DNA of 64,000 nucleotides from Streptosporangium amethystogenes (GTDB lineage: Bacteria > Actinomycetota > Actinomycetes > Streptosporangiales > Streptosporangiaceae): positions 229,764 to 293,763 of the forward strand of contig NZ_JOEQ01000007.1 in assembly GCF_000721075.1 (NCBI RefSeq), in the 5' to 3' direction. Below, in pieces: positions 1-64,000 of this stretch. Each line of letters begins with the position of its first letter. Within the stretch, counting starts at the first letter, position 1. The notes below the pieces were generated by a model. That model worked only from the letters and a program-made list of their open reading frames with translations. It did not search any database and had not been told where the DNA came from. Position numbers and translations under genes: made by a program.

Positions 1-1
1 A

Positions 2-376
2 CAGGTTCCCGAGTCCGGCTGGTGGCTGGCCTTCCCACCCCGGATGGAGAAGGTCGGTTTCCTGCGACACGACAAGCCGGGCAACACGTTCGACCTTTCC
101 ACCGGCCGCAACGCCGACGTCAAGGACGAGCACGGCTGGTCCTTCTGCGTGACCGACCCCAAACCGCTCGCGCTCAAGGGCCAGAACTCCGGGTTCTACT
201 CGGTGGCCTCGCTGTGCGAGTTCAGGCTGGCCGACGGCAAGCGGGTGTCCGGCCCGGGTGTCCCGCCCGCCTGGTTCACCGGCAGCCAGAACGGCTGGCG
301 GATGTGGCGCGACGAGAAAGGCGGCCTCCACGGGATCAAGGACGGCGACGGCACCTCGCCCGGCATGTACGGCTGA
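2..376 (+). CDS. C-terminal part of an unknown protein (5' end outside window)
   Basis: The frame is open from the first bases of the window to the TGA at 374-376, so only the last ~124 residues are present. The fragment is rich in Trp, Gly and Phe, with segments such as FCVTDPK, GFYSVASLCEF, PPAWFTGSQNGW and GTSPGMYG. Two cysteines could form a disulfide, which would suit a secreted or surface domain, but no signal peptide can be assessed. I do not recognise the family. A weak GC hairpin at 454-473 follows before the thiolase gene. Coding status is supported by third-position G+C and a clean stop. Function is unknown. Confidence 0.7.
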   Translation, partial: QVPESGWWLAFPPRMEKVGFLRHDKPGNTFDLSTGRNADVKDEHGWSFCVTDPKPLALKGQNSGFYSVASLCEFRLADGKRVSGPGVPPAWFTGSQNGWRMWRDEKGGLHGIKDGDGTSPGMYG

Positions 377-453
377 CATCCGCGGCCGATGTGTGTGAGA
401 CCGGCACCGGGCGCGACGGCCGCGGCCCGTGAGGGACGACAGACCCGCGGCGA

Positions 454-473
454 GCCCCGTCCTCGGGCGGGGC
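454..473 (+). terminator. possible hairpin terminator
   Basis: GCCCCG (454-459) pairs with CGGGGC (468-473) around an 8-base loop, downstream of the first gene and upstream of the thiolase. There is no T-tract, so this is only a possible termination signal. Confidence 0.3.
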
Positions 474-582
474 CCTGTGCATCCAGTACAAAGTTCTGTT
501 TCAATGCCGCCCTGGGCGTGGCTTTGGGCATACCGCGCGGTACGCTCCGCTGGAGGAGCAGACACGAACCCAGGAGAGCCAC

Positions 583-1803
583 ATGCCCGAGGCAGTCATC
601 GTCGCGACCGCGCGCTCGCCCATCGGACGCGCCTTCAAGGGGTCCCTCAAGGAGATCCGCCCCGATGACCTGACAGCACAGATCATCCAGGCCGCGCTTG
701 CCAAGGTCCCCCAACTCGACCCGACCACGATCGACGACCTCATGCTGGGCTGCGGCCTGCCGGGCGGCGAACAGGGCTTCAACATCGGCCGCGTGGTCGC
801 CACCCTGCTCGGCCTGGACGGCGTGCCCGGCACCACCGTGACCCGCTACTGCTCGTCCTCCCTGCAGACCACCCGGATGGCACTGCACGCGATCAAGGCG
901 GGCGAGGGCGACGTGTTCGTCTCGGCGGGCGTGGAGTGCGTCTCCCGCTTCGCCAAGGGCAACTCGGACTCGCTGCCCGACACGCAGAACGCGCTGTTCG
1001 ACGACGCCCGCACCCGTTCGGCCAGGGCCGCCGAGGGTGGCGGCGAGGTCTGGCACGACCCGCGCGAGGATGGCCTGCTGCCCGACATCTACGTGGCGAT
1101 GGGCCAGACCGCGGAGAACCTCGCCGGGCTGAAGGGCGTCTCCCGGCAGGAGCAGGACGAGTTCGGCGTCCGGTCCCAGAACCTGGCGGAGAAGGCCATC
1201 GCCAACGGCTTCTGGGAGAAGGACATCACCCCGGTGACCCTGCCCGACGGAACCGTGGTGAGCAAGGACGACGGCCCCCGCGCCGGCACCACCTACGAGG
1301 CCGTCTCGACCCTCAAACCGGTCTTCCGGCCCGACGGCACGGTCACCGCGGGCAACTGCTGCGCGCTGAACGACGGCGCCGCCGCGGTGATCGTGATGAG
1401 CGACACCAGGGCAGCCGAGCTCGGCATCACCCCGCTCGCCCGGATCGTCTCCACCGGCGTGACCGGCCTGTCCCCCGAGATCATGGGCCTGGGCCCTGTC
1501 GAGGCCTCGAAGCAGGCCTTGGCCAGGGCGGGCATGTCCATCGGCGACGTGGACCTCGTCGAGATCAACGAGGCGTTCGCCGCCCAGGTCATCCCGTCCT
1601 ACCAGGAACTCGGCATCGACATCGACAGGCTCAACGTCAACGGCGGCGCCATCGCGGTGGGCCATCCCTTCGGGATGACCGGAGCCCGCATCACCTCCAC
1701 CCTGATCAACAGCCTCGCCTTCCACGACAGGTCGATCGGGCTGGAGACCATGTGCGTCGGCGGCGGCCAGGGCATGGCCATGGTCCTGGAACGCCTCAGC
1801 TGA
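583..1803 (+). CDS. thiolase (acetyl-CoA C-acyltransferase)
   Basis: Thiolase of 406 aa, the usual length, catalysing reversible thiolytic cleavage of 3-ketoacyl-CoA or Claisen condensation of acyl-CoAs. The acyl-enzyme Cys lies in TRYCSSSLQ (Cys90), the catalytic His in AVGHPFGMTG (His361), and the second active-site Cys in MCVGGGQGMA (Cys391). A GGAGAG ribosome site ends 4 bases before the ATG. It stands alone, with no neighbouring 3-hydroxyacyl-CoA dehydrogenase, so whether it is a beta-oxidation FadA type or a biosynthetic acetoacetyl-CoA thiolase cannot be decided. The next gene is convergent. Confidence 0.95.
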   Translation: MPEAVIVATARSPIGRAFKGSLKEIRPDDLTAQIIQAALAKVPQLDPTTIDDLMLGCGLPGGEQGFNIGRVVATLLGLDGVPGTTVTRYCSSSLQTTRMALHAIKAGEGDVFVSAGVECVSRFAKGNSDSLPDTQNALFDDARTRSARAAEGGGEVWHDPREDGLLPDIYVAMGQTAENLAGLKGVSRQEQDEFGVRSQNLAEKAIANGFWEKDITPVTLPDGTVVSKDDGPRAGTTYEAVSTLKPVFRPDGTVTAGNCCALNDGAAAVIVMSDTRAAELGITPLARIVSTGVTGLSPEIMGLGPVEASKQALARAGMSIGDVDLVEINEAFAAQVIPSYQELGIDIDRLNVNGGAIAVGHPFGMTGARITSTLINSLAFHDRSIGLETMCVGGGQGMAMVLERLS

Positions 1804-1836
1804 GGCTGAGGGCCGGGACCGATCCCGACGCCCCGG

Positions 1837-2247
1837 TCAGCCGTGGACGTCGGGGCCGGCACGGGTGATCGTGATCTTCACGATCACCCGTCGGTCCCGC
1901 TCCATGGCGGCCCGGTAGTCGTCCCAGTCGGGGTGCTCACCGGAGATGTCGCGGTAGTAGGAGACCAGGGTCTCCATCGCCTCGGGCAGCGAGATGATCT
2001 CCGCGGTACCGTCGATCTGGATCCATTCGCCGAAGAAGGCGTCGGTGGTGACGCAGAGCGAGAGTCGCGGGTCCCTGCGCAGGTTACGGACCTTGGCCGC
2101 GGTCTCCCGGGTGCTGACGATCGGGTTCCCATCCGCGTCGAGCCCCACGGTGACCGGGGAGAGCTGCGGACGTCCGTCCGCATGCGTGGTCAGCATGACC
2201 GCGCGGTGGTTGGCACGGATGAATCCGCGCGCCTTTTCATGATCCAT
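1837..2247 (-). CDS. PPOX-class (F420-dependent type) oxidoreductase
   Basis: Protein of 136 aa with the split beta-barrel pattern of pyridoxamine-5'-phosphate-oxidase-like proteins: MLTTHADGRPQLSPVTVG near the start, then VRNLRRDPRLSLCV and GEWIQIDGTAEII. In actinobacteria many such proteins bind F420 or FMN and reduce varied substrates; the substrate here is unknown. I chose the ATG at 2247 (MDHEKARGFI) over a GTG six codons upstream because homologous barrels usually begin close to this helix. The gene is separated from the upstream DUF4287 gene by a hairpin at 2273-2300. It ends 33 bases from the convergent thiolase. Confidence 0.88.
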   Translation of the reverse strand: MDHEKARGFIRANHRAVMLTTHADGRPQLSPVTVGLDADGNPIVSTRETAAKVRNLRRDPRLSLCVTTDAFFGEWIQIDGTAEIISLPEAMETLVSYYRDISGEHPDWDDYRAAMERDRRVIVKITITRAGPDVHG

Positions 2248-2272
2248 GAACTCATCATGGCGCACATGACAG

Positions 2273-2300
2273 AGCCCGCACCACCAAGGTGGCGCGGGCT
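2273..2300 (-). terminator. hairpin terminator after the DUF4287 gene
   Basis: AGCCCGC (2273-2279) pairs with GCGGGCT (2294-2300), extended inside by CCACC/GGTGG around an AA loop, with one internal mismatch. It sits between the end of the DUF4287 gene and the start of the PPOX gene on the minus strand. There is no strong T-run. Confidence 0.5.
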
Positions 2301-2317
2301 TGGCGAAGATGGTCGAC

Positions 2318-2545
2318 TTACAGGTGGCGGGTACGGCGGTGCCGCTCGTGCTCGTGCACTATGGCGGCGGCATAGCCGTGGGACAGCCCGTGCTCGTCAG
2401 CGAGCCAGGTGGCGCGCTCATCACAGCGAAGGAACGACGGGCCGTTGTCGATTGCTCGGAACCACTCGGGGAGTGCGCGTCCCGTGATATCCGGGACCCT
2501 TGCGATCAGCTTGTTCTGCGTCTCCATTGAGTGGTTCAACGACAT
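2318..2545 (-). CDS. DUF4287 domain protein
   Basis: Small protein of 75 aa matching the DUF4287 pattern, with ARVPDITGRALPEWF, a central LADEHGLSHGYAAAIVHE segment and a basic tail. The domain is common in bacteria, sometimes as tandem or fused copies, and its molecular role is not established. I chose the ATG at 2545 (MSLNHSMETQ) because a GGAGG lies 5 bases upstream of it; a GTG at 2557 would contain that ribosome site. It is soluble, with no signal peptide or membrane segment. It forms its own unit between two hairpins. Confidence 0.85.
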   Translation of the reverse strand: MSLNHSMETQNKLIARVPDITGRALPEWFRAIDNGPSFLRCDERATWLADEHGLSHGYAAAIVHEHERHRRTRHL

Positions 2546-2686
2546 GGGCACCTCCACGGATAGGCTCCTTTGCTCGACAGTGCATCACGAAAGCGCAGAT
2601 AGCAAGCCCCGCGACGCTCTCTCTCGTCGCGGTTCGTCTATCCCCCGTTGCCTTCCGTTCACTCACCCATCCGTTCAGAAAAAAGT

Positions 2687-2719
2687 GAGGCCCCGCCGGA
2701 TCGGATCCGGCGGGGCCTC
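2687..2719 (-). terminator. rho-independent terminator of the BI-1 gene
   Basis: A perfect 16-bp inverted repeat (arms 2687-2702 and 2704-2719) has a very short loop. Read on the minus strand it is followed by CACTTTTTTCT, a run of six T. It lies 12 bases past the stop of the Bax-inhibitor-1 family gene. Confidence 0.88.
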
Positions 2720-2731
2720 CTGGCGTCACGG

Positions 2732-3517
2732 TCAGTCACTACTCGAGAAGTAGCTCAGCAGGCGCAGAATCTCCAGGTAGATCCAGACCAGGGTGACGGT
2801 CAGGCCGAAGGCCATCAGCCACGAGTACTTCTCCGGGGCACCGGCCCGCACCCCGCGCTCGACCTCGTCGAAGTCCAGCAGCAGGAAGAAGCAGCCGATG
2901 AGGATCGCGGCGATGCTGAACACGTAGGCCAGCGGGCCACCGGAGCGGATGCCGATGCCGTCCTCGATGAAGAAGCCGGCGAGCAGGTTGACGAGCATGA
3001 GACCCATCAGGCCCAGACCGGCGGCCACCACGAACTTGGTGAACTTCGGCGTCACCCGGATGATGCGCAACGCGTAAACCGTCAGCATGGCGCCGAACGC
3101 CAGAGCCGTGCCGAGCACCGCCTGGAACACGATGCCGCTGTACAGGTTGTTGTAAACGTGGCTGATCACGCCGATGGCGACGCCGTACGCCACCGAGTAG
3201 CCGAGGATCAGCGCGGGGTTGGTGCTCTGCCTGAACGAGATGATCAGGGCCAGCACCAGGCCGACGATGACACCGACGATCGCCGCGACCATGCCGAGGT
3301 TGAGCGCCCAGGCGACCGCCGCCGATACAACGAGCGTGCCGAGCGTGATGAAGCCACGCACGACCACATCGTCGATCGTCATCGTCCGCTGTGCGGGCGG
3401 CGCGTACGACGGCGTGTTGTACATTCCCTGAAGCTGGTCAGGGGTGGGGGTCGGCATGCCCCATCCCTGCTGATGCCCCTTGGCCTGCCGACTGAATACG
3501 GGGTTCTTGCTCTCCAT
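2732..3517 (-). CDS. Bax inhibitor-1/YccA family membrane protein
   Basis: Protein of 261 aa. The N-terminal ~75 residues are polar and include NPVFSRQ and PTPDQLQGMYN. Seven closely spaced hydrophobic helices follow, as in actinobacterial Bax inhibitor-1/YccA proteins (TMBIM fold, pH-sensitive calcium leak in characterised members). The family pattern GVISHVYNN and VFQAVLGTALAFG is visible. I chose the ATG at 3517 because GGAGG sits 5 bases upstream; a GTG at 3529 would begin inside the ribosome site. The gene is monocistronic with a strong terminator. Its role in bacteria is largely undefined. Confidence 0.9.
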   Translation of the reverse strand: MESKNPVFSRQAKGHQQGWGMPTPTPDQLQGMYNTPSYAPPAQRTMTIDDVVVRGFITLGTLVVSAAVAWALNLGMVAAIVGVIVGLVLALIISFRQSTNPALILGYSVAYGVAIGVISHVYNNLYSGIVFQAVLGTALAFGAMLTVYALRIIRVTPKFTKFVVAAGLGLMGLMLVNLLAGFFIEDGIGIRSGGPLAYVFSIAAILIGCFFLLLDFDEVERGVRAGAPEKYSWLMAFGLTVTLVWIYLEILRLLSYFSSSD

Positions 3518-3664
3518 CGCTGCCTCCACGCTGCGACCTACGCGATCAGCGTATTAGATCGGTTGTCACACGGCCGTATCGTGCTGATATCCATGTTGTT
3601 CAAGTGACCGTACGGCTACCGCCGATGTTGCCAACGAACGGTTGTCGCGTCTGGTTCCCGGACC

Positions 3665-4048
3665 TCACATCTCCCTCGCCGATCTCTCGTCGAAAAGGCG
3701 CTGCGACGCCTCGACCTCGTCGAGGTTGCGACGCGCCCACTCGCAGAGACCGGTCACGGTGACCGAGAGGTCGCGGCCGATCCGGGTGAGCACGTATTCC
3801 ACCTTGGGCGGCGAGGTCGGATAGACGTTGCGCTCGACGATGCCGTCGCGCTCCAGCGCCCGCAGTGTCCGGGTCAGCATGCGCTGGTTGATCCCCTCGA
3901 TCCGCGCCTTGAGCCGGGAGAACCGCTGGGCCTCGTGCCCCAGGGCCGCGATCACCAGCAGGGACCACTTGTCCCCGATGTGATCGATCACTTGCCGGGC
4001 GACCCCATTGGCCCGGAGCATCGGCTCCAGGTTCGCCTCGTCCGCCAT
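3665..4048 (-). CDS. HxlR-type winged-helix transcriptional regulator
   Basis: Protein of 127 aa spanning one HxlR winged helix: VIDHIGDKWSLLVIAAL, RFSRLKARIEGINQRMLTRTL (recognition helix region), RDGIVERNVYPTSPPKVEY (wing) and a C-terminal helix with WARRNL. HxlR proteins are usually dimeric repressors or activators of a nearby redox or detoxification gene and often sense electrophiles; no partner is obvious. I chose the ATG at 4048. The long upstream extension would run into the tRNA and reads as non-coding. The start is preceded by TATAAAATAGTAACC, which could be a -10 region of a near-leaderless transcript. Confidence 0.9.
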   Translation of the reverse strand: MADEANLEPMLRANGVARQVIDHIGDKWSLLVIAALGHEAQRFSRLKARIEGINQRMLTRTLRALERDGIVERNVYPTSPPKVEYVLTRIGRDLSVTVTGLCEWARRNLDEVEASQRLFDERSAREM

Positions 4049-4155
4049 GGTTACTATTTTATACCAGGGCCCCAGCGAATCCCACGTAGTAAGAAAAATC
4101 GGCCCGCGACCACATTTGCACTGGTCACAGACCGATTGTCGAATGGGCAATGCGG

Positions 4156-4228
4156 TACCCCCGGAGGGACTCGAACCCTCACTGCAACCCTTTTAAGGGG
4201 TTTGCCTCTGCCATTGGGCTACGGGGGC
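4156..4228 (-). tRNA. unusual class-I tRNA, anticodon UAA (nominally Leu)
   Basis: A full cloverleaf folds on the minus strand in exactly 73 positions. The acceptor arm is GCCCCCG with CGGGGGU (G1-U72 wobble), the D arm is GCC/GGC, and the anticodon stem is AACCC/GGGTT around the loop CTTAAAA. The variable region is only 5 nt (GCAGT), the T stem is GAGGG/CCCTC with loop TTCGAGT, and the discriminator is A73. The anticodon at positions 34-36 is TAA, which reads the leucine codon UUA, yet bacterial tRNA-Leu normally has a long class-II variable arm. The 3' CCA is not fully encoded (ACCG follows). The tRNA identity is firm from structure. The amino acid it carries is uncertain. Confidence 0.85.
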
Positions 4229-4365
4229 GCCTAATCATACGTAACGGACCACTCATGCGTAACTGCTCAAGCCAACCGTCGCATGACTCACTGCTCCAAA
4301 TCTACGGACCCGCCCTGGATTCGGGAACCCGGTCAAGAAATAGCACACCCTCGGCAACGACGAAT

Positions 4366-4395
4366 CCGGGGGTGGGCACGAGTGTCCACCCCCGG
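4366..4395 (-). terminator. hairpin downstream of the NDH-2 gene
   Basis: CCGGGGGTGG (4366-4375) pairs with CCACCCCCGG (4386-4395) around a 10-base loop, 6 bases past the NDH-2 stop on the minus strand. No T-tract follows. It separates ndh from the tRNA. Confidence 0.6.
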
Positions 4396-4401
4396 AGAAG
4401 T

Positions 4402-5718
4402 TCAGGTCCTCGCCGCGGCGCGGAACTCCGTACGTGGTTCCTCGATCTCTCCGAGAGAAACGGTCTCGCGCTTGAAGAAGAGCGCCAGGGTCCAGTCGGC
4501 TGTCACGCGAACCTTGCGGTTGACCGTGGGCACCCGCGACAGATGATAGGTGCGGTGCATGAACCACGCGGCAAGCCCGCGGAGCTTGATCCCGTAGACA
4601 TTGGCGACCCCCTTGTGCAGGCCCAGCCCCGCGACGGAGCCGACATACCTGTGCCGGTAGTCGATCTGCTCCTTCCCGTGGAGCCCGCGGGTGATGTTGT
4701 CCGCGAGGACCTTGGCCTGCCGTACGGCGTGCTGGGCGTTGGGCGCGCAGTACTGGCCCGGGTTGGTCACGTCGGGCACGCCCGCCACGTCTCCGGCCGC
4801 GTAGGCGCCCTCGACGCCGATCACGGTCAGCCGGGCGCTCGTCTTGATCCGGCCACGCTCGTCGAGGGGCAGGTCTCCGGCGTTGACGACCGGGCTGGGC
4901 TTCACCCCGGCGGTCCACACGATGGTGGCGGACTCGAACTCGTCGCCGTCGGAGAGCTTGACCAGGCCGCCCTCGCAGGAGTCGAGGCGGGTGTTCATCT
5001 TGACCTCGATGCCGCGCTCGCGCAGCTGCTCGGCGGTCCACTTGCCCATCTCGGGGCCCACCTCGGGCAGGATGCGGTCGGTGGCCTCCACCAGGATCCA
5101 GCGCATGTCCTCGCGGGAGATGTTGCGGTAGTAGCGGGTGGCGTCGACCGCCATGTCCTCCAGCTCCGCGAGCGCCTCGACACCCGCGAAGCCGCCGCCG
5201 ACCACGACGAACGTCAGCGCCCGCCTGCGCAGGGCCTCGTCGTCGTCGCTCTCGGCCCGGTCGAGGAGCTCAAGCACCCGGTTGCGCAGCGCGATCGCCT
5301 CGCCGACGGTCTTGAAACCGATCGCGGCGTCGGCCAGGCCCGGAATGGGGAGCGTACGGGAGATCGATCCCGCGGCCATGACCACGATGTCGTAGTCGAT
5401 CTCGTGCGCCGTACCGACGTTGGGCGCGAAGGTGAGGCTCTTGGCAGCATGGTTGACCTTGGTCACCTTGCCGTTGAGGATCCTCGCCTTCGAGAGCACG
5501 CGCCTGAGCGGGACGACCACGTGCCGGGGCGAGAGGTTTCCGGCGGCCGCCTCGGGCAGGAAGGGCTGGTAGGTCATGTGGGACTCGGGGGTGAGGACAG
5601 TGATTCGCACGCTTCCTTCGCGCAGCTCCTTGCGGAGCGTGTGCTGCAGGCGCAGCACGGTGTAAAGGCCGACATAGCCTCCACCGATCACCACGATGTG
5701 CTTGGAGTTGCGGTCCAC
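4402..5718 (-). CDS. ndh: type II NADH dehydrogenase (NDH-2) / FAD-dependent oxidoreductase
   Basis: Protein of 438 aa in the NDH-2 family, non-proton-pumping NADH:menaquinone oxidoreductases on the inner face of the membrane. It opens with the FAD Rossmann motif VVIGGGYVGLYT and has TYQPFLPEAAAG and the second dinucleotide site VVVGGGFAGVEALAEL. It ends with a GDVAGVP segment, an AQHAVRQAK helix and a C-terminal amphipathic region (VNRKVRVTADWTLALFF) suited to membrane attachment. The GTG start follows GAAGG by 7 bases. It is monocistronic and followed by a hairpin. A sulfide:quinone or other flavoprotein role is less likely because the redox Cys residues of those families are absent. Confidence 0.9.
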   Translation of the reverse strand: MDRNSKHIVVIGGGYVGLYTVLRLQHTLRKELREGSVRITVLTPESHMTYQPFLPEAAAGNLSPRHVVVPLRRVLSKARILNGKVTKVNHAAKSLTFAPNVGTAHEIDYDIVVMAAGSISRTLPIPGLADAAIGFKTVGEAIALRNRVLELLDRAESDDDEALRRRALTFVVVGGGFAGVEALAELEDMAVDATRYYRNISREDMRWILVEATDRILPEVGPEMGKWTAEQLRERGIEVKMNTRLDSCEGGLVKLSDGDEFESATIVWTAGVKPSPVVNAGDLPLDERGRIKTSARLTVIGVEGAYAAGDVAGVPDVTNPGQYCAPNAQHAVRQAKVLADNITRGLHGKEQIDYRHRYVGSVAGLGLHKGVANVYGIKLRGLAAWFMHRTYHLSRVPTVNRKVRVTADWTLALFFKRETVSLGEIEEPRTEFRAAART

Positions 5719-5889
5719 TTCGACGCCTTCCTTGAGTCTTGAGGCTTGTGAAACCTTTCACAAGCATACGTGCGCGGCCCCGGTCGCGCCAGCCGCAAGC
5801 CAGGCAATTTATCCGAAATTTCCGCTGACGGTTAGAAACACCCTCTCTTCTTGCAAAAATTCCCGTCGATCTTCTGATCGTGATTGAGT

Positions 5890-6690
5890 TCACAAGTTGC
5901 GGAGCACATTCGCCCTGGTGAAGAGCTCGTCGAGCATCGGCGCGGTCACCCGGCCGGTGAAGGTGTTCTGCTGGCTGGGGTGGTAACAGCCGAGGAGGTA
6001 CGCGGAACCTCCCCCGGGGGAGGTGATCTCCACTTCGGCACCGTGCCCGAAAGGCGGCCTCGGCCGGGGCAAGGCGTATCCGGCGTCCTTCAGCGCGGGC
6101 CAGATCGCCTGCCAGGCGAAGCCTCCCAGCGCGACGACCACCCGTACGTCCGCCGAGACCAGGGCGACCTCACGGGCCAGCCAGGGGAAGCAGGTGGCCC
6201 GCTCGGCCGGCTCGGGCCTGTTCGCGGGCGGGGCGCACCGGACCGCCGCCACCATCCGCGCGCCGACGAGCCGCTGCCCGTCACCCGCGTGCAGGCTGGT
6301 CTCCTGTACGGCCAGCCCCGTCCGGTACAGCGAGGCGAACAACCAATCACCGCTGCGGTCGCCGGTGAAGATCCTCCCGGTCCTGTTGCCGCCGTGCGCC
6401 GCCGGGGCCAGTCCGACGATCAGGATCTCGGGCCGCTCCGCACCCCATCCGGCGATGGGGCGGCCCCAGTAGGTCTCCTCGGCGAACGCCCGCCTCTTGA
6501 CCGTCGCCACCTCCTCGCGCCACTCCACCAGGCGCGGACAGGCCCTGCAGACCGACTGTGCGGCCGTGAGCTCGGCGAGGGTGCCGCTCTTCTCCGCGAG
6601 CTCGCGCACCTCGGCGGGGTCGTGGGCGACGGGGGTGTCGGGCTGGGCTGGATCGCCGGGCCAGCCGGACCCTGGAGGAACACAGGTCAT
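5890..6690 (-). CDS. family 5 uracil-DNA glycosylase (UdgB type, 4Fe-4S)
   Basis: Protein of 266 aa that removes uracil and other deaminated or alkylated bases from DNA. The Fe-S ligands are visible in SVCRACPRL and [12 protein letters not shown] plus later Cys residues (Cys in ERATCFPWL). The active-site motif is [19 protein letters not shown], and the C-terminal catalytic loop is [13 protein letters not shown]. This A-rather-than-E/D first motif and the HPSQQN second motif are typical of family 5 rather than family 4. The stop lies close to a small hairpin (5867-5880). It has no operon partners. Confidence 0.92.
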
Positions 6691-6772
6691 GAATCCGATG
6701 GTGCCCGATGCCGGAGACCGCGAAGCACACCGGGCCGCTCGCCTCCCGCGGAGCGGCCGGGGTGAAAAGGCG

Positions 6773-6807
6773 ACAGGCGGCGCCCGCGGGATGCGGGCGC
6801 CGCCTGT
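6773..6807 (-). terminator. strong rho-independent terminator
   Basis: A perfect 15-bp stem (6773-6787 with 6793-6807) has a 5-base loop. On the minus strand it is followed by CGCCTTTTC. It terminates the secreted repeat protein gene and, because TGTTTC follows on the plus strand, may act in both directions. Confidence 0.8.
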
Positions 6808-6866
6808 TTCACTCCGGACACGTTCCGGCGTCAGCCGCCGGGCGCGTTGTCGCGACTGTCAGGCCA

Positions 6867-7988
6867 TCAGGCGGGAAGAGTCGCGGTGGTGGTCGGAGTG
6901 GGGGTCGGGGTCGGGGTGGGGGCGGGGTTGCAGAAGACCTTGCCCACCGCGACGCCACTGGTCGGGCCACCGTAGATCTCGATCGCGCGCTTGGCGTCGC
7001 CGGACGCCGAGGCGGTCCAGGTGTCGGTCACGCTCTGGCTCTGCGGGCCGTGACCGCCGAAGTAGACGCTCTGCCAGTCGCCCGCGACACCGTCGCGGAT
7101 CCAGCGGTACTTCACGGCGCCACGGACGTACGAAGCGCTGATCGTGCCGGTGAACGTACGGGCCGCCGGGCAGGTGCCGGCGTAGTCGGTCGGCGCGCTG
7201 ACGGAGGCCGAGACCTTCGGCGACGTGTCCTTGCACCAGATCTTGAAGTAGGCGCGGTTGGACGAGGTCTCGACCGGGCTGAGGATCTCCAGCTCGGCCC
7301 AGCCCCTGAAGTCGTCACGGGGCTTGATCACGTGGTAGACCTTGCGCGAGCCGTTGACGTGAACGGCGTCACGGTCGACGACGCGGCCGTTGACGACCCA
7401 CTGGTAACGCACCCAGCGGGAGTCGGAGGTGGTGATGCGACCGATCAGGGCAGCCTCACAGTTGCCCTCGTCGACCCACACCTGCGCGCCGACACCGGGC
7501 CTGACGACCTCGTGGTCGTCCTCACCGGCGCCACAGGAGACCGAGAAGCGGCCCTTCGCGGAGGTGGCGGCACGCGGAGCCAGGAGCTGGATGGCCTGCC
7601 AGCCCTTGACGTCGCCCTTGAAGGTCGCCTTCTCCTTGACGGTGAAGCTCTTGACGCCCTTGCCGCGGAAGGTGATGGTCTGGACCTTGCCCTTGGATCC
7701 GTCTCCGCGCAACCACCGGTAGGCGACGGTGGTCTCGGTCTTGACGGCCTTCACCTTGATCTTCGAGGAGAAGGTCACCTTGACCGGGCACTCACCCTCG
7801 TACTTCGAGGGAGACGCCTTGGGAGTGCCCGCCCACACCGCGGGCTTCGGCTTGGCGACGGCCGCGACCGTCTGACCCGATCCGCTGGCCGCCGCTGCGG
7901 GCGTGGCCAGCATGCCTACTGCCATAGTTGCCAGCATGGCCGCGCTGGCTCCTGCTGCGGCTAGCTTTCTTGCTAGTCCGGACTTCAT
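6867..7988 (-). CDS. secreted protein with three Cys-bracketed beta-rich repeats
   Basis: Protein of 373 aa. A Sec signal peptide is clear: MKSGLARKL, a hydrophobic stretch ending in GMLATPAAAA, and a likely AXA cleavage site near residue 35. Three repeats of about 80-90 aa follow, each beginning G(E/N/T)C and closing on a Cys (RFSVSC, YFKIWC, GKVFCN), each with a Y(R/Q)W(L/V/I) core: VAYRWLRGDG, VRYQWVVNGR and VKYRWIRDGV. This suggests three disulfide-tied Ig-like domains. The tail is (PT)n. The ATG at 7988 is preceded by GGAG at 9 bases. Extracellular; function unknown. Confidence 0.85.
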   Translation of the reverse strand: MKSGLARKLAAAGASAAMLATMAVGMLATPAAAASGSGQTVAAVAKPKPAVWAGTPKASPSKYEGECPVKVTFSSKIKVKAVKTETTVAYRWLRGDGSKGKVQTITFRGKGVKSFTVKEKATFKGDVKGWQAIQLLAPRAATSAKGRFSVSCGAGEDDHEVVRPGVGAQVWVDEGNCEAALIGRITTSDSRWVRYQWVVNGRVVDRDAVHVNGSRKVYHVIKPRDDFRGWAELEILSPVETSSNRAYFKIWCKDTSPKVSASVSAPTDYAGTCPAARTFTGTISASYVRGAVKYRWIRDGVAGDWQSVYFGGHGPQSQSVTDTWTASASGDAKRAIEIYGGPTSGVAVGKVFCNPAPTPTPTPTPTTTATLPA

Positions 7989-8083
7989 GAGGGGATGCTC
8001 CGTTCGTTGGGAAGCAAGATTCGCCCTGGAGACGGTTGCCGCCCCGACAACAAGCTGTGCCGGGCCCACGGCAAAGTCCCACT

Positions 8084-8118
8084 AAAGCTTCTTTACCTAA
8101 CCATAAACGAGAAGCTTT
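8084..8118. promoter_or_regulatory. inverted repeat between ppx and the secreted-protein gene
   Basis: AAAGCTTCT (8084-8092) and AGAAGCTTT (8110-8118) form perfect 9-bp arms around a 17-base A+T-rich spacer, in an intergenic region much lower in G+C than its surroundings. It could be a regulator site upstream of the secreted-protein gene or the terminator of ppx, which is read in the same direction. Confidence 0.4.
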
Positions 8119-8157
8119 CCTCAATACTCCCTAAACGGGTGAATTGTCTAGGTCTTG

Positions 8158-9117
8158 TTATGACGTGGCTGCGGACCACGCGATGCCGTCGAGGATGTCG
8201 CGCTCGCTGGCGACCACATCGCCGAAACCGTAACGGGTCACTATCCGGTCGAGGATGAGCGCGCCGGCCCCGATCACGTCGACCCTGCCGGGGTGCATGA
8301 CGGGAATCGCCGCCCGCTGCCCGACGGTCATTCCGAGCAATCTGCCGGCGATGTCATGTACCTGACCTGCGGTAATTCGTGAGTGATGAATTTTCTTCGA
8401 ATCATATTCGGACAGCCCGAGCGCTATTCCGGCGACCGTGGTGACCGAACCGGCAAGCCCGACCAGCGTCAGCGCCCGTTCCACCGGCACCTCGGCCGCG
8501 ACCCGGTCGAGCGCGTCGTCGATGTCGGCGGTCACCGCCTCGACCGCCTTCGCCGACGGCGGGTCACCCGCGCCGCGCAGGTGGCGCTCGGTCAGCCGGA
8601 CACACCCGATGTCGACGGAGAACGCGGCCTCCACATGTGTCGAGCCCAGCACGAACTCGGTCGAGCCGCCACCGATGTCGACCACGAGATATGGGGGGCG
8701 AGTGCCTTCGGGCGCGGGCAGCCCCGTCTCGGGCGAGAACCGCACCAGCTCACGGGTGGCCCCGACGAACGACAGTTCCGCCTCCTCGACGCCCGTGATC
8801 ACCTCGGGCTCGACGCCGAAGATCTCGCGTACGCCGTCCACGAAGTCCTGCCGGTTGGCGGCGTCCCGCGTCGCGCTGGTGGCGACCACGCGGACCGAGG
8901 TGGCCGCGTGCCGGTCGATGAGCTCGGCGTAGCCGCGCATGGCGGTGAACGTACGCTCCAGGGCGTCCGTCGCCAGCCTGCCGGTCTCATCGACCCCCTG
9001 TCCCAGCCGGACGATCTCCATTCGGCGCTCGACGTCGATCAGCCTGTCCCTGCCGACCTCGGCGATGAGCAGGCGGACGGAGTTGGTACCGCAGTCGATC
9101 GCGGCGACGCGGATCAC
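8158..9117 (-). CDS. ppx: Ppx/GppA family exopolyphosphatase
   Basis: Protein of 319 aa of the ASKHA fold that hydrolyses terminal phosphates of polyphosphate or pppGpp. Motifs visible are AAIDCGTNSVRLLIAEV (phosphate-1), VVDIGGGSTEFVLG (phosphate-2) and GLAGSVTTVAG. It is the short actinobacterial two-domain form. I chose the GTG at 9117 because it overlaps the DUF501 stop as GTGA, implying translational coupling, and because the protein then begins right at the first motif; an upstream start would overlap DUF501 by 50 bases. The window also carries ppk1 (44.2 kb). Confidence 0.93.
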   Translation of the reverse strand: MIRVAAIDCGTNSVRLLIAEVGRDRLIDVERRMEIVRLGQGVDETGRLATDALERTFTAMRGYAELIDRHAATSVRVVATSATRDAANRQDFVDGVREIFGVEPEVITGVEEAELSFVGATRELVRFSPETGLPAPEGTRPPYLVVDIGGGSTEFVLGSTHVEAAFSVDIGCVRLTERHLRGAGDPPSAKAVEAVTADIDDALDRVAAEVPVERALTLVGLAGSVTTVAGIALGLSEYDSKKIHHSRITAGQVHDIAGRLLGMTVGQRAAIPVMHPGRVDVIGAGALILDRIVTRYGFGDVVASERDILDGIAWSAATS

Positions 9118-9632
9118 TTGCTCTCCTCTACGTCTTCGACGTTCACACACGGCCCGGCGGCCCACCACTCACCGAGCGCGTCAAGGGCCTCACGGCCGAA
9201 GGGGTTGCTCCCCGGCACCGCGAGCTCGTGCCCGACCAGGGCGTGCAGGCATTTGACCCGGGTGGGCATGCCCCCGGTGCTCTGCATGTCGCGGGGCAGC
9301 GGCTCCAGGCCGTCCTCGGCGGCCGCCTTGTCACGGCGCGCCACGTAGTCCTCATGGGCGGCCCGGTACGCCTCGGCCAGCTCCGGATCGTCGGCGAGCC
9401 TGGCCTGCATCTCCCGCATCATCCCCGAGGTCTCCAACGTGCCGATGGCCGAGGCGGCCCTGGGGCACGTGAGGTAGAACAGGGTCGGGAAGGGCGATCC
9501 GTCGGGCAGTCTCGGCGCGGTCTCCACGACGTCGGGCAGCCCGCACGGGCAGCGGTGCGCCACCCCTCGCAGTCCTCGCGGCGCCCGGCCGAGCTGTCGC
9601 TCCACCGCCGCCACGTCGCGGTCATCAACCAT
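9114..9632 (-). CDS. DUF501 domain protein
   Basis: Protein of 172 aa, an actinobacteria-restricted conserved family that sits between divIC and ppx in most genomes. It shows the usual N-terminal VERQLGRAPRGLRGVAHRC, a Cys pair in HRCPCGLPDVVET, then FYLTCPRA and RVKCLHALVGHELA. The conserved Cys/His residues could bind a metal. The ATG at 9632 is chosen; the upstream extension is G+C-rich non-family sequence. It overlaps the ppx start by 4 bases. Function is unknown. Confidence 0.92.
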   Translation of the reverse strand: MVDDRDVAAVERQLGRAPRGLRGVAHRCPCGLPDVVETAPRLPDGSPFPTLFYLTCPRAASAIGTLETSGMMREMQARLADDPELAEAYRAAHEDYVARRDKAAAEDGLEPLPRDMQSTGGMPTRVKCLHALVGHELAVPGSNPFGREALDALGEWWAAGPCVNVEDVEESK

Positions 9633-9672
9633 TCGTGACACCCCCAAGAAGATGACAACCAGGGTATCGGCG

Positions 9673-10083
9673 TCACCCGGTGGCCCTGGCCGCCTTCTGC
9701 CCGGTGCCACTGTCGGCGGCCTTGACCGAGTCCCACAGCGTTTCGTACCACGGCGGTTTGGCGACGGCCTTCCGCTCACCGGCCGTGTTCCTGCCCTGCG
9801 TGGGCGACTCGCCCATGACGACGTAGCACTTCTGGCCGGGGTCGCAGTAGAAGAGCCGCTCCCTGCCCTGCCGCTTGATGAAACCGGGGTCCAGGAGCTG
9901 CTTGTGGCGGTCGTCCAGGGCTTTGATCGCGGCGATCTCCCTGGCCTTGTCCTGCTCCAGCTGGGCGATCTGGCGGCGCTGGGCGACGTACTCCCTGATG
10001 GGGTAGGCGAGGCTCATGGCGATCGCGCACACCACGATCGCGAGGACCGCTGCCCGTCCCGTCAACTGCGGCCGTGTCGCCAT
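9673..10083 (-). CDS. septum formation initiator (DivIC/FtsB-like)
   Basis: Protein of 136 aa: a short cytoplasmic N-terminus (MATRPQLTG), one membrane helix at about residues 10-28 (AVLAIVVCAIAMSLAYP), then an extracellular coiled coil (REYVAQRRQIAQLEQDKAREI) and a globular tail with a Cys pair (CDPGQKC). This is the architecture of DivIC/FtsB proteins, which join FtsL and FtsQ in the divisome. The ATG at 10083 lies at the expected family start. It follows eno in the same direction (eno-divIC-DUF501-ppx), a conserved actinobacterial order. The tail is longer than in E. coli FtsB, as usual in actinobacteria. Confidence 0.9.
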   Translation of the reverse strand: MATRPQLTGRAAVLAIVVCAIAMSLAYPIREYVAQRRQIAQLEQDKAREIAAIKALDDRHKQLLDPGFIKRQGRERLFYCDPGQKCYVVMGESPTQGRNTAGERKAVAKPPWYETLWDSVKAADSGTGQKAARATG

Positions 10084-10222
10084 GCGTCCCTCCTCGTCCC
10101 CATGTTCTCGCGGCCCCGTCCGCCGTGTTCCGTCCACCGTGCCCCGCACAGCGGCTCCGACACCGGCGGTCACCGATCTCCGCACCTCGGGAACGCCTAA
10201 CCGCGGCCGGCGTTCCCGAAGT

Positions 10223-10253
10223 GCGGCCCGCGCCCGGAACGAGTGCGGGCCGC
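10223..10253 (-). terminator. hairpin downstream of eno
   Basis: GCGGCCCGC (10223-10231) pairs with GCGGGCCGC (10245-10253) around a 13-base loop, 9 bases after the eno stop. No T-run follows, so it may only partly separate eno from divIC. Confidence 0.5.
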
Positions 10254-10262
10254 CAGAAGAAA

Positions 10263-11549
<1,287 letters not shown>

Positions 11550-11709
11550 CTAAAGTCGCAGGACAGTTTGCCGCAGAAGCCTATCGAGATCTATATGCGG
11601 GTACGGTGACCGGGACACCGCCGAACAATGTTCGCGCAATTTCCGTACGAGAACCCGAAGGCGCTCCGCCACCGACGCCGGAACCCGCCCAACACTCAGC
11701 TCCCACCAA

Positions 11710-11955
11710 CAACTGGACTGAGAAGACCGCCCCAAGGAACCCTTGAGGACGCGCCCCCGCGCTTCTCCCTTGGGGGACTCCCCGTGAGGCCGCGCCGGGG
11801 ACTGGACCGAGGAGAGCGGGCCGTGAGGCCGCGCCGGCAACTCGCGAGGAACGAGCGGCCCCGCTCGACGAGGGAAGGAGCCGGGTAAGAGCGGCCGAAC
11901 CGCGACGCGCCAGCGTCGCAGTCAACACAGCCTCACCGCGACGCGTTAGCGTCGC
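11710..11955 (+). repeat. intergenic modular repeat, copy A
   Basis: One of five copies of a family also at 17.3, 36.8, 38.5 and 42.9 kb, all reading on this strand. It contains a partial unit (ACTGGACTGAG, 11712-11722), the small hairpin GGGGGACTCCCC, two GTGAGGCCGCGCCGG boxes (11784 and 11823), and a central stem GAGCGGG (11814-11820)/CCCGCTC (11860-11866) enclosing GCGAGGAACGAGC. It continues with GACGAGGGAAGGAGCCGG and two terminal GCGACGC...GCGTCGC hairpins. The last hairpin (11938-11955) lies inside the 3' end of mazG. It fills most of the 392-base eno-mazG gap. Confidence 0.85.
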
Positions 11956-12883
11956 CGATAGCTCTCCGGTAGGCGCGGGCGACGGCGCGCAACTCGGCCT
12001 CGGGGTCGAGACCGGCCGCGTGTCCCTGCCGTACGAGCTCGAAGAGTTTCGCCCCCAGGCCGTCGGCGGGCACCTCCTCGGGGAGGTCCACCGGGGCGCC
12101 GGCACGCTCGCCGCGGCGCAGGAGTTGCGCGACGAGGGAGAGCGCGGGCTGGCCCATCGGGACACCGTCGACCGCCGAGCCCGGATCGCCGCCGCTCTTG
12201 GCCGCGCGTTCGGCCGCCTTGATGGTCTCCCAGTTGGCACTGACCTCGCCCGCGCCCTCCACCCGGGTGTCGGCGAAGACGTGCGGGTGGCGGCGGACGA
12301 GCTTGGCGACGATCCCGTCGGCCACGTCGTCGATGTCGAACCCGTCCGGCCGCTCGCGGGCGACCCGCGCGTGGAAGGCCACCTGGAGGAGTAGGTCGCC
12401 CAACTCCTCGCGCAGTGCCTCGTGGTCGCCCTCCTCGATGGTCTCCAGCACCTCGTAGGCCTCCTCGATGAGGTACGGGGCCAGGGACTCGTGGGTCTGC
12501 CGGGCGTCCCACGGGCATTCGACCCGCAGCCGGTCCATCACCGAGACCAGGTCGAGCAGCCGCGCGCCCGGCAGGTCGTACGAGCCCGGGACGACCTCGA
12601 TCACCGGCGGGTCCTGCAGCGCCACGGCGGCGTGGCCGATGGAGCGCATCAGCGCCTCGTCGGCCTCCAGCCACACGACCGTCGCCGCCACCGTCTCGCG
12701 GACCAGCGCGGCGGGGTCGCAGGCGACCACCTCGACGTCGATCCCGGCCTCCGCCAGGTACGGCAGGTGCGGATGGTCCGCGGCCCCGGTGCGGACCGGG
12801 CCCTGTCCGAGAACCTGCCAGGCGCGATGGCTGAGCAGCCCCGGGGCGACCCGGGGCGAGGTGGTGACGATGATCAGCGACAT
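11933..12883 (-). CDS. mazG: nucleoside triphosphate pyrophosphohydrolase MazG
   Basis: Protein of 316 aa. The C-terminal two thirds is a MazG domain that hydrolyses (d)NTPs to monophosphate and pyrophosphate: RLRVECPWDARQTHESL, then EEAYEVLETIEEGD and ELGDLLLQVAFHA with the Mg-binding EExxE/ExxD residues. The N-terminal ~110 residues are the divergent region typical of actinobacterial MazG. Its final residues (DANASR) are encoded by the terminal hairpin of repeat copy A. It starts 9 bases after the SurA-like gene stop, forming an operon mfd-(SurA-like)-mazG. Confidence 0.93.
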   Translation of the reverse strand: MSLIIVTTSPRVAPGLLSHRAWQVLGQGPVRTGAADHPHLPYLAEAGIDVEVVACDPAALVRETVAATVVWLEADEALMRSIGHAAVALQDPPVIEVVPGSYDLPGARLLDLVSVMDRLRVECPWDARQTHESLAPYLIEEAYEVLETIEEGDHEALREELGDLLLQVAFHARVARERPDGFDIDDVADGIVAKLVRRHPHVFADTRVEGAGEVSANWETIKAAERAAKSGGDPGSAVDGVPMGQPALSLVAQLLRRGERAGAPVDLPEEVPADGLGAKLFELVRQGHAAGLDPEAELRAVARAYRRAIGDANASR

Positions 12884-12892
12884 GCCCGGAGG

Positions 12893-13552
12893 CTACTGCT
12901 GCGGGGTCTCGGACTGCGCGGCGGCAGGGGCCGCGTGGGCCCCGGTGGCACCGAAACGGCCGGCGTCGACGAAGATGCTCGACCGCTCCTGGCTCGGCTT
13001 GTCGTTGAACTCGCCGTAGCGGGGGTTCCAGGTGATCGTCATGGCCTGCAGGTCCTTGCTCGCCTGCTCACTTCCGCGCTTGAAGGCGGCCTCATCCGTG
13101 CCACCGCCGTACTTGGCGACGAGCTTGTTGATCAGTACATCCGCCCGCAGGAAATCGCGTCCCTGCGAGGGGGCCACGCCCCGCTGAAGCAGCAGCTGCT
13201 CGAACTTCTCCTGACCGCCCTGGCTCGCGATCACCTGATCGAGCTCGCCGTCGGTGGTCGTCATGCCCTTGCCCGTGGCGACCTGCGCCTTCCGCTTGGC
13301 GTTGGCGAGCTGGTAGAGCACGAGCTGCGAGACGCCGTCCTGGATCTGGAGCTGTTGCTGGAGTTGCGAGTACGAGACGCCCGCCTTGGACAGCGCCTCC
13401 TCGTACTCGCGGACGTTCCTGTTCAGCTCGCCGGAACTGATGCGCTCTCCACCCACCACGGCGGCGGCGCCGATCTGGTTCGGAGAACAGGCGGTCAGCG
13501 CGACACCGGCGGCGGCGACCGCCAGGATGACGCGCACTCGGGTCGACTTCAC
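12893..13552 (-). CDS. SurA N-terminal-like lipoprotein
   Basis: Protein of 219 aa. It starts at a GTG (VKSTRVRVIL) with AAGGGAA upstream, followed by a lipoprotein signal peptide ending in the lipobox ALTACS, so it is exported and lipid-anchored. The mature part begins with VVGGERISSGELNRNV, typical of SurA/PpiC-type chaperone N-terminal domains, followed by helical segments. No parvulin peptidyl-prolyl isomerase domain is present. Location between mfd and mazG is conserved in actinobacteria. A role as an extracytoplasmic chaperone is inferred only from the domain. Confidence 0.87.
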   Translation of the reverse strand: MKSTRVRVILAVAAAGVALTACSPNQIGAAAVVGGERISSGELNRNVREYEEALSKAGVSYSQLQQQLQIQDGVSQLVLYQLANAKRKAQVATGKGMTTTDGELDQVIASQGGQEKFEQLLLQRGVAPSQGRDFLRADVLINKLVAKYGGGTDEAAFKRGSEQASKDLQAMTITWNPRYGEFNDKPSQERSSIFVDAGRFGATGAHAAPAAAQSETPQQ

Positions 13553-13578
13553 ATGCGTTCCCTTCACGACAAACGTGC

Positions 13579-16500
13579 TTACTTTACCCGCGCGGTTTCG
13601 AGGAACATCGCCTCGACGAGATCGCCGCACCACTTGAGCAGGTCCAGATCGCGCAGCGGCTGGCCGCCGAGAGGCCTGGTCTTGGGTACGGGCACCAGCA
13701 ACGTACCGGCCGCCTGCTTCAGTAGCGCCTTCGGGTACAGCCTCTGGAGCCTGACCTGCTGGGAGTCCTTCAGCTCCACCGGTGCGAACTTGATGTTCTG
13801 GCCCTGCAGGGTGACGTCGGTGAGCCCGGCACGGCGGGCGCGAATCCGGAAGCGGGCGACCTCCAGCAGGTTCTCCACCTGCTGGGGCGGCCGTCCGTAC
13901 CGGTCGACGAGCTCGTCGCGCACCGCGCCGATGTCGGCCTCGGAACCGATCGCGGCGATCCGCTTGTACGCCTCCAGCCGCAGTCGCTCGGAGGTGACGT
14001 AGTCGTGCGGGATGTGGGCGTTGATCGGCAACTCGACCTTGACGTCGGGCCGCTCGTCCTCCTGGTAGGTGCCGGCCAGCTTGGCCTTCTGCTCCTGCAC
14101 CGCCTCGGCCATCATCCGCACGTAAAGGTCGAAGCCGACGCCCGCGATGAAGCCCGACTGCTCGGCGCCCAGGATGTTGCCGGCACCGCGGATCTCCAGG
14201 TCCTTCATCGCCACGTACATGCCCGCGCCCATCTCGGTGTGCTGGGAGATGGTGGCCAGGCGCTCGTGGGCGGTCTCGGTGAGCGGCTTCTCCGGCGGGT
14301 ACAGGAAGTAGGCGTAGCCGCGCTCGCGGCCCCGGCCGACCCGGCCGCGCAGCTGGTGGAGCTGGGAGAGACCGTAGTTGTCGGCCCGGTCGACGATCAG
14401 GGTGTTGGCGTTGGGCACATCCAGGCCCGACTCGACGATCGTGGTGCAGACGAGCACGTCGAAGTCGCGCTCCCAGAAGCCCACCATGATCTTTTCCAGC
14501 TGGTGCTCCTGCATCTGGCCGTGCGCGACGGCGATCCTGGCCTCGGGCACGAGCTCACGCAGCATGGCCGCGACCTTGTTGATGCTGGCCACCCGGTTGT
14601 GGACGAAGAAGACCTGGCCGTCGCGCATCAGCTCGCGCCGGACCGCGGCACCGATCTGCTTCTCGTCGTACGGGCCGACGAAGGTGAGGATCGGGTGCCG
14701 CTCCTCGGGCGGAGTGAGGATCGTGGACATCTCCCTGATGCCGGTGAGCCCCATCTCCAGCGTGCGGGGGATCGGGGTCGCGGACATGGCCAGCACGTCG
14801 ACCTGGGTGCGCATGTGCTTCATGGCCTCCTTGTGCTCGACGCCGAACCGCTGCTCCTCGTCGATGATGATCAGGCCGAGCTGCTTGAACCTGACCTCGG
14901 ACGAGAACAGCCGGTGCGTGCCGATCACCACGTCGACCGAGCCCTCGCGCAGACCCTCCAGGGTCGCGGAGACCTCACTGTCGCTCTGGAACCGCGACAT
15001 CGGCCTGACGTTGAGCGGGAATCCGGAGAACCGCTCGGCGAAGGTCGACATGTGCTGCTGCACCAGCAGCGTGGTCGGCACCAGGACGGCCACCTGCTTG
15101 CCGTCCTGCACCGCCTTGAACGCCGCCCGCACCGCGATCTCGGTCTTGCCGTAGCCCACGTCGCCGCAGATCAGCCGGTCCATCGGGATCGGGCGCTCCA
15201 TGTCGCGCTTGACCTCGTCGATGGCCTCAAGCTGGTCGCCGGTCTCGGCGTAGGGGAAGGCGTCCTCCATCTCGCGCTGCCACGGGCTGTCGGGCGCGAA
15301 GGCGTGTCCCGGCGAGGCCATCCGGGCGGAGTACAGGCGGATCAGCTCTCCGGCGATCTCCTTGACCGCCTTCTTGGCCTTGGTCTTGGCCTTGGCCCAG
15401 TCGGCGCCGCCCATCCGGTTGAGGGTGGGCGACTCGCCACCGACGTAGCGGGTGACCTCGTCGAGCTGGTCGGTCGGCACGTAGAGCCGGTCGCCCCTGG
15501 CGTACTCGATCACCAGGTACTCACGGGTGGCGCCCTGTATGGTGCGCTGCACCATCTCGACGTAGCGGCCCACGCCGTGCTGCTCGTGCACGACGTTGTC
15601 GCCGACCTTGAGCTGGAGCGGATCGACCATGTTGCGGCGCCGGGACGGCAACCGCCGCATGTCCTTGGTCGACGCCTTCTGGCCGACCAGGTCGAGGTGG
15701 GTCAGCACGGCCAGTGACGGAGTGACGAACCCGTGCTCGATCAGGCCGGTGGTGACGTGGACGACCTTGGAGTCGGGGATCCGCTCAAGGTCCGGCTCCA
15801 GGCGCGCGGGCAGGTCGACGCCCTTGAGCAGTTCGACCATCCGCTCGGCGGGGCCGTGGCCCTCGCTCAGCAGGACGACCACCCGCTCGGAGTCGAGCCA
15901 GCCCTTGATGTCCGACAGCGCCCGCTGGGTGTCACCCCGGTAGGCCTCCGCCTCGCGCGCCCTCAGCACCAGCCCGCCGTCCGGCCCGCCGCCCTGAGCA
16001 CCGTCACCCTCGCCCTCGACACCGAACGGCGCGAGCGACCACCAGGGCTGGCCGAGCTGGCGCGCATGGTCGCGGATCTCCTCCAGGGTGCGGAAGGCCG
16101 CCCCGCCCAGGTCGATCGGCGCCTCGCCGCCGGACGCCGCGTTGATCCAGGACGCCTCCAGGAACTCCTGGCTGGTCCGCACCAGCTCGTCCGCGCGCCC
16201 GCGAATGCGCTCCGGGTCGCACACGAAGATCGCCGCTCGTTCCCCCAGGTGGTCGACGAGCAGATCCATCTCCCCGGCGAGCACCGGCGCGAACGCCTCC
16301 ATGCCCTCCATCGGCATGCCCTCGGCCAGCTGCTCCAGGATCTCGGCCAGCGAGGGGTGCGTCTCGGCGAGTTCCCTCGCCCTTTCCCTGACCTCGGCGG
16401 TCAGCAGCAGCTCCCGGCAGGGGGCGGCGAACAGCCCGTCCTCGGCCACCTCCAGCGAGCGCTGGTCGGCGACCTTGAACCAGCGGATCTCCTCGACGGT

Positions 16501-17136
16501 GTCGCCCCAGAACTCCAGCCGGAGCGGGTGCTCCTGGGTCGGCGGGAAGACGTCGAGCAGCCCGCCCCTGACGGCGACCTCCCCGCGCTTCTCCACCATG
16601 TCGACCCGGTGATAGCCGTTCTCCACCAGGCGGTGGACGACGCCGTCGAGGTCGGCGTCGTCCCCGGCGCGCAGCCGCACCGGTCGCAGGTCGCCCAGGC
16701 CGCGCACGATCGGCTGGAGCAGCGCCCTGATCGGCGCGACCACCACGTGCAGCGGGCCGGCCGAGAGGTCGCCCTCCACGGGGTGGGCCAGCCTGCGCAA
16801 CACCGCCAGGCGCTGGCCCACGGTGTCGCTGCGCGGCGACAGGCGCTCGTGCGGGAGCGTCTCCCAGGCGGGAAAGACCGCGACGGTGCTCTCGTCCAGG
16901 AGGCTGGTGAGGGCCGAGGCGAGATCCTCGGCCTCGCGGCCGGTCGCGGTCACCGCGAGGACGGTCCTGGCCGCCTTCTCCGCGCCCTCCCTGGCCAGCG
17001 CGGCCACCGCGAAGGGACGGAGCGCCGGCGGCGCGACCAGCGACACGTCGGACGAGTCGCCCCCGCGCACATCCCGAAGAAGGGAAGCCAGCTCAGGCTC
17101 CCCGGCGACAAGGTCCAGAAGTCCGGAAAGACTCAT
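13579..17136 (-). CDS. mfd: transcription-repair coupling factor Mfd
   Basis: Protein of ~1185 aa that removes stalled RNA polymerase at lesions and recruits UvrA. Domains in order: the UvrB-like N-terminal modules, the RNA-polymerase-interacting CarD-like domain (VGDNVVHEQHGVGRYVEM near residue 510), then the RecG-like SF2 translocase with Walker A ICGDVGYGKTEIAVRAAF, DEEQ box (IIIDEEQRFGV) and SATPIPRTL. It finishes with QLRGRVGRGRERGYAY and the C-terminal TRCF domain. I chose the ATG at 17136 (MSLSGLLDLV), the usual family start, over a GTG 21 bases upstream. It is the promoter-proximal gene of the mfd-mazG operon. Confidence 0.97.
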   Translation of the reverse strand: MSLSGLLDLVAGEPELASLLRDVRGGDSSDVSLVAPPALRPFAVAALAREGAEKAARTVLAVTATGREAEDLASALTSLLDESTVAVFPAWETLPHERLSPRSDTVGQRLAVLRRLAHPVEGDLSAGPLHVVVAPIRALLQPIVRGLGDLRPVRLRAGDDADLDGVVHRLVENGYHRVDMVEKRGEVAVRGGLLDVFPPTQEHPLRLEFWGDTVEEIRWFKVADQRSLEVAEDGLFAAPCRELLLTAEVRERARELAETHPSLAEILEQLAEGMPMEGMEAFAPVLAGEMDLLVDHLGERAAIFVCDPERIRGRADELVRTSQEFLEASWINAASGGEAPIDLGGAAFRTLEEIRDHARQLGQPWWSLAPFGVEGEGDGAQGGGPDGGLVLRAREAEAYRGDTQRALSDIKGWLDSERVVVLLSEGHGPAERMVELLKGVDLPARLEPDLERIPDSKVVHVTTGLIEHGFVTPSLAVLTHLDLVGQKASTKDMRRLPSRRRNMVDPLQLKVGDNVVHEQHGVGRYVEMVQRTIQGATREYLVIEYARGDRLYVPTDQLDEVTRYVGGESPTLNRMGGADWAKAKTKAKKAVKEIAGELIRLYSARMASPGHAFAPDSPWQREMEDAFPYAETGDQLEAIDEVKRDMERPIPMDRLICGDVGYGKTEIAVRAAFKAVQDGKQVAVLVPTTLLVQQHMSTFAERFSGFPLNVRPMSRFQSDSEVSATLEGLREGSVDVVIGTHRLFSSEVRFKQLGLIIIDEEQRFGVEHKEAMKHMRTQVDVLAMSATPIPRTLEMGLTGIREMSTILTPPEERHPILTFVGPYDEKQIGAAVRRELMRDGQVFFVHNRVASINKVAAMLRELVPEARIAVAHGQMQEHQLEKIMVGFWERDFDVLVCTTIVESGLDVPNANTLIVDRADNYGLSQLHQLRGRVGRGRERGYAYFLYPPEKPLTETAHERLATISQHTEMGAGMYVAMKDLEIRGAGNILGAEQSGFIAGVGFDLYVRMMAEAVQEQKAKLAGTYQEDERPDVKVELPINAHIPHDYVTSERLRLEAYKRIAAIGSEADIGAVRDELVDRYGRPPQQVENLLEVARFRIRARRAGLTDVTLQGQNIKFAPVELKDSQQVRLQRLYPKALLKQAAGTLLVPVPKTRPLGGQPLRDLDLLKWCGDLVEAMFLETARVK

Positions 17137-17268
17137 CAGATTCGCCCACAGCCCCACGACGGCAACACGACAGCCCCGAGCCGTACGGACACGGGGGGTA
17201 CCTGGTCAAGGCTACCGAATCGCGGACCGGTGCTCCGGCCTTCGGGCGCGCGGAACCACCCGCAGCCC

Positions 17269-17464
17269 GCAAGGCCGCGCCGTTCTTCCACCTCAAGAAT
17301 CACCCCGGGGACGTGCTTCGTGCTCTGTCCTTGGGGGACTCCCCCCGTGAGGCCGCGCCGGGGACTGGACTGAGGAGGGGGAGGTCGCGAGGAACGAGCG
17401 GCCTCCCCCGACGAGGGAAGGAGCCGGATCCCAGCGGCCTCACCACGACGCGCAGCGTCGCCAT
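17269..17464 (+). repeat. intergenic modular repeat, copy B
   Basis: This copy lies between the divergent mfd and methyltransferase genes, so it occupies their shared promoter region. It carries the TTGGGGGACTCCCC hairpin and a GTGAGGCCGCGCCGG box (17347). The central stem is GGGGGAGG (17377-17384)/CCTCCCCC (17402-17409) around a 17-base loop with GCGAGGAACGAGC, then GACGAGGGAAGGAGCCGG and a shortened terminal hairpin (CGACGCGCAGCGTCG). Both stem arms differ from those of copies A, D and E but remain complementary. Confidence 0.85.
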
Positions 17465-17517
17465 GTAACAGCGGCAAATGCGCGATGAATCGTGTTGGAT
17501 TGACTACTCTCGGTTAT

Positions 17518-18246
17518 ATGTCAGAGGTGAGGTCGGTCGTCGATCGAGACGACCTGTTGAGTCAGCGGGTCAGGGAGCAGTGGACCAGTCAACTCGGTCG
17601 GCGGCTCGATGTCCTGATCGCCGGGTGTGGATGGCCGGAACCACTCGATCTGGCGCAGGCGGAGGCCAGGGTCATCGGGATCGACGAGGACCTGCCCGCG
17701 TTGCGCACGAGCACGTCCGCCCGCAAGGACCTGGACTCGTGGGCGCTGGGCGACCTGCGCTCCGTGCCGGTGCCGCCGCGGGCGTTCGACGTCGTCTACG
17801 TGCCGTTCCTGCTTGAGCGGATCGAACACTCCGAGCTGGTGCTCGACCGGCTGCTCACCGGCCTGCGCCCCGGCGGGCTGCTGCTGGTCAGAATGCGCGA
17901 CCGGGCCTCGGCGTACGGAGCCTGCGACCGGCTGGCACCGTCGAGGCTGCGGCGGATGCTGTGGCGCAGGTTCGTCCCCTCGGGAACGGTGGGCCCGCTG
18001 CCCGCCGTCTACGAGCAGATCGCCTCGCGCGAGGGGATGCACTCCTTCTGCCTGGTGCGCGGGCTGATGGTGACCGAGGACATCTCAGCCAGCAGTGGGC
18101 CCGCGCTCAACGGACCTCTCGGTAAGCTTGCCCGCGCCGCCTGCTCGGTGGTGGAGGTCCTCTCCAGGGGACGCCGGCCCGCGTCTCACGACGAGATAAC
18201 CATGGTGATCCGCAAGCCCCAGAGCCATTTCGCCCGGCTGATCTGA
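17518..18246 (+). CDS. SAM-dependent methyltransferase-like protein
   Basis: Protein of 242 aa with a class I methyltransferase core: LDVLIAGCGW (motif I variant), ARVIGIDEDL (acidic residue of motif II), LGDLRSVPVPPRAFDVVYVPFLLERI (motifs III-IV) and LRPGGLLLVRM. The C-terminal ~90 residues are basic and unlike common families. The substrate is unknown. The ATG at 17518 fits the fold start; no Shine-Dalgarno is evident, so a leaderless message is possible. It precedes cysC by 100 bases, at the left edge of the polysaccharide and sulfation region, so a role in methylating a glycan is conceivable but unproven. Confidence 0.75.
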   Translation: MSEVRSVVDRDDLLSQRVREQWTSQLGRRLDVLIAGCGWPEPLDLAQAEARVIGIDEDLPALRTSTSARKDLDSWALGDLRSVPVPPRAFDVVYVPFLLERIEHSELVLDRLLTGLRPGGLLLVRMRDRASAYGACDRLAPSRLRRMLWRRFVPSGTVGPLPAVYEQIASREGMHSFCLVRGLMVTEDISASSGPALNGPLGKLARAACSVVEVLSRGRRPASHDEITMVIRKPQSHFARLI

Positions 18247-18346
18247 GATCCGCCGGAGCGGTGGAGCCGGGGTCACCGGACGGGACGCCCATCCTGAGCA
18301 GGCGGGACCGGAAAGTCCGACGATCGGGATTGTGGAGCGGGAGCAG

Positions 18347-19576
18347 ATGACGGCGCCTTTCGAGTGGACCCCCGACGCCCGCGAGCTGGCCGACCTCGAA
18401 CTGCTGCTCTCCGGCGCCCTCAGCCCGCTGACCGGCTTTCTGAGTTCGGCCGACGCGCACTCCGTGGACGAGCACGGCACGCTCGCCGACGGCACACCGT
18501 GGCCCGCGCCGGTCACCCTCACGCTGCCCGACGACCACCCCGCCGCCCCCGGCGACCGGATCACCCTGCGCGATCCCGAGGGCGCGGCACTGGCCGTGCT
18601 GACCGTCACCGGGCGCGAGGACGGCTTCGTCGCCGGTCCCGTGGCGGGTCTGGACGCTCCCGAGCACGGGCCGTTCGCCCGGCTCCGCCACACCCCGGCG
18701 CGGGTCCGCGAGGAGGTGGGCGAGCAGGAGGCGGTCCTGGCCGTCACCATGCGCGGGCCGCTGGGCGACCTCGGCGAGATCGTGGCGACCGCGAAGGAGC
18801 TGAAGGCGTCGATCCTGCTTCTCCCGCTGGCGTACGGCGAGGGTGGGCCCGCGGTGGTCCGCGCCGCGCTCAAGGCCCGTGACGCGCTGCCGGAGGGCAC
18901 GCTCGTGGCGGTGGTGCCGCTGGCGCCCAGGGAGCCCGCCATCGACCTGGAGCTGCGTGAGCGCGTGGCCGAGGCCTACGGCGCGACCGAGCACCTGGCG
19001 GGTCCGGCCCCCGTGACGATCCCCGGGCCCCCACACCGGCGGGGACTGGTGATCTTCTTCACCGGCCTGTCGGGCTCCGGCAAGTCGACCGTCGCCCGGG
19101 GGCTGCGCGACGCGCTGCTTGAGCGTGGCAGCCGCACGGTGACCTACCTCGACGGAGACGTGGTGCGCCACCTGTTGTCGGCGGGGCTGACCTTCTCCAA
19201 GAAGGATCGCGACCTCAACATCCGCCGCATCGGCTTCGTCGCCGCCGAGGTCGCCAGACACGGTGGCCTGGCGATCTGCGCGCCCATAGCGCCCTACGCC
19301 GCCACCCGCGAGGAGGTGCGCGCGATGGTCGAGGCCGTCGGCGCCGACTTCCTGCTGGTCCACGTCTCCACCCCGCTGGCGGAGTGCGAGCGCCGCGACC
19401 GCAAGGGGCTCTACGCCAAGGCCCGCGCGGGGCTCATTCCCGAGTTCACCGGCGTCTCCGACCCGTACGAGGAGCCGGACGACGCCGACCTGGAGATCGA
19501 CACCACGGGCATCAGCGTGGACCGGGCCGTGCACCAGGTGCTCGACCCGCTGATCCAGGGCGGCTGGATCCGCTGA
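18347..19576 (+). CDS. cysC: adenylylsulfate (APS) kinase with degenerate ATP-sulfurylase N-terminal part
   Basis: Protein of 409 aa. Residues ~235-409 form a complete APS kinase: GLSGSGKSTVARGL (P-loop), YLDGDVVRHLL, FSKKDRDLNIRRIGFVA and CAPIAPYAATREEVR, making PAPS from APS and ATP. Residues 1-~150 resemble the PUA-like N-terminal domain of ATP sulfurylase (SGALSPLTGFLSSADA). The following segment is short and lacks the QxRNP and HxxH motifs, so ATP-sulfurylase activity is unlikely. True sulfurylase subunits (CysD, CysN) lie at 31.5-33.8 kb. The ATG at 18347 follows GGAGCGGGAG; a GTG at 18332 would include it. It probably supplies PAPS to the three sulfotransferases nearby. Confidence 0.9.
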   Translation: MTAPFEWTPDARELADLELLLSGALSPLTGFLSSADAHSVDEHGTLADGTPWPAPVTLTLPDDHPAAPGDRITLRDPEGAALAVLTVTGREDGFVAGPVAGLDAPEHGPFARLRHTPARVREEVGEQEAVLAVTMRGPLGDLGEIVATAKELKASILLLPLAYGEGGPAVVRAALKARDALPEGTLVAVVPLAPREPAIDLELRERVAEAYGATEHLAGPAPVTIPGPPHRRGLVIFFTGLSGSGKSTVARGLRDALLERGSRTVTYLDGDVVRHLLSAGLTFSKKDRDLNIRRIGFVAAEVARHGGLAICAPIAPYAATREEVRAMVEAVGADFLLVHVSTPLAECERRDRKGLYAKARAGLIPEFTGVSDPYEEPDDADLEIDTTGISVDRAVHQVLDPLIQGGWIR

Positions 19577-19612
19577 CGGATCCCGGCCCCGTGGCCCGCG
19601 CCGACGTCAGGA

Positions 19613-20773
19613 TCAGCCCGCGGGAACGGCTGCGTCGAGGTACGGGTCGCGGGCGAGTTCGGCGAAGCTCCGCCGGCCGCCGGGGGTGGTGTCGAAGCGG
19701 GTGTCGCCTCGGGGGGCGCGTGGCGAGTCGAAGTAGACCAGGGCTTTGATTCGCGGGTAGTCGCGGATCTCCTCGCGTACCGAGGCGAAGAACCACTCCT
19801 TGAACCCGGGCCGGTCGTGGCGCTCGAAGACGCCCCACTCGGCGAGCATGACGGGCTTACCCGGGAAGCGCTCACTCATCCAGCGGTAGAACCCGGACCA
19901 CCGGGGGAAGTCGGGCCGGGTCTTGTTGACCAGCCCATCGAAGTTGTGCACCCGGTGGTCGACGTAGGGGTCCATCCCCACCCAGTCGACCACGTCGTCA
20001 CCGGGGTAGAGCCTCTCGAACCAGGGCTCCGACGCCCAGTTGGGCGCCCCCATGTAGGTCATCACGGTGACGGCGTTGGTCACGCCCCCCTGCCGCAGGC
20101 GCCGCACCACGTGCCGGAACATCGCCGCGTAGTCGGCCGCGGACATTCCCGCGCCGCGGGCCTCCCGGACGTCGTTCTCCGGCTCGTGGTGGATCGTGAG
20201 GAAGAACTTCTCCGGGAAGGTCCGCACGATGTGGGCGGCCAGCCGGTCGATCCGCCCGTCCAACGCCCCGTGCGCGATCTGCTCCCAGGTGTGGTCCAGG
20301 GAGGGCTTCCAGTTGATCAGCAGGAGCCTGCGGCCGTCCGGATCGCGGGCGATGGCGCGCTCCGCGGGGGTCGGGAAGAGCTCGTCCCCCCGGTGGTAGA
20401 CGTGCATGATGTCGGCCGGGCGGCCCATCCGCCGCTCGGCTCTGGCCAGCGCCCGCCCGGGAGGCCTCCCGGTGAAGATCTCCGGTGCGACGCCCCACCA
20501 GACGCCACAGGAGGGGACGAGCCTGCCGGTGACCTCGCAGGCGGCCCGTGGACGCTCGCCTGCCGGGCCCGGTACGCGCGCGGGCACCCGGCTCTCCGCT
20601 CCCGGTGAGGTGACCGGCGCCTGCCGGGCACCCGCGGCGTCGGAGGTCTTCGAGGCGACAGAGGTCCGGCCGAGCCCGCTCAGCCCCGCTATGCCCACTC
20701 CGAGAGTGCCCAGTCCCAGCACCAGGACGACAGCCGAACCGACAATTCTCACCATACGCGGAATTATGTCCAT
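19613..20773 (-). CDS. membrane-anchored or secreted GH26-like glycoside hydrolase
   Basis: Protein of 386 aa. An N-terminal hydrophobic segment (VRIVGSAVVLVLGLGTLGVGIAGL, split here as one helix) acts as signal anchor or signal peptide, followed by a Pro/Ala/Ser linker. The catalytic domain resembles GH26 beta-mannanase-type enzymes: FFLTIHHEPEND supplies the probable acid/base Glu, and KPVMLAEWGVFE the probable nucleophile Glu, with VDWVGMDPYVDHR between them. The start is ATG 20773; ATG 20755 is an alternative. It is divergent from the Wzz-like gene and may trim or process the exported polysaccharide. Its substrate is unknown. Confidence 0.82.
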   Translation of the reverse strand: MDIIPRMVRIVGSAVVLVLGLGTLGVGIAGLSGLGRTSVASKTSDAAGARQAPVTSPGAESRVPARVPGPAGERPRAACEVTGRLVPSCGVWWGVAPEIFTGRPPGRALARAERRMGRPADIMHVYHRGDELFPTPAERAIARDPDGRRLLLINWKPSLDHTWEQIAHGALDGRIDRLAAHIVRTFPEKFFLTIHHEPENDVREARGAGMSAADYAAMFRHVVRRLRQGGVTNAVTVMTYMGAPNWASEPWFERLYPGDDVVDWVGMDPYVDHRVHNFDGLVNKTRPDFPRWSGFYRWMSERFPGKPVMLAEWGVFERHDRPGFKEWFFASVREEIRDYPRIKALVYFDSPRAPRGDTRFDTTPGGRRSFAELARDPYLDAAVPAG

Positions 20774-21066
20774 AGTGCCATTTGTCCGATGCACCGGTTC
20801 CTCACAGCCGTCGCGCGCACGCATTCTCCGACCATCACCGGGAAACACCTTCCCATCGGCTGGACGTGCCTCGCCTCCGACTTTACCGGTCCATGCCTGA
20901 GCTCCGGAACGGCCGGTGGGAAATGTCGGATAAATAGTCGTTATCTTACCGTGATTAGCAGGATCGATGCGAAGAAAATCTTGTGTATCGGTTCGTGGAA
21001 ATGGGCGGCCGACCTATAGTTCCTAGGGTTCCCAGCGTCTGTTCGCCGGAGAGGCACCCGCGAAAC

Positions 21067-22284
21067 ATGAGCCCGTCACCGGACGCCCCCGGCCGCCGCG
21101 CAGGCGGAGACCTGGCGGACTACGCGTCGTTCCTCCGCCGCCGATGGCTGATCATCTGCTCTCTGCTCCTCACCGGAGCCGGTGGCGGCGCCGCCCTGCT
21201 ACGGCTCACCCCGCCCTCCTACACCGCCTCCGCTCAGGTCCTGGTGACCGCCACCGGTTCGCCGGAACAGACCAACCAGGTCACCAACCGCCAGCGCGAA
21301 CCGCTCAACCTCGACACCGAGGCCCAGGTCGCCCGGTCCGCGGTGGTCGCGGCGAAGGCCCGCGAGCTGTCCGGCGCTCCCGGCTGTCCCGCCGTGGTCT
21401 CCGTGCCGCCCAACACCTCGGTCCTGGAGATCTCCTGCACCGCCGCCGACCCGAAGGCGGCCGCCTCGGGCGCGAGCGCCTACGCCCTCGCCTACCTGGC
21501 CCAGCGCCGAGAGTCGTCCACCCAGATGCTCACCGCCCAGCTCAAGGCCGTGCTGGTCAAGCTGAGGCAGGTCAACGCGGGCCTCGCCAAGGTCGCCACC
21601 ACGCTTCCCCTGCTGAGCAGGGGCACCACGGAGCGAGCCCTCGCCCTCCAGCGGCAGGACATCCTCGGCCGCCAGGCCCAAACCCTCACCGCCAGGTACG
21701 ACGCCCTCAAGACCATCGCCGTCACCCCCGGATCGGTGATCAGCAAGGCGGTGGCACCCACCGCCCCGAGCGCCCCCCGCCCGCCCCTCTACCTGGGCAG
21801 CGGCCTCATGGCGGGACTGCTCTGCGGGGTCGGGGTCGCCTGGCTCCGTGACCGCCTCGACACCGCCCTGCGGACCACCGCCGACGTCAGGCGTCTGACC
21901 GGTCTCGACGCCCTCGGCGGCGAGGAGATCCGTGGCCTGGCGGGTGCGGTGCTCGTGGTCGCCGTGCCGGGCACCTCCTCGCACGAGGTGAGGAATGCCG
22001 TACGGACCCTGAACGACCGCGGAGTCCGCGTGATCGGCGCCTTCGTCGGCGGCGGCGACGCCCCACCCGATCTCCCGTCCGGCCCCGCGCGGCCCCCGCA
22101 CATCTCGTCCGCGGCACAGCCCGGCGCGGCGCGCCCCAGGAGAGCCGAACGGCCCCTCGCAGGCCTGGCGGGCGGTGACCGGGCCGCACCGGACTCCCCG
22201 GACGCCGAAGTCCCGCCCGGGGCACACGGGAACGTCCCATCCGGACGGCAGGCCACGGCCGGGCGGAGGGGACATCGGCTGTGA
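21067..22284 (+). CDS. Wzz-type chain-length / polysaccharide co-polymerase protein
   Basis: Protein of 405 aa. It has a first membrane helix after DLADYASFLRRRWLI (residues ~28-52), an extracytoplasmic helical domain (TASAQVLVTATG, QVTNRQREPLN, DTEAQVARSAVV), and a second membrane helix near residues 240-260 (YLGSGLMAGLLCGVGVAWL). The cytoplasmic tail is AVLVVAVPGTSSHEVRNAV, which recalls the linked BY-kinase fold but lacks Walker motifs. This is the layout of actinobacterial and Gram-positive Wzz/CapA proteins that control polymer length. The ATG at 21067 is preceded by GGAGAGG. It is the first gene of a tightly overlapped six- or seven-gene operon. Confidence 0.85.
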   Translation: MSPSPDAPGRRAGGDLADYASFLRRRWLIICSLLLTGAGGGAALLRLTPPSYTASAQVLVTATGSPEQTNQVTNRQREPLNLDTEAQVARSAVVAAKARELSGAPGCPAVVSVPPNTSVLEISCTAADPKAAASGASAYALAYLAQRRESSTQMLTAQLKAVLVKLRQVNAGLAKVATTLPLLSRGTTERALALQRQDILGRQAQTLTARYDALKTIAVTPGSVISKAVAPTAPSAPRPPLYLGSGLMAGLLCGVGVAWLRDRLDTALRTTADVRRLTGLDALGGEEIRGLAGAVLVVAVPGTSSHEVRNAVRTLNDRGVRVIGAFVGGGDAPPDLPSGPARPPHISSAAQPGAARPRRAERPLAGLAGGDRAAPDSPDAEVPPGAHGNVPSGRQATAGRRGHRL

Positions 22285-23573
22285 GGAGGCTGCGTCCGGC
22301 CGCCTGGCCGATCGCCGCGCTCCTGGTGGGATATCCACTCTGGTGGGCGCTCGGTTTCGGCGGCCTGTCGGTGGTCGTGGTGGCCCCGGTGATGGCCCTG
22401 ATCCTGCTGCGGAGGCGGCCGATCAGGGCGCCGCGCGGGTTCGGGCTCTGGCTGCTGCTCCTGGCGGGCTACCTGATCAGCGCGCTGATGCTCGGCGAGA
22501 TGCCGCCGGGCACCTACGGCGAGTTCGGCGCCGGGCGGCTCGCCGGCTACCTGATACGGCTCTGCCTCTACCTGTCACTGACGATCATGGTGCTCTACCT
22601 CGGCAACCTGACGGAGGAGGAGCTGCCCCAGCTCACCCTGGTGCGCATGCTCGGCGCGCTGTTCGTCACGACCGTGGCGGGCGGCCTGCTGGGCGTGTTC
22701 GCCCCGCGCGCCGAGTTCACCTCACCGGTCGAGCTGATCCTCCCCGGCTGGATCAGCGGCAACCCCTTCGTTCACAACCTGATCCATCCCACCGCCGCCC
22801 AGGTGCAGAAGGTCCTCGGCCACGCCTCCCCCCGCCCGGAGGCGCCTTTCGAGTGGGCCAACGCCTGGGGCGGCAACATCTCGGTGCTGCTCGTCTGGTT
22901 CGTGATCGGCTGGTGGGTGTACGGCGGCCCGCGCAGGCGCCTGGCCATGATCCCGCTGACCGCGCTGGCCGCGATCCCCGTGGTCTACTCGCTCAACCGC
23001 GGCCTGTGGATAGGGCTCGGCGTCGCCGCCGCGTACGTCCTGGTGCGCCTGGGCACGCGGGCCCGCATCGCGGCCTGCTCGGCTCTGGCCACGGGGACGC
23101 TGGTGTTCGCCCTCAGCCCGCTGCAGACGATGGTGGCCCAGCGACTGGACAGCCCGCACAGCAACGACATCCGCGCCTTCACCGTGTCGGCGACCGTCGC
23201 CGCCGCGGGCACCTCACCGCTCATCGGCTACGGCAACACCAGAAACGCCACGGGCAACCACCGGACGATCACCACCGGCAGGAGCGGCTGGTGTCCCACC
23301 TGCGGCCACCCGCCGCTGGGGAGCGACGGCCAGCTCTGGTACCTGATGATCACGCAGGGCTTCACCGGGGCCGTGCTCTACGTGGCGTTCTTCGCCGGGG
23401 CCGTCCGCCGTCACTGGCGCGACCGGAGCCCGATCGGCATGGCGGGGGTTCTCGTGATGATCCTCACCCTGCTCTACATGTTCGTCTACGACGGGCTGTT
23501 CACACCGCTCAGCCTGTATCTGATCTCCTTCGCGCTGCTCTGGAGGAACTCGATGGAGAGCACCGCCGCATGA
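22281..23573 (+). CDS. O-antigen polymerase/ligase-like membrane protein (Wzy-like)
   Basis: Protein of 430 aa with about 11 hydrophobic helices and one large extracytoplasmic loop. That loop includes GWISGNPFVHNLIHPTAAQ and, later, IGYGNTRNATGNHRTITTG followed by a Cys pair (GWCPTCGHPP). The pattern of N- and C-terminal helix bundles, the Arg in YSLNRGLWIGLG, and the PLIGYG segment fit the O-antigen ligase/polymerase superfamily. It would link repeat units on the outer face of the membrane. The GTG start overlaps the Wzz-like stop (GTGA). The exact role (Wzy versus ligase) cannot be told from sequence. Confidence 0.8.
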   Translation: MRRLRPAAWPIAALLVGYPLWWALGFGGLSVVVVAPVMALILLRRRPIRAPRGFGLWLLLLAGYLISALMLGEMPPGTYGEFGAGRLAGYLIRLCLYLSLTIMVLYLGNLTEEELPQLTLVRMLGALFVTTVAGGLLGVFAPRAEFTSPVELILPGWISGNPFVHNLIHPTAAQVQKVLGHASPRPEAPFEWANAWGGNISVLLVWFVIGWWVYGGPRRRLAMIPLTALAAIPVVYSLNRGLWIGLGVAAAYVLVRLGTRARIAACSALATGTLVFALSPLQTMVAQRLDSPHSNDIRAFTVSATVAAAGTSPLIGYGNTRNATGNHRTITTGRSGWCPTCGHPPLGSDGQLWYLMITQGFTGAVLYVAFFAGAVRRHWRDRSPIGMAGVLVMILTLLYMFVYDGLFTPLSLYLISFALLWRNSMESTAA

Positions 23574-24562
23574 ACGACGCGCGCGCCCGGCTGCGCTACC
23601 TCGACGAGACCATCGACCTGCTGTTCCCCGGTCCCGGCGCACCGAGGCCCTACACCCTGCTCCCCCACCGGCTGCTCCCCCGCAGGCTGGTCCCCCGCGC
23701 CTGGTGGCACCCCGGCGGGAGGCTCATCGTGCCGTCCGGGCAGGACGGCATCGAGAACCACCTGAGCGAGGTGTTCGACACCCCCGTCCGCGTCACGCTG
23801 CGCGTGCGCCCCGCCCTGCGTGTCAACCGCAAGCCGATCCTGGAGGCGCGCGGCCCCGACGGGCCGATCGCCTTCGTGAAGATCGGTGACACCGACCTGA
23901 CCAGGGAGCTCGTCGCGCACGAGGCGCGGACGCTCGACCTGCTCGCCGGCATGCCGCTGAAGACGGTCGTCCCACCCGCCGTACTGCACCACGGATCCTG
24001 GCGCGGCCTGTCCGTGCTGGCGCTGACCCCGCTCCCGGTACGGCGGGGACGGATCCCCCGCGGTGTCCTCACCGACGCGATCGCCGAGATCGCCCACATC
24101 CCCGCGGAGCCGGTCCCGGCGGAGCGTGCCTTCGGAGTCTCCACTCAGGATGCCGGGACAGAGCCGATCCCTGGGCCGATCTCTGGGCCGATCTCCGGGA
24201 GGGGGTTCGCCTGGCACGGTGACCTGACACCCTGGAACATCTCGCGAGGCCCCGACGGGCGGCTGCTGGTCTGGGACTGGGAGCGGTTCGGCACCGGGGT
24301 ACCGCTCGGCTTCGACGCCGTCCACCACTTCTTCCAGCGGGCCCTGCGCCGCGACGATCCGGCCACCGCGGCCAGAGCCTGTGTGGCGCGGGCCCTGCGG
24401 GTCCTGGCCCCGTTCGGGCTGTCGGCCGCCGAATCCAGGCTGACCACCATCCGCTACCTGATCGCGCTCGCCGACCGGCACGCGGCCGACGGCCACGCGC
24501 CCCTCGGACCGCCGGAACGCTGGCTCAACCCCGTCGTCGACTCCCAGGAGACCCTGCTTTGA
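23570..24562 (+). CDS. aminoglycoside-phosphotransferase-fold kinase-like protein
   Basis: Protein of 330 aa. The C-terminal half carries the APH-type catalytic loop WHGDLTPWNIS (Asp base and Mg-binding Asn) and the metal-binding LLVWDWERFG. The N-terminal half has AFVKIGDT, a likely ATP-binding Lys, and EARTLDLLAGM. Such kinases phosphorylate small hydroxyl substrates or sugars. Within this operon a sugar or lipid-linked glycan is the plausible target, though this is inference. A Pro/Gly/Ile/Ser run from a short tandem DNA repeat (24163-24200) lies just before the catalytic loop. Its ATG overlaps the upstream stop (ATGA). Confidence 0.78.
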   Translation: MNDARARLRYLDETIDLLFPGPGAPRPYTLLPHRLLPRRLVPRAWWHPGGRLIVPSGQDGIENHLSEVFDTPVRVTLRVRPALRVNRKPILEARGPDGPIAFVKIGDTDLTRELVAHEARTLDLLAGMPLKTVVPPAVLHHGSWRGLSVLALTPLPVRRGRIPRGVLTDAIAEIAHIPAEPVPAERAFGVSTQDAGTEPIPGPISGPISGRGFAWHGDLTPWNISRGPDGRLLVWDWERFGTGVPLGFDAVHHFFQRALRRDDPATAARACVARALRVLAPFGLSAAESRLTTIRYLIALADRHAADGHAPLGPPERWLNPVVDSQETLL

Positions 24563-24654
24563 AACCCGCGCTGAGCCGTTCGCTCCATGTGGCCACGGGG
24601 GACGCCCGGATCGACCACGCCGACCACGCCGACCACCAGGGGACCCTCCCATGA
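24559..24654 (+). CDS. 31-codon coupled ORF, partial duplicate of the sulfotransferase N-terminus
   Basis: A TTG-started ORF overlaps the kinase-like stop (TTGA) and its own TGA overlaps the ATG of the sulfotransferase (ATGA), so it sits in a fully overlapped chain. Its first 14 codons read (L)KPALSRSLHVATGD, close to the sulfotransferase start MRPVLKRSLHTATW, showing that the 5' end of that gene was duplicated. The rest contains HADHADH from a 9-base tandem repeat. It may be a decayed duplicate now serving only to pass ribosomes from one gene to the next. Translation is not proven. Confidence 0.5.
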   Translation: MKPALSRSLHVATGDARIDHADHADHQGTLP

Positions 24655-25508
24655 GACCCGTACTGAAGCGCTCGCTCCACACGGCCACCTGGGGCCTGGG
24701 ACGCCTCACCTCGGGGAGCCGGGTGCTGCCCTCCTTCCTCATCGTCGGGGCGCAGCGCTGCGGGACCACCTCGCTGTACCGTGCCCTGTCCCAGCACCCG
24801 CTCGTCCTCAAACCGGTGCTGCGCAAGGGCGTGCACTACTTCGACATGGCGTACGACCGGGGTCTGTCCTGGTACCGGGCGCACTTTCCGCTGCGGGTGT
24901 CGGCCTCCGCGCTGGCACACAGGTACGGTTGCCGGCCCCAGGCCTTCGAGTCGTCGCCCTACTACCTGTTCCATCCCCTGGCCGGTTCCCGTATCGCCCG
25001 CGACCTGCCGGGTACCAGGCTGATCGTGCTGGTCCGCGACCCCGTCGAGCGGGCCTACTCCGCGCACGCCCACGAACTGGCCAGGGGGTTCGAGACGGAG
25101 CCGTCCTTCGCCAGGGCGGTGGAGCTGGAGGAGGAGCGGCTGGCCGGGGCGGCGCAGGCCCTGTGTGACTCGCCGCACTCGACGAACCTGCCCCACCGCC
25201 ATCATGCCTATCTGGCCAGGGGCCGCTACGCCGAACAGCTCGCCCGGCTGGAGCCACTGGTCGGCAGGGACCGCCTGCTCGTCATCGACAGCGGCCGGTT
25301 CTTCGCCGAACCGGAGCTCGTCTACGACCGCGTGCTGGCCTTCCTCGGGCTGCCGCATCTCGGCGATCCGGTGTTCGAACGGCACAACGCCCGGACCAGA
25401 CCCGCTCCGATGCCCCGCAGGCTCCGCCGCGAGCTGGCCGGCCGCTTCGAGGAGCAGGACACCCTGCTGACCTCGTGGCTGGGCGGGGAGCCGTCGTGGC
25501 GCCGCTGA
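24651..25508 (+). CDS. sulfotransferase (PAPS-dependent), first of three
   Basis: Protein of 285 aa of the carbohydrate/NDST-like sulfotransferase family. The PAPS 5'-phosphosulfate loop is IVGAQRCGTTSLYRAL near residue 30. The 3'-phosphate site is LIVLVRDPVERAYSAHAHE near residue 125, and the C-terminal PAPS contacts are near LLVIDSGRFFAEP and FLGLP. The substrate pocket includes KGVHYFDMAYDRGLSWYRAHFP, a pattern of glycan sulfotransferases. It presumably transfers sulfate from PAPS to a sugar hydroxyl of the polymer made by this operon. Its start is coupled to the preceding 31-codon ORF, and its end overlaps the flippase gene by 13 bases. Confidence 0.92.
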   Translation: MRPVLKRSLHTATWGLGRLTSGSRVLPSFLIVGAQRCGTTSLYRALSQHPLVLKPVLRKGVHYFDMAYDRGLSWYRAHFPLRVSASALAHRYGCRPQAFESSPYYLFHPLAGSRIARDLPGTRLIVLVRDPVERAYSAHAHELARGFETEPSFARAVELEEERLAGAAQALCDSPHSTNLPHRHHAYLARGRYAEQLARLEPLVGRDRLLVIDSGRFFAEPELVYDRVLAFLGLPHLGDPVFERHNARTRPAPMPRRLRRELAGRFEEQDTLLTSWLGGEPSWRR

Positions 25509-26794
25509 GCCCCACCCGTCTGGCGGGTCTGACCGGGGCCGCGCGGAGCGGGGTGGCGGGGCTGCTGGGGGCGGGTGCCGGGGCGGCCGCTCAGTTCCTG
25601 ACCGTCGTACTGGTCGCCAGGGGGGTGGGTCAGGAGACGGCGGGTGTCTTCTTCTCGGCGACCGCCCTGTGCCTGGCGGTCGCCACGGTCCTGCGGCTGG
25701 ATATGGGGAACGGGCTCGTCTACTTCATCGCCAGGTCCCGTCCTTTCGACTACCGCTGCACCTCCGGCTACGTCCGCGCGGCACTCGTCCCGGTCGCGTC
25801 ACTCTCGCTGGCGGCCGCCTGTGCGGTCATCCTCAGCACCTCCGACCCCGTGCTGTGGGTGCTGGCGATGGCCCTGCCCGCGGTGACGTGCTCGGGCGTC
25901 ATGGTGAGCGCGACCCGGGGGTTCGGCTCGATGCGGCCGACCGTGCTGCTGGACGGCGTACTCCAGCCGCTGGCCCAGCTCGCCCTGGTCGGGACCGTGG
26001 TGCTCGCGGGCCGCGACTCGGTGCCGCTGCTCGCCGCGGCCTGGGCACTGCCGTACCTGCCGGTGCTGCTGCTGGCCTCTGTCTGGTTGCACCGGCGGCT
26101 GCCTCGGACGCCCTACCTGCCGGGCACCGCGCACGACCTGTGGCGCCACACCTGGCCCCGATCGCTGGCGGCTGGAATTCAGGCGGTGTTCCAGCGGCTG
26201 GACATCGTGATCGTGGCGTTGCTGGCCGGGCCGGCCGAGGCCGCCGTCTACACCGCCGCCACCCGTTTCAAGATCGTGGGTCAGCTGGCCGGCCAGGGCC
26301 TGGCGCAGGCCGGCCAACCGAGGCTGGTGCGGGCCCTGGCCGAAGGCGACCTGCCACGTGCCCGGGAGCTGTACCAGTCGGCCACCGCCTGGCTGGTCCT
26401 GCTGACCTGGCCGGTCTGGCTCGGGTACGCGGCACTCGCTCCGTGGCTGCTCAAAGCCGTCTTCGGGGACGGCTACGCCTCCGGTGCACCGGTGGCGATC
26501 GTGCTGGCCGCGACGATGGCGCTCGCCACCGCGTGCGGGATGGCCGACGTGGTGCTGACCGCCGCCGGGCACACCGGCGCCAGCCTGACCAACCTGGCCG
26601 CCGCCGTCGCCACGACCGTGCTGCTCGACCTGCTGCTGATCCCCTCCCTGGGCTCGCTCGGCGCCGCCCTCGGCTGGGCGGGGGGCACGGCGGTCAAGAA
26701 CCTGCTGCCGCTCTGGCACATCCACCGCCGGTACGGCCTGCGGCCCTTCGGCGCGCACAGCCTGGCCGCCCTGAGCCCGTGGCGGGCCTCCTGA
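25496..26794 (+). CDS. Wzx-type polysaccharide flippase (MATE/MOP superfamily)
   Basis: Protein of 432 aa with about 12-14 membrane helices. It begins GVAGLLGAGAGAAAQFLTVVL (as two short helices) with the typical RGVGQETAGVFFSATAL following. It contains QAVFQRLDIVIVALLAGPAEAAVYTAATRF, a recurring pattern in Wzx/RfbX flippases, and ends in a basic tail. The GTG at 25496 is chosen because GGGGAG sits 6 bases upstream and it overlaps the sulfotransferase end by 13 bases. It would move lipid-linked oligosaccharide across the membrane for the Wzy-like polymerase. Confidence 0.87.
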   Translation: MAPLSPTRLAGLTGAARSGVAGLLGAGAGAAAQFLTVVLVARGVGQETAGVFFSATALCLAVATVLRLDMGNGLVYFIARSRPFDYRCTSGYVRAALVPVASLSLAAACAVILSTSDPVLWVLAMALPAVTCSGVMVSATRGFGSMRPTVLLDGVLQPLAQLALVGTVVLAGRDSVPLLAAAWALPYLPVLLLASVWLHRRLPRTPYLPGTAHDLWRHTWPRSLAAGIQAVFQRLDIVIVALLAGPAEAAVYTAATRFKIVGQLAGQGLAQAGQPRLVRALAEGDLPRARELYQSATAWLVLLTWPVWLGYAALAPWLLKAVFGDGYASGAPVAIVLAATMALATACGMADVVLTAAGHTGASLTNLAAAVATTVLLDLLLIPSLGSLGAALGWAGGTAVKNLLPLWHIHRRYGLRPFGAHSLAALSPWRAS

Positions 26795-27705
26795 TGGGCA
26801 CCGCGCCCCCCGTGCTGGTCACCGGGCTGCCCAGGACCGGAACGAGCTGGACGGGCAGGATGCTCGCGGCGAGCGGGGAACTGGTCTACGTCAACGAACC
26901 GCTCAACCCCGAGCACCCGCCTGGCGGCTCCCCGGGCGTCCTCGACTCCGTGGTCGACCACCGCTTCCAGTACATCTGCCCCGACAACGAGCTGGGCTGG
27001 CTGCCCGCCTTCACCCGTACCGTCGCGCTGCGCTACGGGTTCCGGGCCGAACTGCGCCGCAACCGCTCACCGTACGACCTGGCGCGGATGGTCCGGTACG
27101 GCACCGCGTTCACGCTGGGGCGGCTGGGCGGTCGCCGGGCGCTGCTGGACGACCCGTTCGCGCTGTTCTCCGCCGGATGGTTCGCCGACCGGCTCGGGTG
27201 CCGGGTGATCATCCTGCTCCGCGACCCGGTGGCTTTCGTCGGTAGCTGGCAGCGGCTCGGCTGGACCGTCTACTTCCACGAACTACTCGAACAGCCACTG
27301 CTGATGCGCGACCAGCCCCACCTGGAGGCGCTGCGCCCGCTGGTCGGCTCCCAGGACCGCATCGCCAAGGCCGTGGCCCTGTGGCGGACGGCCGGGATCA
27401 CCGCCACCGACCTGGCCGAGCGGCATCCTCAGATAACCCTGGCCCGCTACGAGGACCTGGCCCGCGACCCGCTGACGGAGTTTCGCCGCCTGTACGAATG
27501 GGCGGACCTGACATGGTCGGCCCGCGCCGAGAAGCGCGTCCGCCACGCGTGCACCGCCGCGTCCGGCACGAGTAGCGGCGGCTTCGCCTGGAGCGGCCTG
27601 TCCCGCACGGCCTACCGGCCGATGGACTCGCGCCGCGCCCTCGCCGAGGCCGACGCCAGGCTGAGCCCGCAGGAGGCCCTCCGGGTCAGGGAGCTGGCCT
27701 CCTGA
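26794..27705 (+). CDS. sulfotransferase, second of three
   Basis: Protein of 303 aa. The PAPS-binding loop VLVTGLPRTGTSWTGRML is at residues ~7-24, and the 3'-phosphate segment is RVIILLRDPVAFVGSWQRL at ~146. The C-terminal part has LARYEDLARDPLTEFRRLYEW, typical of sulfotransferase domains. It is the last gene of the rightward operon and starts within the flippase stop (TGATG). It ends only 15 bases from the convergent WecB/TagA gene. The acceptor is unknown, and it differs enough from the first sulfotransferase to suggest a different sugar position. Confidence 0.9.
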   Translation: MGTAPPVLVTGLPRTGTSWTGRMLAASGELVYVNEPLNPEHPPGGSPGVLDSVVDHRFQYICPDNELGWLPAFTRTVALRYGFRAELRRNRSPYDLARMVRYGTAFTLGRLGGRRALLDDPFALFSAGWFADRLGCRVIILLRDPVAFVGSWQRLGWTVYFHELLEQPLLMRDQPHLEALRPLVGSQDRIAKAVALWRTAGITATDLAERHPQITLARYEDLARDPLTEFRRLYEWADLTWSARAEKRVRHACTAASGTSSGGFAWSGLSRTAYRPMDSRRALAEADARLSPQEALRVRELAS

Positions 27706-27720
27706 CGGACGACGGTCTTC

Positions 27721-29004
27721 TCAGGAGAAGAGACCGCGAAGGAGGGAGACCGCGAGGAGCCTGAGGGCGTACGGCAGGTCGTGGACCAGATAGCGGCGAG
27801 CCAGCCTGCCCGGCTCCCGGGTCAGCCGGAAGAGCCACTCCAGGCCGCCGCGGCGCATCCACGCCGGAGCCCGCCGGACGGTGCCCGCGGCGAAGGCGAT
27901 CGCCGAGCCACAGCCGACGAACCAGGTGCCCGGCAGGTCCCGGCGGAGCGAGGCGATGAGCCGCTCCTGCTTGGGGAAGCCGAGCCCGACGAAGACCAGC
28001 CGGGGTGCCGCGGCGATCACGGCGTCGCGTACCCGGGCATAGCTCTCCGGATCGTCCTCGAACCCGTACGGCGGGGCGTCGACTCCGGCGATCATCAGCT
28101 TCGGGTGGCGGCCCACCAGCTCGCGGGCCGCCTGCACGGTCGCGCCCGCGGGGCCGCCCAGCAGGTACACGGGGTGGTGGTAGAAGGCGGCGGCCTCCGA
28201 CAGGGACCAGATCAGGTCGGCACCGGCGACCCGGCCGGGCAGGGGGGTGCCGAGCAGTCTCGCCGCCCACACCAACGGCATGCCGTCCGCCACCGCGAGG
28301 TCGGCGCCTTCGACGAACCCGCGGGCCCGCTCGTCGCGGGCGACGATCCGGCTGATGTCGATGTTCGGGGTGACAAGGTGGCCGCCCTCACCGCGTTTCA
28401 GCGCGGCGACCACGTGGTCGACCACCTCGCCCTCGGTCATCGGATCGATCGCGACGCCCGCCACCCGCACGCGCCTGCGCAGGCGTCTGCGGGTGGCCTT
28501 GTCCGGCCTGGGCCGCCGGCGGGAGGCGACCTGCGCCGCCCCCCGCCTGGCGGCCGGCGTCCCGGCCCGCCCGGCGACGGCGGGCAGGCCGGGCACCGGA
28601 CCGTACCCGGTGGTCGCGGACCGGTGGTCGGTGACGGGCGGGATCGACATCACGGCGTGAACGGCCTTGCCCGTCGCGGAGGGGCCGATCTGCGGGTCGT
28701 AGCGAGATGACGCCGGAGGATGCCCGGTGGTCTGCCCCAGCACGGTGGGAACCACCGGCAGACCGTAGCGGACGGACGCGCGCGGACGATCGGCGGCCCG
28801 CGCCGGCTCCGACGGGGCGACGAGCAGATCATGGCGAGCGATCATTGACGGGCGCTCGGCGCCCTGCCCCGGCAGGAGCGGGGCGGCCTGCGCGCCGTGG
28901 CGCGCGAGCACCGGCAGGCGTTCGACGGCCTGACCGGCCGAGGGCGGGGTGACCTGCGGGCCATAGCGGACCGTCACGCGCGGATGTTCGGTAATAGGCG
29001 CCAT
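27721..29004 (-). CDS. WecB/TagA/CpsF glycosyltransferase with tandem 22-residue N-terminal repeats
   Basis: Protein of 427 aa. Residues ~180-427 are a GT26 enzyme: VAIDPMTEGEVVDHVV, LVTPNIDISRIV, ADGMPLVWAARLLGTPLP (active-site Asp), VYLLGGPAGATVQAA, FVGLGFPKQERLI and GGLEWLFRLTREPGRLARRY. Such enzymes add N-acetylmannosamine-type sugars to lipid-linked GlcNAc. Residues 6-115 consist of five exact-length 22-residue repeats rich in Arg, Pro and Ala, followed by a basic linker (RRRPRPDKATRRRLRRRVR). Family members normally lack this. The start overlaps the GT2 stop (ATGA). The enzyme is cytoplasmic or membrane-peripheral. Confidence 0.88.
   Translation of the reverse strand: MAPITEHPRVTVRYGPQVTPPSAGQAVERLPVLARHGAQAAPLLPGQGAERPSMIARHDLLVAPSEPARAADRPRASVRYGLPVVPTVLGQTTGHPPASSRYDPQIGPSATGKAVHAVMSIPPVTDHRSATTGYGPVPGLPAVAGRAGTPAARRGAAQVASRRRPRPDKATRRRLRRRVRVAGVAIDPMTEGEVVDHVVAALKRGEGGHLVTPNIDISRIVARDERARGFVEGADLAVADGMPLVWAARLLGTPLPGRVAGADLIWSLSEAAAFYHHPVYLLGGPAGATVQAARELVGRHPKLMIAGVDAPPYGFEDDPESYARVRDAVIAAAPRLVFVGLGFPKQERLIASLRRDLPGTWFVGCGSAIAFAAGTVRRAPAWMRRGGLEWLFRLTREPGRLARRYLVHDLPYALRLLAVSLLRGLFS
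28660..28989 (-). repeat. five tandem 66-bp coding repeats
   Basis: Five successive 22-codon units encode the N-terminus of the WecB/TagA-type protein. Units begin EHPRVTVRYG, ERLPVLARHG, ERPSMIARHD, DRPRASVRYG and GHPPASSRYD, each with a Pro at position 15 and a small tail. The units have diverged but the register is exact. A degenerate sixth unit follows (DHRSATTGYG). Confidence 0.85.
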
Positions 29005-29945
29005 CAGATGCCGTGCCCTCGGTGGTGCAGGACGCTGAGCAGGGCCCGCGCGGGGACCAGGCCGGCCGCCACCGCGAGCGCGATGGGTGCCCGGGGCTCG
29101 CCGTGGCGGGCGGTGAACGCCCGCCAGGCCCAGCGGCCCGCCTCCCGCCGCTGGCCGAGGGCCGCGTGGTGGAAGGCGAGCTGACCGTAGACCCGCGCCG
29201 CGCCGCGCGGATCCACGGCCAGATCAGGGTGCCGGGCGAGCATCCACTGCAGCCCGGCGATCCGGTCGGCCCAGCGGGCCACGTACGAGGAGCCCCCCCA
29301 GCGCACCCGGACCAGAGGCCGGTCGACGTGCACGATGGGGTGCTGGGCGGCGGCGCGCAGCGCCAGGTCCCAGTCCTCGTTCTGGCCCTTGGGGGCGCTC
29401 TCGTCCACCCAGAGCCCGCCGCGCCGGAACACGAACGTCGAGGAGTGCACCATCACCATGCGCGAGCGCACCAGGTGGCGGTAGGTGACGCGACTGGTCC
29501 CCGCCAGGCGGGGAATGCGGCGCGAACCGTACTCGACCTCGATGGCACAACTGGAGAAGCGGGCGTCCGGCTCCGCCTCAAGCGCGGCGACCTGGGCGGC
29601 GACCTTGCCGGGCAGCCACTGGTCGTCGTCGTCGCAGAAGGCGACAAGATCGGTACCGAGGGCCGCGATGCCGGTGTTGCGGGCACCGGGCAGGCCCGGG
29701 GTGAGCCGATTGGCCATCACCCGTACTCCCCGCGAGGGCGCCCCACGCCGGCCGGGTGTCAGTGCCCTGCTGGCCAGGAGGTCGGCCACCTGGTCGGCGA
29801 CCCAGGCCGGATCTCCGCCGTCCACGACCACCACCACCTCGACGGGGCCGGAGTGGTCCTGGCCGAGCACCGCGAGCGTGGCCGCGCGCAGCTGGTCGGG
29901 CCGGTGCCCCCTGGTGGGGATGACGACACCCACCGATGTGTTCAC
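29004..29945 (-). CDS. family 2 glycosyltransferase
   Basis: Protein of 313 aa with a GT-A fold: VGVVIPTRGHRPDQLRAATLAVL at the N-terminus, VEVVVVVDGGDPAWVADQV, AARNTGIAAL-like sequence (LPGARNTGIAALGTDL), and FCDDDDQWLPGKV as the metal- and nucleotide-sugar-binding DxD region. SAPKGQNEDWDLALR supplies the probable catalytic ED motif. The C-terminal helix (ARALLSVLHHR) may be membrane-associated. It overlaps the WecB/TagA gene by 3 bases and the upstream sulfotransferase by 4. It probably builds the repeat unit of the sulfated polysaccharide. Confidence 0.9.
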   Translation of the reverse strand: MNTSVGVVIPTRGHRPDQLRAATLAVLGQDHSGPVEVVVVVDGGDPAWVADQVADLLASRALTPGRRGAPSRGVRVMANRLTPGLPGARNTGIAALGTDLVAFCDDDDQWLPGKVAAQVAALEAEPDARFSSCAIEVEYGSRRIPRLAGTSRVTYRHLVRSRMVMVHSSTFVFRRGGLWVDESAPKGQNEDWDLALRAAAQHPIVHVDRPLVRVRWGGSSYVARWADRIAGLQWMLARHPDLAVDPRGAARVYGQLAFHHAALGQRREAGRWAWRAFTARHGEPRAPIALAVAAGLVPARALLSVLHHRGHGI

Positions 29946-30907
29946 ACGAGCCTCCTGTGATAACCGTACTTGATCATGAGCGGCCAGGTCAGCGCGGTGA
30001 CCAGGCGCAGCTGCCGGGACCCTGCGGCGGCACGCCAGCTGTCGTCCCTGGTCAGCTCGGTGCGGCCGACCGTGAAGCGAACGGGGTTGCCCGAGGCGGT
30101 GTGCGCCGTCGAGAGCTCCGCCCAGTTGCCCGAGAGGAAGTCGAGGCGACAGGAGAGGCCGATCCCGGCGACCAGGCGCCTGAGCGTTTCGGCGGGGGCG
30201 CCGAGCAGGTCCTCATAGCGGACCTGGGTGACCGGGATGCCCCTGCGGGCGAGGAGTCCGAGGCTGAGGTTCTCGCTCAACCAGTGCAGCGAGGTGCGGG
30301 AGGGTGACCAGTGGGTCATCGGACGCCCGTCCTCCGGACGCTCGACCCGCCTGCGCCAGGAGTGCGCGACCGCGCGGGGATCGCGGACCACGTGCACGAC
30401 GTGGACGTCGACCCCGGCCGCCGCCAGGCAGAAGGCCAGCGAGGCGTGCTTGCTTGAGTCGATCACGACCGGGCAGTCGGCGACCTCCCCTGCCGCGTCG
30501 TACAGATCGCGGTGGACGGCGACATACTCGTCCAGCTCGGCGGTGCCGGGTGTCGGCCACCTGCCGTTACCCGCCCGCTCCTCGGCCAGCATCCTGGCCA
30601 GGGCCGGGATGCGCCGGGTGCGGTCGACACGGGCCCTGAGCGCGATCATCCGGTGGGCCAGGTCCGCGGACCAGCCTCCGAACGCGCGCATCCCGACCTT
30701 GTCCCAGAAGGGGCATGTCCCGAAGGGCTCTCCGCATCCGCAGGCCTCGTCCGCGAGCACGCTCCTGGCCCAGAGGTGGACGACCTCGCCGAGCGGCACG
30801 ATGCCGGGGACCTCCCCGAGCAGGCGCTCCAGCAGCGTGGTCCCGCTGCGGCCGAGGCCGCCCAGGAAGACCACCCGAGCAGGTGACGGACTATCAGACA
30901 CAGGCAC
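29942..30907 (-). CDS. sulfotransferase, third of three
   Basis: Protein of 321 aa with PAPS loop VVFLGGLGRSGTTLLERLL at residues ~12-30 and 3'-phosphate site VVHVVRDPRAVAHSWRR at ~172. VIDSSKHASLAFCL is typical of this sulfotransferase subfamily. A Cys cluster (EACGCGEPFGTCPFW, residues ~54-68) is common in bacterial members acting on glycans or lipids. The start is a GTG with AAGGATT upstream. It is the first gene of the leftward sulfotransferase-GT2-WecB operon. The acceptor is unknown. Confidence 0.9.
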   Translation of the reverse strand: MPVSDSPSPARVVFLGGLGRSGTTLLERLLGEVPGIVPLGEVVHLWARSVLADEACGCGEPFGTCPFWDKVGMRAFGGWSADLAHRMIALRARVDRTRRIPALARMLAEERAGNGRWPTPGTAELDEYVAVHRDLYDAAGEVADCPVVIDSSKHASLAFCLAAAGVDVHVVHVVRDPRAVAHSWRRRVERPEDGRPMTHWSPSRTSLHWLSENLSLGLLARRGIPVTQVRYEDLLGAPAETLRRLVAGIGLSCRLDFLSGNWAELSTAHTASGNPVRFTVGRTELTRDDSWRAAAGSRQLRLVTALTWPLMIKYGYHRRLV

Positions 30908-31157
30908 GAATCCTTACCCGACGGATACGGAACGTGCCGAGGCTAGCGCGGAGCGTAACGGAGAGGTCAGAGAACGGACAAAGGATCTACCCAGCGGATG
31001 ACCTCCGCACGCGAGGCGGCCATGGCCGACGCCCCTCGGATCGGGCGGACCGGACTCGGACGGGCAGGCCGACGGCGCCGGGAACGGCTCGGCCGAGTTC
31101 TTGCTTCACATTTTTCCGGGGTGGCCTGATGCCGTGACCGAGCCGAACGATCTCGAT

Positions 31158-31197
31158 GAGCGCCCCCGTTCCGGACCGGTCCGGGACGGGGGCGCTC
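31158..31197 (-). terminator. long inverted repeat terminator
   Basis: A 20-bp inverted repeat (31158-31177 with 31178-31197) has a single T/G irregularity, beginning GAGCGCCCCCG and ending CGGGGGCGCTC. It lies 8 bases past the stop of the minus-strand remnant at 31206-31457. There is no T-run. The rest of the 298-base gap at 30908-31205 shows nothing else I can identify. Confidence 0.6.
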
Positions 31198-31205
31198 ATC
31201 ACCGG

Positions 31206-31457
31206 TCAGGGCCAGTCGGAGCAGGAGAACCAGTAGTTGGCCTGGCTCGACACCCCTCTGTACGGTTCGTCGATCTCAAGGCGCCACTGGCCCGTCTCCC
31301 CATGCCGGGAGATGGGCACCGTCCACTGCTTGGGCACGTCAACCGTGCCCGCGGAGTTGATCGTCAGCGAGGTCCACGGGTCGCTGAGCGGCAGCGGGAA
31401 ACGGCTTGCAACTGACTGTGAAGAGGGCGGCCGGCCCGAAAACGCCGAACCGCCCAC
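31206..31457 (-). pseudogene. remnant of a secreted-type protein (C-terminal piece)
   Basis: An 83-codon frame ends ...WRLEIDEPYRGVSSQANYWFSCSDWP. The last ~55 residues have balanced, protein-like composition (SLTINSAGTVDV, KQWTVPISRHGE, GQWRLEID) while the first ~25 read like random G+C-rich DNA. There is no signal peptide or good ribosome site. A strong hairpin follows. I read this as the surviving 3' end of a larger gene for a beta-rich extracytoplasmic protein. A genuine tiny gene is the alternative. Confidence 0.4.
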
Positions 31458-31471
31458 GGCCCGTACCGGGT

Positions 31472-31499
31472 CTCTCCCCTCACGTACGGGGAAGGAGAG
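31472..31499 (-). terminator. hairpin downstream of cysN
   Basis: CTCTCC (31472-31477) pairs with GGAGAG (31494-31499), with additional CC/GG pairs inside and an AA bulge, 40 bases beyond the cysN stop on the minus strand. Moderate support only. Confidence 0.4.
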
Positions 31500-31538
31500 C
31501 CTCGGCGACGGGCGCGGGCGGCGGGTGCCGGAAAGGGC

Positions 31539-32801
31539 CTATCTGGCGTCGACGATCATTCCGGCGCCGACGGTGTTGTTGGTGGCCTCGTCCACGAGAA
31601 TGAAGCCGCCGGTGAGGCGGTTGCGGGCGTAGTCGTCCACGAACAGGGGCTGGGTGACGCGGAGCGAGACGCGTCCGATCTCGTTGAGACCGAGCGAGGA
31701 GGCGGCCTCGTCCCGGTGCAGGGTGTTGACGTCCAGCCGGTAGTGCAGGTCCTTGACCAGGACGCGGGCCGTACGGGTGGTGTGCTTGATGGTCAGCTTG
31801 GCGCGCGGGGCCAGCTTGCTGGAATCCGCCATCCAGCAGATCATCGCCTCCAACTCCTGGGAGACGTGCGGCTGGTTGTTCGGGCGGCAGATCATGTCGC
31901 CGCGCGAGATGTCGATGTCGTCCTCCAGCCGGAGGGTCACCGACATCGGCGGGAACGCCTCGTCGACCGGTCCGTCGAAGGTGTCGATCGACGCGATGCG
32001 CGTGGCCAGGCCCGAAGGCAGGTGCATGACCTCGTCCCCCGGCTTCAGCACGCCTCCGGCGACCTGGCCGGCGTAGCCTCGGTAGTCGTGGAAGGCCGGG
32101 TCGGTGGCCCGCTGCGGGCGGATGACGTACTGCACGGGGAAGCGCACGTCGACCAGGTTGCGGTCGGAGGCGATGTGCACGTGCTCCAGGTGGTGCAGCA
32201 GCGAGGACCCGTTGTACCAGGGGGTGTTCTCCGAGCGTGCCACCACGTTGTCACCGTGCAGCGCCGAGATCGGGATGAATGTCAGGTCCGGCGCGTTCAG
32301 CTTGGAGGCGAAGGCGGTGAACTCCTCGCGGATCTCCTCGAACCGCTCCTGCGAGTAGTCGACCAGGTCCATCTTGTTGACGGCCAGGACCAGGTGCGGC
32401 ACCCGCAGCAGCGTGGTGAGGAAGGCGTGCCGCCGCGACTGCTCCAGCACGCCCTTGCGCGCGTCGATCAGGACGATCGCCAGGTCGGCGGTGGAGGCAC
32501 CGGTGACCATGTTGCGGGTGTACTGGATGTGCCCGGGGGTGTCGGCGATGATGAACTTGCGCTTGGGAGTGGCGAAGTAGCGGTAGGCCACGTCGATGGT
32601 GATGCCCTGCTCCCGCTCGGCCCGCAGGCCGTCGGTGAGGAGTGACAGGTCGGTGTACTCGGTGCCGCGGTCACGGGAGGTGCGCTCGACGGCCTCCAGC
32701 TGGTCCTCGAAGATCGCCTTGGAGTCGAAGAGCAACCGCCCGATGAGCGTCGACTTTCCGTCGTCGACGCTTCCCGCCGTGGCAAAGCGAAGGATGTCCA
32801 T
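31539..32801 (-). CDS. cysN: sulfate adenylyltransferase large subunit (GTPase)
   Basis: Protein of 420 aa, the EF-Tu-like GTPase subunit of ATP sulfurylase, which drives APS formation by GTP hydrolysis. G1 is TAGSVDDGKSTLIGRLL, the switch region EQGITIDVAYRYF, G3 DTPGHIQYTRNMVTGAS, and G4 NKMDLVD. Two beta-barrel domains follow. No C-terminal APS kinase is fused, matching the separate cysC at 18.3 kb. It is the last gene of the leftward operon PHPT-cysQ-cysD-cysN, 79 bases after cysD. Within this cluster its likely job is PAPS supply rather than cysteine synthesis, as no reductase genes are present here. Confidence 0.96.
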   Translation of the reverse strand: MDILRFATAGSVDDGKSTLIGRLLFDSKAIFEDQLEAVERTSRDRGTEYTDLSLLTDGLRAEREQGITIDVAYRYFATPKRKFIIADTPGHIQYTRNMVTGASTADLAIVLIDARKGVLEQSRRHAFLTTLLRVPHLVLAVNKMDLVDYSQERFEEIREEFTAFASKLNAPDLTFIPISALHGDNVVARSENTPWYNGSSLLHHLEHVHIASDRNLVDVRFPVQYVIRPQRATDPAFHDYRGYAGQVAGGVLKPGDEVMHLPSGLATRIASIDTFDGPVDEAFPPMSVTLRLEDDIDISRGDMICRPNNQPHVSQELEAMICWMADSSKLAPRAKLTIKHTTRTARVLVKDLHYRLDVNTLHRDEAASSLGLNEIGRVSLRVTQPLFVDDYARNRLTGGFILVDEATNNTVGAGMIVDAR

Positions 32802-32880
32802 CAGAGGTGCTCTCCAGAGGTCGTACGGCTTGCGGCGCGGGACCGCGCGGGAAGAAGGGAGACGGGAGGGTGGGTGAGCA

Positions 32881-33795
32881 CTAGAAGTAGCCCTCCCGCT
32901 TGCGGTCCTCCATGGACGCCTCGGAGGCGCGGTCGTCGGCGCGGGTGGCGCCGCGCTCGGTGATCCGGCTCACCGCGATCTCCTCGATGATCGCCTCGAC
33001 CGTCGCGGCACCCGACTGGACCGCGCCGGTGCAGGTCACGTCGCCGACCGTGCGGTAACGGACCGTCATCTCCTGGAGCGGCTCGTCCTCGTCGCGGATG
33101 ATGAACTCACTGTCGGCCAGCAGCATGCCGTCGCGCTCGAACACCTTGCGGGTGTGGGCGTAGTAGATCGAGGGAATCTCGATGCCCTCGCGCCGGATGT
33201 AGTCCCAGATGTCGAGCTCGGTCCAGTTGGACAGCGGGAACACCCGGATGTGCTCGCCCTTGCGGATTCTGGCGTTGTAGAGGTTCCACAGCTCGGGACG
33301 CTGGTTCTTGGGGTCCCACTGACCGAAGTCGTCACGGAAGGAGAACACCCGCTCCTTGGCGCGGGCCTTCTCCTCGTCGCGGCGGGCACCGCCGAACACG
33401 GCGTCGTACTCGTTCTCCTCGATCGCGTCCAGCAGCGTCGTGGTCTGCAGCCGGTTGCGCGAGGCCCTGCGGCCGGTCTCCTCGACGACGCGCCCGGCGT
33501 CGATGGAGTCCTGGACGCTGGCGACAACCAGGCGCGCACCCAGCTGCGCGGCGCGGCGGTCCCGGAACTCGATGACCTCTGTGAAGTTGTGGCCGGTGTC
33601 GACGTGCATCAGCGGGAAGGGAATCGGCGCGGGCCAGAACGCCTTCTCCGCGATGCGGAGCATGACGATGGAGTCCTTACCGCCGGAGAAGAGCAGACAG
33701 GGACGCTCGAACTCGGCCGCGACCTCACGCATGATGTGGATGGCCTCTGCCTCGAGGACGTCGAGCTGCGACGTGGTGTAGTCGCGCTGAAGCAT
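32881..33795 (-). CDS. cysD: sulfate adenylyltransferase small subunit
   Basis: Protein of 304 aa of the adenine-nucleotide alpha-hydrolase fold that adenylates sulfate with CysN. The PP-loop is LLFSGGKDSIVMLRIA, followed by FPLMHVDTGHNFTEVIEFRD, VFGGARRDEEKARAKERVFSF (read in two parts), FPLSNWTELDIWDYI and the C-terminal SEASMEDRKREGYF that is nearly invariant in CysD. The ATG at 33795 is chosen, with GGAGAG close upstream; a TTG one codon earlier is an alternative. It lies 19 bases after the cysQ stop in the same operon. Confidence 0.96.
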   Translation of the reverse strand: MLQRDYTTSQLDVLEAEAIHIMREVAAEFERPCLLFSGGKDSIVMLRIAEKAFWPAPIPFPLMHVDTGHNFTEVIEFRDRRAAQLGARLVVASVQDSIDAGRVVEETGRRASRNRLQTTTLLDAIEENEYDAVFGGARRDEEKARAKERVFSFRDDFGQWDPKNQRPELWNLYNARIRKGEHIRVFPLSNWTELDIWDYIRREGIEIPSIYYAHTRKVFERDGMLLADSEFIIRDEDEPLQEMTVRYRTVGDVTCTGAVQSGAATVEAIIEEIAVSRITERGATRADDRASEASMEDRKREGYF

Positions 33796-33814
33796 CAAAC
33801 TCTCCTAGCGGGGA

Positions 33815-34582
33815 TTAGCGGTGCAGATCCCGGATTCCAGCGAGCAACGTCGGCGCCAGTCCCGGTAGGGATACAAGGATATCCGGCAATGAGGGGTCGG
33901 GCTGGTTGTAGGCCAGCTGCGAGCCGTCGATACGGCTGGCGTGGGCTCCCGCGGCGAGGGCCACCGCGACGGGCGCGGCGGAGTCCCACTCGTACTGGCC
34001 TCCGGCGTGCACGTAGGCCTCGACCGCTCCGGTGAGCACGGCGGAGATCTTGGCACCCGCCGACCCGATCGGTACCAGGTCCGCGCCGACGAGAGCCGCC
34101 AGTTTCTGGACGAACTCCGGCGGTCGGGTCCTGCTGACCGCGATCCGCGGCCTGGCGCCCGCCTCGGGGGCGGGCCACACCGGAGGTTCGACGGTGGAGA
34201 GCGTACGGCCCTGGGCCGGTAGCGCGACGGCACCGGCCGTCAGCCTGCCACGCTCCCAGAGCGCCACGTGGACCGCCCAGTCCTCACGGCCCTCCTCGGC
34301 GAACTCTCGGGTGCCGTCCAGCGGGTCGACGATCCAGACCCGCTCGGCACGGAGCCTGCGCGGGTCAAGACGCTCCTCGCTGGTCGCCTCCTCGGACAGC
34401 ACGCTGTCGTCCGGGCGCAGCCGCGCCAGAGCCTCCATCAGGAACAGGTGAGAGGCGATGTCACCCTCCTTGCGCAGCTCGGAGGGGTTGTCGAAACCCC
34501 GCTCCGCGCGCAGGGCCGCCAGCTTCTCGCCGGCCGTCGTCGCCAACTCCGCGGCGAGTATGTGATCGTCGCGAACGGTCAT
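33815..34582 (-). CDS. cysQ: 3'(2'),5'-bisphosphate nucleotidase (PAP phosphatase)
   Basis: Protein of 255 aa of the inositol-monophosphatase superfamily. Metal-binding motifs are SEEATSEE, WIVDPLDGTREFAEEGREDWAVH (split at DPLDGT) and GGQYEWDSAAPVAVALAAG. It degrades 3'-phosphoadenosine 5'-phosphate, the inhibitory product of sulfotransferases, to AMP. Its ATG overlaps the stop of the upstream priming glycosyltransferase (ATGA), and cysD follows. This genetic coupling of polymer initiation with PAP removal supports a dedicated sulfation role. Inositol or fructose-bisphosphate phosphatase is less likely given the neighbours. Confidence 0.93.
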   Translation of the reverse strand: MTVRDDHILAAELATTAGEKLAALRAERGFDNPSELRKEGDIASHLFLMEALARLRPDDSVLSEEATSEERLDPRRLRAERVWIVDPLDGTREFAEEGREDWAVHVALWERGRLTAGAVALPAQGRTLSTVEPPVWPAPEAGARPRIAVSRTRPPEFVQKLAALVGADLVPIGSAGAKISAVLTGAVEAYVHAGGQYEWDSAAPVAVALAAGAHASRIDGSQLAYNQPDPSLPDILVSLPGLAPTLLAGIRDLHR

Positions 34583-36045
34583 CAGTATGCTCCAGCTCCT
34601 CGCGCGACAGCCGACCAGGTCTTCCACAGGATCTGCAGGTCCAGCATGAGGGACCAGCTCTCCACGTAACGCAGGTCCAACCGTACCGATTCCTCCCAGG
34701 ACAGGTCAGAGCGACCGCTCACCTGCCACAGACCGGTCATGCCCGGTTTGACCAGCAACCGACGGCGGACATCGTCACCGTACCCGGCCACCTCCTCCGG
34801 TAGTGGCGGCCGGGGGCCCACCAGGGACATGTGTCCCAGCAGCACGTTGATCAGCTGGGGCAGCTCGTCCAGCGAATGCCGGCGCAGCCGGGCACCCAGC
34901 GGGGTCACCCTCGGATCGTTCTTGATCTTGAAGAGCGGGCCCCGTCCGTCACTGGACAGGGTGATCTTCCGGCGCTCGGCGTCGGCGCGCATGGTCCGGA
35001 ACTTGTAGATCGTGAACTCCGCGCCGTCGCGGCCCACCCTCGTCTGCCGGAAGAACGCCGGCCCGGGCCCGGAGGCCCGCACGGCCGCCGCCACCCCCAC
35101 CAGCAGCGGGAGCAGCACCGCCAGCAGCACCCCGGCGCCGATCCGGTCGAACAGGTTCTTGACCACCTGGCGCAGGCCGGAGATCTCGGGGTGGTCCACG
35201 TGCAGCAGCGGCAGCCCCGCCGCCGGACGGATGGTGATCCTCGGCCCGGCCACCTCCATCAGCGCGGGGGCCACGACCAGGTCCGTGTCGGTCTTCTCCA
35301 GCCGCCAGGCCAGTCGCCGCAGCGCCACCCCGTCCATCTCCGGGCAGGCGAGCACGGCCACGGTGTCGGCGTGGACCTGCCCGACCGCGAGCGCGACGTC
35401 GGAGAAGTCGCCGAGAACCGGCACGCCCTCCACATCGCCCGTCCCGTCGCGCGGGGCGCAGGCCCCGACGACCTCCATGCCGTGGTAACGCTCCCGGCGG
35501 AACCCGCGGACCAACTCGGCGATCGCCACCCGGTGGCCCACCGCCACCACTCGCCGCATGCACCTGCCCCGGGCCCGCCTGCGATGCAGGGAGCGGCGCA
35601 GCCCGTAGCGCGCCAGGAGGGTGAGCAGCGTCGTCAGCGGGAGTGCCAGCACCACGTAACCGCGGGCCACCTCGGTCTTGGTGAGGTAGGCGCCGACGGC
35701 GAGGGCGGCGGTGAGCATGAAGCCGCACTGGAGGATCCGCTGGAACTCCTCCGAGCCCAGGCCGATGAGCCGCGGCTCGTAGGCGCGGTTCAGCGCGACC
35801 ACGCAGACCCAGACGACGGGCAGGGCGGCACTCAGCATGACGTACGGGAAAACGTAGGCGGTAACCTCGCCGAATCGAACGAGCAGCGCGAGGGCTCCGG
35901 CCAGGGCGGCGCAGACGGTGTCGGCGGCGAGGGCCATCGCGCGGTGCCCCCGTACCCAGTCCGGCATCTGACGGCGCGAGACCGGCACGACTCCGGCTCC
36001 GGACCCGGCTCCGGATACGGCCTGGACTGCGGTCACGTCGCGCAC
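34582..36045 (-). CDS. polyprenyl-phosphate sugar-phosphate transferase (priming glycosyltransferase)
   Basis: Protein of 487 aa. It has four N-terminal membrane helices (residues ~33-140), a CoA-binding-like cytoplasmic domain (RRVVAVGHRVAIAELV), a fifth hydrophobic helix (GAGVLLAVLLPLLVGVAAAV, about residue 310), and a bacterial sugar transferase domain. That domain contains FFRQTRVGRDGAEFTIYKFRTM (catalytic Arg/Lys region), RLRRHSLDELPQLINVL and VKPGMTGLWQVSGRSDLSW. It transfers sugar-1-phosphate to undecaprenyl phosphate, the first step of exopolysaccharide assembly. The GTG start is preceded by GGGGGAG. It heads the operon with cysQ, cysD and cysN. Confidence 0.93.
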   Translation of the reverse strand: MRDVTAVQAVSGAGSGAGVVPVSRRQMPDWVRGHRAMALAADTVCAALAGALALLVRFGEVTAYVFPYVMLSAALPVVWVCVVALNRAYEPRLIGLGSEEFQRILQCGFMLTAALAVGAYLTKTEVARGYVVLALPLTTLLTLLARYGLRRSLHRRRARGRCMRRVVAVGHRVAIAELVRGFRRERYHGMEVVGACAPRDGTGDVEGVPVLGDFSDVALAVGQVHADTVAVLACPEMDGVALRRLAWRLEKTDTDLVVAPALMEVAGPRITIRPAAGLPLLHVDHPEISGLRQVVKNLFDRIGAGVLLAVLLPLLVGVAAAVRASGPGPAFFRQTRVGRDGAEFTIYKFRTMRADAERRKITLSSDGRGPLFKIKNDPRVTPLGARLRRHSLDELPQLINVLLGHMSLVGPRPPLPEEVAGYGDDVRRRLLVKPGMTGLWQVSGRSDLSWEESVRLDLRYVESWSLMLDLQILWKTWSAVARGAGAY

Positions 36046-36117
36046 GCGCTCCCCCTGCGTAACCGTTCACGGACAGACAGTTACGTAATGGTAGCGGCGG
36101 CAAGAGAGGCCCGAAGG

Positions 36118-36687
36118 TTGAAGACCGAAACGTACATCTCTGTGGATGTCGAGGCCGATGGCCCCATTCCGGGGCCGTATTCGATGGTCAGCTTTGGTAT
36201 GACGGTGGCCGGGCGGATGACCGGAAAGGTCTTCGAACCGGTTGATCCGCAGACCCGTACGTTCTACGTGGAGCTGCGGCCGATCAGCGACGACCATGTG
36301 CCCGAGGCGCTCGCGGTGAGCGGGCTGGACCGGGAGACACTGATCCGCGAGGGCCGCGACCCGGCCGAGGCGATGCGGGAGGCCGCCGCGTGGATCCGTG
36401 ACGCGTGCGGGAACAGCACACCGGTGCTGGCGGCCTACCCGCTCCCCTACGACTGGATGTGGATTTATTGGTACTTCATGCGATTCGCTGGTGCCTCACC
36501 GTTCGGGCACTCGCGCTGCATCGACATGAAGACGCTGTACGCGGCCAAGGCGGGCGTGCCGATCGGCTGGGCGACCAAACGGCAGATGCCCAAGCACCTG
36601 CTCTCCCAGCGGCCGCACACGCACAACGCCCTCGACGACGCCATCGAACAGGCCGAACTCCTCCAGAACCTGATGACCTTCGACTGA
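36118..36687 (+). CDS. DEDD-type 3'-5' exonuclease
   Basis: Protein of 189 aa. ExoI motif: TYISVDVEADGP (DxE pair). ExoII region: AYPLPYDWMWIYWYF (Asp). ExoIII: HTHNALDDAIEQAELL (HxxxD type, DEDDh). It resembles the small actinobacterial RNase T/Rv2179c-like 3'-5' exoribonucleases. I chose the TTG at 36118 because the conserved fold starts two residues later and GAGAGG lies about 10 bases upstream; an in-frame ATG at 36088 would add ten basic residues and remains possible. It is divergent from the priming glycosyltransferase. The substrate is likely RNA but unproven. Confidence 0.85.
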   Translation: MKTETYISVDVEADGPIPGPYSMVSFGMTVAGRMTGKVFEPVDPQTRTFYVELRPISDDHVPEALAVSGLDRETLIREGRDPAEAMREAAAWIRDACGNSTPVLAAYPLPYDWMWIYWYFMRFAGASPFGHSRCIDMKTLYAAKAGVPIGWATKRQMPKHLLSQRPHTHNALDDAIEQAELLQNLMTFD

Positions 36688-36701
36688 CCAAGCCACCATC
36701 A

Positions 36702-36998
36702 ACCCACGAGGCCGCGCCGGCGAGTCGCCCCAGGAAGGATCATGAGGACGAGCCCACGCTCGGTCCCCGAGGGACCACCGTGAGGCCGCGCCGGGGACTG
36801 GACCGAGGAGAGCGGGGTTGCGAGGAACGAGCGGCCCCGGTCGACGAGGGAAGGAGCCGGACAAGAGCGGCCGAACCGCGACGCGTCAGCGTCGCCGGCA
36901 ACTCGCGAGGAACGAGCGGCCCCGGTCGACGAGGGAAGGAGCCGGACAAGAGCGGCCGAACCGCGACACGCAGCGTCGCAATTAACACAGCGTCGCAA
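36702..36998 (+). repeat. intergenic modular repeat, copy C
   Basis: It fills the 311-base convergent gap between the exonuclease and pth. It has a partial GAGGCCGCGCCGG box (36705), a small hairpin of different sequence (GGTCC...GGGACC), and a full box at 36780. The central stem GAGCGGGG/CCCCGGTC has one mismatch around GCGAGGAACGAGC, followed by GACGAGGGAAGGAGCCGG and GCGACGCGTCAGCGTCGC. The 3' module from GCAACTCGCGAGG to the terminal hairpin is then repeated in tandem (36898-36979), and a CAGCGTCGCAATTAAC tail occurs twice. Confidence 0.85.
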
Positions 36999-37613
36999 TT
37001 AACGCGGCGGGCCTGAGATGTTCAGGTCGCCGGCGTGGAAGGCGTTCTGGGTCGGCTCCAGGCCGACCCTGATCAGCGACTCCACCACGTCGGCCGCACG
37101 GTCGACCAGGAACCCGAGATCCTTGCGCTCGGCGGTGGCGAAGTCACGCAGGACATAGGTCGCGGCGTCCATCCGGCCCGGTGGGCGGCCGATGCCGAAC
37201 CGGACCCGCAGGTAGTCCTTGGTAGCCAGTGACTTGGTGATCGACTTCAGCCCGTTGTGGCCGTTGTCGCCGCCGCCCAGCTTGGCCCTCAGCGCGCCGT
37301 ACGGGATGTCCAGCTCGTCGTGGACCACGATCACGCGGGCCGGGTCGACCTTGTAGAAGTCGGCCAGGGCCTTGACCGGTCCGCCGGACAGGTTCATGAA
37401 GGACAGCGGCTTGGCCAGCACCGCGGGGACACCCGCCAGGCGGCCCTCCAGCACCTCCGAGCGCGACTTGTGCGCCTTGAACCGCCCACCGGCGCGCGCG
37501 GCCAGCTCGTCCAGGACCATGAACCCCGCGTTGTGCCGGTTTCCTACGTACTCCGGCCCGGGGTTTCCCAGGCCCACGACCAACCAGCGGTCCACGATCG
37601 GCATCCCCTTCAT
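36999..37613 (-). CDS. pth: peptidyl-tRNA hydrolase
   Basis: Protein of 204 aa that releases tRNA from peptidyl-tRNA dropped by ribosomes. Motifs: [25 protein letters not shown] (catalytic His in RHNAG), [15 protein letters not shown] (Asn), [11 protein letters not shown] (catalytic Asp) and [12 protein letters not shown]. It sits just downstream of rplY in the conserved glmU-prs-rplY-pth order. The ATG at 37613 is used; ATG 37604 is possible. Its 3' end abuts repeat copy C. Confidence 0.97.
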
Positions 37614-37668
37614 ACGCGCGTCAGGGCGGCCCGGGAACGGGCCGCCCTGACAGATCTAGCAGAGAAAA

Positions 37669-38274
37669 CTACTCGGCGCTCTCGGCACCCTCGCCCTCGG
37701 CCGGAGCGGCCTCGGCGGCCTCGCCCTCGGCCGTCGGCTCGGCGGTCGGGGCCGCGGAGATGATCAGAACCAGCGCCTCAGGGTCGGCGGCGAGGGTCGT
37801 GCCCTTGGGCAGCTTCAGGTCGGCGGCGGTGATCTGGGTGCCGACCTCCAGGCCCTCGACGTCGACCTCGACACCCTCGGGGATGTGGGTGGCCTCGGTC
37901 TCGACCGAGACGGAGACGAGCTGCTGGTCGAGGATGCCGTCGGCGACCTCGCCGGTCACGACGACGGGAATGTCGACGGTGACCTTCTCGCCACGCCTGA
38001 CGAGCAGAAGGTCGACGTGCTCAAGGAAACCCTTGATCGGGTCACGCTGGACGCCCTTGGGCAGCGCGAGCTCGTCGACCGCGCCCTCAAGGCGGATCAG
38101 CACGTTCGGCGTACGCAGGGCGAGCAGCAGCTCGTGACCCGGCAGGGACAGGTGCCTCGGCTCGGAGCCGTGTCCGTAGAGGACGACGGGGACCTTGTTC
38201 TCGCGACGGACCTTGCGGGCGGCGCCCTTGCCGAACTTGTCGCGGAGCTCGGTGGTGATTACCACTTCGGACAT
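37669..38274 (-). CDS. rplY: 50S ribosomal protein L25/general stress protein Ctc
   Basis: Protein of 201 aa. The N-terminal L25 domain (TTELRDKFGKGAARKVRRENKVPVVLYG) binds 5S rRNA, followed by the C-terminal TL5/Ctc beta domain (EKVTVDIPVVVTGEV, LEVGTQITAADLKLPKGTT). The tail is Ala/Glu-rich and low complexity (TAEPTAEGEAAEAAPAEGEGAESAE, residues ~177-201), as in many actinobacterial L25 proteins. The ribosome site is AGGAG. It is followed by pth after 55 bases. Confidence 0.96.
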   Translation of the reverse strand: MSEVVITTELRDKFGKGAARKVRRENKVPVVLYGHGSEPRHLSLPGHELLLALRTPNVLIRLEGAVDELALPKGVQRDPIKGFLEHVDLLLVRRGEKVTVDIPVVVTGEVADGILDQQLVSVSVETEATHIPEGVEVDVEGLEVGTQITAADLKLPKGTTLAADPEALVLIISAAPTAEPTAEGEAAEAAPAEGEGAESAE

Positions 38275-38477
38275 GGCTGATCTCCTAGGGATCTCGAGAT
38301 TCGGAAGATGCGTTCCCCCTCACCCGCCCTAGCGGAAGGCGTTACGAACGCAACTTGACAAGCCTATCGTGTTGCTGGAGACGTTAACGCGTCGCGGTCG
38401 AGGCTGGACCGACCATTCCCCCGAGGTGGCCGCACAGTTCCGTGTCGAACACCCTCGTCGACTTCCTTACCGGGACG

Positions 38478-38722
38478 GCCCGTGAGGCCGCGCCGACGAC
38501 TGGACCGAGGAGAGCGGGCCGTGAGGCCGCGCCGGGGACTGGACCGAGGAGAGCGGGGTTGCGAGGAACGAGCGACCCCGCTCGACGAGGGAAGGAGCCG
38601 GATCCCAGCGGCCGAACCGCGACGCGCCAGCGTCGCCGACAACTCGCGAGGAACGAGCGACCTCCCTCGACGAGGGAAGGAGCCGGACAAGAGCGGCCTC
38701 ACCGCGACACGTCAGCGTCGCA
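38478..38722 (+). repeat. intergenic modular repeat, copy D
   Basis: It lies between rplY and prs. Two GTGAGGCCGCGCCG boxes occur in tandem (38480 and 38521). The central stem GAGCGGGG (38551-38558)/CCCCGCTC (38576-38583) is perfect around the GCGAGGAACGAGC loop, followed by GACGAGGGAAGGAGCCGG and GCGACGCGCCAGCGTCGC. A second 3' module (38640-38720) has a different right arm (ACCTCCCTC) and no matching left arm. The remainder of the 458-base gap, from 38275, shows only a reversed fragment of the terminal hairpin at about 38379-38399. Confidence 0.85.
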
Positions 38723-38732
38723 AATGACACAG

Positions 38733-39710
38733 TTAGCTGTCGCCTTCGAAGAGGCTGGTCACCGAGCCGTCGCTGAAGACCTCGTTGATCGCGCGGGCGA
38801 TCAGCGGGGCGATCGACAGGACCGTGAGCTTGTCGAACCTCTTGTCCTCGGGGAGCGGCAACGTGTTGGTGACGATGACCTCGGAGACCCTGGAGTTCTT
38901 CAGCCTGTCGACCGCGGGGTCGGAGAAGACCGCGTGGGTGGCCGCCACGACCACGTTGGTGGCGCCCTGCTCGTAGAGGGCGTCGGCCGCCTTGCAGATC
39001 GTGCCCGCGGTGTCGATCATGTCGTCGATCAGCACACAGGTCCGGCCCTTCACCCGGCCGACGACCTCGCTCACCTTCACCTGGTTGGCCACGTCGAGGT
39101 CGCGGCGCTTGTGGATGAAGGCCAGCGGGGTGCCCAGCGTGTCGGCCCAGCGCTCCGAGAGCCGCACCCGCCCGGTGTCGGGCGAGACGATCGTGGTCGT
39201 GTCCAGGTCGAGCTTGTCCTTGAGGTAGTTGACCAGGACGGGCATGGCGAACAGGTGGTCCACCGGGCCGTCGAAGAAACCCTGGATCTGGGAGGTGTGC
39301 AGGTCGATCGACATCAGCCGGTCGGCGCCGGCCGTCTTGAACATGTCGGCCATCAGGCGGGCGGTGATGGGCTCGCGGCCCCGGCCCTTCTTGTCCTGGC
39401 GGGCGTAGCCGTAGAACGGCATGATCACGGTGATCCGCTTGGCGGAGGCGCGCTTGAGCGCGTCCACCATGATCAGCTGCTCCATGATCCACTGGTTGAT
39501 CGGTCCGGTGTGGCTCTGCATGACGAACGCGTCACAGCCACGGACCGACTCCTGATAGCGGGCGTAGATCTCCCCGTTGGCGAAGTCGCGCAGCGTGGTC
39601 GGTGCCGCGTCGACTCCGAGGTGACTCGCCACCTCGTCCGCCAGCTCCGGATGCGCCCGCCCGGAGAAGAACATCAGGTTCTTCTCGCCGGTCTTCTTGA
39701 TGCCGCTCAT
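38733..39710 (-). CDS. prs: ribose-phosphate pyrophosphokinase
   Basis: Protein of 325 aa making PRPP from ribose-5-phosphate and ATP. It shows the class I features FSGRAHPELADEVASHLG, DLHTSQIQGFFDGPVDHL (divalent metal and ATP site), VVSPDTGRVRLSERWA, and the PRPP-binding loop VLIDDMIDTAGTICKAA. The ATG at 39710 (MSGIKKTGEKNLM) matches actinobacterial starts; the frame extends eight codons further to an unlikely start. It follows glmU with a 73-base gap, as is conserved. Its 3' end lies 11 bases from repeat copy D. Confidence 0.97.
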   Translation of the reverse strand: MSGIKKTGEKNLMFFSGRAHPELADEVASHLGVDAAPTTLRDFANGEIYARYQESVRGCDAFVMQSHTGPINQWIMEQLIMVDALKRASAKRITVIMPFYGYARQDKKGRGREPITARLMADMFKTAGADRLMSIDLHTSQIQGFFDGPVDHLFAMPVLVNYLKDKLDLDTTTIVSPDTGRVRLSERWADTLGTPLAFIHKRRDLDVANQVKVSEVVGRVKGRTCVLIDDMIDTAGTICKAADALYEQGATNVVVAATHAVFSDPAVDRLKNSRVSEVIVTNTLPLPEDKRFDKLTVLSIAPLIARAINEVFSDGSVTSLFEGDS

Positions 39711-39783
39711 GCCGTCCCCCCCGCCGGAGAGCACATCGATGCCCGCGCGATGCCGCGCCCACCGGGCCGCTCGCTCCGCTCAA

Positions 39784-41235
39784 TCACGTCTGGCTCCCCT
39801 GCTGTTTCCCCGACTCGGCGGCTTTCAGCGCCGCCTGAGCCGATCTGGTGCCCGCGCGCCTGCGCACGACCCACCCTTCGATATTGCGTTGCCGCCCGCG
39901 GGCCACCCCGATGCTCCCTGCCGGGACATCTCCGTCGATGACCGAACCCGCGGCCGTATATGCGCCGTCGCCGATGTTGACCGGCGCGACGAGCATGGTG
40001 TCGCATCCGACGAAGGCGTGCTCGCCCACCGTCGTGTGATGCTTGTTGACCCCGTCATAGTTGACGAAGATCGCCGAGGCGCCGATGTTGGCGCCCGCGC
40101 CGATCGTCGCGTCACCCACATAGCTCAGGTGCGGCACCTTCGCACCCTCTCCGACCTGGGCGTTCTTCATCTCGACGTACGTTCCGGCCTTGGCCTTGCG
40201 CGCCAGCACGGTGCCGGGGCGCAAGTAGGCGTACGGCCCGACCAGGGCCTCGGGGCCGATCACGGCCTCGGTACAGACGGCGTTGCGCACCAGCGCCCCC
40301 GCACCGACGACGGTGTCGGTCAGCGTGCTGGCCGGACCGACCTCGGCGCCCTCGGCGATCGCCGTACGGCCGTGCAGCTGGGTACCGGGGTGGATCACCA
40401 CGTCCCGTTCGAGGGTGACGTCCACATCGATCCAGGTACTGGCAGGGTCGACCACGGTCACCCCGGCCCGCATGTGCGTCTCCAGCAGGCGCGCGTTGAG
40501 AACCCGGCGGGCGAAGGCGAGCTGTACGCGGTCGTTGACGCCCTCCACCTCCACGTAGTCGGCCGCGATGTGGGCGCCGACCCGGTGGCCGTCCTGACGC
40601 AGGATCGCCAGGACGTCCGTGAGGTACTCCTCACCCTGGGCGTTGGAGGTGGACACCCGCTTGACCGCGTCGCCCAGCAGGGACCCGTCGAAGGCGTAGA
40701 CGCCGGAGTTCATCTCCTTGATCGCCCGTTGCGCGGGGTCGGCGTCCTTCTCCTCGACGATCTCCAGGACCGCCCCCGAGTCGTCGCGGACGATCCGGCC
40801 GTAGCCATACGGGTCGGGCACCTCGGCCGTCAGCACGGTGACGGCGTTGCCGTCCTCGCCGTGCCGTTCGAGCAGGACCGCGAGGGTCTCGGTGCGCAGC
40901 AGCGGCGTGTCGCCATAGGTCACCAGGACGGTGCCGCTGATGGCACCCACCGTCTCCAGGACGGTACGGACGGCGTGACCGGTGCCCTTCTGCTCGGCCT
41001 GTACAACGACCTGCGCGTCGGGGCCGGTGTCGGCCAGGTGCGCCTGGACCCGCTCCCGTTCGTGGCCGATGACAACGATGAGCCGCTCGGGTTCGAGCCC
41101 TCTTGCGGCGGCGAGCATATGGTCGACCAGGGTACGGCCGCACAGTTCATGAAGGATCTTTGGTGTTCTCGACTTCATCCGGGTGCCCTCGCCTGCGGCA
41201 AGGACAATGACGGCGGCCGGGCGCGGCACACTCAC
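39784..41235 (-). CDS. glmU: bifunctional GlcNAc-1-P uridylyltransferase/GlcN-1-P acetyltransferase
   Basis: Protein of 483 aa making UDP-GlcNAc. The N-terminal uridylyltransferase has AVIVLAAGEGTRMKSRTPKILHEL, then QKGTGHAVRTVL and VTYGDTPLLR. The C-terminal left-handed beta-helix acetyltransferase has hexapeptide repeats and GVNKHHTTVGEHAFVGCDTML. The GTG at 41235 (VSVPRPAAVIV) puts the start just before the nucleotide-binding loop; a GTG two codons further in is an alternative. The upstream neighbour is tRNA-Gln. UDP-GlcNAc feeds peptidoglycan and possibly the polysaccharide encoded nearby. Confidence 0.97.
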   Translation of the reverse strand: MSVPRPAAVIVLAAGEGTRMKSRTPKILHELCGRTLVDHMLAAARGLEPERLIVVIGHERERVQAHLADTGPDAQVVVQAEQKGTGHAVRTVLETVGAISGTVLVTYGDTPLLRTETLAVLLERHGEDGNAVTVLTAEVPDPYGYGRIVRDDSGAVLEIVEEKDADPAQRAIKEMNSGVYAFDGSLLGDAVKRVSTSNAQGEEYLTDVLAILRQDGHRVGAHIAADYVEVEGVNDRVQLAFARRVLNARLLETHMRAGVTVVDPASTWIDVDVTLERDVVIHPGTQLHGRTAIAEGAEVGPASTLTDTVVGAGALVRNAVCTEAVIGPEALVGPYAYLRPGTVLARKAKAGTYVEMKNAQVGEGAKVPHLSYVGDATIGAGANIGASAIFVNYDGVNKHHTTVGEHAFVGCDTMLVAPVNIGDGAYTAAGSVIDGDVPAGSIGVARGRQRNIEGWVVRRRAGTRSAQAALKAAESGKQQGSQT

Positions 41236-41401
41236 GGACGAGGCTCCCTCGGCGTCGCGGCTGAGACATGACGGAGCACGACGACGGACATCCACCCACA
41301 GGGCATGGCACCGTCACCTGCTCGACAACGTGAGGATACCTTCCCGTCCGGGAACCCACCCAGCCGACTAGCCGAGCCAATAAAGCAGACATAAAAGACG
41401 G

Positions 41402-41473
41402 CTCCGGCACCAGGACTCGAACCTGGACAACAAGGACCAAAACCTTGCGGGCTGCCAATTACCCAATGCCGGA
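41402..41473 (-). tRNA. tRNA-Gln (UUG anticodon)
   Basis: A complete cloverleaf folds on the minus strand: acceptor TCCGGCA/TGCCGGA, D arm with GGGTAATTGGCAGCCC, anticodon stem CAAGG/CCTTG with loop TTTTGGT giving anticodon TTG, and T arm CCAGG/CCTGG with TTCGAGT. The discriminator is G73. CCA is not encoded. The identity is glutamine by anticodon and normal class-I shape. Confidence 0.95.
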
Positions 41474-41712
41474 TCGGCCAGACAACGGAGACGACCCCCG
41501 TACGCCTGGCACCCCTACGATACAGAGCCCGCGGTGCCGAACGCGCGCCGTTTGGGAGCCATCCTGCCCGCGAAGTAGGGCAGTCCCGGCAACGAGCCCG
41601 GGGAACCCGTCGTTTGGCAGGTCAGACGCGGGTAGAACAGATTAGGAAGCCGCTGCGGCACCAGCCCCAGCGGGCCGTCTTTCACACACTTGGTGCTTAG
41701 GGATTCCTAACT

Positions 41713-41739
41713 TACGATGGCGTAGGTTACGGTGGCGTA
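41713..41739. promoter_or_regulatory. two tandem palindromic operators upstream of the desaturase gene
   Basis: TACGATGGCGTA (41713-41724) and TACGGTGGCGTA (41728-41739) are each TACG-N4-CGTA palindromes with centres 15 bases apart, 46 bases before the desaturase ATG. Such paired sites suit a dimeric TetR-type regulator, and a TetR gene lies just beyond the desaturase. The rest of the 312-base gap at 41474-41785 shows nothing else I can identify. Confidence 0.65.
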
Positions 41740-41785
41740 GCCACACGTGAATCCTTGCCTTTTCCGAGCCACCGCGAGGTAGCGC

Positions 41786-42727
41786 ATGACCGTCATCGAA
41801 GAACGCCCTGCTCCGGGCCCCAAACCCGACGTAGACCCAGAGCCGAAAACACTGCCCGAGATCATCACCTTCGGGGTGGTCGTCGGTGCCCCGCTGATCG
41901 CCCTGGCCACGGCCATCCCGTTCGCCTGGGGCTGGGGACTCGGCTGGTCCGACATCGCGATCGCGGCGGTCTTCTACGTGGTCACCGGACTGGGTGTCAC
42001 CGTCGGCCTGCACCGCCACTTCACGCACGGCTCGTTCAAGGCCAAGCGCCCGTTGAAGATCGCGCTGGGCATCGCGGGCAGCCTCTCGATGGAGATGTCG
42101 GTGCTCGACTGGGTGGCCACCCATCGCAAGCACCACAAGTTCTCCGACAAGGAGGGCGACCCGCACTCGCCGTGGCGCTTCGGCACCGGCTTCGTGGCCG
42201 TGTCCAAGGGCCTGCTCTGGGCGCACATGGGCTGGCTGTTCGAGGCCGATCGGGCCAACCGCGAGAAGTACGCCCCCGACCTGGTCAAGGACCCGGACAT
42301 CATCAAGCTGCACAAGTTCTTCCCGGTCCTGGCGATCACCACGATGGTCATGCCCGCCCTGCTGGGTGGCCTGCTGACCTGGTCGTGGTGGGGCATGGCC
42401 ACCGGTTTCTTCTGGGGCACGCTGGTCCGGATCGGCCTGCTGCACCACGTGACCTGGTCGATCAACTCCATCTGCCACGTCTTCGGCGAGGAGGCCTTCG
42501 AATCACGCGACAAGTCCCGCAACGTGTGGTGGCTGGCCATCCCCTCCTTCGGCGAGTCCTGGCACAACCTGCACCACTCCGACCCCACCTGCGCCCGGCA
42601 CGGCGTGCTGAAGGGGCAGATCGACCTCAGCGCGGGTGTCATCCGCTGGTTCGAGAAGGCCGGCTGGGCCCACGACGTCCGCTGGCCCACCCCCGAACGC
42701 CTGGCCGCCAAACGCATCACCGCCTGA
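41786..42727 (+). CDS. acyl-CoA/fatty-acid desaturase (delta-9 type)
   Basis: Protein of 313 aa, an integral membrane di-iron desaturase. The three histidine boxes are GLHRHFTHGS (box 1), ATHRKHHKFSD (box 2) and ESWHNLHHSDPT (box 3). Hydrophobic segments precede box 1 (ITFGVVVGAPLIALATAI) and separate boxes 2 and 3 (ITTMVMPALLGGLLTW). It introduces a cis double bond into saturated acyl chains and so tunes membrane fluidity. The ATG at 41786 starts a charged N-terminus. Tandem TACG-N4-CGTA palindromes upstream suggest lipid-responsive repression. The TetR gene downstream is a candidate regulator. Confidence 0.95.
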   Translation: MTVIEERPAPGPKPDVDPEPKTLPEIITFGVVVGAPLIALATAIPFAWGWGLGWSDIAIAAVFYVVTGLGVTVGLHRHFTHGSFKAKRPLKIALGIAGSLSMEMSVLDWVATHRKHHKFSDKEGDPHSPWRFGTGFVAVSKGLLWAHMGWLFEADRANREKYAPDLVKDPDIIKLHKFFPVLAITTMVMPALLGGLLTWSWWGMATGFFWGTLVRIGLLHHVTWSINSICHVFGEEAFESRDKSRNVWWLAIPSFGESWHNLHHSDPTCARHGVLKGQIDLSAGVIRWFEKAGWAHDVRWPTPERLAAKRITA

Positions 42728-42767
42728 CCCGCCCTCCAGCACCCCCTTTCTCTCCCCCGGGGCCGTG

Positions 42768-43038
42768 TTCCCTCCCCGGGGACCCTCATGAGGCCACCCA
42801 CCCCAGAAAGCACCCTGGGGACATGCCCCATGCCTCCCCTTGGGGGACTCCCCCGTGAGGCCACCCACCCCAGAAAGCACCCCGGGGACGTGCCCCGTGC
42901 CTCCCCTTGGGGACTCCCCGTGAGGCCGCGCCGGCGACTGGACTGAGGAGAGGAAGGTTGCGAGGAACGAGCGACCTTCCTCGACGAGGGAAGGAGCCGG
43001 GTAAGAGCGGCCGAACCGTGACGCGTTAGCGTCGCCAG
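42768..43038 (+). repeat. intergenic modular repeat, copy E, with tandem 65-67-bp units
   Basis: It fills the 354-base gap between the desaturase and TetR genes. Two tandem units start at 42788 and 42855, each (A/G)TGAGGCCACCCACCCC... and ending in the TTGGGG(G)ACTCCCC hairpin. They lead into a standard copy with the box at 42920, a perfect 9-bp central stem GAGGAAGGT (42950-42958)/ACCTTCCTC (42974-42982) around GCGAGGAACGAGC, then GACGAGGGAAGGAGCCGG and a terminal hairpin ending GCGTTAGCGTCGC. The stem sequence differs from all other copies yet pairs fully. Confidence 0.85.
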
Positions 43039-43081
43039 TAACACGTCGCGATCAACACCCCGGAGCAGCATTATTAGTACC

Positions 43082-44149
43082 GTGAGCGAACCCCGACGGC
43101 GGATGTCAGGTAAGGAACGCCGGGAACAGCTGATCCAGATCAGCAGGACCCTGTTCGCGGAGAAAGGGTTCGACGGCACATCGGTCGAGGAGATCGCGGC
43201 GACCGCCAACGTCTCCAAGCCTGTGGTCTACGAGCACTTCGGCGGCAAGGAGGGCGTGTACGCGGTCGTCATCGACCGGGAGATGCAGAAGCTGTTGATC
43301 ATGGTTACCGAGGCCCTGTCCGCCTCACACTCGCTGATCAAGCTGGAGCGGGCGGCCCTGGCCCTGCTGGCCTACGTGGAGGAGAACAGCGAGGGTTTCC
43401 GCATCCTCGTTCGCGACTCGCACGCCGCCTCGGGGACCGGCACGTTCGCCAGCCTGATCAACGACATCGCCAGCCAGGTCGAGGACGTCATGGTCGACGA
43501 GTTCGTCGAACGAGGCTATGACCCGAAGCTGGCCCCCATGTACGCCCAGATGCTGGTCGGCATGGTCGCGCTGACCGGCCAGTGGTGGCTGGACGTGCGC
43601 AGACCGTCGCGCGAGGAGGTCGCCGCCCATCTGGTCAACCTGGCCTGGAACGGTCTGACCGGGCTGGACCCGAGTCCTCGGCTCACCGCCTCCTCTCGTG
43701 GCCTGGGGCAGCGGCTGACCCAGGCGCACCAGCGCCCGGTCGACGCCGGCCACCATCCACCGGGATCGCGCCCGCAACCCCGCCCCGCCGAGCCGTCACC
43801 ACACCCGGTGGCATCGCGACCGCCCGCGCCCCAGCCGCCCGCGCCCCCGACCGACAAGGAGCTCCGGGAGCTGGAGAAGGCACGCGAGCGGGCGCAGAAG
43901 GAACAGGAGAAGCTGCGCGAGCGCGAACAACGCGAGGCCGAGAAGCTGGCCAAGGAGCAGGAGAAGGCACGGCTCCGCGAGGAGAAGGCCCGCGAGCGGG
44001 AGCAGCGGGAGCAGGAGCGGGCCCGCGAGCGGGAGCTGAAGGAGCTGGAGAAGGCGATGCTCCGTGAGGCCAAGGCCGCCGAGCGCGAGGCCGTCAAGCG
44101 AGCGAAAGTCGTTGATGAAGAGCAGGAAAAGCTTGAGCCAAGTGAGTAA
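43082..44149 (+). CDS. TetR/AcrR regulator with a long charged C-terminal helix
   Basis: Protein of 355 aa. Residues ~10-65 are a TetR helix-turn-helix (RRMSGKERREQLIQISRTLF, GTSVEEIAATANVSKPVVYEHFGGKEGVY), followed by a helical ligand domain to ~residue 205. A Pro-rich linker (~215-255) then leads to ~100 residues made almost only of E, K, R, A, L and Q (ELEKARERAQKEQEK, LREREQREAEKLAKEQ), a pattern of single alpha-helices or coiled coils. Ordinary TetR proteins end near 200 aa. The start is GTG 43082. Repeat copy E lies directly upstream. It may control the adjacent desaturase. Confidence 0.87.
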   Translation: MSEPRRRMSGKERREQLIQISRTLFAEKGFDGTSVEEIAATANVSKPVVYEHFGGKEGVYAVVIDREMQKLLIMVTEALSASHSLIKLERAALALLAYVEENSEGFRILVRDSHAASGTGTFASLINDIASQVEDVMVDEFVERGYDPKLAPMYAQMLVGMVALTGQWWLDVRRPSREEVAAHLVNLAWNGLTGLDPSPRLTASSRGLGQRLTQAHQRPVDAGHHPPGSRPQPRPAEPSPHPVASRPPAPQPPAPPTDKELRELEKARERAQKEQEKLREREQREAEKLAKEQEKARLREEKAREREQREQERARERELKELEKAMLREAKAAEREAVKRAKVVDEEQEKLEPSE

Positions 44150-44211
44150 ACAACAACGCCCGTTGAGCCGAAATTAACGTTCCGTTCAACAAAAGCGGGC
44201 ATTCTGGTCAT

Positions 44212-46275
44212 ATGTCCGCTGAACTTGCTCGCTCCACCCCCGACGGACTTCCTCCCCCGCAAGAGCGCTTCCTCAACCGGGAGGAGAGCTGGCTCCAGTT
44301 CAACCAACGGGTTCTGGAGATGGCGGAGGATCCGTCCCTGCCGCTGCTGGAGAGAGTACGGTTCCTTGCCATCTTCGCCAGCAACCTGGACGAGTTCTTC
44401 CGGGTACGGGTGGCCGGGCTGAAACGGCGGATGGCCACCGGCCTCCTGCTTCGCACGAAGAGCGGGCTGAAGCCCCGTGAGGAACTGTCCAGGATCGCGG
44501 CGATCGCCAACGACCTCGCGCTGCGGCAGTCGGCCTGCTTCTACGAGCGGATCCGCCCGCAGCTGAGTGCCGAGGGCATCGAAATCGTGCGCTGGGACGA
44601 CCTCGGCCGCGACGAGCGCACCGAGATGCGCAGGCTCTTCAGGGAGCGGATCAGGCCGGTGCTGACGCCGCTGGCCGTCGACCCGGCCCACCCCTTCCCG
44701 TACATCTCGGGACTCTCACTGAACCTGGCCGTCACCGTCCGCAACCCCTCGACCGGCAACACGGTCTTCGCCCGGGTCAAGGTGCCCAGCCGGCTTCCCC
44801 GCTTCGTCACGGCGTCCATGAATCGTTTCGTCCCGCTGGAAGATGTTATCGCCGCTCACCTGGGGCAGCTTTTCAAAGGTATGGAGATCGTCGAACACCA
44901 CGCCTTCCGGGTGACCCGTAACGAGGACCTGGACGTCGACGAGGACGTCACCGAGAACCTCATGCAGGCCCTGGAGCGCGAGCTTCTCAAGCGCCGCTTC
45001 GGCCCTCCGGTCCGGCTGGAGGTCGAGGACACCATCACGCCCGAGGTGCTCGACCTGCTGGTGGACGAGCTGGGAGTGGCCGAGTACGAGATCTGCCGAC
45101 TTCCGGGGCCACTGGACCTGACCGGGCTGCACGCGATCGCCGACCTCGACCGGGCCGAGCTGACCTTCCGCCCGTTCGTGCCCGCGGAGGTCGTGCACGC
45201 CGAGGACGATATCTTCGCGGTGCTGCGCGAGCGGGACGTGCTGCTGCACCACCCGTACGACTCGTTCGCCACGAGCGTGCAGCGGTTCATCGAGCAGGCC
45301 GCCGCCGACCCGAACGTGCTGGCCATCAAGCAGACGCTCTACCGCACCAGCGGCGACTCACCGATCGTGGACGCGCTGATCGACGCCGCCGAGGCGGGCA
45401 AGCAGGTGGTCGTGGTCGTGGAGATCAAGGCCAGGTTCGACGAGCACGCCAACATCACCTGGGCGCGCAAGCTGGAACGGGCCGGATGCCACGTGGTCTA
45501 CGGCGTGGTGGGCCTGAAGACCCACTGCAAGCTGGCCCTGGTGGTGCGGCAGGAACCCTCGGGCGAGCTGCGCAGTTACTGCCACATCGGCACGGGCAAC
45601 TACAACCCCAAGACCGCCAGGTTGTACGAGGATCTGGGACTGCTCACCGCCGACCGGCTGGTCGGCGAGGATGTCACGGACCTGTTCATCCACCTGACCG
45701 GCTACTCCAAACACTCGGCCTACCGGCGGCTGCTGGTCGCCCCGCACTCCCTGCGCGGCGGGCTGCTGGCCAGGATCGAGCGGGAGATCGCCCATCAGGA
45801 GGCGGGCCGCCCCGCCGGCATCAGGATGAAGACGAACTCCCTGGTCGACGAGCCCATCATCGACGCCCTCTACCGGGCGTCGCAGGCCGGCGTACCGGTG
45901 GATCTGTGGGTGCGGGGGGTCTGCACGCTCCGCCCCGGCATACCGGGGCTGTCGGAGAACATCCGGGTCAGGAGCGTGCTGGGCCGTTTCCTGGAACACT
46001 CGCGGATCTACGAGTTCGGCCACGGCCGGCGCCCGGAGATCTGGATCGGCAGCGGCGACCTGATGCGCCGCAACATCGAGCGCCGGGTGGAGGTGCTGGT
46101 CAAGGTCGCCAGCCAGCAGCAGCGGAACTATCTCAGCGGCCTGCTGGACCAGGCCATGTCCGACGACACCCTGACCTGGTGGCTCAACCCGGACGGGACC
46201 TGGGTCCGGCATCCCGGCAATGACCTGCAGACCTATCTGCTCGGCACCCGCAGGTGGAAGGCCGTCGATGGCTGA
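44212..46275 (+). CDS. ppk1: polyphosphate kinase 1
   Basis: Protein of 687 aa, full length, which polymerises the gamma phosphate of ATP into polyphosphate. It shows [18 protein letters not shown] at the N-terminus, the H-domain, and the two PLD-like catalytic domains with [31 protein letters not shown] (the autophosphorylated His lies in this HCK motif) and [15 protein letters not shown]. The ATG at 44212 is used. Its stop overlaps the MutT1-like gene start by 8 bases, an arrangement common in actinobacteria. The leader contains GTTCCGTTCAAC, which only weakly resembles a PHO box. Confidence 0.97.
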
Positions 46276-47146
46276 GCACGCCACCCGTCCGGACGGCATG
46301 ATCCGCGCGGCCGGGGCGGTCGTCTGGCGCGGTTCACCAGACGCGCCGGAGGTCGCCCTCGTCCATCGGCCCAGGTACGACGACTGGTCGTTCCCCAAGG
46401 GGAAGCTGAGGAACGGCGAGCACCCCATCGCCGGCGCGCTGCGCGAGGTGACCGAGGAGACGGGGATCACCGTGGAGCTCGGCCGGTCGCTGCCGCCGGG
46501 CCACTACACGAAGGGCGGCCGGCCCAAGCGCGTCGACTACTGGGTGGCCAGGATGCTCTCCGAGGAGCGCCGTACCGACACGCATGAGGTCGACGATGTG
46601 GTCTGGCTGCCCGTCGAGGAGGCCGCACGGCGCCTGACCTACGACTGGGACGCCGAACTGCTCCGCGCGCTCGGCACGGCATCGCTCGCGACCACCCCGC
46701 TCGTGCTGGTACGGCACGCTCTGGCGGGGAGCCGGCAGGACTGGAAGGGCGACGACGACGACCGGCCGCTCGACGAGAACGGCCTGAGGCAGGCCGAGGT
46801 GCTCGCGAGGGTGCTGGGCGCCTTCCGCCCCGCGGAGCTGGTCAGCTCCCCCAGCAGGCGGTGCGTGCAGACCCTGGAGCCGTACGCCGAACGGACCGGC
46901 CTGCCGGTCCGGCTCGAACCCGTCCTGTCGGAGACCCACTACGACTTCCAGGGCTCCCTCCGTCTGGTCCAGGAGGCCCTGGCCGCGAACCGGGCCACGG
47001 TGTTCTGCGGCCACGGCAAGATCCTGCCCGAGCTGATCTCCGAAGTCGGCGGCCGGTCCGGCGACGCGCAACCGGCCAAGGGCGCGTTCACGGTGCTGCA
47101 CCACAACGGCGGCCGTGTCGTGGCCGTGGACCGTTACACCGTCTGA
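46268..47146 (+). CDS. Nudix hydrolase fused to histidine phosphatase (MutT1-like)
   Basis: Protein of 292 aa. The N-terminal Nudix domain has the box [23 protein letters not shown] (GX5EX7REUXEEXGU). The C-terminal histidine phosphatase domain has [17 protein letters not shown] (catalytic RH) and later FCGHGKI. Mycobacterial MutT1 has this same two-domain plan and hydrolyses diadenosine polyphosphates, 8-oxo-dGTP and related nucleotides. The ATG at 46268 overlaps ppk1, implying coupled expression. It may return polyphosphate-linked nucleotides or clear damaged ones. Confidence 0.93.
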
Positions 47147-47199
47147 CGCGAGCTCCAGGGTCCCTCGCCGGTCCCGGGCGCGTGGCGGCCGAGAGGACG

Positions 47200-48678
47200 T
47201 CAGAGAAGCTTCGCGACGGCGTCCTCGGTGTCGGCCCAGAGCCGGGGGAACTCCTCGGCGGCGCGCTCGGCCTCGACCCGCTCCACACCGGTCAGCACGC
47301 CGTAGGTGTAGGTGTCCTCCCCCGCCAGACGGGCGTTCGCGGCCTCGGCGACCAACCGTTCCTGCGCGGCGACGCCGTCCATGTGGGTGCCCAGCGCCTC
47401 CTGTATCGTCTCCGCCCGCTTGGCCAGCTTCTTCATACCGAGCACCTCAGCGGTGTAACGGGCCCGCTTGGCCGCCTTGCGCACTTCGTGCATGGCGGAC
47501 TCGCGCTCGGCGGGGTTCTCGATGGACAGCGCGGTGTCGTAGGCCCTGGCGACCCGGCGCCAGCTCTTGGCCGCGACGGCCTTCAGGGTCTCCGCGGGCC
47601 TGCCGGCGGCCTTGGTGAGCACGGGGGTGGCGATCAGGTCGTCGAGGGCGTCGAGCAGGGCGAAGTAGCGCTCCCCGCCGAGGGCGTCCCTGATCCGGTC
47701 GAGGGCCTCGTGCTCGTCGTCCAGCAGGTCGGAGCTGAGGCGAGCCCTGGCCGGACCCACGATCAGCACGCTGTCCAGGCTGTCGAGCCTGCTCGCGAAC
47801 CGCTCGCGGATGACCTCCAGGTCGCGTGCCTCGCCGAGGACCGCGCCGAGCCACTTGAGCTCGTCCTGGACACTCCCGGTGCCCCCGACGACCGTCCTGA
47901 ACGACTTCATCGCGCTGCGCAGCCGCCGGGTGGCGACGCGCATCTGGTGCACGGCGTCCTCCTCGGCCCTACGGACCCGGGGGTCCTGCATGAGCAACGC
48001 GCCGACCTGAGCGGTGAGATAACCGACGACGACCTCACCCGCGGAACCCGTGGCTGTCCTGGCAGGCGGCTGCCGGTGAACCGCTCCGGCGCCGTCGAGC
48101 AGGCGCGCGAGCTTGCTCGCCGATTCGGCGGGGCCGGCGCCGGCCTTGCGCAGCCGCTTTCCGACCTTCCTCAGCAGCTTCTCGTCGCCCTGGAGGATCT
48201 CCGCCTCGACCTCGTGCCAGCATTCGACGTGGGGCTCGTCGCCGAGCACCGTGCCCTTGACCCGGTCGTCGGCGATCTCGACCAGCCTCACCCCGGCGCC
48301 GTTGACCAGCGTGGTGACGGCACGGCGGGTGTCCAGCTCGGCGACGGGCGCCAGCGGGGCGCCCCGGGTGTAGGCGAGCACCAGATCCGCCAGCTCGGCA
48401 GGAACGATCTTGATACTCCGGGTCAGCGGGTGGGTGATCTCCTGCCGTACGCCCTTGGCCTTGGGAAGCTTGAGGTGCCAGCCGGGATCGGTGCCGCCCC
48501 TGCGCCTTCTCAGGGTGATCCCCCGCGCGGCGAGCCGCAGATCGGGCGTGTCGAAGTAGAGGGCGACCAGCCGATGGGTCTTCGGGCCCACGACCTCCCC
48601 GACGCCCGGAAGTCCGGTGAGGTCCGGCAGCCGGTAATCCTCCGGCACGTCGAACTTATCCTCGATCTCTATTGCCAC
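47200..48678 (-). CDS. CYTH and CHAD domain protein
   Basis: Protein of 492 aa. The N-terminal CYTH domain starts with the EIEDKF signature and includes ALYFDTPDLRLAARGITLRRRRGG and WHLKLPKAKGVRQEI. The C-terminal CHAD domain consists of helices with conserved His/Lys/Arg: VHQMRVATRRLRSAMKSF and MHEVRKAAKRARYTAEVLG. CHAD domains bind polyphosphate and CYTH domains include tripolyphosphatases, so the protein probably binds or cleaves polyphosphate. It is convergent with the ppk1-mutT1 pair, supporting a shared function. The GTG start follows AGGTGATG. Confidence 0.94.
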   Translation of the reverse strand: MAIEIEDKFDVPEDYRLPDLTGLPGVGEVVGPKTHRLVALYFDTPDLRLAARGITLRRRRGGTDPGWHLKLPKAKGVRQEITHPLTRSIKIVPAELADLVLAYTRGAPLAPVAELDTRRAVTTLVNGAGVRLVEIADDRVKGTVLGDEPHVECWHEVEAEILQGDEKLLRKVGKRLRKAGAGPAESASKLARLLDGAGAVHRQPPARTATGSAGEVVVGYLTAQVGALLMQDPRVRRAEEDAVHQMRVATRRLRSAMKSFRTVVGGTGSVQDELKWLGAVLGEARDLEVIRERFASRLDSLDSVLIVGPARARLSSDLLDDEHEALDRIRDALGGERYFALLDALDDLIATPVLTKAAGRPAETLKAVAAKSWRRVARAYDTALSIENPAERESAMHEVRKAAKRARYTAEVLGMKKLAKRAETIQEALGTHMDGVAAQERLVAEAANARLAGEDTYTYGVLTGVERVEAERAAEEFPRLWADTEDAVAKLL

Positions 48679-48785
48679 AGGTCATCACCTAATTTACCCA
48701 TATATCCATTCATGCCCGGCTGGTTGGCCGGAAACCCGCTCCTGAGCTCGCCGGCCCCCTGGGCGGGCAGCGGCGCGTCACCCGG

Positions 48786-49550
48786 TCACCTCCCGGCGAC
48801 CACGAAGATCCTGCGGAAGGGAAAGACCGTGCCGTGCGGCCCGCGGGGGTAGGCCTCGCGGAGCAGGGCGGCGCAGTCGGCGAGGAAGCCGGTGGCCTCG
48901 GCGGGGTCCAGCCGGTCGAGCATGGGGCGCAGGGCGGTACCGGTGATCCAGGAGAGCACGGCGTCGTCGCCGGGGAGCACGTGCAGGTAGGTGGTCTCCC
49001 ACGCGTCCACCCGGCAGCCCGGTCGAGCGAGCAGGTCGTGATAGCCGGCCGGGTCGTCGACCGGGGAGGGGCGGGCCAGGTCGCCCAGCCGGTCGCGCCA
49101 CCTCGTCCGGCAGAGTTCGCGGACCAGGGCGTGACTGGGGGCGTCGAAGTTGCCGGGAACCTGGAAGGCGAGCCGGCCACCGGGGGCGAGGGCCTCCATC
49201 CAGCGCGGCAGCAACTCGCGGTGGTCGGGCACCCAGTGCAGGACGGCGTTGGACACGATCACGTCGACCGGCCGCTCCGGGCGCCAGCGCGTGACGTCCT
49301 CGACGGAGAAGGAGAGCGAACCGCCCGCCGGCGCCTTCTCGATCATGGCGGGTGAGGAGTCGAAGCCGTGGACCCGGGCGTCCGGCCAGCGCCTGGCGAG
49401 CTCGGCGGTGAGCCCGCCGGTGCCGCAACCCGCGTCGACCACGTAACCGGGGTTCGCTACGGTTATCCTGGAGACAAGATCGAAGAAGGGGCGCGAGCGC
49501 TCGTCGGCGTAGCGCCCGTACATTACGGGGTCCCAGGCATATCTTGACAT
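48786..49550 (-). CDS. trans-aconitate 2-methyltransferase-like protein
   Basis: Protein of 254 aa, a class I SAM methyltransferase: VVDAGCGTGGLTAELARRWP (motif I), VHGFDSSPAMI (motif II), FSVEDVTRWRP and VDVIVSNAVLHWVPDH (motif IV), then LAPGGRLAFQVPGNFDAPSH, a phrase typical of trans-aconitate methyltransferase Tam. The ATG at 49550 (MSRYAWDPVMYGRYADERSR) fits Tam starts. An operator palindrome (49542-49555) covers the start codon, so the divergent MarR protein probably represses it. The substrate in this organism is not certain. Confidence 0.87.
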   Translation of the reverse strand: MSRYAWDPVMYGRYADERSRPFFDLVSRITVANPGYVVDAGCGTGGLTAELARRWPDARVHGFDSSPAMIEKAPAGGSLSFSVEDVTRWRPERPVDVIVSNAVLHWVPDHRELLPRWMEALAPGGRLAFQVPGNFDAPSHALVRELCRTRWRDRLGDLARPSPVDDPAGYHDLLARPGCRVDAWETTYLHVLPGDDAVLSWITGTALRPMLDRLDPAEATGFLADCAALLREAYPRGPHGTVFPFRRIFVVAGR

Positions 49551-49590
49551 CAAGACAATTGATATCCGGCGAGATATCTCGATGTCAAGA
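49542..49590. promoter_or_regulatory. paired MarR-type operators in the tam-marR divergent region
   Basis: TCTTGACATCAAGA (49542-49555) is a perfect palindrome and TCTCGATGTCAAGA (49577-49590) is its near copy on the opposite strand, with centres 35 bases apart. The first covers the methyltransferase start codon. The second lies 16 bases before the marR ATG. The layout indicates repression of both genes by the MarR protein. Confidence 0.75.
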
Positions 49591-49606
49591 CAGATAGACT
49601 CCTGAC

Positions 49607-50158
49607 ATGACCCTGCACCACGCGGACCATGACTCCAGCCGTTCGGCCGGAGCGAAGGACGAGGTCGACCTGCTGGTCGCCGCCTGGAACCAGGAACGCC
49701 CGGACCTCGACGTGGAGCCGCTCCAGGTGCTCAGCCGGGTCTCCCGGCTGGCCCGACACCTCGACCGCGCCCGCCGGGCCGCCTTCGCCGAGCACGACCT
49801 GGAGACCTGGGAGTTCGACGTGCTCACCGCCCTGCGCCGGGCCGGGGAGCCGTACCAGATGAGCCCGGGAGCCCTGCTCCGCGCGACGCTGGTGACGTCG
49901 GGGACGATGACCAACCGGATCGACCGGCTGGCCGCGGCCGGGCTGGTCAGGCGGCGTCCCGACCCCGAGGACCGGCGCGGCGTCCTGGTCTCCCTGACCG
50001 ACGCCGGGCGGACCCGGGTGGACAACGCCTTCGCCGACCTGCTGCGCCGCGAACGCGAACTCCTGGCGAGCCTGCAGAAACGCGAACAGCAGGCCCTTTC
50101 GGACCTGCTGCGCACGCTACTCGTCCCTTTTGACGCGACCGACACCGGAGCGCACTGA
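49607..50158 (+). CDS. MarR family transcriptional regulator
   Basis: Protein of 183 aa with the MarR winged helix: LETWEFDVLTALRRAGEPYQMSP, ALLRATLVTSGTMTNRIDRLAAAGLVRR (recognition helix region) and RRPDPEDRRGVLVSLTDAGR (wing). Dimerisation helices lie at both ends. The N-terminus (~25 residues) is longer than usual. It is divergent from the tam-like gene, and palindromes TCTTGACATCAAGA and TCTCGATGTCAAGA in the gap are probable binding sites. The ligand is unknown. Confidence 0.93.
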   Translation: MTLHHADHDSSRSAGAKDEVDLLVAAWNQERPDLDVEPLQVLSRVSRLARHLDRARRAAFAEHDLETWEFDVLTALRRAGEPYQMSPGALLRATLVTSGTMTNRIDRLAAAGLVRRRPDPEDRRGVLVSLTDAGRTRVDNAFADLLRRERELLASLQKREQQALSDLLRTLLVPFDATDTGAH

Positions 50159-50210
50159 CCCTCCCATGCCCGAGGGCGACGGGATAAACCCGGCGCGGCC
50201 TCCGAGAGAC

Positions 50211-52022
50211 TCACTCCCCCAGGCGGTCGGCCAGCTCCAGCCACTCACCCTCGATCGAGTCCTTCTCCGCGAGGATCTCCTTCAGCTGCGCGTCGAGCGA
50301 GGCCAGCCGCTCGTAGTCGGCGGCGGCGTCGGCCATCGACTCGTGCAGTTTCGTCTCGCGGCCGCTCAGCTTGTCGAGCTGGCGTTCCAGGCGGGAGAGC
50401 TCCTTGCGGAGATCGCGCTCCTCACGCGCCGACAGACCGGCCGTCGTCTCCTTCACGATCATGGCCGAGGTGGCGGAGGCCGCGCCGGAGACCGCGCCGG
50501 ACGCCGCGCGCGCGGACAGCGCCGCCCCCGAGGCCCGCCGGGCCAGGTACTCGTCCACTCCGCCGGGGAGCATCGACAGCCTGTGGTCACCGAGCAGGGC
50601 GACGGTCCTGTCGGTGACCCGCTCCAGGAAGTACCGGTCATGACTGACCAGGATCAGCGTGCCCGGCCAGCCGTCGAGCAGGTCCTCCAGCTCGTTGAGC
50701 GTCTCGATGTCGAGGTCGTTGGTCGGCTCGTCGAGCAGCAGCACGTTGGGGTCGTCCATCAGCAGGCGGAGCAGCTGCAGGCGGCGCCGCTCGCCACCGG
50801 ACAGGTCACCGACGACCTTCCACTGCGCGTCCCCCTTGAAGCCGAGGCGCTCCAGCAGCTGGGAGGCGGTCCACTCCTTCTTGCCGACCTGGATGAACTT
50901 GCGGACCTCCTCGACGGTCTCCAGCACCCGGCGCTCAGGGTCGAGCTCGCCCAGCTCCTGCGACAGATGCGCCAGGCGGACCGTCTTGCCGCGTACCAGC
51001 CTGCCCGAGTCGGGGTGCACGGTACCGGCGAGCAGGCGGAGCAGCGAGGACTTGCCGGAGCCGTTCACCCCGATCAGGCCGATCCGGTCACCGGGGCCGA
51101 ACTGCCAGGTCGAGTGGTCGAGGACCAGCGGTCCCTGACCGGGGCCCCCGGCGTGCAGCGTGACGTCCTCAAGGTCGTAGACCGTGCGTCCCAGCCGGGC
51201 CGCGGCGAACTTGACCAGTTCGACGCTCTCCCTGGCCGGAGGCTCGTCGGCGATCAACGCCTGGGCGGCGTCGATGCGGAACTTGGGCTTGGAGGTGCGG
51301 GCGGGCGGCCCCCGGCGCAGCCAGGCGATCTCCTTGCGCATCAGGTTCTGGCGGCGGGCCTCGGAGGCGGCGGCCACCCGGGCGCGCTCGGCCTTGGCCA
51401 GCACGTACGCGGCGTACCCGCCCTCATAGCGCTCGACCGCGCCGTCGACGACCTCCCACGTCCTGGTGGAGACCGCGTCCAGGAACCACCGGTCGTGGGT
51501 GACGACCAGCAGTGCCGTCCTACGACCGGCCAGGTGCCTGGCGAGCCAGTCGATGGCCTCGATGTCGAGGTGGTTGGTGGGCTCGTCCAGAATGATCAGG
51601 TCGTGCTCGTCGATGAGCAGCTTGGCGAGGGCGGTGCGGCGCCGTTCACCTCCCGACAGGCTTCCGGCGAGCGCGGTCAGGTCGATGTCGCCGAGCAGGT
51701 TGGCGAGGATCTCACGGATGCCCGCGTCACCCGCCCACTCGTGCTCGGACCTGTCACCGAGGACGATGTCGCGCACCGGCCGCGCCGGGTCGAGGTCGTC
51801 GCCCTGCGACAGCACCCCTACCTGGAGCCCCCTGTTATGGGTGACCCGCCCGGCATTGGGCCTGAGGTCGCCGGCTATCACCGAGATGAGGGTGGTCTTG
51901 CCACCGCCGTTGCGGCCGACCACACCGATGCGGTCGCCCGCCTCGATGCCGAGTGAGACGTCGTTGAGCAGGGGCTTGGGACCGTAGGAGTGGGAGACCG
52001 ACTCAAGATTGACCAGATTCAT
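50211..52022 (-). CDS. ABC-F family ATPase (Uup-like)
   Basis: Protein of 603 aa with two ABC domains and no membrane segment. Walker A motifs are VVGRNGGGKTTLI and LIGVNGSGKSSLL. Signatures are LSGGERRRTALAKLL and LSGGERRRLQLLRLL. Walker B/switch regions are LIILDEPTNHLDIEAIDW and VLLLDEPTNDLDIETL. The linker between them is charged. The C-terminal ~70 residues form a coiled coil (EERDLRKELSRLERQLDKLS) like the Uup DNA/ribosome-binding tail. ABC-F proteins act on ribosomes at the E-site. Whether this one is a housekeeping Uup-type factor or confers antibiotic resistance is not decidable; its place next to ispE-ksgA favours housekeeping. Confidence 0.93.
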   Translation of the reverse strand: MNLVNLESVSHSYGPKPLLNDVSLGIEAGDRIGVVGRNGGGKTTLISVIAGDLRPNAGRVTHNRGLQVGVLSQGDDLDPARPVRDIVLGDRSEHEWAGDAGIREILANLLGDIDLTALAGSLSGGERRRTALAKLLIDEHDLIILDEPTNHLDIEAIDWLARHLAGRRTALLVVTHDRWFLDAVSTRTWEVVDGAVERYEGGYAAYVLAKAERARVAAASEARRQNLMRKEIAWLRRGPPARTSKPKFRIDAAQALIADEPPARESVELVKFAAARLGRTVYDLEDVTLHAGGPGQGPLVLDHSTWQFGPGDRIGLIGVNGSGKSSLLRLLAGTVHPDSGRLVRGKTVRLAHLSQELGELDPERRVLETVEEVRKFIQVGKKEWTASQLLERLGFKGDAQWKVVGDLSGGERRRLQLLRLLMDDPNVLLLDEPTNDLDIETLNELEDLLDGWPGTLILVSHDRYFLERVTDRTVALLGDHRLSMLPGGVDEYLARRASGAALSARAASGAVSGAASATSAMIVKETTAGLSAREERDLRKELSRLERQLDKLSGRETKLHESMADAAADYERLASLDAQLKEILAEKDSIEGEWLELADRLGE

Positions 52023-52181
52023 CGCTAGACAAGCGTATCCGCTCCCGGCTCACCCGGCCCCCGCCGTGAGAACCGTCCCGTCCCGGACGACGCCTTCGGG
52101 AACAGGAGCCCCACGCCTCCCTCGGACGGCCGCCCCGACCGGCGGGAGCGGCCCGCCCGCGGGGCCGGTGAGCACGGGAGG

Positions 52182-53084
52182 CTAGACGACCGCCGGGCCG
52201 GGCACCGGGCCGTGGGCGGTGATGACGTCGCGCGCCACACCGGCGTCCTTCAGGCCGGCCGCCAGCTCGCCCGCGTGGGCCGCCGACCGGGCGAGGAAGG
52301 CGCAGGTGGGCCCGGAGCCGGAGACCAGCGAGCCGAGGGCGCCCTGCTCTCGCCCCGCGTCCAGGGTGTGGGCCAGCGAGCCGCGCAGCGCCACGGCGGC
52401 GGGCTGCAGGTCGTTGCCGAGCTGGGCGCCGAGGGCCTCCGCGTCTCCCTCGCGGAGCGCGGCCAGCAGTGCCTCGGCGGCCTGGGGCCAGGCCACCAGC
52501 TCGCCGCTCGCCTGGCGGAGACGGTCGCACTCGGCGTAGACCGCGGCCGTGGACAGGCCGCCGTCGGCCAGCGCGAACACCCAGTGGAAGGTACCCGCGA
52601 CGTCCAGCGAGGTCAGCCGCTCTCCCCTGCCGGTGCCGATCGCCGTACCGCCGAGCAGGGCGAAGGGGACGTCGCTGCCGAGGTCGGCGGCGATCTCCAT
52701 CAGGTCCTCACGCGGCAGGCCGAGACCCCACAGCTCGTTGCAGGCGACCAGGGCCGCGGCGGCGTCGGCGCTGCCGCCCGCCATGCCGCCCGCCACCGGG
52801 ATCGACTTGCGGATGAGCAGGTTCACCCCGTACGGGCGGCCCGCGTGCCCGGCCAGCGCGAGGGCTGCCCGGATCGCGAGGTTGTCGCCGTCCTCGGGCA
52901 CCTGATCCGCGGACTCGCCCTCCACCCGGACGCTCATCCCGGTGGCCGCGGTGGCCGTGACCTCGTCGAAGATCGAGACGGCGTGGAAGACGTTGACGAG
53001 GTCGTGGTAGCCGTCATCCCGCAGCGGTCCGACGGCAAGTTGCAGGTTGACCTTCGCTGGTACGCGGACGGTCACGGAGTTCAT
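52182..53084 (-). CDS. ispE: 4-diphosphocytidyl-2-C-methyl-D-erythritol kinase
   Basis: Protein of 300 aa of the GHMP kinase superfamily, catalysing the fourth step of the MEP isoprenoid pathway. Motifs are [24 protein letters not shown] (substrate Lys and Asp region), the phosphate loop [19 protein letters not shown], and the C-terminal [13 protein letters not shown]. It follows ksgA in the same direction, the usual actinobacterial order. The ATG is preceded by GGGGGA. The 159-base gap to the ABC-F gene shows nothing I can identify. Confidence 0.96.
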
Positions 53085-53174
53085 GCGTCCCCCATGGGGG
53101 CTCGCTCACTTGTCACGACGTCAGATCGTAACGGGATCCCTCCCCTCCGCACGCAAACGAACCGGCAAATCACA

Positions 53175-54035
53175 CTATGTACTGCTTTCAGGCGTACGGT
53201 TCTCGGCGATCCGCGCGAAATCCTCGACTGTGAGCTGCTCGCCGCGCGTGGCGGGGTCGATTCCGGCGGCCCGCAGCGCCCGCTCCGCGGCGGGGGCCGT
53301 ACCGGCCCAGGAGGCGAGGGCGGCACGCAGGGTCTTGCGACGCTGGGCGAAGGCGGCGTCCACCACCGCGAAGACCTCCTCGCGGGTGGCCACCGTCGTG
53401 GGCGGCTCCCGCCTGACCATCGCGACCAGGCCGGAGTCGACGTTGGGAACCGGCCAGAAGACGGTGCGGCCGACCGGCCCGGCCCGGCGGACGTCGGCGT
53501 ACCAGGCGGCCTTGACCGAGGGGATGCCGTAGACCTTGGAACCGGGGCCGGCGGCCAGCCGGTCGGCGACCTCGGCCTGGACCATGATCAGGACCTTGCG
53601 CAGCGACGGCTGCGTCTCCAGCAGGTGAAGCAGCACCGGGACCGACACGTTGTAGGGAAGGTTGGCGACCAGCGCGCTCGGCCGCTCCGCGGGCAGATCC
53701 TCGGGCAGCACACGCATGGCGTCGGCGAGCACCACGGTGAGCCGGTCGGCGAGCTCCGGGGCGTGGCGGTCGACCGTCAGCGGCAGCTGGGCGGCGAGAA
53801 CGGGATCGATCTCCACCGCGATCACGCCGCGGACCTCGGGAAGCAGCGCGAGCGTGAGCGACCCCAGCCCCGGACCGACCTCGATGACCACGTCGTCGGG
53901 CTCAAGCTCGGCCACCCTCACGATCTTGCGGACCGTGCCCGCGTCGATCACGAAGTTCTGGCCGAGCTTCTTTGTAGGACGAATATTGAGCTTGTTCGCC
54001 AAAATACGTATCTCCGCTGGACCAAGAAGGCTCAT
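53175..54035 (-). CDS. ksgA: 16S rRNA adenine(1518/1519)-N6-dimethyltransferase
   Basis: Protein of 286 aa that dimethylates two adjacent adenines in helix 45 of 16S rRNA during late 30S assembly. SAM-binding motif I is [17 protein letters not shown], motif IV is [18 protein letters not shown] (NLPY), and the N-terminal [18 protein letters not shown] is characteristic of RsmA. The C-terminal helical domain includes [18 protein letters not shown]. It starts the ksgA-ispE pair. The upstream gap (54036-54197) separates it from the divergent kinase gene. Confidence 0.96.
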
Positions 54036-54197
54036 GCTGGTCCCTCACGCAGTGGCCCGGACTCCATGCCCGCCGGACCGCTGTGGTCTCCGATGTGCCT
54101 GCCTCGATCACCCAAGGTCGCTCTCCCATGTCATTCGACAAGTTTCCCGCACCGAAGCCCATGCGAGGACGCGTGATGGAGGACGAGAGGTTCCGTT

Positions 54198-55988
54198 GTG
54201 GATAACGTTGCCATACGGGGGACCGACTGCGAGGAAGGGAACCTTCCCGGTGAAGAGGACGTGAACCGGCCCGGTGTCGAAGGACTGCGATCCACCGACC
54301 CCGAGCGCATCGGGGCCTACCGCCTGCTCGGGCGCCTTGGCGAGGGCGGGATGGGAACCGTCTACCTGGCACTGGCGCCGGCGGGGCGACCGGTCGCGCT
54401 CAAGGTGGTGAAGGCGGAGGTCGCGGTCGAGGACGGCTTCGCCGCGAGATTCCACGCGGAGGTCGACAACGCCCGGCGGGTGGCCTCGTTCTGTACGGCA
54501 CAGGTGCTGGACAACGGCACCGGCGACGACAACCGGCCGTACATGGTCACCGAGTACATCGCAGGCACGCCACTGTCCCGCCAGATCTCCGAGCACGGCG
54601 CGCTGGAGCCTGGAACGCTGCACGGCGTGGCCCTGGGGGTGGCGGCGGCGCTGGCCGCGATCCACGTCGCGGGCCTGGTGCACCGCGACCTCAAACCCGC
54701 CAACGTGATCCTGTCCATGTCCGGACCCCGTGTGATCGACTTCGGCATCGCCAGGGCCCTCGACTCCACGCACAGCTTCACCCGCTCGGGCGAGGTGCTC
54801 GGCAGCCCCGGCTGGTGGGCCCCCGAGCAGGTCCAGGGCCTGGACATCACGCCGGCCGCGGACATCTTCGCCTGGGGCTGCCTGGTCGCGTACGCGGGCA
54901 ACGGCCGCCACCCCTACGGGCGGGGCGACCTGCTGACGATGGCCACCCGGCTGCTCAACAGCCCGCCCGACCTGGGCGCGCTCCCCGCCCCGCTGAACGA
55001 CCTGGCCCGCCGCGCGACCGCGATGGACCCCTACCAGCGGCCCACCGCCCAGGACCTGCTGATCGCCCTGGTCGGCGGTGGGATCGCCGCTCCGTCCTCA
55101 CCGGCTCCCACCCGGGCCGACCCGCCCACGCTGATAGCCAGTGATCTGCTCCACGAGTCCTGGCAGCCGCCCGCCAACGTGGAGCCCGACTCCACCCAGA
55201 CGCTCAGCGCGCTGAACCTGGGGGCGCGGTTCCCCGTTTCGCCACCGATCCAGGAGCCCGCGGACCCGGCCACCGCCCCCTCCACACCCGCGCCGCCCGT
55301 CCCTTCCACGGCACCGGCGCCTGAGGGCTCCCCCTCGCCCCCGCGGCCCGAGCCCACGACATCGCCGTCACAACCGTTCACCGGCCCCGTCCCGGCCCGG
55401 GCATCGTCCGGCTTCCGGCTCCCCGCGGGATCGGACCCGCCGGGCGCCGAGGGGACGACGCCCCGGCGGCGCTGGCTGTTCGCCGGGCTGGCCGTGCTCG
55501 CGGCACTGGCCGTCACGGTCGTCGTGCTGCTGAACCTGCGTGGCCCGGACCCGGATGACCGGGGGGAGGCTCGGGCGGGCAGTGCCGCTTTCACCGGTGG
55601 TACCGGCGCCACCGACGTGGGCCGCAGGGTCACGACAGGCTCCTTCCTTGAGGATCCACAGCTGATCATCCCGCGCACCCCGGCGTGCGGGCTCACCGTC
55701 TACCGGAACGCCACCCCGGTACGCGGCAGGCTCTGCGCGATCCCGTGGACGCTGGTCAACACCGGCGCGGAGGCCGCCCGGCTCAGCCGCACCCCGCTCA
55801 CCCTGCTCGACGACGTCGGCACGGCGCACCCCCCCGAGAGCGTCTCGACGGAACCGCCGGCCACCCTGCCCCCCGGGGCGAAGGTGGACGGCGTCCTGGT
55901 CTACGACCTGCCCCCGTCCCGCAAACCCGCGAAGCTGACCGGAACGGTGATCGAGGGCGGCGGGGAGATAGAGGTGAGGGTGTCATGA
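54198..55988 (+). CDS. transmembrane Ser/Thr protein kinase
   Basis: Protein of 596 aa. The Hanks-type kinase domain spans ~30-285: glycine loop RLGEGGMGTVYLA, ATP Lys in VALKVVKAEV, catalytic loop VHRDLKPANVILS, DFGIARALD, activation segment FTRSGEVLGSPGWWAPEQ. A long Pro/Ser/Thr-rich linker (~290-420) leads to one membrane helix (~426-447, LFAGLAVLAALAVTVVVLL). An extracellular ~145-residue domain with two Cys (RTPACGLTVY, VRGRLCAIPW) resembles DUF4352-type folds. The GTG start follows GAGAGG. It is translationally coupled to the FG-GAP gene (ATGA), suggesting a signalling pair at the cell surface. Confidence 0.9.
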   Translation: MDNVAIRGTDCEEGNLPGEEDVNRPGVEGLRSTDPERIGAYRLLGRLGEGGMGTVYLALAPAGRPVALKVVKAEVAVEDGFAARFHAEVDNARRVASFCTAQVLDNGTGDDNRPYMVTEYIAGTPLSRQISEHGALEPGTLHGVALGVAAALAAIHVAGLVHRDLKPANVILSMSGPRVIDFGIARALDSTHSFTRSGEVLGSPGWWAPEQVQGLDITPAADIFAWGCLVAYAGNGRHPYGRGDLLTMATRLLNSPPDLGALPAPLNDLARRATAMDPYQRPTAQDLLIALVGGGIAAPSSPAPTRADPPTLIASDLLHESWQPPANVEPDSTQTLSALNLGARFPVSPPIQEPADPATAPSTPAPPVPSTAPAPEGSPSPPRPEPTTSPSQPFTGPVPARASSGFRLPAGSDPPGAEGTTPRRRWLFAGLAVLAALAVTVVVLLNLRGPDPDDRGEARAGSAAFTGGTGATDVGRRVTTGSFLEDPQLIIPRTPACGLTVYRNATPVRGRLCAIPWTLVNTGAEAARLSRTPLTLLDDVGTAHPPESVSTEPPATLPPGAKVDGVLVYDLPPSRKPAKLTGTVIEGGGEIEVRVS

Positions 55989-57370
55989 GGCTGCTGCTCT
56001 CTCTGGTGGCCGCGGCCGCGATCACGTGGTCGTCCACCGGGTCCGCCTGGTCCGATGCCGCTTCCGCCCCGGCCGCCGACTGCACCGGAACGGCCACGAG
56101 CGACTTCGACGGCGACGGGGTGGACGACATCGCGGTCGGTGACCCGTTCGCCGACCCCGGCGGGCTGGCCGGCGCGGGAGCCGTGCACGTGCTGTTCGGC
56201 CGGGGGGAGGACGGGAAGGCCGTGACCGTCCCCGAGACCGAGTCGGGTGACGGCTTCGGGTGGTCGGTGCGGCTGGCCAGGATCGACGGCGACGGCTGCG
56301 CCGACCTGCTCATCGGCGCCCCGTACGCGGACGTGGCGGGCTACCGGGACGCGGGCGCGGTCTACGTGGTGCACGGCGGCCCCGACCCCAGGACGATCCG
56401 CCTGGTGTCTCCCTCACCCGAGGCCGACGCTCACTTCGGCTGGTCCCTGGCCTCCGGCGAGGCACTGGTGGCGGCCGGCGCCCCGCACGAGAACGCCGAC
56501 GGTGTCGCCGACTCCGGCGCGGTCTACCTGTTCGACACCGAGGCGTCCGGCGAGGGCCGGCGGATCTCCCAGGAGTCCAAGGGCGTCACGGGCAACGGCG
56601 AGGCCGGCGACATGTTCGGCTGGTCGCTGGCGATCGGCAGACTGGGCGGCACCCCTGGCGAGCCGGATCTCGCGGTCGGATCGCCGTACGAGAACGACGA
56701 CGGAACGGGACCCCAGGCCGCCGGGGGCCGGCTGGACGTGGGGGCGCTCACAGTGATCTTCGATGTACGCGGGTCCCGGAGCGAGTACCGGAACAAGAAG
56801 TGGGACCTCCGCGAGATCGTCGACGCCGGCGCGGGCGACCGGTTCGGTTACGCGATGGCCTACGCCGAGGAGGGCGACGTCGGCTATCTCGCGGTGAGCG
56901 CCCCGCTCGGTGACCGCGGGGGCGTGCGGGACTCCGGTCTCGTCCAGTTGTTCCAGGCCTCAAGCACCCTGGAGATCGCCCCTGCCGCCACCTTCGACCA
57001 GGGCCCCGAGGGAGCGGCGGGCGAGGGGTACGGGTTCTCGCTGGCGTTCACCGCCTCCGGAGGGGTCAGACTCGCCGTGGGCGTGCCCTTCGACGGCCCC
57101 GACCGGCGCGGCGGCGTACGACTGGTGCCGGTGGACGACCCGGCGGGGAGCCGGCTGGTCACCCAGAGCCAGGCCGGCGACCACTTCGGCTGGGCCGTCG
57201 GGTTCAGCGGTAACCGGCTGGTCGTCGGCGCCCCCGACCAGGCGGGCGCGGGAACGGTCATCCTGCTGGGCCGCAACGACGCCCAAGGCGTCCCGCTCTC
57301 GCCGGGCACCGGAAAGATCCCGGCCCTGGACGGCGGCGCCTCCGCCGACTTCGGCGCCGCGGTGGGCTGA
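55985..57370 (+). CDS. secreted FG-GAP/integrin-alpha-like repeat protein
   Basis: Protein of 461 aa. The signal peptide is MRLLLSLVAAAAITWSSTGS with cleavage near residue 28. It is followed by about seven FG-GAP beta-propeller repeats, recognised by FGWS/FGYA cores: DGFGWSVRLA, AHFGWSLASG, DMFGWSLAIG, DRFGYAMAYA, EGYGFSLAFT and DHFGWAVGFS, with VGAP/IGAP/VGSP turns. Calcium-type Asp loops occur, for example TSDFDGDGVDD. It would fold as an extracellular propeller for ligand or protein binding. The start overlaps the kinase stop by 4 bases. No anchor is visible, so it is probably released or bound to the kinase ectodomain. Confidence 0.9.
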   Translation: MRLLLSLVAAAAITWSSTGSAWSDAASAPAADCTGTATSDFDGDGVDDIAVGDPFADPGGLAGAGAVHVLFGRGEDGKAVTVPETESGDGFGWSVRLARIDGDGCADLLIGAPYADVAGYRDAGAVYVVHGGPDPRTIRLVSPSPEADAHFGWSLASGEALVAAGAPHENADGVADSGAVYLFDTEASGEGRRISQESKGVTGNGEAGDMFGWSLAIGRLGGTPGEPDLAVGSPYENDDGTGPQAAGGRLDVGALTVIFDVRGSRSEYRNKKWDLREIVDAGAGDRFGYAMAYAEEGDVGYLAVSAPLGDRGGVRDSGLVQLFQASSTLEIAPAATFDQGPEGAAGEGYGFSLAFTASGGVRLAVGVPFDGPDRRGGVRLVPVDDPAGSRLVTQSQAGDHFGWAVGFSGNRLVVGAPDQAGAGTVILLGRNDAQGVPLSPGTGKIPALDGGASADFGAAVG

Positions 57371-57455
57371 GCCCCTTCCCGGCTCCGACGGCTCGCGGAC
57401 CGGAACCGGGGAGGGAGATCACCCGGCCGCCGCACCTCGCCGCGGACCGTCGTCG

Positions 57456-57532
57456 ACCACGGCCGACCTGAGCCCGGCCTCCCTGCCACCCGACGTCACG
57501 CGAAGCTCGCCGGCAGGTGGCCCGGCCGTGGT
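57456..57532. terminator. nested inverted repeats between convergent genes
   Basis: ACCACGGCCG (57456-57465) pairs with CGGCCGTGGT (57523-57532), and inside it CCTGCC (57482-57487) pairs with GGCAGG (57512-57517). The structure lies between the FG-GAP gene and the convergent tatD and could stop transcription from both sides. No T-runs. Confidence 0.45.
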
Positions 57533-57549
57533 TCTGGCTGGAGCGGCCG

Positions 57550-58410
57550 TCACCAGGAGCCGAAGACGGTCTCCCCGTTGGCGCTGACGGCGGCGGCGAG
57601 GTCGGCGAGGCCGATCTCCTTGACCTCCGCGAGGCAGCGCAGCGTGAGCGGGATGAGGTAGGGCGCGTTGGGCTTGCCCCGGTGCGGCGTGGGCGGGAGG
57701 TAGGGCGCGTCGGTCTCGACGAGGATCAGCTCCCTCGGCGCGACCCTCGCGGCCTCGCGGAGGTATCCGGCGTTCTTGTAGGTGACCGGCCCAGAAAATG
57801 ACATGAAATATCCGGCATCGACGCACTGCTTGGCCATCTCGGCGTCACCGGAGAAGCTGTGGAAGACCACTACCTCCGGGGCGCCCTGCTCGGCCAGCAC
57901 GCGCAGCACGTCGTCGTGGGCCTCGCGGTCATGGATCACCAGGGCCTTGCCGGTCCGCTTGGCGATCTCGATGTGCGCCCGGAAACTGGCGTGCTGGTCG
58001 CCCTTCGACGCCCAGTCGCGGTAGTAGTCGAGCCCGGTCTCCCCCACCGCCCGGACCTGCGGCAGGCGGGCCAGCCGCTCGATCTCGGCGAGGGTCTCCG
58101 GCGTCGAGGCGTGCGCCTCGTTGGGATGGACGGCCACCCCGGCGTAGACATCGGGGTGGAGCGCGGCCGTCTCGGCGTTCCAGCGCGAGGATGGCAGGTC
58201 GTAGCCGATCGTGACGAGCCGCGTCACGCCGACGGCGCGGGCCTCGTCGAGGATGCCCTCGACGCTCGCCTGAGCCGCCTGCGCGGCCTGCGCGACCGGG
58301 TCGCCCGAGGACGCCTGGCGGTTGCCCACCATGATGTCCAGGTGACAGTGGCTGTCGAACACCTCTGCCGGCAGGGGCTCGGGGGCGACGGGAAGCTTCT
58401 GCGTGCTCAC
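57550..58410 (-). CDS. tatD: TatD family metal-dependent deoxyribonuclease
   Basis: Protein of 286 aa, a TIM-barrel hydrolase. Metal-binding motifs in order are FDSHCHLDIM, AVGETGLDYYRDW (Glu), LVIHDREAHDD, VVFHSFSG, and LVETDAPYLPP (Asp). TatD enzymes have 3'-5' DNase activity and roles in DNA turnover and repair. The GTG at 58410 (VSTQKLPVAP) is chosen, since the upstream frame is low-complexity G+C-rich sequence. It follows metG in the same direction, the conserved actinobacterial order. The 199-base gap between them is Pro/Gly/Arg-like G+C-rich DNA without a recognisable element. Confidence 0.94.
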   Translation of the reverse strand: MSTQKLPVAPEPLPAEVFDSHCHLDIMVGNRQASSGDPVAQAAQAAQASVEGILDEARAVGVTRLVTIGYDLPSSRWNAETAALHPDVYAGVAVHPNEAHASTPETLAEIERLARLPQVRAVGETGLDYYRDWASKGDQHASFRAHIEIAKRTGKALVIHDREAHDDVLRVLAEQGAPEVVVFHSFSGDAEMAKQCVDAGYFMSFSGPVTYKNAGYLREAARVAPRELILVETDAPYLPPTPHRGKPNAPYLIPLTLRCLAEVKEIGLADLAAAVSANGETVFGSW

Positions 58411-58609
58411 GCCGTCCAACCTACCGAGGAGCCGGCCCGGCCCGCGCCCGGCGCCCCCGCGGACCGGCTCGGTCCCAGGCCCGGGACCGGGCCGCGGCCC
58501 GCGCGCACCGGCCCGTCCGCCGACGGCACCGGACACGAGCCGGGCAGGGGCCGGCATCCTGCCCAGAGCCAGGTACCGGCCCGCTCCCAGGCCCGGGGAC
58601 CTGCGTTCG

Positions 58610-60391
58610 TTACTCGCCCAGACGGGCCAGTTCCTCCTCGACGATCTTCGGGTCGAGCTTGACGAAGAGCGGGGTCGGCGGGGAGAGCGGGGTGCCCACC
58701 CGGATCGGAACGGATTCCCAGCGCGCGGCGCCGTCGTAGGAGCCGGTGATGATCGGGTAGCTCCGGCCGTCCTCGTCGGTGACCTCCTGGATCTCCGGCA
58801 TGCCCGCCCAGACCCCGGTGCCGCCGAGCATCGCGTAGATCTTGTTGGAGGAGTTGGGCAGCACCGGGGTCAGCAGGGTCTTGGCGTCGTCCACCACCTG
58901 CAGGGCGACGTGCAGGATGGTCTTCACCCGCGCGGGGTTGTCCTTGATCTTCCAGGGCTCCTGCTCGGCCAGGTACCTGTTGGCCTCGCGGATGACCTCG
59001 AACGCCTCGTTCGTCGCGTTCTTGAACCGGCACTGCTCGAACTCGGCCGCGACCTTCGAGAAGGCCGAGCGGCTCCGCTCCAGCATGGCGCGGTCGACAT
59101 CGGTGAAGTCGCCTGCCTCGGGGATGACCCCGAAGTTCTTGGCCGCCATCGAGATCGAGCGGTTCACCAGGTTGCCCCAGGCCGCCACCAGCTCGCCGTT
59201 GTTGCGATTGAGGAACTCCGACCAGGTGAAGTCGGTGTCCTGGTTCTCCGGGCCCGCCACCGCGATGTAGTAGCGCAGCGCGTCGGCGTCGTAGCGCTCC
59301 AGGAAGTCACGCACATAGATGACGACCTGACGGGAGGAGGAGAACTTGCGTCCCTCCATGGTCAGGAACTCGCTGGAGACGACCTCGGCGGGCAGGTTCA
59401 GCGCGCCGAGCGAGCCCGGCTTGCCGTCGCGGGCACCCTGGCCGTTGTAGCCGAGCAGCATCGCCGGCCAGATCTCCGCGTGGAAGACGATGTTGTCCTT
59501 GCCCATGAAGTAGTAGCCGAGGGCCTCCGGGTCCTGCCACCAGCGGCGCCAGGCCTCCGGGTCGCCGGAGCGGCGCGCCCACTCGATGGAGGCGCTGAGG
59601 TAGCCCACGACCGCGTCGAACCAGACGTAGAGCCGCTTGTTGGCCTGGTCGCTCCAGCCCTCCAGCGGGATCGGCACGCCCCAGTCGAGGTCGCGGCTGA
59701 TCGCGCGGGGGTGCATGTCGCCGAGCATGTTGAGGGCGAACTTCAGCACGTTGGGCCGCCAGTCGCCCTCCTTGGAGCGCAGCCACGATGCCAGCACCTC
59801 GGCGAACGCGGGCAGGTCGAGCATGAAGTGCTCGGTCTCCACGAAGACCGGCGTCTCGCCGTTGACCTTGCTCACCGGGTCGATCAGCTGGACCGGGTCG
59901 AGCTGGTTGCCGCAGTTGTCGCACTGGTCGCCACGGGCGCCCTGGTAACCGCAGATGGGGCAGGTGCCCTCGATGTAGCGGTCGGGCAGGGTGCGCCCGG
60001 TGGAGGGCGAGATGGCGCCCATCGTGGTCTGGGGGAAGATGTAGCCGTTGGCGTGGAGCCCCTTGAAGATCTCCTGCGCCACCGCGTAGTGATTGACGGT
60101 CGTGGTCCGGGTGAACAGGTCATAGGACAGGCCGAGCGCCTGGAGATCCTCGACGATCACCCTGTTGTAGCGGTCGGCGAGCTCGCGGGCGCTCAGGCCC
60201 TCCTTGTCGGCCTGCACCTGGATCGGAGTGCCGTGCTCGTCGGTCCCGCTCACCATGAGCACCATGTTGCCCGCCATCCGCTGATAGCGGCTGAAGACGT
60301 CGGATGGCACGCCGAATCCGGAGACGTGCCCGATGTGGCGAGGGCCGTTGGCGTAGGGCCAGGCGACCGCGGTCAGGATGTGCTGGGACAT
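58610..60391 (-). CDS. metG: methionyl-tRNA synthetase
   Basis: Protein of 593 aa. The class I HIGH motif is in [12 protein letters not shown], a zinc-binding knuckle is in [18 protein letters not shown], and the KMSKS counterpart is KFSSSR in [14 protein letters not shown]. It is followed by the anticodon-binding helices ([19 protein letters not shown]). The C-terminal end lacks the EMAP/Arc1p-like dimer domain, typical of the short actinobacterial form. The ATG at 60391 ([16 protein letters not shown]) matches the family start. It precedes tatD. Confidence 0.97.
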
Positions 60392-60416
60392 GGTGCCCAG
60401 CCTAAGGGACGCGGGC

Positions 60417-61682
60417 TCAGGCCTTGGTGCTCTCCCTGCCAGTAGTGGCACTCGCGGCCGCCTCCGCCACCTCCGCGGCCCGGTTGACGGCCTCGGCGGC
60501 CTCCTCCGCCGCGGAGGCGGCCACGTCGATGGGCGTCTCCTTGGTACGGCGGATGCCGAGGATGCTGATGAACAGCGCGGCGAAAATCGTCTGGAAACTC
60601 ACGATCAGCGCGGTAGCCGAGGGCACGACGAGGCGCAGCGACTCCGAAGGGATCAGCGGGCCGAAGCTGCGGGTCTGCCAGTGGACCAGGGAGGCGACCA
60701 GGCCGCCCAGACCGCCCAGGGCCAGCAGCCCGCCGACGACCAGCCCCTTCTCCAGAGAGACGATGTCGATGAGCTTGCGCACCCGCCTGTCTTCCGGCAG
60801 GAAGCCCTCCTCGGCCGCGTACACCTTGGTGAACAGCGCGAACAGCACCGCCTGGAAGCCGATCACCACCATGGCGGAGGCGCCGACCAGGGTGTCGACG
60901 TCGAAGGCGAGCTTGCCGATGTAGACCGGGCCGAAGGTCAGGGCGGCGCCCGCGACCAGGCCGAGGGTCATCAGCACCAGGCCGGGGATGAAGAACAGCC
61001 AGCGCGGGCTGTAGAGCATCAGGAAGCGCAGGTGGCGCCAGCCGTCACGCCAGGAGCGCAGGTGCGGCGGGCGGGAGCGGCCGTCGGGCGAGAGCGTGGT
61101 GGGCACCTCGCGTACGTCCAGGCCTGACAGGGTCGAGCGGACCACCATCTCGCTGGCGAACTCCATGCCGCCGGTCTGCAGGCCGAGCTTGAGGATGGAG
61201 TCGCGCCGGAACCCGCGCAGGCCGCAGTGGAAGTCACCGATCGCGCTGGGAAAGAAGAGTCGTCCGATGAAGGAGAGCACCGGGTTGCCCAGGTAGCGGT
61301 GGAGCGGGGGCATGGCGCCCGGCGCGATGCCGCCCTTGAACCGGTTGCCCATCACCAGGTCGGCGCCGTCACGGAGCTGCTCGACGAACGGCAGCAGCGC
61401 CGTGAAGTCGTAGGAGTCGTCCGCGTCGCCCATGATGACGTAGCGGCCGCGCGCGGCGCGGATACCGCCTATCAGGGCGTTGCCGTACCCCTTGGCGTCA
61501 ACGTGCACGACCCGGGCCCCGGCCTCGCGTGCGAGCTGCTGTGAGCCGTCGGTGCTGCCGTTGTCGGCGATCAGCACTTCCCCGTCGATCCCGTGCTCCC
61601 GCATGCAGGCGAGTGCCTTGCGTACGCAGGTCTCCACGGTCTCCGCCTCGTTCAAACAAGGCATGACCACGGTCAGTTCCAC
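60417..61682 (-). CDS. membrane GT2 glycosyltransferase (polyprenyl-phosphate sugar synthase-like)
   Basis: Protein of 421 aa. The GT-A domain (1-~230) shows [58 protein letters not shown] (DxD) and [13 protein letters not shown], matching dolichol/polyprenyl-phosphate glucose or mannose synthase-like enzymes. About four membrane helices follow (for example [37 protein letters not shown]), then an Ala/Glu-rich tail. It would make polyprenyl-P-sugar, a donor for enzymes such as the Pmt homologue next door. It lies 25 bases from the metG start, divergent from the following membrane protein. Confidence 0.9.
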
Positions 61683-61783
61683 GTCTCAACCCTTCGCTCA
61701 CGGCACAAGCCAATCTCACCATGATGCCCTCTGAAGCCCCTTGCCCGGGTCAACTCCCTGAAACGGCTGGCATCCTGTATTCC

Positions 61784-63349
61784 ATGGTGACCGTCGCCGA
61801 CCGCCCTCGCCTGGACGTGCCTCCGCCCGACCGGGTCACTCGCCTGCGGGCGTTCCTGCACCGGCATCGCCTCTTCGTGGCCGCCCTCGTGCTGGCATTC
61901 CTGCTGCGTGTGGTCACCATGCTCGGCTATGGCCCGGCCCTGTGGTTCAACGACTCCTACGAGTACGTCTCCGGGGCGGTGAACCCCGACCGGCCCAGTG
62001 CGCTGCGCCCGAACGGCTACTCGTTTCTGCTCCTGGCGCTGCGGCCGCTGCACAGCTTCGGTCTGGTGGTCTTCGTACAGCACCTGATGGGCCTGGGCAT
62101 CGCGGTGCTGATCTACACCCTGTTGCGCGGCAGGTTCGGCCTGCCCGGCTGGGGGGCGACGCTGGCCGCGGTGCCGGTGCTGTTCGACGCCTACCAGATC
62201 CAGCTCGAACACCTGGTCATGTCCGACGCGATGTTCATGCTGCTGGTCGTGGCCGTGATCACGCTGGTGCTCTGGCACCGGCGGATGTCCTGGCGGATCG
62301 GCGCGGTGATCGGGCTGCTGCTGGCCCTCACCGCGCTCACCCGGTCGATCGGCCTGCCGATCCTCGCGCTGGTCGTGGCCTATCTGCTGATCAAGCGCAC
62401 GGCCTGGAAGACGATCGCGGCGATGATCACCGCGTGCGCGCTCCCCGTGGTCGGCTACATGGCCTGGTTCGCCTCCGCGCACGGCAACTTCGCGATGACC
62501 AACAGCGACGGGGCGATCCTCTACATGCGGACGGCGCTCTTCGCCGACTGCGAGAAGATGCGGGTCGACCCCCGCGAGGAGCTGGAGCTGGCGCTGCTGT
62601 GCATCAGCGCGCCGCCGGGCCAGCGCGGCTTCTCCGGGCAGAAGTACCTCTGGTGGGCGCAGAACGGCCAGCGCTTCCACGCCTTCGGGGTGGGCAGCAC
62701 GTTCACCCCGGAGACGAACAAGACGGCGAGCGCGTTCGCCCAGCGGGCCATCCTGTCCCAGCCGCTCGACTATCTGAGCCTGGTGGCCGGCGACTTCTTC
62801 CGCGCCTTCCACTGGGACCGGCCGCGCTTCCCGGATTTCAACACCTACCGGCAGTACGAGTTCCTGCCGGAGAACAAGATCCTCCCGGCCTGGTCGTCGT
62901 ACCGGGGCAACACCGACACCGACGCGCAGAAGTACGATCCGGGCCTGCGGACCGCGCCGATCCAGGGCAAGCTTCGCGTGATCGGTACCGACGTCCACGA
63001 CCCGTGGGCGGGCTTCATGCAGGGCTACCAGCGGATCGTCCGGCTGCCCGGCCTCGTGATCGGCGTGCTGCTGCTGATCGGCCTGGCCGGGGTGGCGGTG
63101 CGCTGGCGCAGGCTGGGCGGCCCCGTGCTGCTGCCGTGGCTGGGCGCCTTCGGCCTCATCCTGGCCCCGGCCGCGACCGCCGAGTTCGACTACCGCTACC
63201 TGCTGCCCGCGGTGCCACTGGCCTGCCTGGCGGCCGCGATCTCGCTGCGCCACGGGCTCTCCCGGCCCGCCGCGCCCGGCACACCTGCCGCGCCCGTCAC
63301 GCCCAGCTCCGGAACAGCATCCGCGCCCACCACTGGGAGTGCGGGATGA
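61784..63349 (+). CDS. polytopic membrane protein, GT-C glycosyltransferase-like
   Basis: Protein of 521 aa with about ten hydrophobic helices. After the first helix (LFVAALVLAFLLRVVTML) comes a loop with FNDSYEYVSGAVNPDRPSALRPNGYSFLL, whose acidic residue after helix 1 is typical of GT-C enzymes using polyprenyl-phosphate sugars. The pattern LEHLVMSDAMFMLLVVAV and LTALTRSIGLPILAL (ArnT/PMT-like helices) supports this. A large extracytoplasmic domain spans residues ~250-420. It is divergent from a GT2 gene that could make its donor. The acceptor is unknown. Confidence 0.82.
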   Translation: MVTVADRPRLDVPPPDRVTRLRAFLHRHRLFVAALVLAFLLRVVTMLGYGPALWFNDSYEYVSGAVNPDRPSALRPNGYSFLLLALRPLHSFGLVVFVQHLMGLGIAVLIYTLLRGRFGLPGWGATLAAVPVLFDAYQIQLEHLVMSDAMFMLLVVAVITLVLWHRRMSWRIGAVIGLLLALTALTRSIGLPILALVVAYLLIKRTAWKTIAAMITACALPVVGYMAWFASAHGNFAMTNSDGAILYMRTALFADCEKMRVDPREELELALLCISAPPGQRGFSGQKYLWWAQNGQRFHAFGVGSTFTPETNKTASAFAQRAILSQPLDYLSLVAGDFFRAFHWDRPRFPDFNTYRQYEFLPENKILPAWSSYRGNTDTDAQKYDPGLRTAPIQGKLRVIGTDVHDPWAGFMQGYQRIVRLPGLVIGVLLLIGLAGVAVRWRRLGGPVLLPWLGAFGLILAPAATAEFDYRYLLPAVPLACLAAAISLRHGLSRPAAPGTPAAPVTPSSGTASAPTTGSAG

Positions 63350-64000
63350 CCTCGGCCGCCAGCACCGGGAGGAGCCACCAGAAGTTGACCAGCGCCAGCA
63401 GGGTGAAGGCCCCGACGACCGCGGCCCCGAGCGCCCTGCGGTTGGGCGCGGCGTCGGCCCGCCCGATGATCAGCCCGGCCACCATGGTCAGCGCGAGGAT
63501 CATGAAGGGGACCATGGCGATCGCGTAGAACAGGTACATGGTCCGGTTGTCGGCGAGGGCGTAGTAGAACCAGGGGAGCCAGCCCGCGGCGTAGCCGAGG
63601 AGTACGGCCCCGGCCCGCCAGTCGCGGGTGGCGACGTACCAGGCGACCATGGCGATGAGGGGTAGGTGTGCCCCTCGCTCAACCCGGTGTGGAAGCTCAG
63701 CACCTGGAAGTGGTAGCTCAGCCAGGAGCGGAAGGAGTCGAAGACGAAGAACACCGGGCCCTGCGAGGTCGCCTGCGCCCAGTTGCGGCCCCAGCCGAGC
63801 GACGAGGCGAACCAGCCGGTCCAGGAGGCGATGTAGGTGAGGGCCGGCAGCAGGCCCAGCGCCGACACCGCGCCGGTCAGGTCCTGGTTGAACGCTCCCC
63901 GGTACGGTCTGCGCAGGCCGATGGCCCGGCGGGCTCCGGCGTCCCAGACCAGGGACATGACCGCGAACGCGACGAGGAAGAAGATCCCCGACCACTTGAC
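63297..64000 (-). pseudogene. protein O-mannosyltransferase homologue, frameshifted, 5' end outside window
   Basis: From the window edge one frame reads VKWSGIFFLVAFAVMSLVWD ... LTYIASWTGWFASSLGW ... SYHFQVLSFHTGLSEGHTYP, typical of actinobacterial PMT (GT39). At about 63655-63661 the homology moves to another frame: PLIAMVAWYVATRDWRAGAV ... AGWLPWFYYALADNRTMYLFY ... LVNFWWLLPVLAAEVIPHSQW, ending MLFRSWA at 63297. From memory of the family, roughly 45-50 residues between these segments are missing. An out-of-frame deletion (or a sequencing error) therefore breaks the gene. An intact product would mannosylate exported proteins on the outer membrane face. Its end overlaps the convergent gene by 53 bases. 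Confidence 0.75.

Follow-up and report, generated by a model that had tools for sequence, protein, structure and literature searches.

The closest described system to the locus reported here is wps-1 of Actinoplanes missouriensis, for which a sulfated sporangium polysaccharide was predicted (Tezuka and Ohnishi 2026, published June 2026, PMC13390465). In the part of that report available to us, 10 of the 11 cluster genes, along with an APS kinase gene, were required for normal sporangia; the wpsH deletion gave squashed sporangia, the same as deletions of the Wzy, Wzx or glycosyltransferase (GT) genes, and the wpsB (ST3-type) deletion gave normal-looking sporangia from which fewer spores were released. 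Deletion of AMIS_7390 produced severe sporangium defects with growth visibly unchanged, a result called "unexpected"; this gene was not co-activated with wps-1 at day 3, whole-cluster deletions were not complemented, and a sulfate ester in the polymer was not demonstrated by the authors. Our search of titles and abstract starts for this type of locus (sulfated actinobacterial or Streptosporangium glycans, APS kinase with sulfotransferases) returned no report besides this one.

We examined a 64,000-nucleotide stretch of Streptosporangium amethystogenes DNA (contig NZ_JOEQ01000007.1, positions 229,764 to 293,763; "the window"), within which a glycan and sulfation locus of 16 proteins, flanked by mfd and pth, occupies positions 17485-36045 (Table 1). 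Pfam and NCBIfam scans recovered every gene that an earlier note on this DNA had named, at or near where it had placed them, and the locus has three members beyond that list (the methyltransferase, the GH26-like protein and the APH-like kinase). The note's remark that the locus is free of sulfite reductase and cysteine genes agrees with the scans, as no sulfite reductase or cysH was found among the proteins scanned from 17485 to 36045. Genes overlap by a few bases at Wzz/Wzy, Wzy/kinase, Wzx/ST2, GT2/GT26, ST3/GT2 and PGT/CysQ. Judging from sequence, we consider it likely that the locus is of a conserved wps-1 type and serves to make a predicted sulfated Wzx/Wzy glycan, with the PAPS source built in. 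The note had proposed genes for a Wzx/Wzy glycan together with sulfotransferases and a supply of PAPS; as a prediction this stands as the best reading, and the available part of PMC13390465 makes the same prediction for wps-1.

Table 1. Genes of the glycan and sulfation locus, in window coordinates.
Feature	Position	Strand	Evidence or remark
SAM-dependent methyltransferase (MT)	17485..18246	+	Methyltransf_11; adjoins CysC in 20/20 relatives
CysC, sulfurylase-like N-domain (PUA_2) and intact APS kinase	18347..19576	+	domain searches, alignment
GH26-like glycoside hydrolase, secreted-looking	19613..20848	-	nearest solved structures annotated endoglucanase H
Wzz-type chain-length determinant, WpsK-like	20983..22284	+	domain search, comparison with wps-1
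Wzy-type polymerase, WpsJ-like	22281..23573	+	Wzy_C, comparison with wps-1
APH-fold kinase, WpsI-like	23570..24562	+	motif HGDxxxWN...WDWER, structure model
ST1 sulfotransferase, WpsH-like	24651..25508	+	Pfam Sulfotransfer_3, E 2e-11
Wzx-type flippase, WpsG-like	25475..26794	+	domain search, comparison with wps-1
ST2 sulfotransferase	26791..27705	+	Pfam Sulfotransfer_3, E 4e-12; no counterpart in A. missouriensis wps-1
GT26 (WecG/TagA/CpsF) glycosyltransferase, WpsC-like	27721..29004	-	long N-terminal extension
GT2 glycosyltransferase, WpsA-like	29004..29945	-	domain search, comparison with wps-1
ST3 sulfotransferase, WpsB-like	29942..30907	-	Pfam Sulfotransfer_3, E 3e-13
CysN, ATP sulfurylase large subunit	31539..32801	-	profile searches
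CysD, ATP sulfurylase small subunit	32881..33798	-	sole copy found in genome
CysQ, PAP phosphatase-like	33815..34582	-	start codon overlaps PGT stop codon
Polyprenyl-phosphate sugar-1-phosphate transferase (priming enzyme, PGT)	34582..36045	-	Bac_transf and CoA_binding_3; TIGR03025

Direct protein comparison matched 10 of the 16 proteins to the wps-1 region. The core order Wzz-Wzy-kinase-ST1-Wzx is common to both, and both also have GT2, GT26, ST3, a GH26-type protein and a neighbouring protein of the sulfurylase/APS kinase family. Identities were 57% for ST1/WpsH and GT26/WpsC, 52% for ST3/WpsB and GT2/WpsA, 45% for Wzx, 40% for Wzy, 39% for the kinase, 36% for Wzz and 63% for the APS kinase domain; the GH26-like protein was 44% identical to the product of the gene beyond the A. 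missouriensis APS kinase and 26% to WpsE. The window locus differs in having ST2, the priming transferase and CysD/CysN/CysQ, which wps-1 is without, and in its site between mfd and pth. WpsD (DUF4262) and WpsF (at E 1e-3) had no match among the window proteins; the window methyltransferase adjoins CysC and did not match WpsF at that threshold, and we do not count WpsF as a core feature. The wps-1 neighbour in the A. missouriensis genome, taken as AMIS_7390, is that genome's only APS kinase, so the sporangium defect of the mutant would be simply explained by an absence of PAPS. The published phenotype thereby becomes a testable claim (a mutant without PAPS, whose polymer is unsulfated), and we suggest that AMIS_7390 be re-annotated from an APS-forming sulfurylase to a PAPS-forming kinase. 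We also predict that a priming transferase and the gene beyond AMIS_7390, which encodes a protein like the window GH26, belong to the pathway as well.

The synteny check that the earlier note had proposed came out in favour of the locus as a unit: all 18 of the 20 relatives with DNA reaching CysN kept the order MT-CysC-GH26-Wzz-Wzy-kinase-ST1-Wzx-ST2-GT26-GT2-ST3-CysN, save for a missing GH26 match in L049 and 3-5 kb extra between ST2 and GT26 in L059, L060 and L061; the sequence of the other two (L051, L065) stops at contig ends and matches this order up to there. Chance association is ruled out by this synteny. Across 80 named loci, Wzz-Wzy-kinase-ST1-Wzx was unbroken in 69 and kinase-ST1-Wzx in 73 (several loci without the unbroken run end at contig ends), and CysC was within reach in 55. 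Such a system had been expected to be unusual for an actinomycete; this was not borne out, as an ST1-type sulfotransferase (E<=1e-60, close paralogues included) was found in 68 of 394 genomes of the class and in 129 of 150 of the family holding the Actinoplanes genome, and the marker thus extends well outside the host family. An APS kinase was present in 66/68 ST1-positive genomes versus 232/326 others (kinship among genomes ignored), and the two ST1-positive genomes without a match are both fragmented assemblies. Named matches include Glycomyces, Micromonospora, Nonomuraea and Thermomonospora, genera that are not known to form sporangia. Confinement of the locus to sporangium-forming genera was rejected, with Glycomyces, Micromonospora and Thermomonospora among the matches; recent horizontal acquisition as an island was likewise rejected on gene neighbourhoods, since mfd or pth adjoins the locus in relatives, and one or the other also borders some of the loci from other families (L157, L158, L160, L186).

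The Wzx/Wzy-pathway set (priming transferase, flippase, polymerase, co-polymerase) was complete, with the priming transferase at 417.7 bits on TIGR03025 (cut-off 295.6) and the single-protein Wzy match (Wzy_C, E 1.3e-5, 25.5 bits) under the Pfam gathering score of 31.7. Pfam and NCBIfam gave little signal for Wzy and none for the APH-like kinase, and in the kinase alignment APH was matched in 2 of 22 members; because these searches gave little, a structure model of the kinase was built, for which the best Foldseek matches were fructosamine-3-kinase-like and APH proteins (E 5e-6 to 1e-4) at a weak to moderate fit (TM 0.4-0.55, rmsd around 8). The Wzy_C family includes ligases as well, and the domain alone cannot tell polymerase from ligase. 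The Wzy_C protein could on that ground be a ligase, and the sulfated product a wall-linked glycopolymer, capped oligosaccharide or glycolipid and not a free sporangium-matrix polymer, which would also suit the presence of the locus in genera not known to form sporangia (e.g., Glycomyces, Micromonospora, Nonomuraea); we regard this as unlikely, as a Wzz-type protein in 75 of the 80 named loci points to chain-length control and the scanned locus proteins gave no LytR-CpsA-Psr match in Pfam.

What is new here is that the locus carries the genome's only APS kinase and only CysD, genome searches having found a single copy of each and no copy of Sat; a second sulfate-activation set elsewhere for cysteine was accordingly rejected. 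The "own" PAPS cycle of the earlier note therefore holds for the PAPS-making CysC step and not for a separate set of activation genes. The kinase domain of CysC matched PF01583 over its full length, with the nucleotide loop intact. For its sulfurylase-like domain we sought the motif QxRNPxHxxH and the whole domain, and neither was present: none of the 86 CysC rows aligned (81 of them distinct) had the canonical catalytic motif, and the window protein has lost both motif histidines and the C-terminal part of the domain. The domain order (sulfurylase-like, then APS kinase) is like that of PRK05537-type fusions (PDB 3cr8, 2gks), against which window CysC scored 354 with a cut-off of 669; a bifunctional sulfurylase/kinase was rejected on this score and on the missing motif and domain part. 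The sulfurylase-like domain may have a structural or regulatory role. In PDB 3cr8, which its depositors named bifunctional, HxxQ takes the place of the HxxH of the fungal enzyme, and the Actinoplanes form of CysC also has HxxQ, so that loss of activity is less certain for the Actinoplanes domain than for that of the window.

CysH is encoded on another contig (C14) beside a sulfite reductase-like gene and has both cysteine pairs. It scores as APS-reductase type by a narrow margin, passing TIGR02055 APS_reductase by 1.7 bits (237.0 vs 235.3) and failing TIGR02057 PAPS_reductase (171.6 vs 254.2); it also passes TIGR00434 and NF002537, the phosphoadenylyl-sulfate reductase model (267.9 vs 154). 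With a single CysD and no Sat, CysDN must also supply APS to CysH. We infer that CysC is the sole PAPS maker and that CysDN is common to the PAPS and cysteine routes; of the activation steps, PAPS formation alone looks independent of cysteine synthesis. It is highly improbable that the cys genes serve chiefly cysteine, with the glycan genes as chance neighbours and the sulfotransferases having some other function. Cysteine made from sulfate must indeed use CysDN, the sole ATP sulfurylase found, and the phosphoadenylyl-sulfate reductase match of CysH suits that reading; but the cysteine pairs, the APS_reductase pass and the TIGR02057 failure indicate that the APS kinase should be dispensable for cysteine, CysC, CysD, CysN and CysQ hold their positions around the same glycan genes in relatives, and in 5/5 Actinoplanes-group genomes ST1 and the sole strong APS kinase are about 4.5 kb apart, with cysD and cysH elsewhere. 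The A. missouriensis APS kinase mutant, affected in sporangia and not visibly in growth (PMC13390465, available part), also argues against it. The earlier note would have given up its proposal if the only cysDN/cysC of the genome were these and were needed simply for "cysteine growth": the only cysD and cysC found are indeed these, and such a need is unlikely for cysC.

Alignments of ST1 (16 sequences), ST2 (13) and ST3 (21) showed near-invariant PAPS-binding motifs (5'-PSB and 3'-PB). The ST1 profile matched an Alicyclobacillus sulfotransferase first in the PDB, then heparan-sulfate 3-O- and N-sulfotransferases. A single-sequence PDB search with ST3 gave no match; its structure model matched sulfotransferases, the Foldseek neighbours including tyrosylprotein and polyketide-pathway enzymes. 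Although these neighbours, and a specificity that cannot be read from sequence, would allow the sulfotransferases to act on a secondary metabolite or lipid and leave the polymer itself unsulfated, we hold this to be very doubtful given that the kinase and Wzx genes flank ST1 in 73/80 named loci, and given the glycosaminoglycan-type profile of ST1 and the wpsH phenotype shared with Wzy, Wzx and GT deletions (PMC13390465, available part). Eight more sulfotransferase-like genes lie outside the locus in the same genome and offer other possible uses of PAPS, which probably serves more than the locus polymer. CysQ had as best PDB match the 5djf group, annotated 3'-phosphoadenosine 5'-phosphate phosphatase (E 4e-67), and did not reach the strict TIGR01331 CysQ model (105.6 bits, cut-off 228.8).

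For the sulfated Wzx/Wzy glycan that we favour, homology suggests that CysDN would activate sulfate to APS, CysC would phosphorylate APS to PAPS, and CysQ would hydrolyse PAP; since CysDN-made APS would also be used by the APS-reductase-type CysH, PAPS would be reserved for sulfotransferases. The priming transferase, GT26 and GT2 would build an oligosaccharide on undecaprenyl phosphate (at least three sugars, if one each), and ST1, ST2 and ST3 would sulfate the unit, most likely lipid-linked and in the cytoplasm, since that is where PAPS is found. The methyltransferase and APH-like kinase may modify the glycan or its precursors; Wzx would flip the unit, Wzy polymerise it under Wzz control, and the GH26 protein may trim or remodel the glycan outside the cell. 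By analogy, the most likely product is an anionic matrix that surrounds spores or aerial hyphae, given the sporangial requirement for wps-1 and the APS kinase gene in the available part of PMC13390465.

More tentatively, and short of our favouring it, these loci could represent an old, widely inherited glycosaminoglycan-like sulfated surface glycan across Actinomycetota, built on a polymerase/kinase/heparan-type sulfotransferase/flippase core with, in many members, the sole PAPS source of the genome adjoining; PAPS would serve sulfation of surface and other molecules and not cysteine, and the dead CysC domain would be a sensor or scaffold tying PAPS production to CysDN or the glycan machinery. 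If the sulfated-glycan reading of these loci is right, many Actinomycetota can make a sulfated polysaccharide by a route centred on a heparan-type sulfotransferase, and this ability was previously overlooked. The locus enzymes may be of use in making sulfated sugars.

Beyond wps-1, the locus may be likened by description to xss (synechan) of Synechocystis PCC 6803, a Wzx/Wzy/PCP cluster with two sulfotransferases whose product was chemically shown to be sulfated (PMC8205485, available part). That cluster differs in being plasmid-borne, with eight glycosyltransferases and two-component control; PAPS genes are absent from its gene list, and "PAPS" from the main text as available to us. The available part of the wps-1 paper (PMC13390465) stated that bacterial sulfated polysaccharides were previously only from cyanobacteria; contrary to this, marine bacterial ones are also in print. 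The capsules of marine Vibrio KMM 8419 and Cobetia KMM 1449 are sulfated polysaccharides with biosynthetic clusters, and, as described in the available parts of those reports (PMC11641403, PMC11766843), they resemble the product predicted here and differ in coming from Gram-negative bacteria.

Gene calling by codon-position GC together with Pfam scans placed 16 genes within window 17485-36045, flanked by mfd and by an exonuclease-like gene, and confirmed the gene list of the earlier note. The first half of the locus comprises a methyltransferase, CysC (APS kinase with an N-terminal ATP-sulfurylase-like domain), a GH26-like gene (minus strand), Wzz, Wzy, an APH-like kinase, sulfotransferase ST1, Wzx and sulfotransferase ST2; the second half, all on the minus strand, comprises GT26, GT2, sulfotransferase ST3, CysN, CysD, CysQ and the priming transferase. 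Adjacent genes overlapped by a few bases at Wzz/Wzy, Wzy/kinase, Wzx/ST2, GT2/GT26, ST3/GT2 and priming transferase/CysQ; from the last overlap, the priming enzyme looks to be coupled to the sulfate-activation genes. A tandem-looking repeat of ~60 bases was seen by eye at window 36640-37000, between the exonuclease-like gene and pth. The earlier note had read these genes as a sulfated-polysaccharide locus with its own dedicated PAPS cycle, unusual for an actinomycete; this was right in kind, a sulfated glycan being the predicted product, but neither "dedicated" nor "unusual" could be kept.

Flanks and sulfotransferases of the locus (window positions)
Feature	Position	Strand	Remark
mfd	13579-17157	-	one flank of locus
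ST1	24651-25508	+	sulfotransferase
ST2	26791-27705	+	sulfotransferase
ST3	29942-30907	-	sulfotransferase
pth-rplY-prs-glmU	37002-41295	-	other flank, after exonuclease-like gene

We examined the sulfur metabolism of the genome as a whole. The APS kinase (PF01583) is present in single copy, within the locus, and 15 other genomes of the genus gave one CysC match each, these being the locus genes. The PF01507 search gave two matches, CysD in the locus and CysH on contig C14, where it adjoins a sulfite/nitrite-reductase-like gene; the PF01747 search of the genome for Sat gave no match. CysH has both cysteine pairs of what we take to be the iron-sulfur type; it narrowly passed NCBIfam APS_reductase (237.0 vs a 235.3 bits cut-off), failed PAPS_reductase TIGR02057 (171.6 vs 254.2 bits), and also passed TIGR00434 and NF002537 (model name: phosphoadenylyl-sulfate reductase). 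On our reading of these genes, APS made by CysDN would be common to cysteine synthesis and CysC, and PAPS would be needed by sulfotransferases only. A Sulfotransfer_3 search of the genome gave 13 match rows; four on contig C7 cover the three locus sulfotransferases, and the other nine represent eight genes outside the locus, so PAPS probably has users beyond the locus sulfotransferases. With a single CysD, no Sat match in the genome, APS read as shared and these eight additional genes, the cycle does not appear dedicated. Two adjacent sulfotransferases on contig C10 (G000:C10:153007-154648) scored far above those of the locus in the Sulfotransfer_3 search, and possibly serve a second sulfated product.

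The N-terminal part of CysC aligned with ATP sulfurylases. To the window protein we added 101 open frames, and then excluded 16 without the searched start motif; within the 86 aligned rows (81 distinct sequences, some genomes being represented twice) the fungal-enzyme motif QxRNPxHxxH was intact in 0/86. CysC of the window clade lacks both motif histidines (e.g., VTMRGPLGD) and has a sulfurylase-like domain ~80 residues shorter than that of the Actinoplanes form; in the latter, the first histidine is conserved and Q stands at the position of the second. The nucleotide loop is retained in the kinase domain, and CysC, judged by its motifs, is probably not a sulfurylase; the inactivity of the Actinoplanes form is less certain because the PDB 3cr8 enzyme, named bifunctional by its depositors, likewise has Q at the second-histidine position.

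Profile matches for ST1 were to an Alicyclobacillus sulfotransferase, followed by heparan-sulfate 3-O- and N-sulfotransferases, and the model of ST3 (mean pLDDT 89.6) matched sulfotransferases, many of them PAP-bound. The model of the APH-like kinase (mean pLDDT 84.8) matched fructosamine-3-kinase-like and aminoglycoside phosphotransferase folds (E ~1e-5, TM ~0.5), with the HGD...N...D residues invariant among 22 sequences; as a guess, its substrate might be a repeat-unit sugar or precursor.

Gene order was retained in the 20 relatives fetched first. Wzy was matched in 141/200 family genomes (E<=1e-3), and an ST1 match occurred at 20/20 further, more divergent family places, hand-picked around Wzy matches. 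At least 500 relatives were scored, and the best 80 named loci, whose ranking by likeness to window ST1 favours its kin and several of which end early at contig ends, held ST1 in 80, the kinase in 79, Wzy in 78, Wzx in 76, Wzz in 75, GH26 in 64, ST3, GT26 and GT2 in 60 each, CysC in 55, ST2 in 41, CysN, CysD and CysQ in 27 each and the priming transferase in 26; the run Wzz-Wzy-kinase-ST1-Wzx was unbroken in 69. The system is also less unusual among actinomycetes than had been proposed: ST1 was found in 110/394 class genomes at E<=1e-30 and, at E<=1e-60, in 68/394, in 129/150 genomes of one family (that of G389) and in 25/396 across the phylum, 23 of the 25 in other classes, these counts including more distant copies, perhaps paralogues, and those outside the class covering the ST1 gene alone. 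Wzy lay near ST1 in 18 of 20 ST1 places picked from other families of the class; L158 and L160 among these adjoin mfd, and L157 adjoins pth. The class search gave no ST1 match in two well-sampled groups (f20/g41 and f6/g27), which may be Streptomyces and Mycobacterium; if so, their lack of ST1 would help explain the system being overlooked.

Several variants were observed among the relatives. Two Streptosporangiaceae genomes (L115, L116) carry a distant set resembling wps-1 of Actinoplanes (Wzy 28-31%, ST1 36-38% identity), in one of them (G131, L116) in addition to a close relative of the window Wzy. A multi-pass membrane protein resembling TauE/SafE-type (sulfite/sulfate) transporters, a family name assigned by eye, lies between CysC and the GH26 gene at L196:3758-4711, and recurs in 23 other named loci of the best 80 and in 15/20 of L047-L066; it had no match in the window. 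Seven Glycomyces loci (L239, L245, L246, L252, L258, L261, L268) have the core cluster and no CysC match within the fetched DNA. Extra genes between ST2 and GT26, by eye sigma-factor-like and TetR-like, occur in L060 and L196 (apparently the same S. pseudovulgare record), and G007 and G023 likewise have extra DNA there.

APS kinase (E<=1e-20) was found in 66/68 genomes with ST1 vs 232/326 without (Fisher p 3e-7), and in 30/32 vs 227/321 (p 0.002) after removal of the window's own family; this co-occurrence fits PAPS dependence and is only supportive, the statistic ignoring shared ancestry. G288 and G339, assembled in ~470 and ~580 contigs respectively, were the ST1 genomes with no such APS kinase match.

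The counterpart in Actinoplanes missouriensis is wps-1, comprising GT2 wpsA, sulfotransferase wpsB, GT26 wpsC, DUF4262 wpsD, GH26 wpsE, methyltransferase wpsF, Wzx wpsG, sulfotransferase wpsH, kinase-like wpsI, Wzy wpsJ and Wzz wpsK, followed by AMIS_7390 (PMC13390465). According to that paper, sporangia were squashed in mutants deleted for wpsA, C, G, H, I, J or K; loss of wpsE or of wpsF made sporangia abnormal in other ways; the wpsB deletion left sporangia normal-looking with fewer spores released; and the wpsD deletion had no effect. Transcription of AMIS_7390 showed no increase on day 3, unlike that of the cluster. Its deletion gave severe sporangium defects that the authors termed unexpected, and a sulfated polysaccharide was their prediction for the product, not a demonstrated one (PMC13390465).

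Genome G705, which we infer to be A. missouriensis 431, has genes of the wps-1 kinds in wps-1 order, at a position agreeing with the locus tags, and its one APS kinase (PF01583) is the wps-1 neighbour. Four further Actinoplanes-group genomes each gave a single strong APS kinase match (E<=1e-50), likewise ~4.5 kb from ST1; additional matches were weak (E 1e-8 to 1e-3). CysD and CysH lie away from the wps-1-type locus in this group, and CysH has two cysteine pairs in 5/5 genomes. Given this arrangement, deletion of AMIS_7390 should abolish PAPS and spare cysteine synthesis, and the published mutant phenotype looks like that of such a loss; AMIS_7390, published as an APS-forming enzyme, is probably better described as a PAPS-forming kinase. 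In direct comparison with the G705 wps-1 region (E<=1e-3), the window methyltransferase, ST2, CysN, CysD, CysQ and priming transferase found no match, whereas 10/16 window proteins did. The reading of the locus was partly foreshadowed by a paper of June 2026 (PMC13390465); the present analysis adds the logic of a sole PAPS source, the degenerate sulfurylase domain, an explanation for the AMIS_7390 phenotype, a connection with CysDNQ and the priming transferase, and the phylum-wide breadth.
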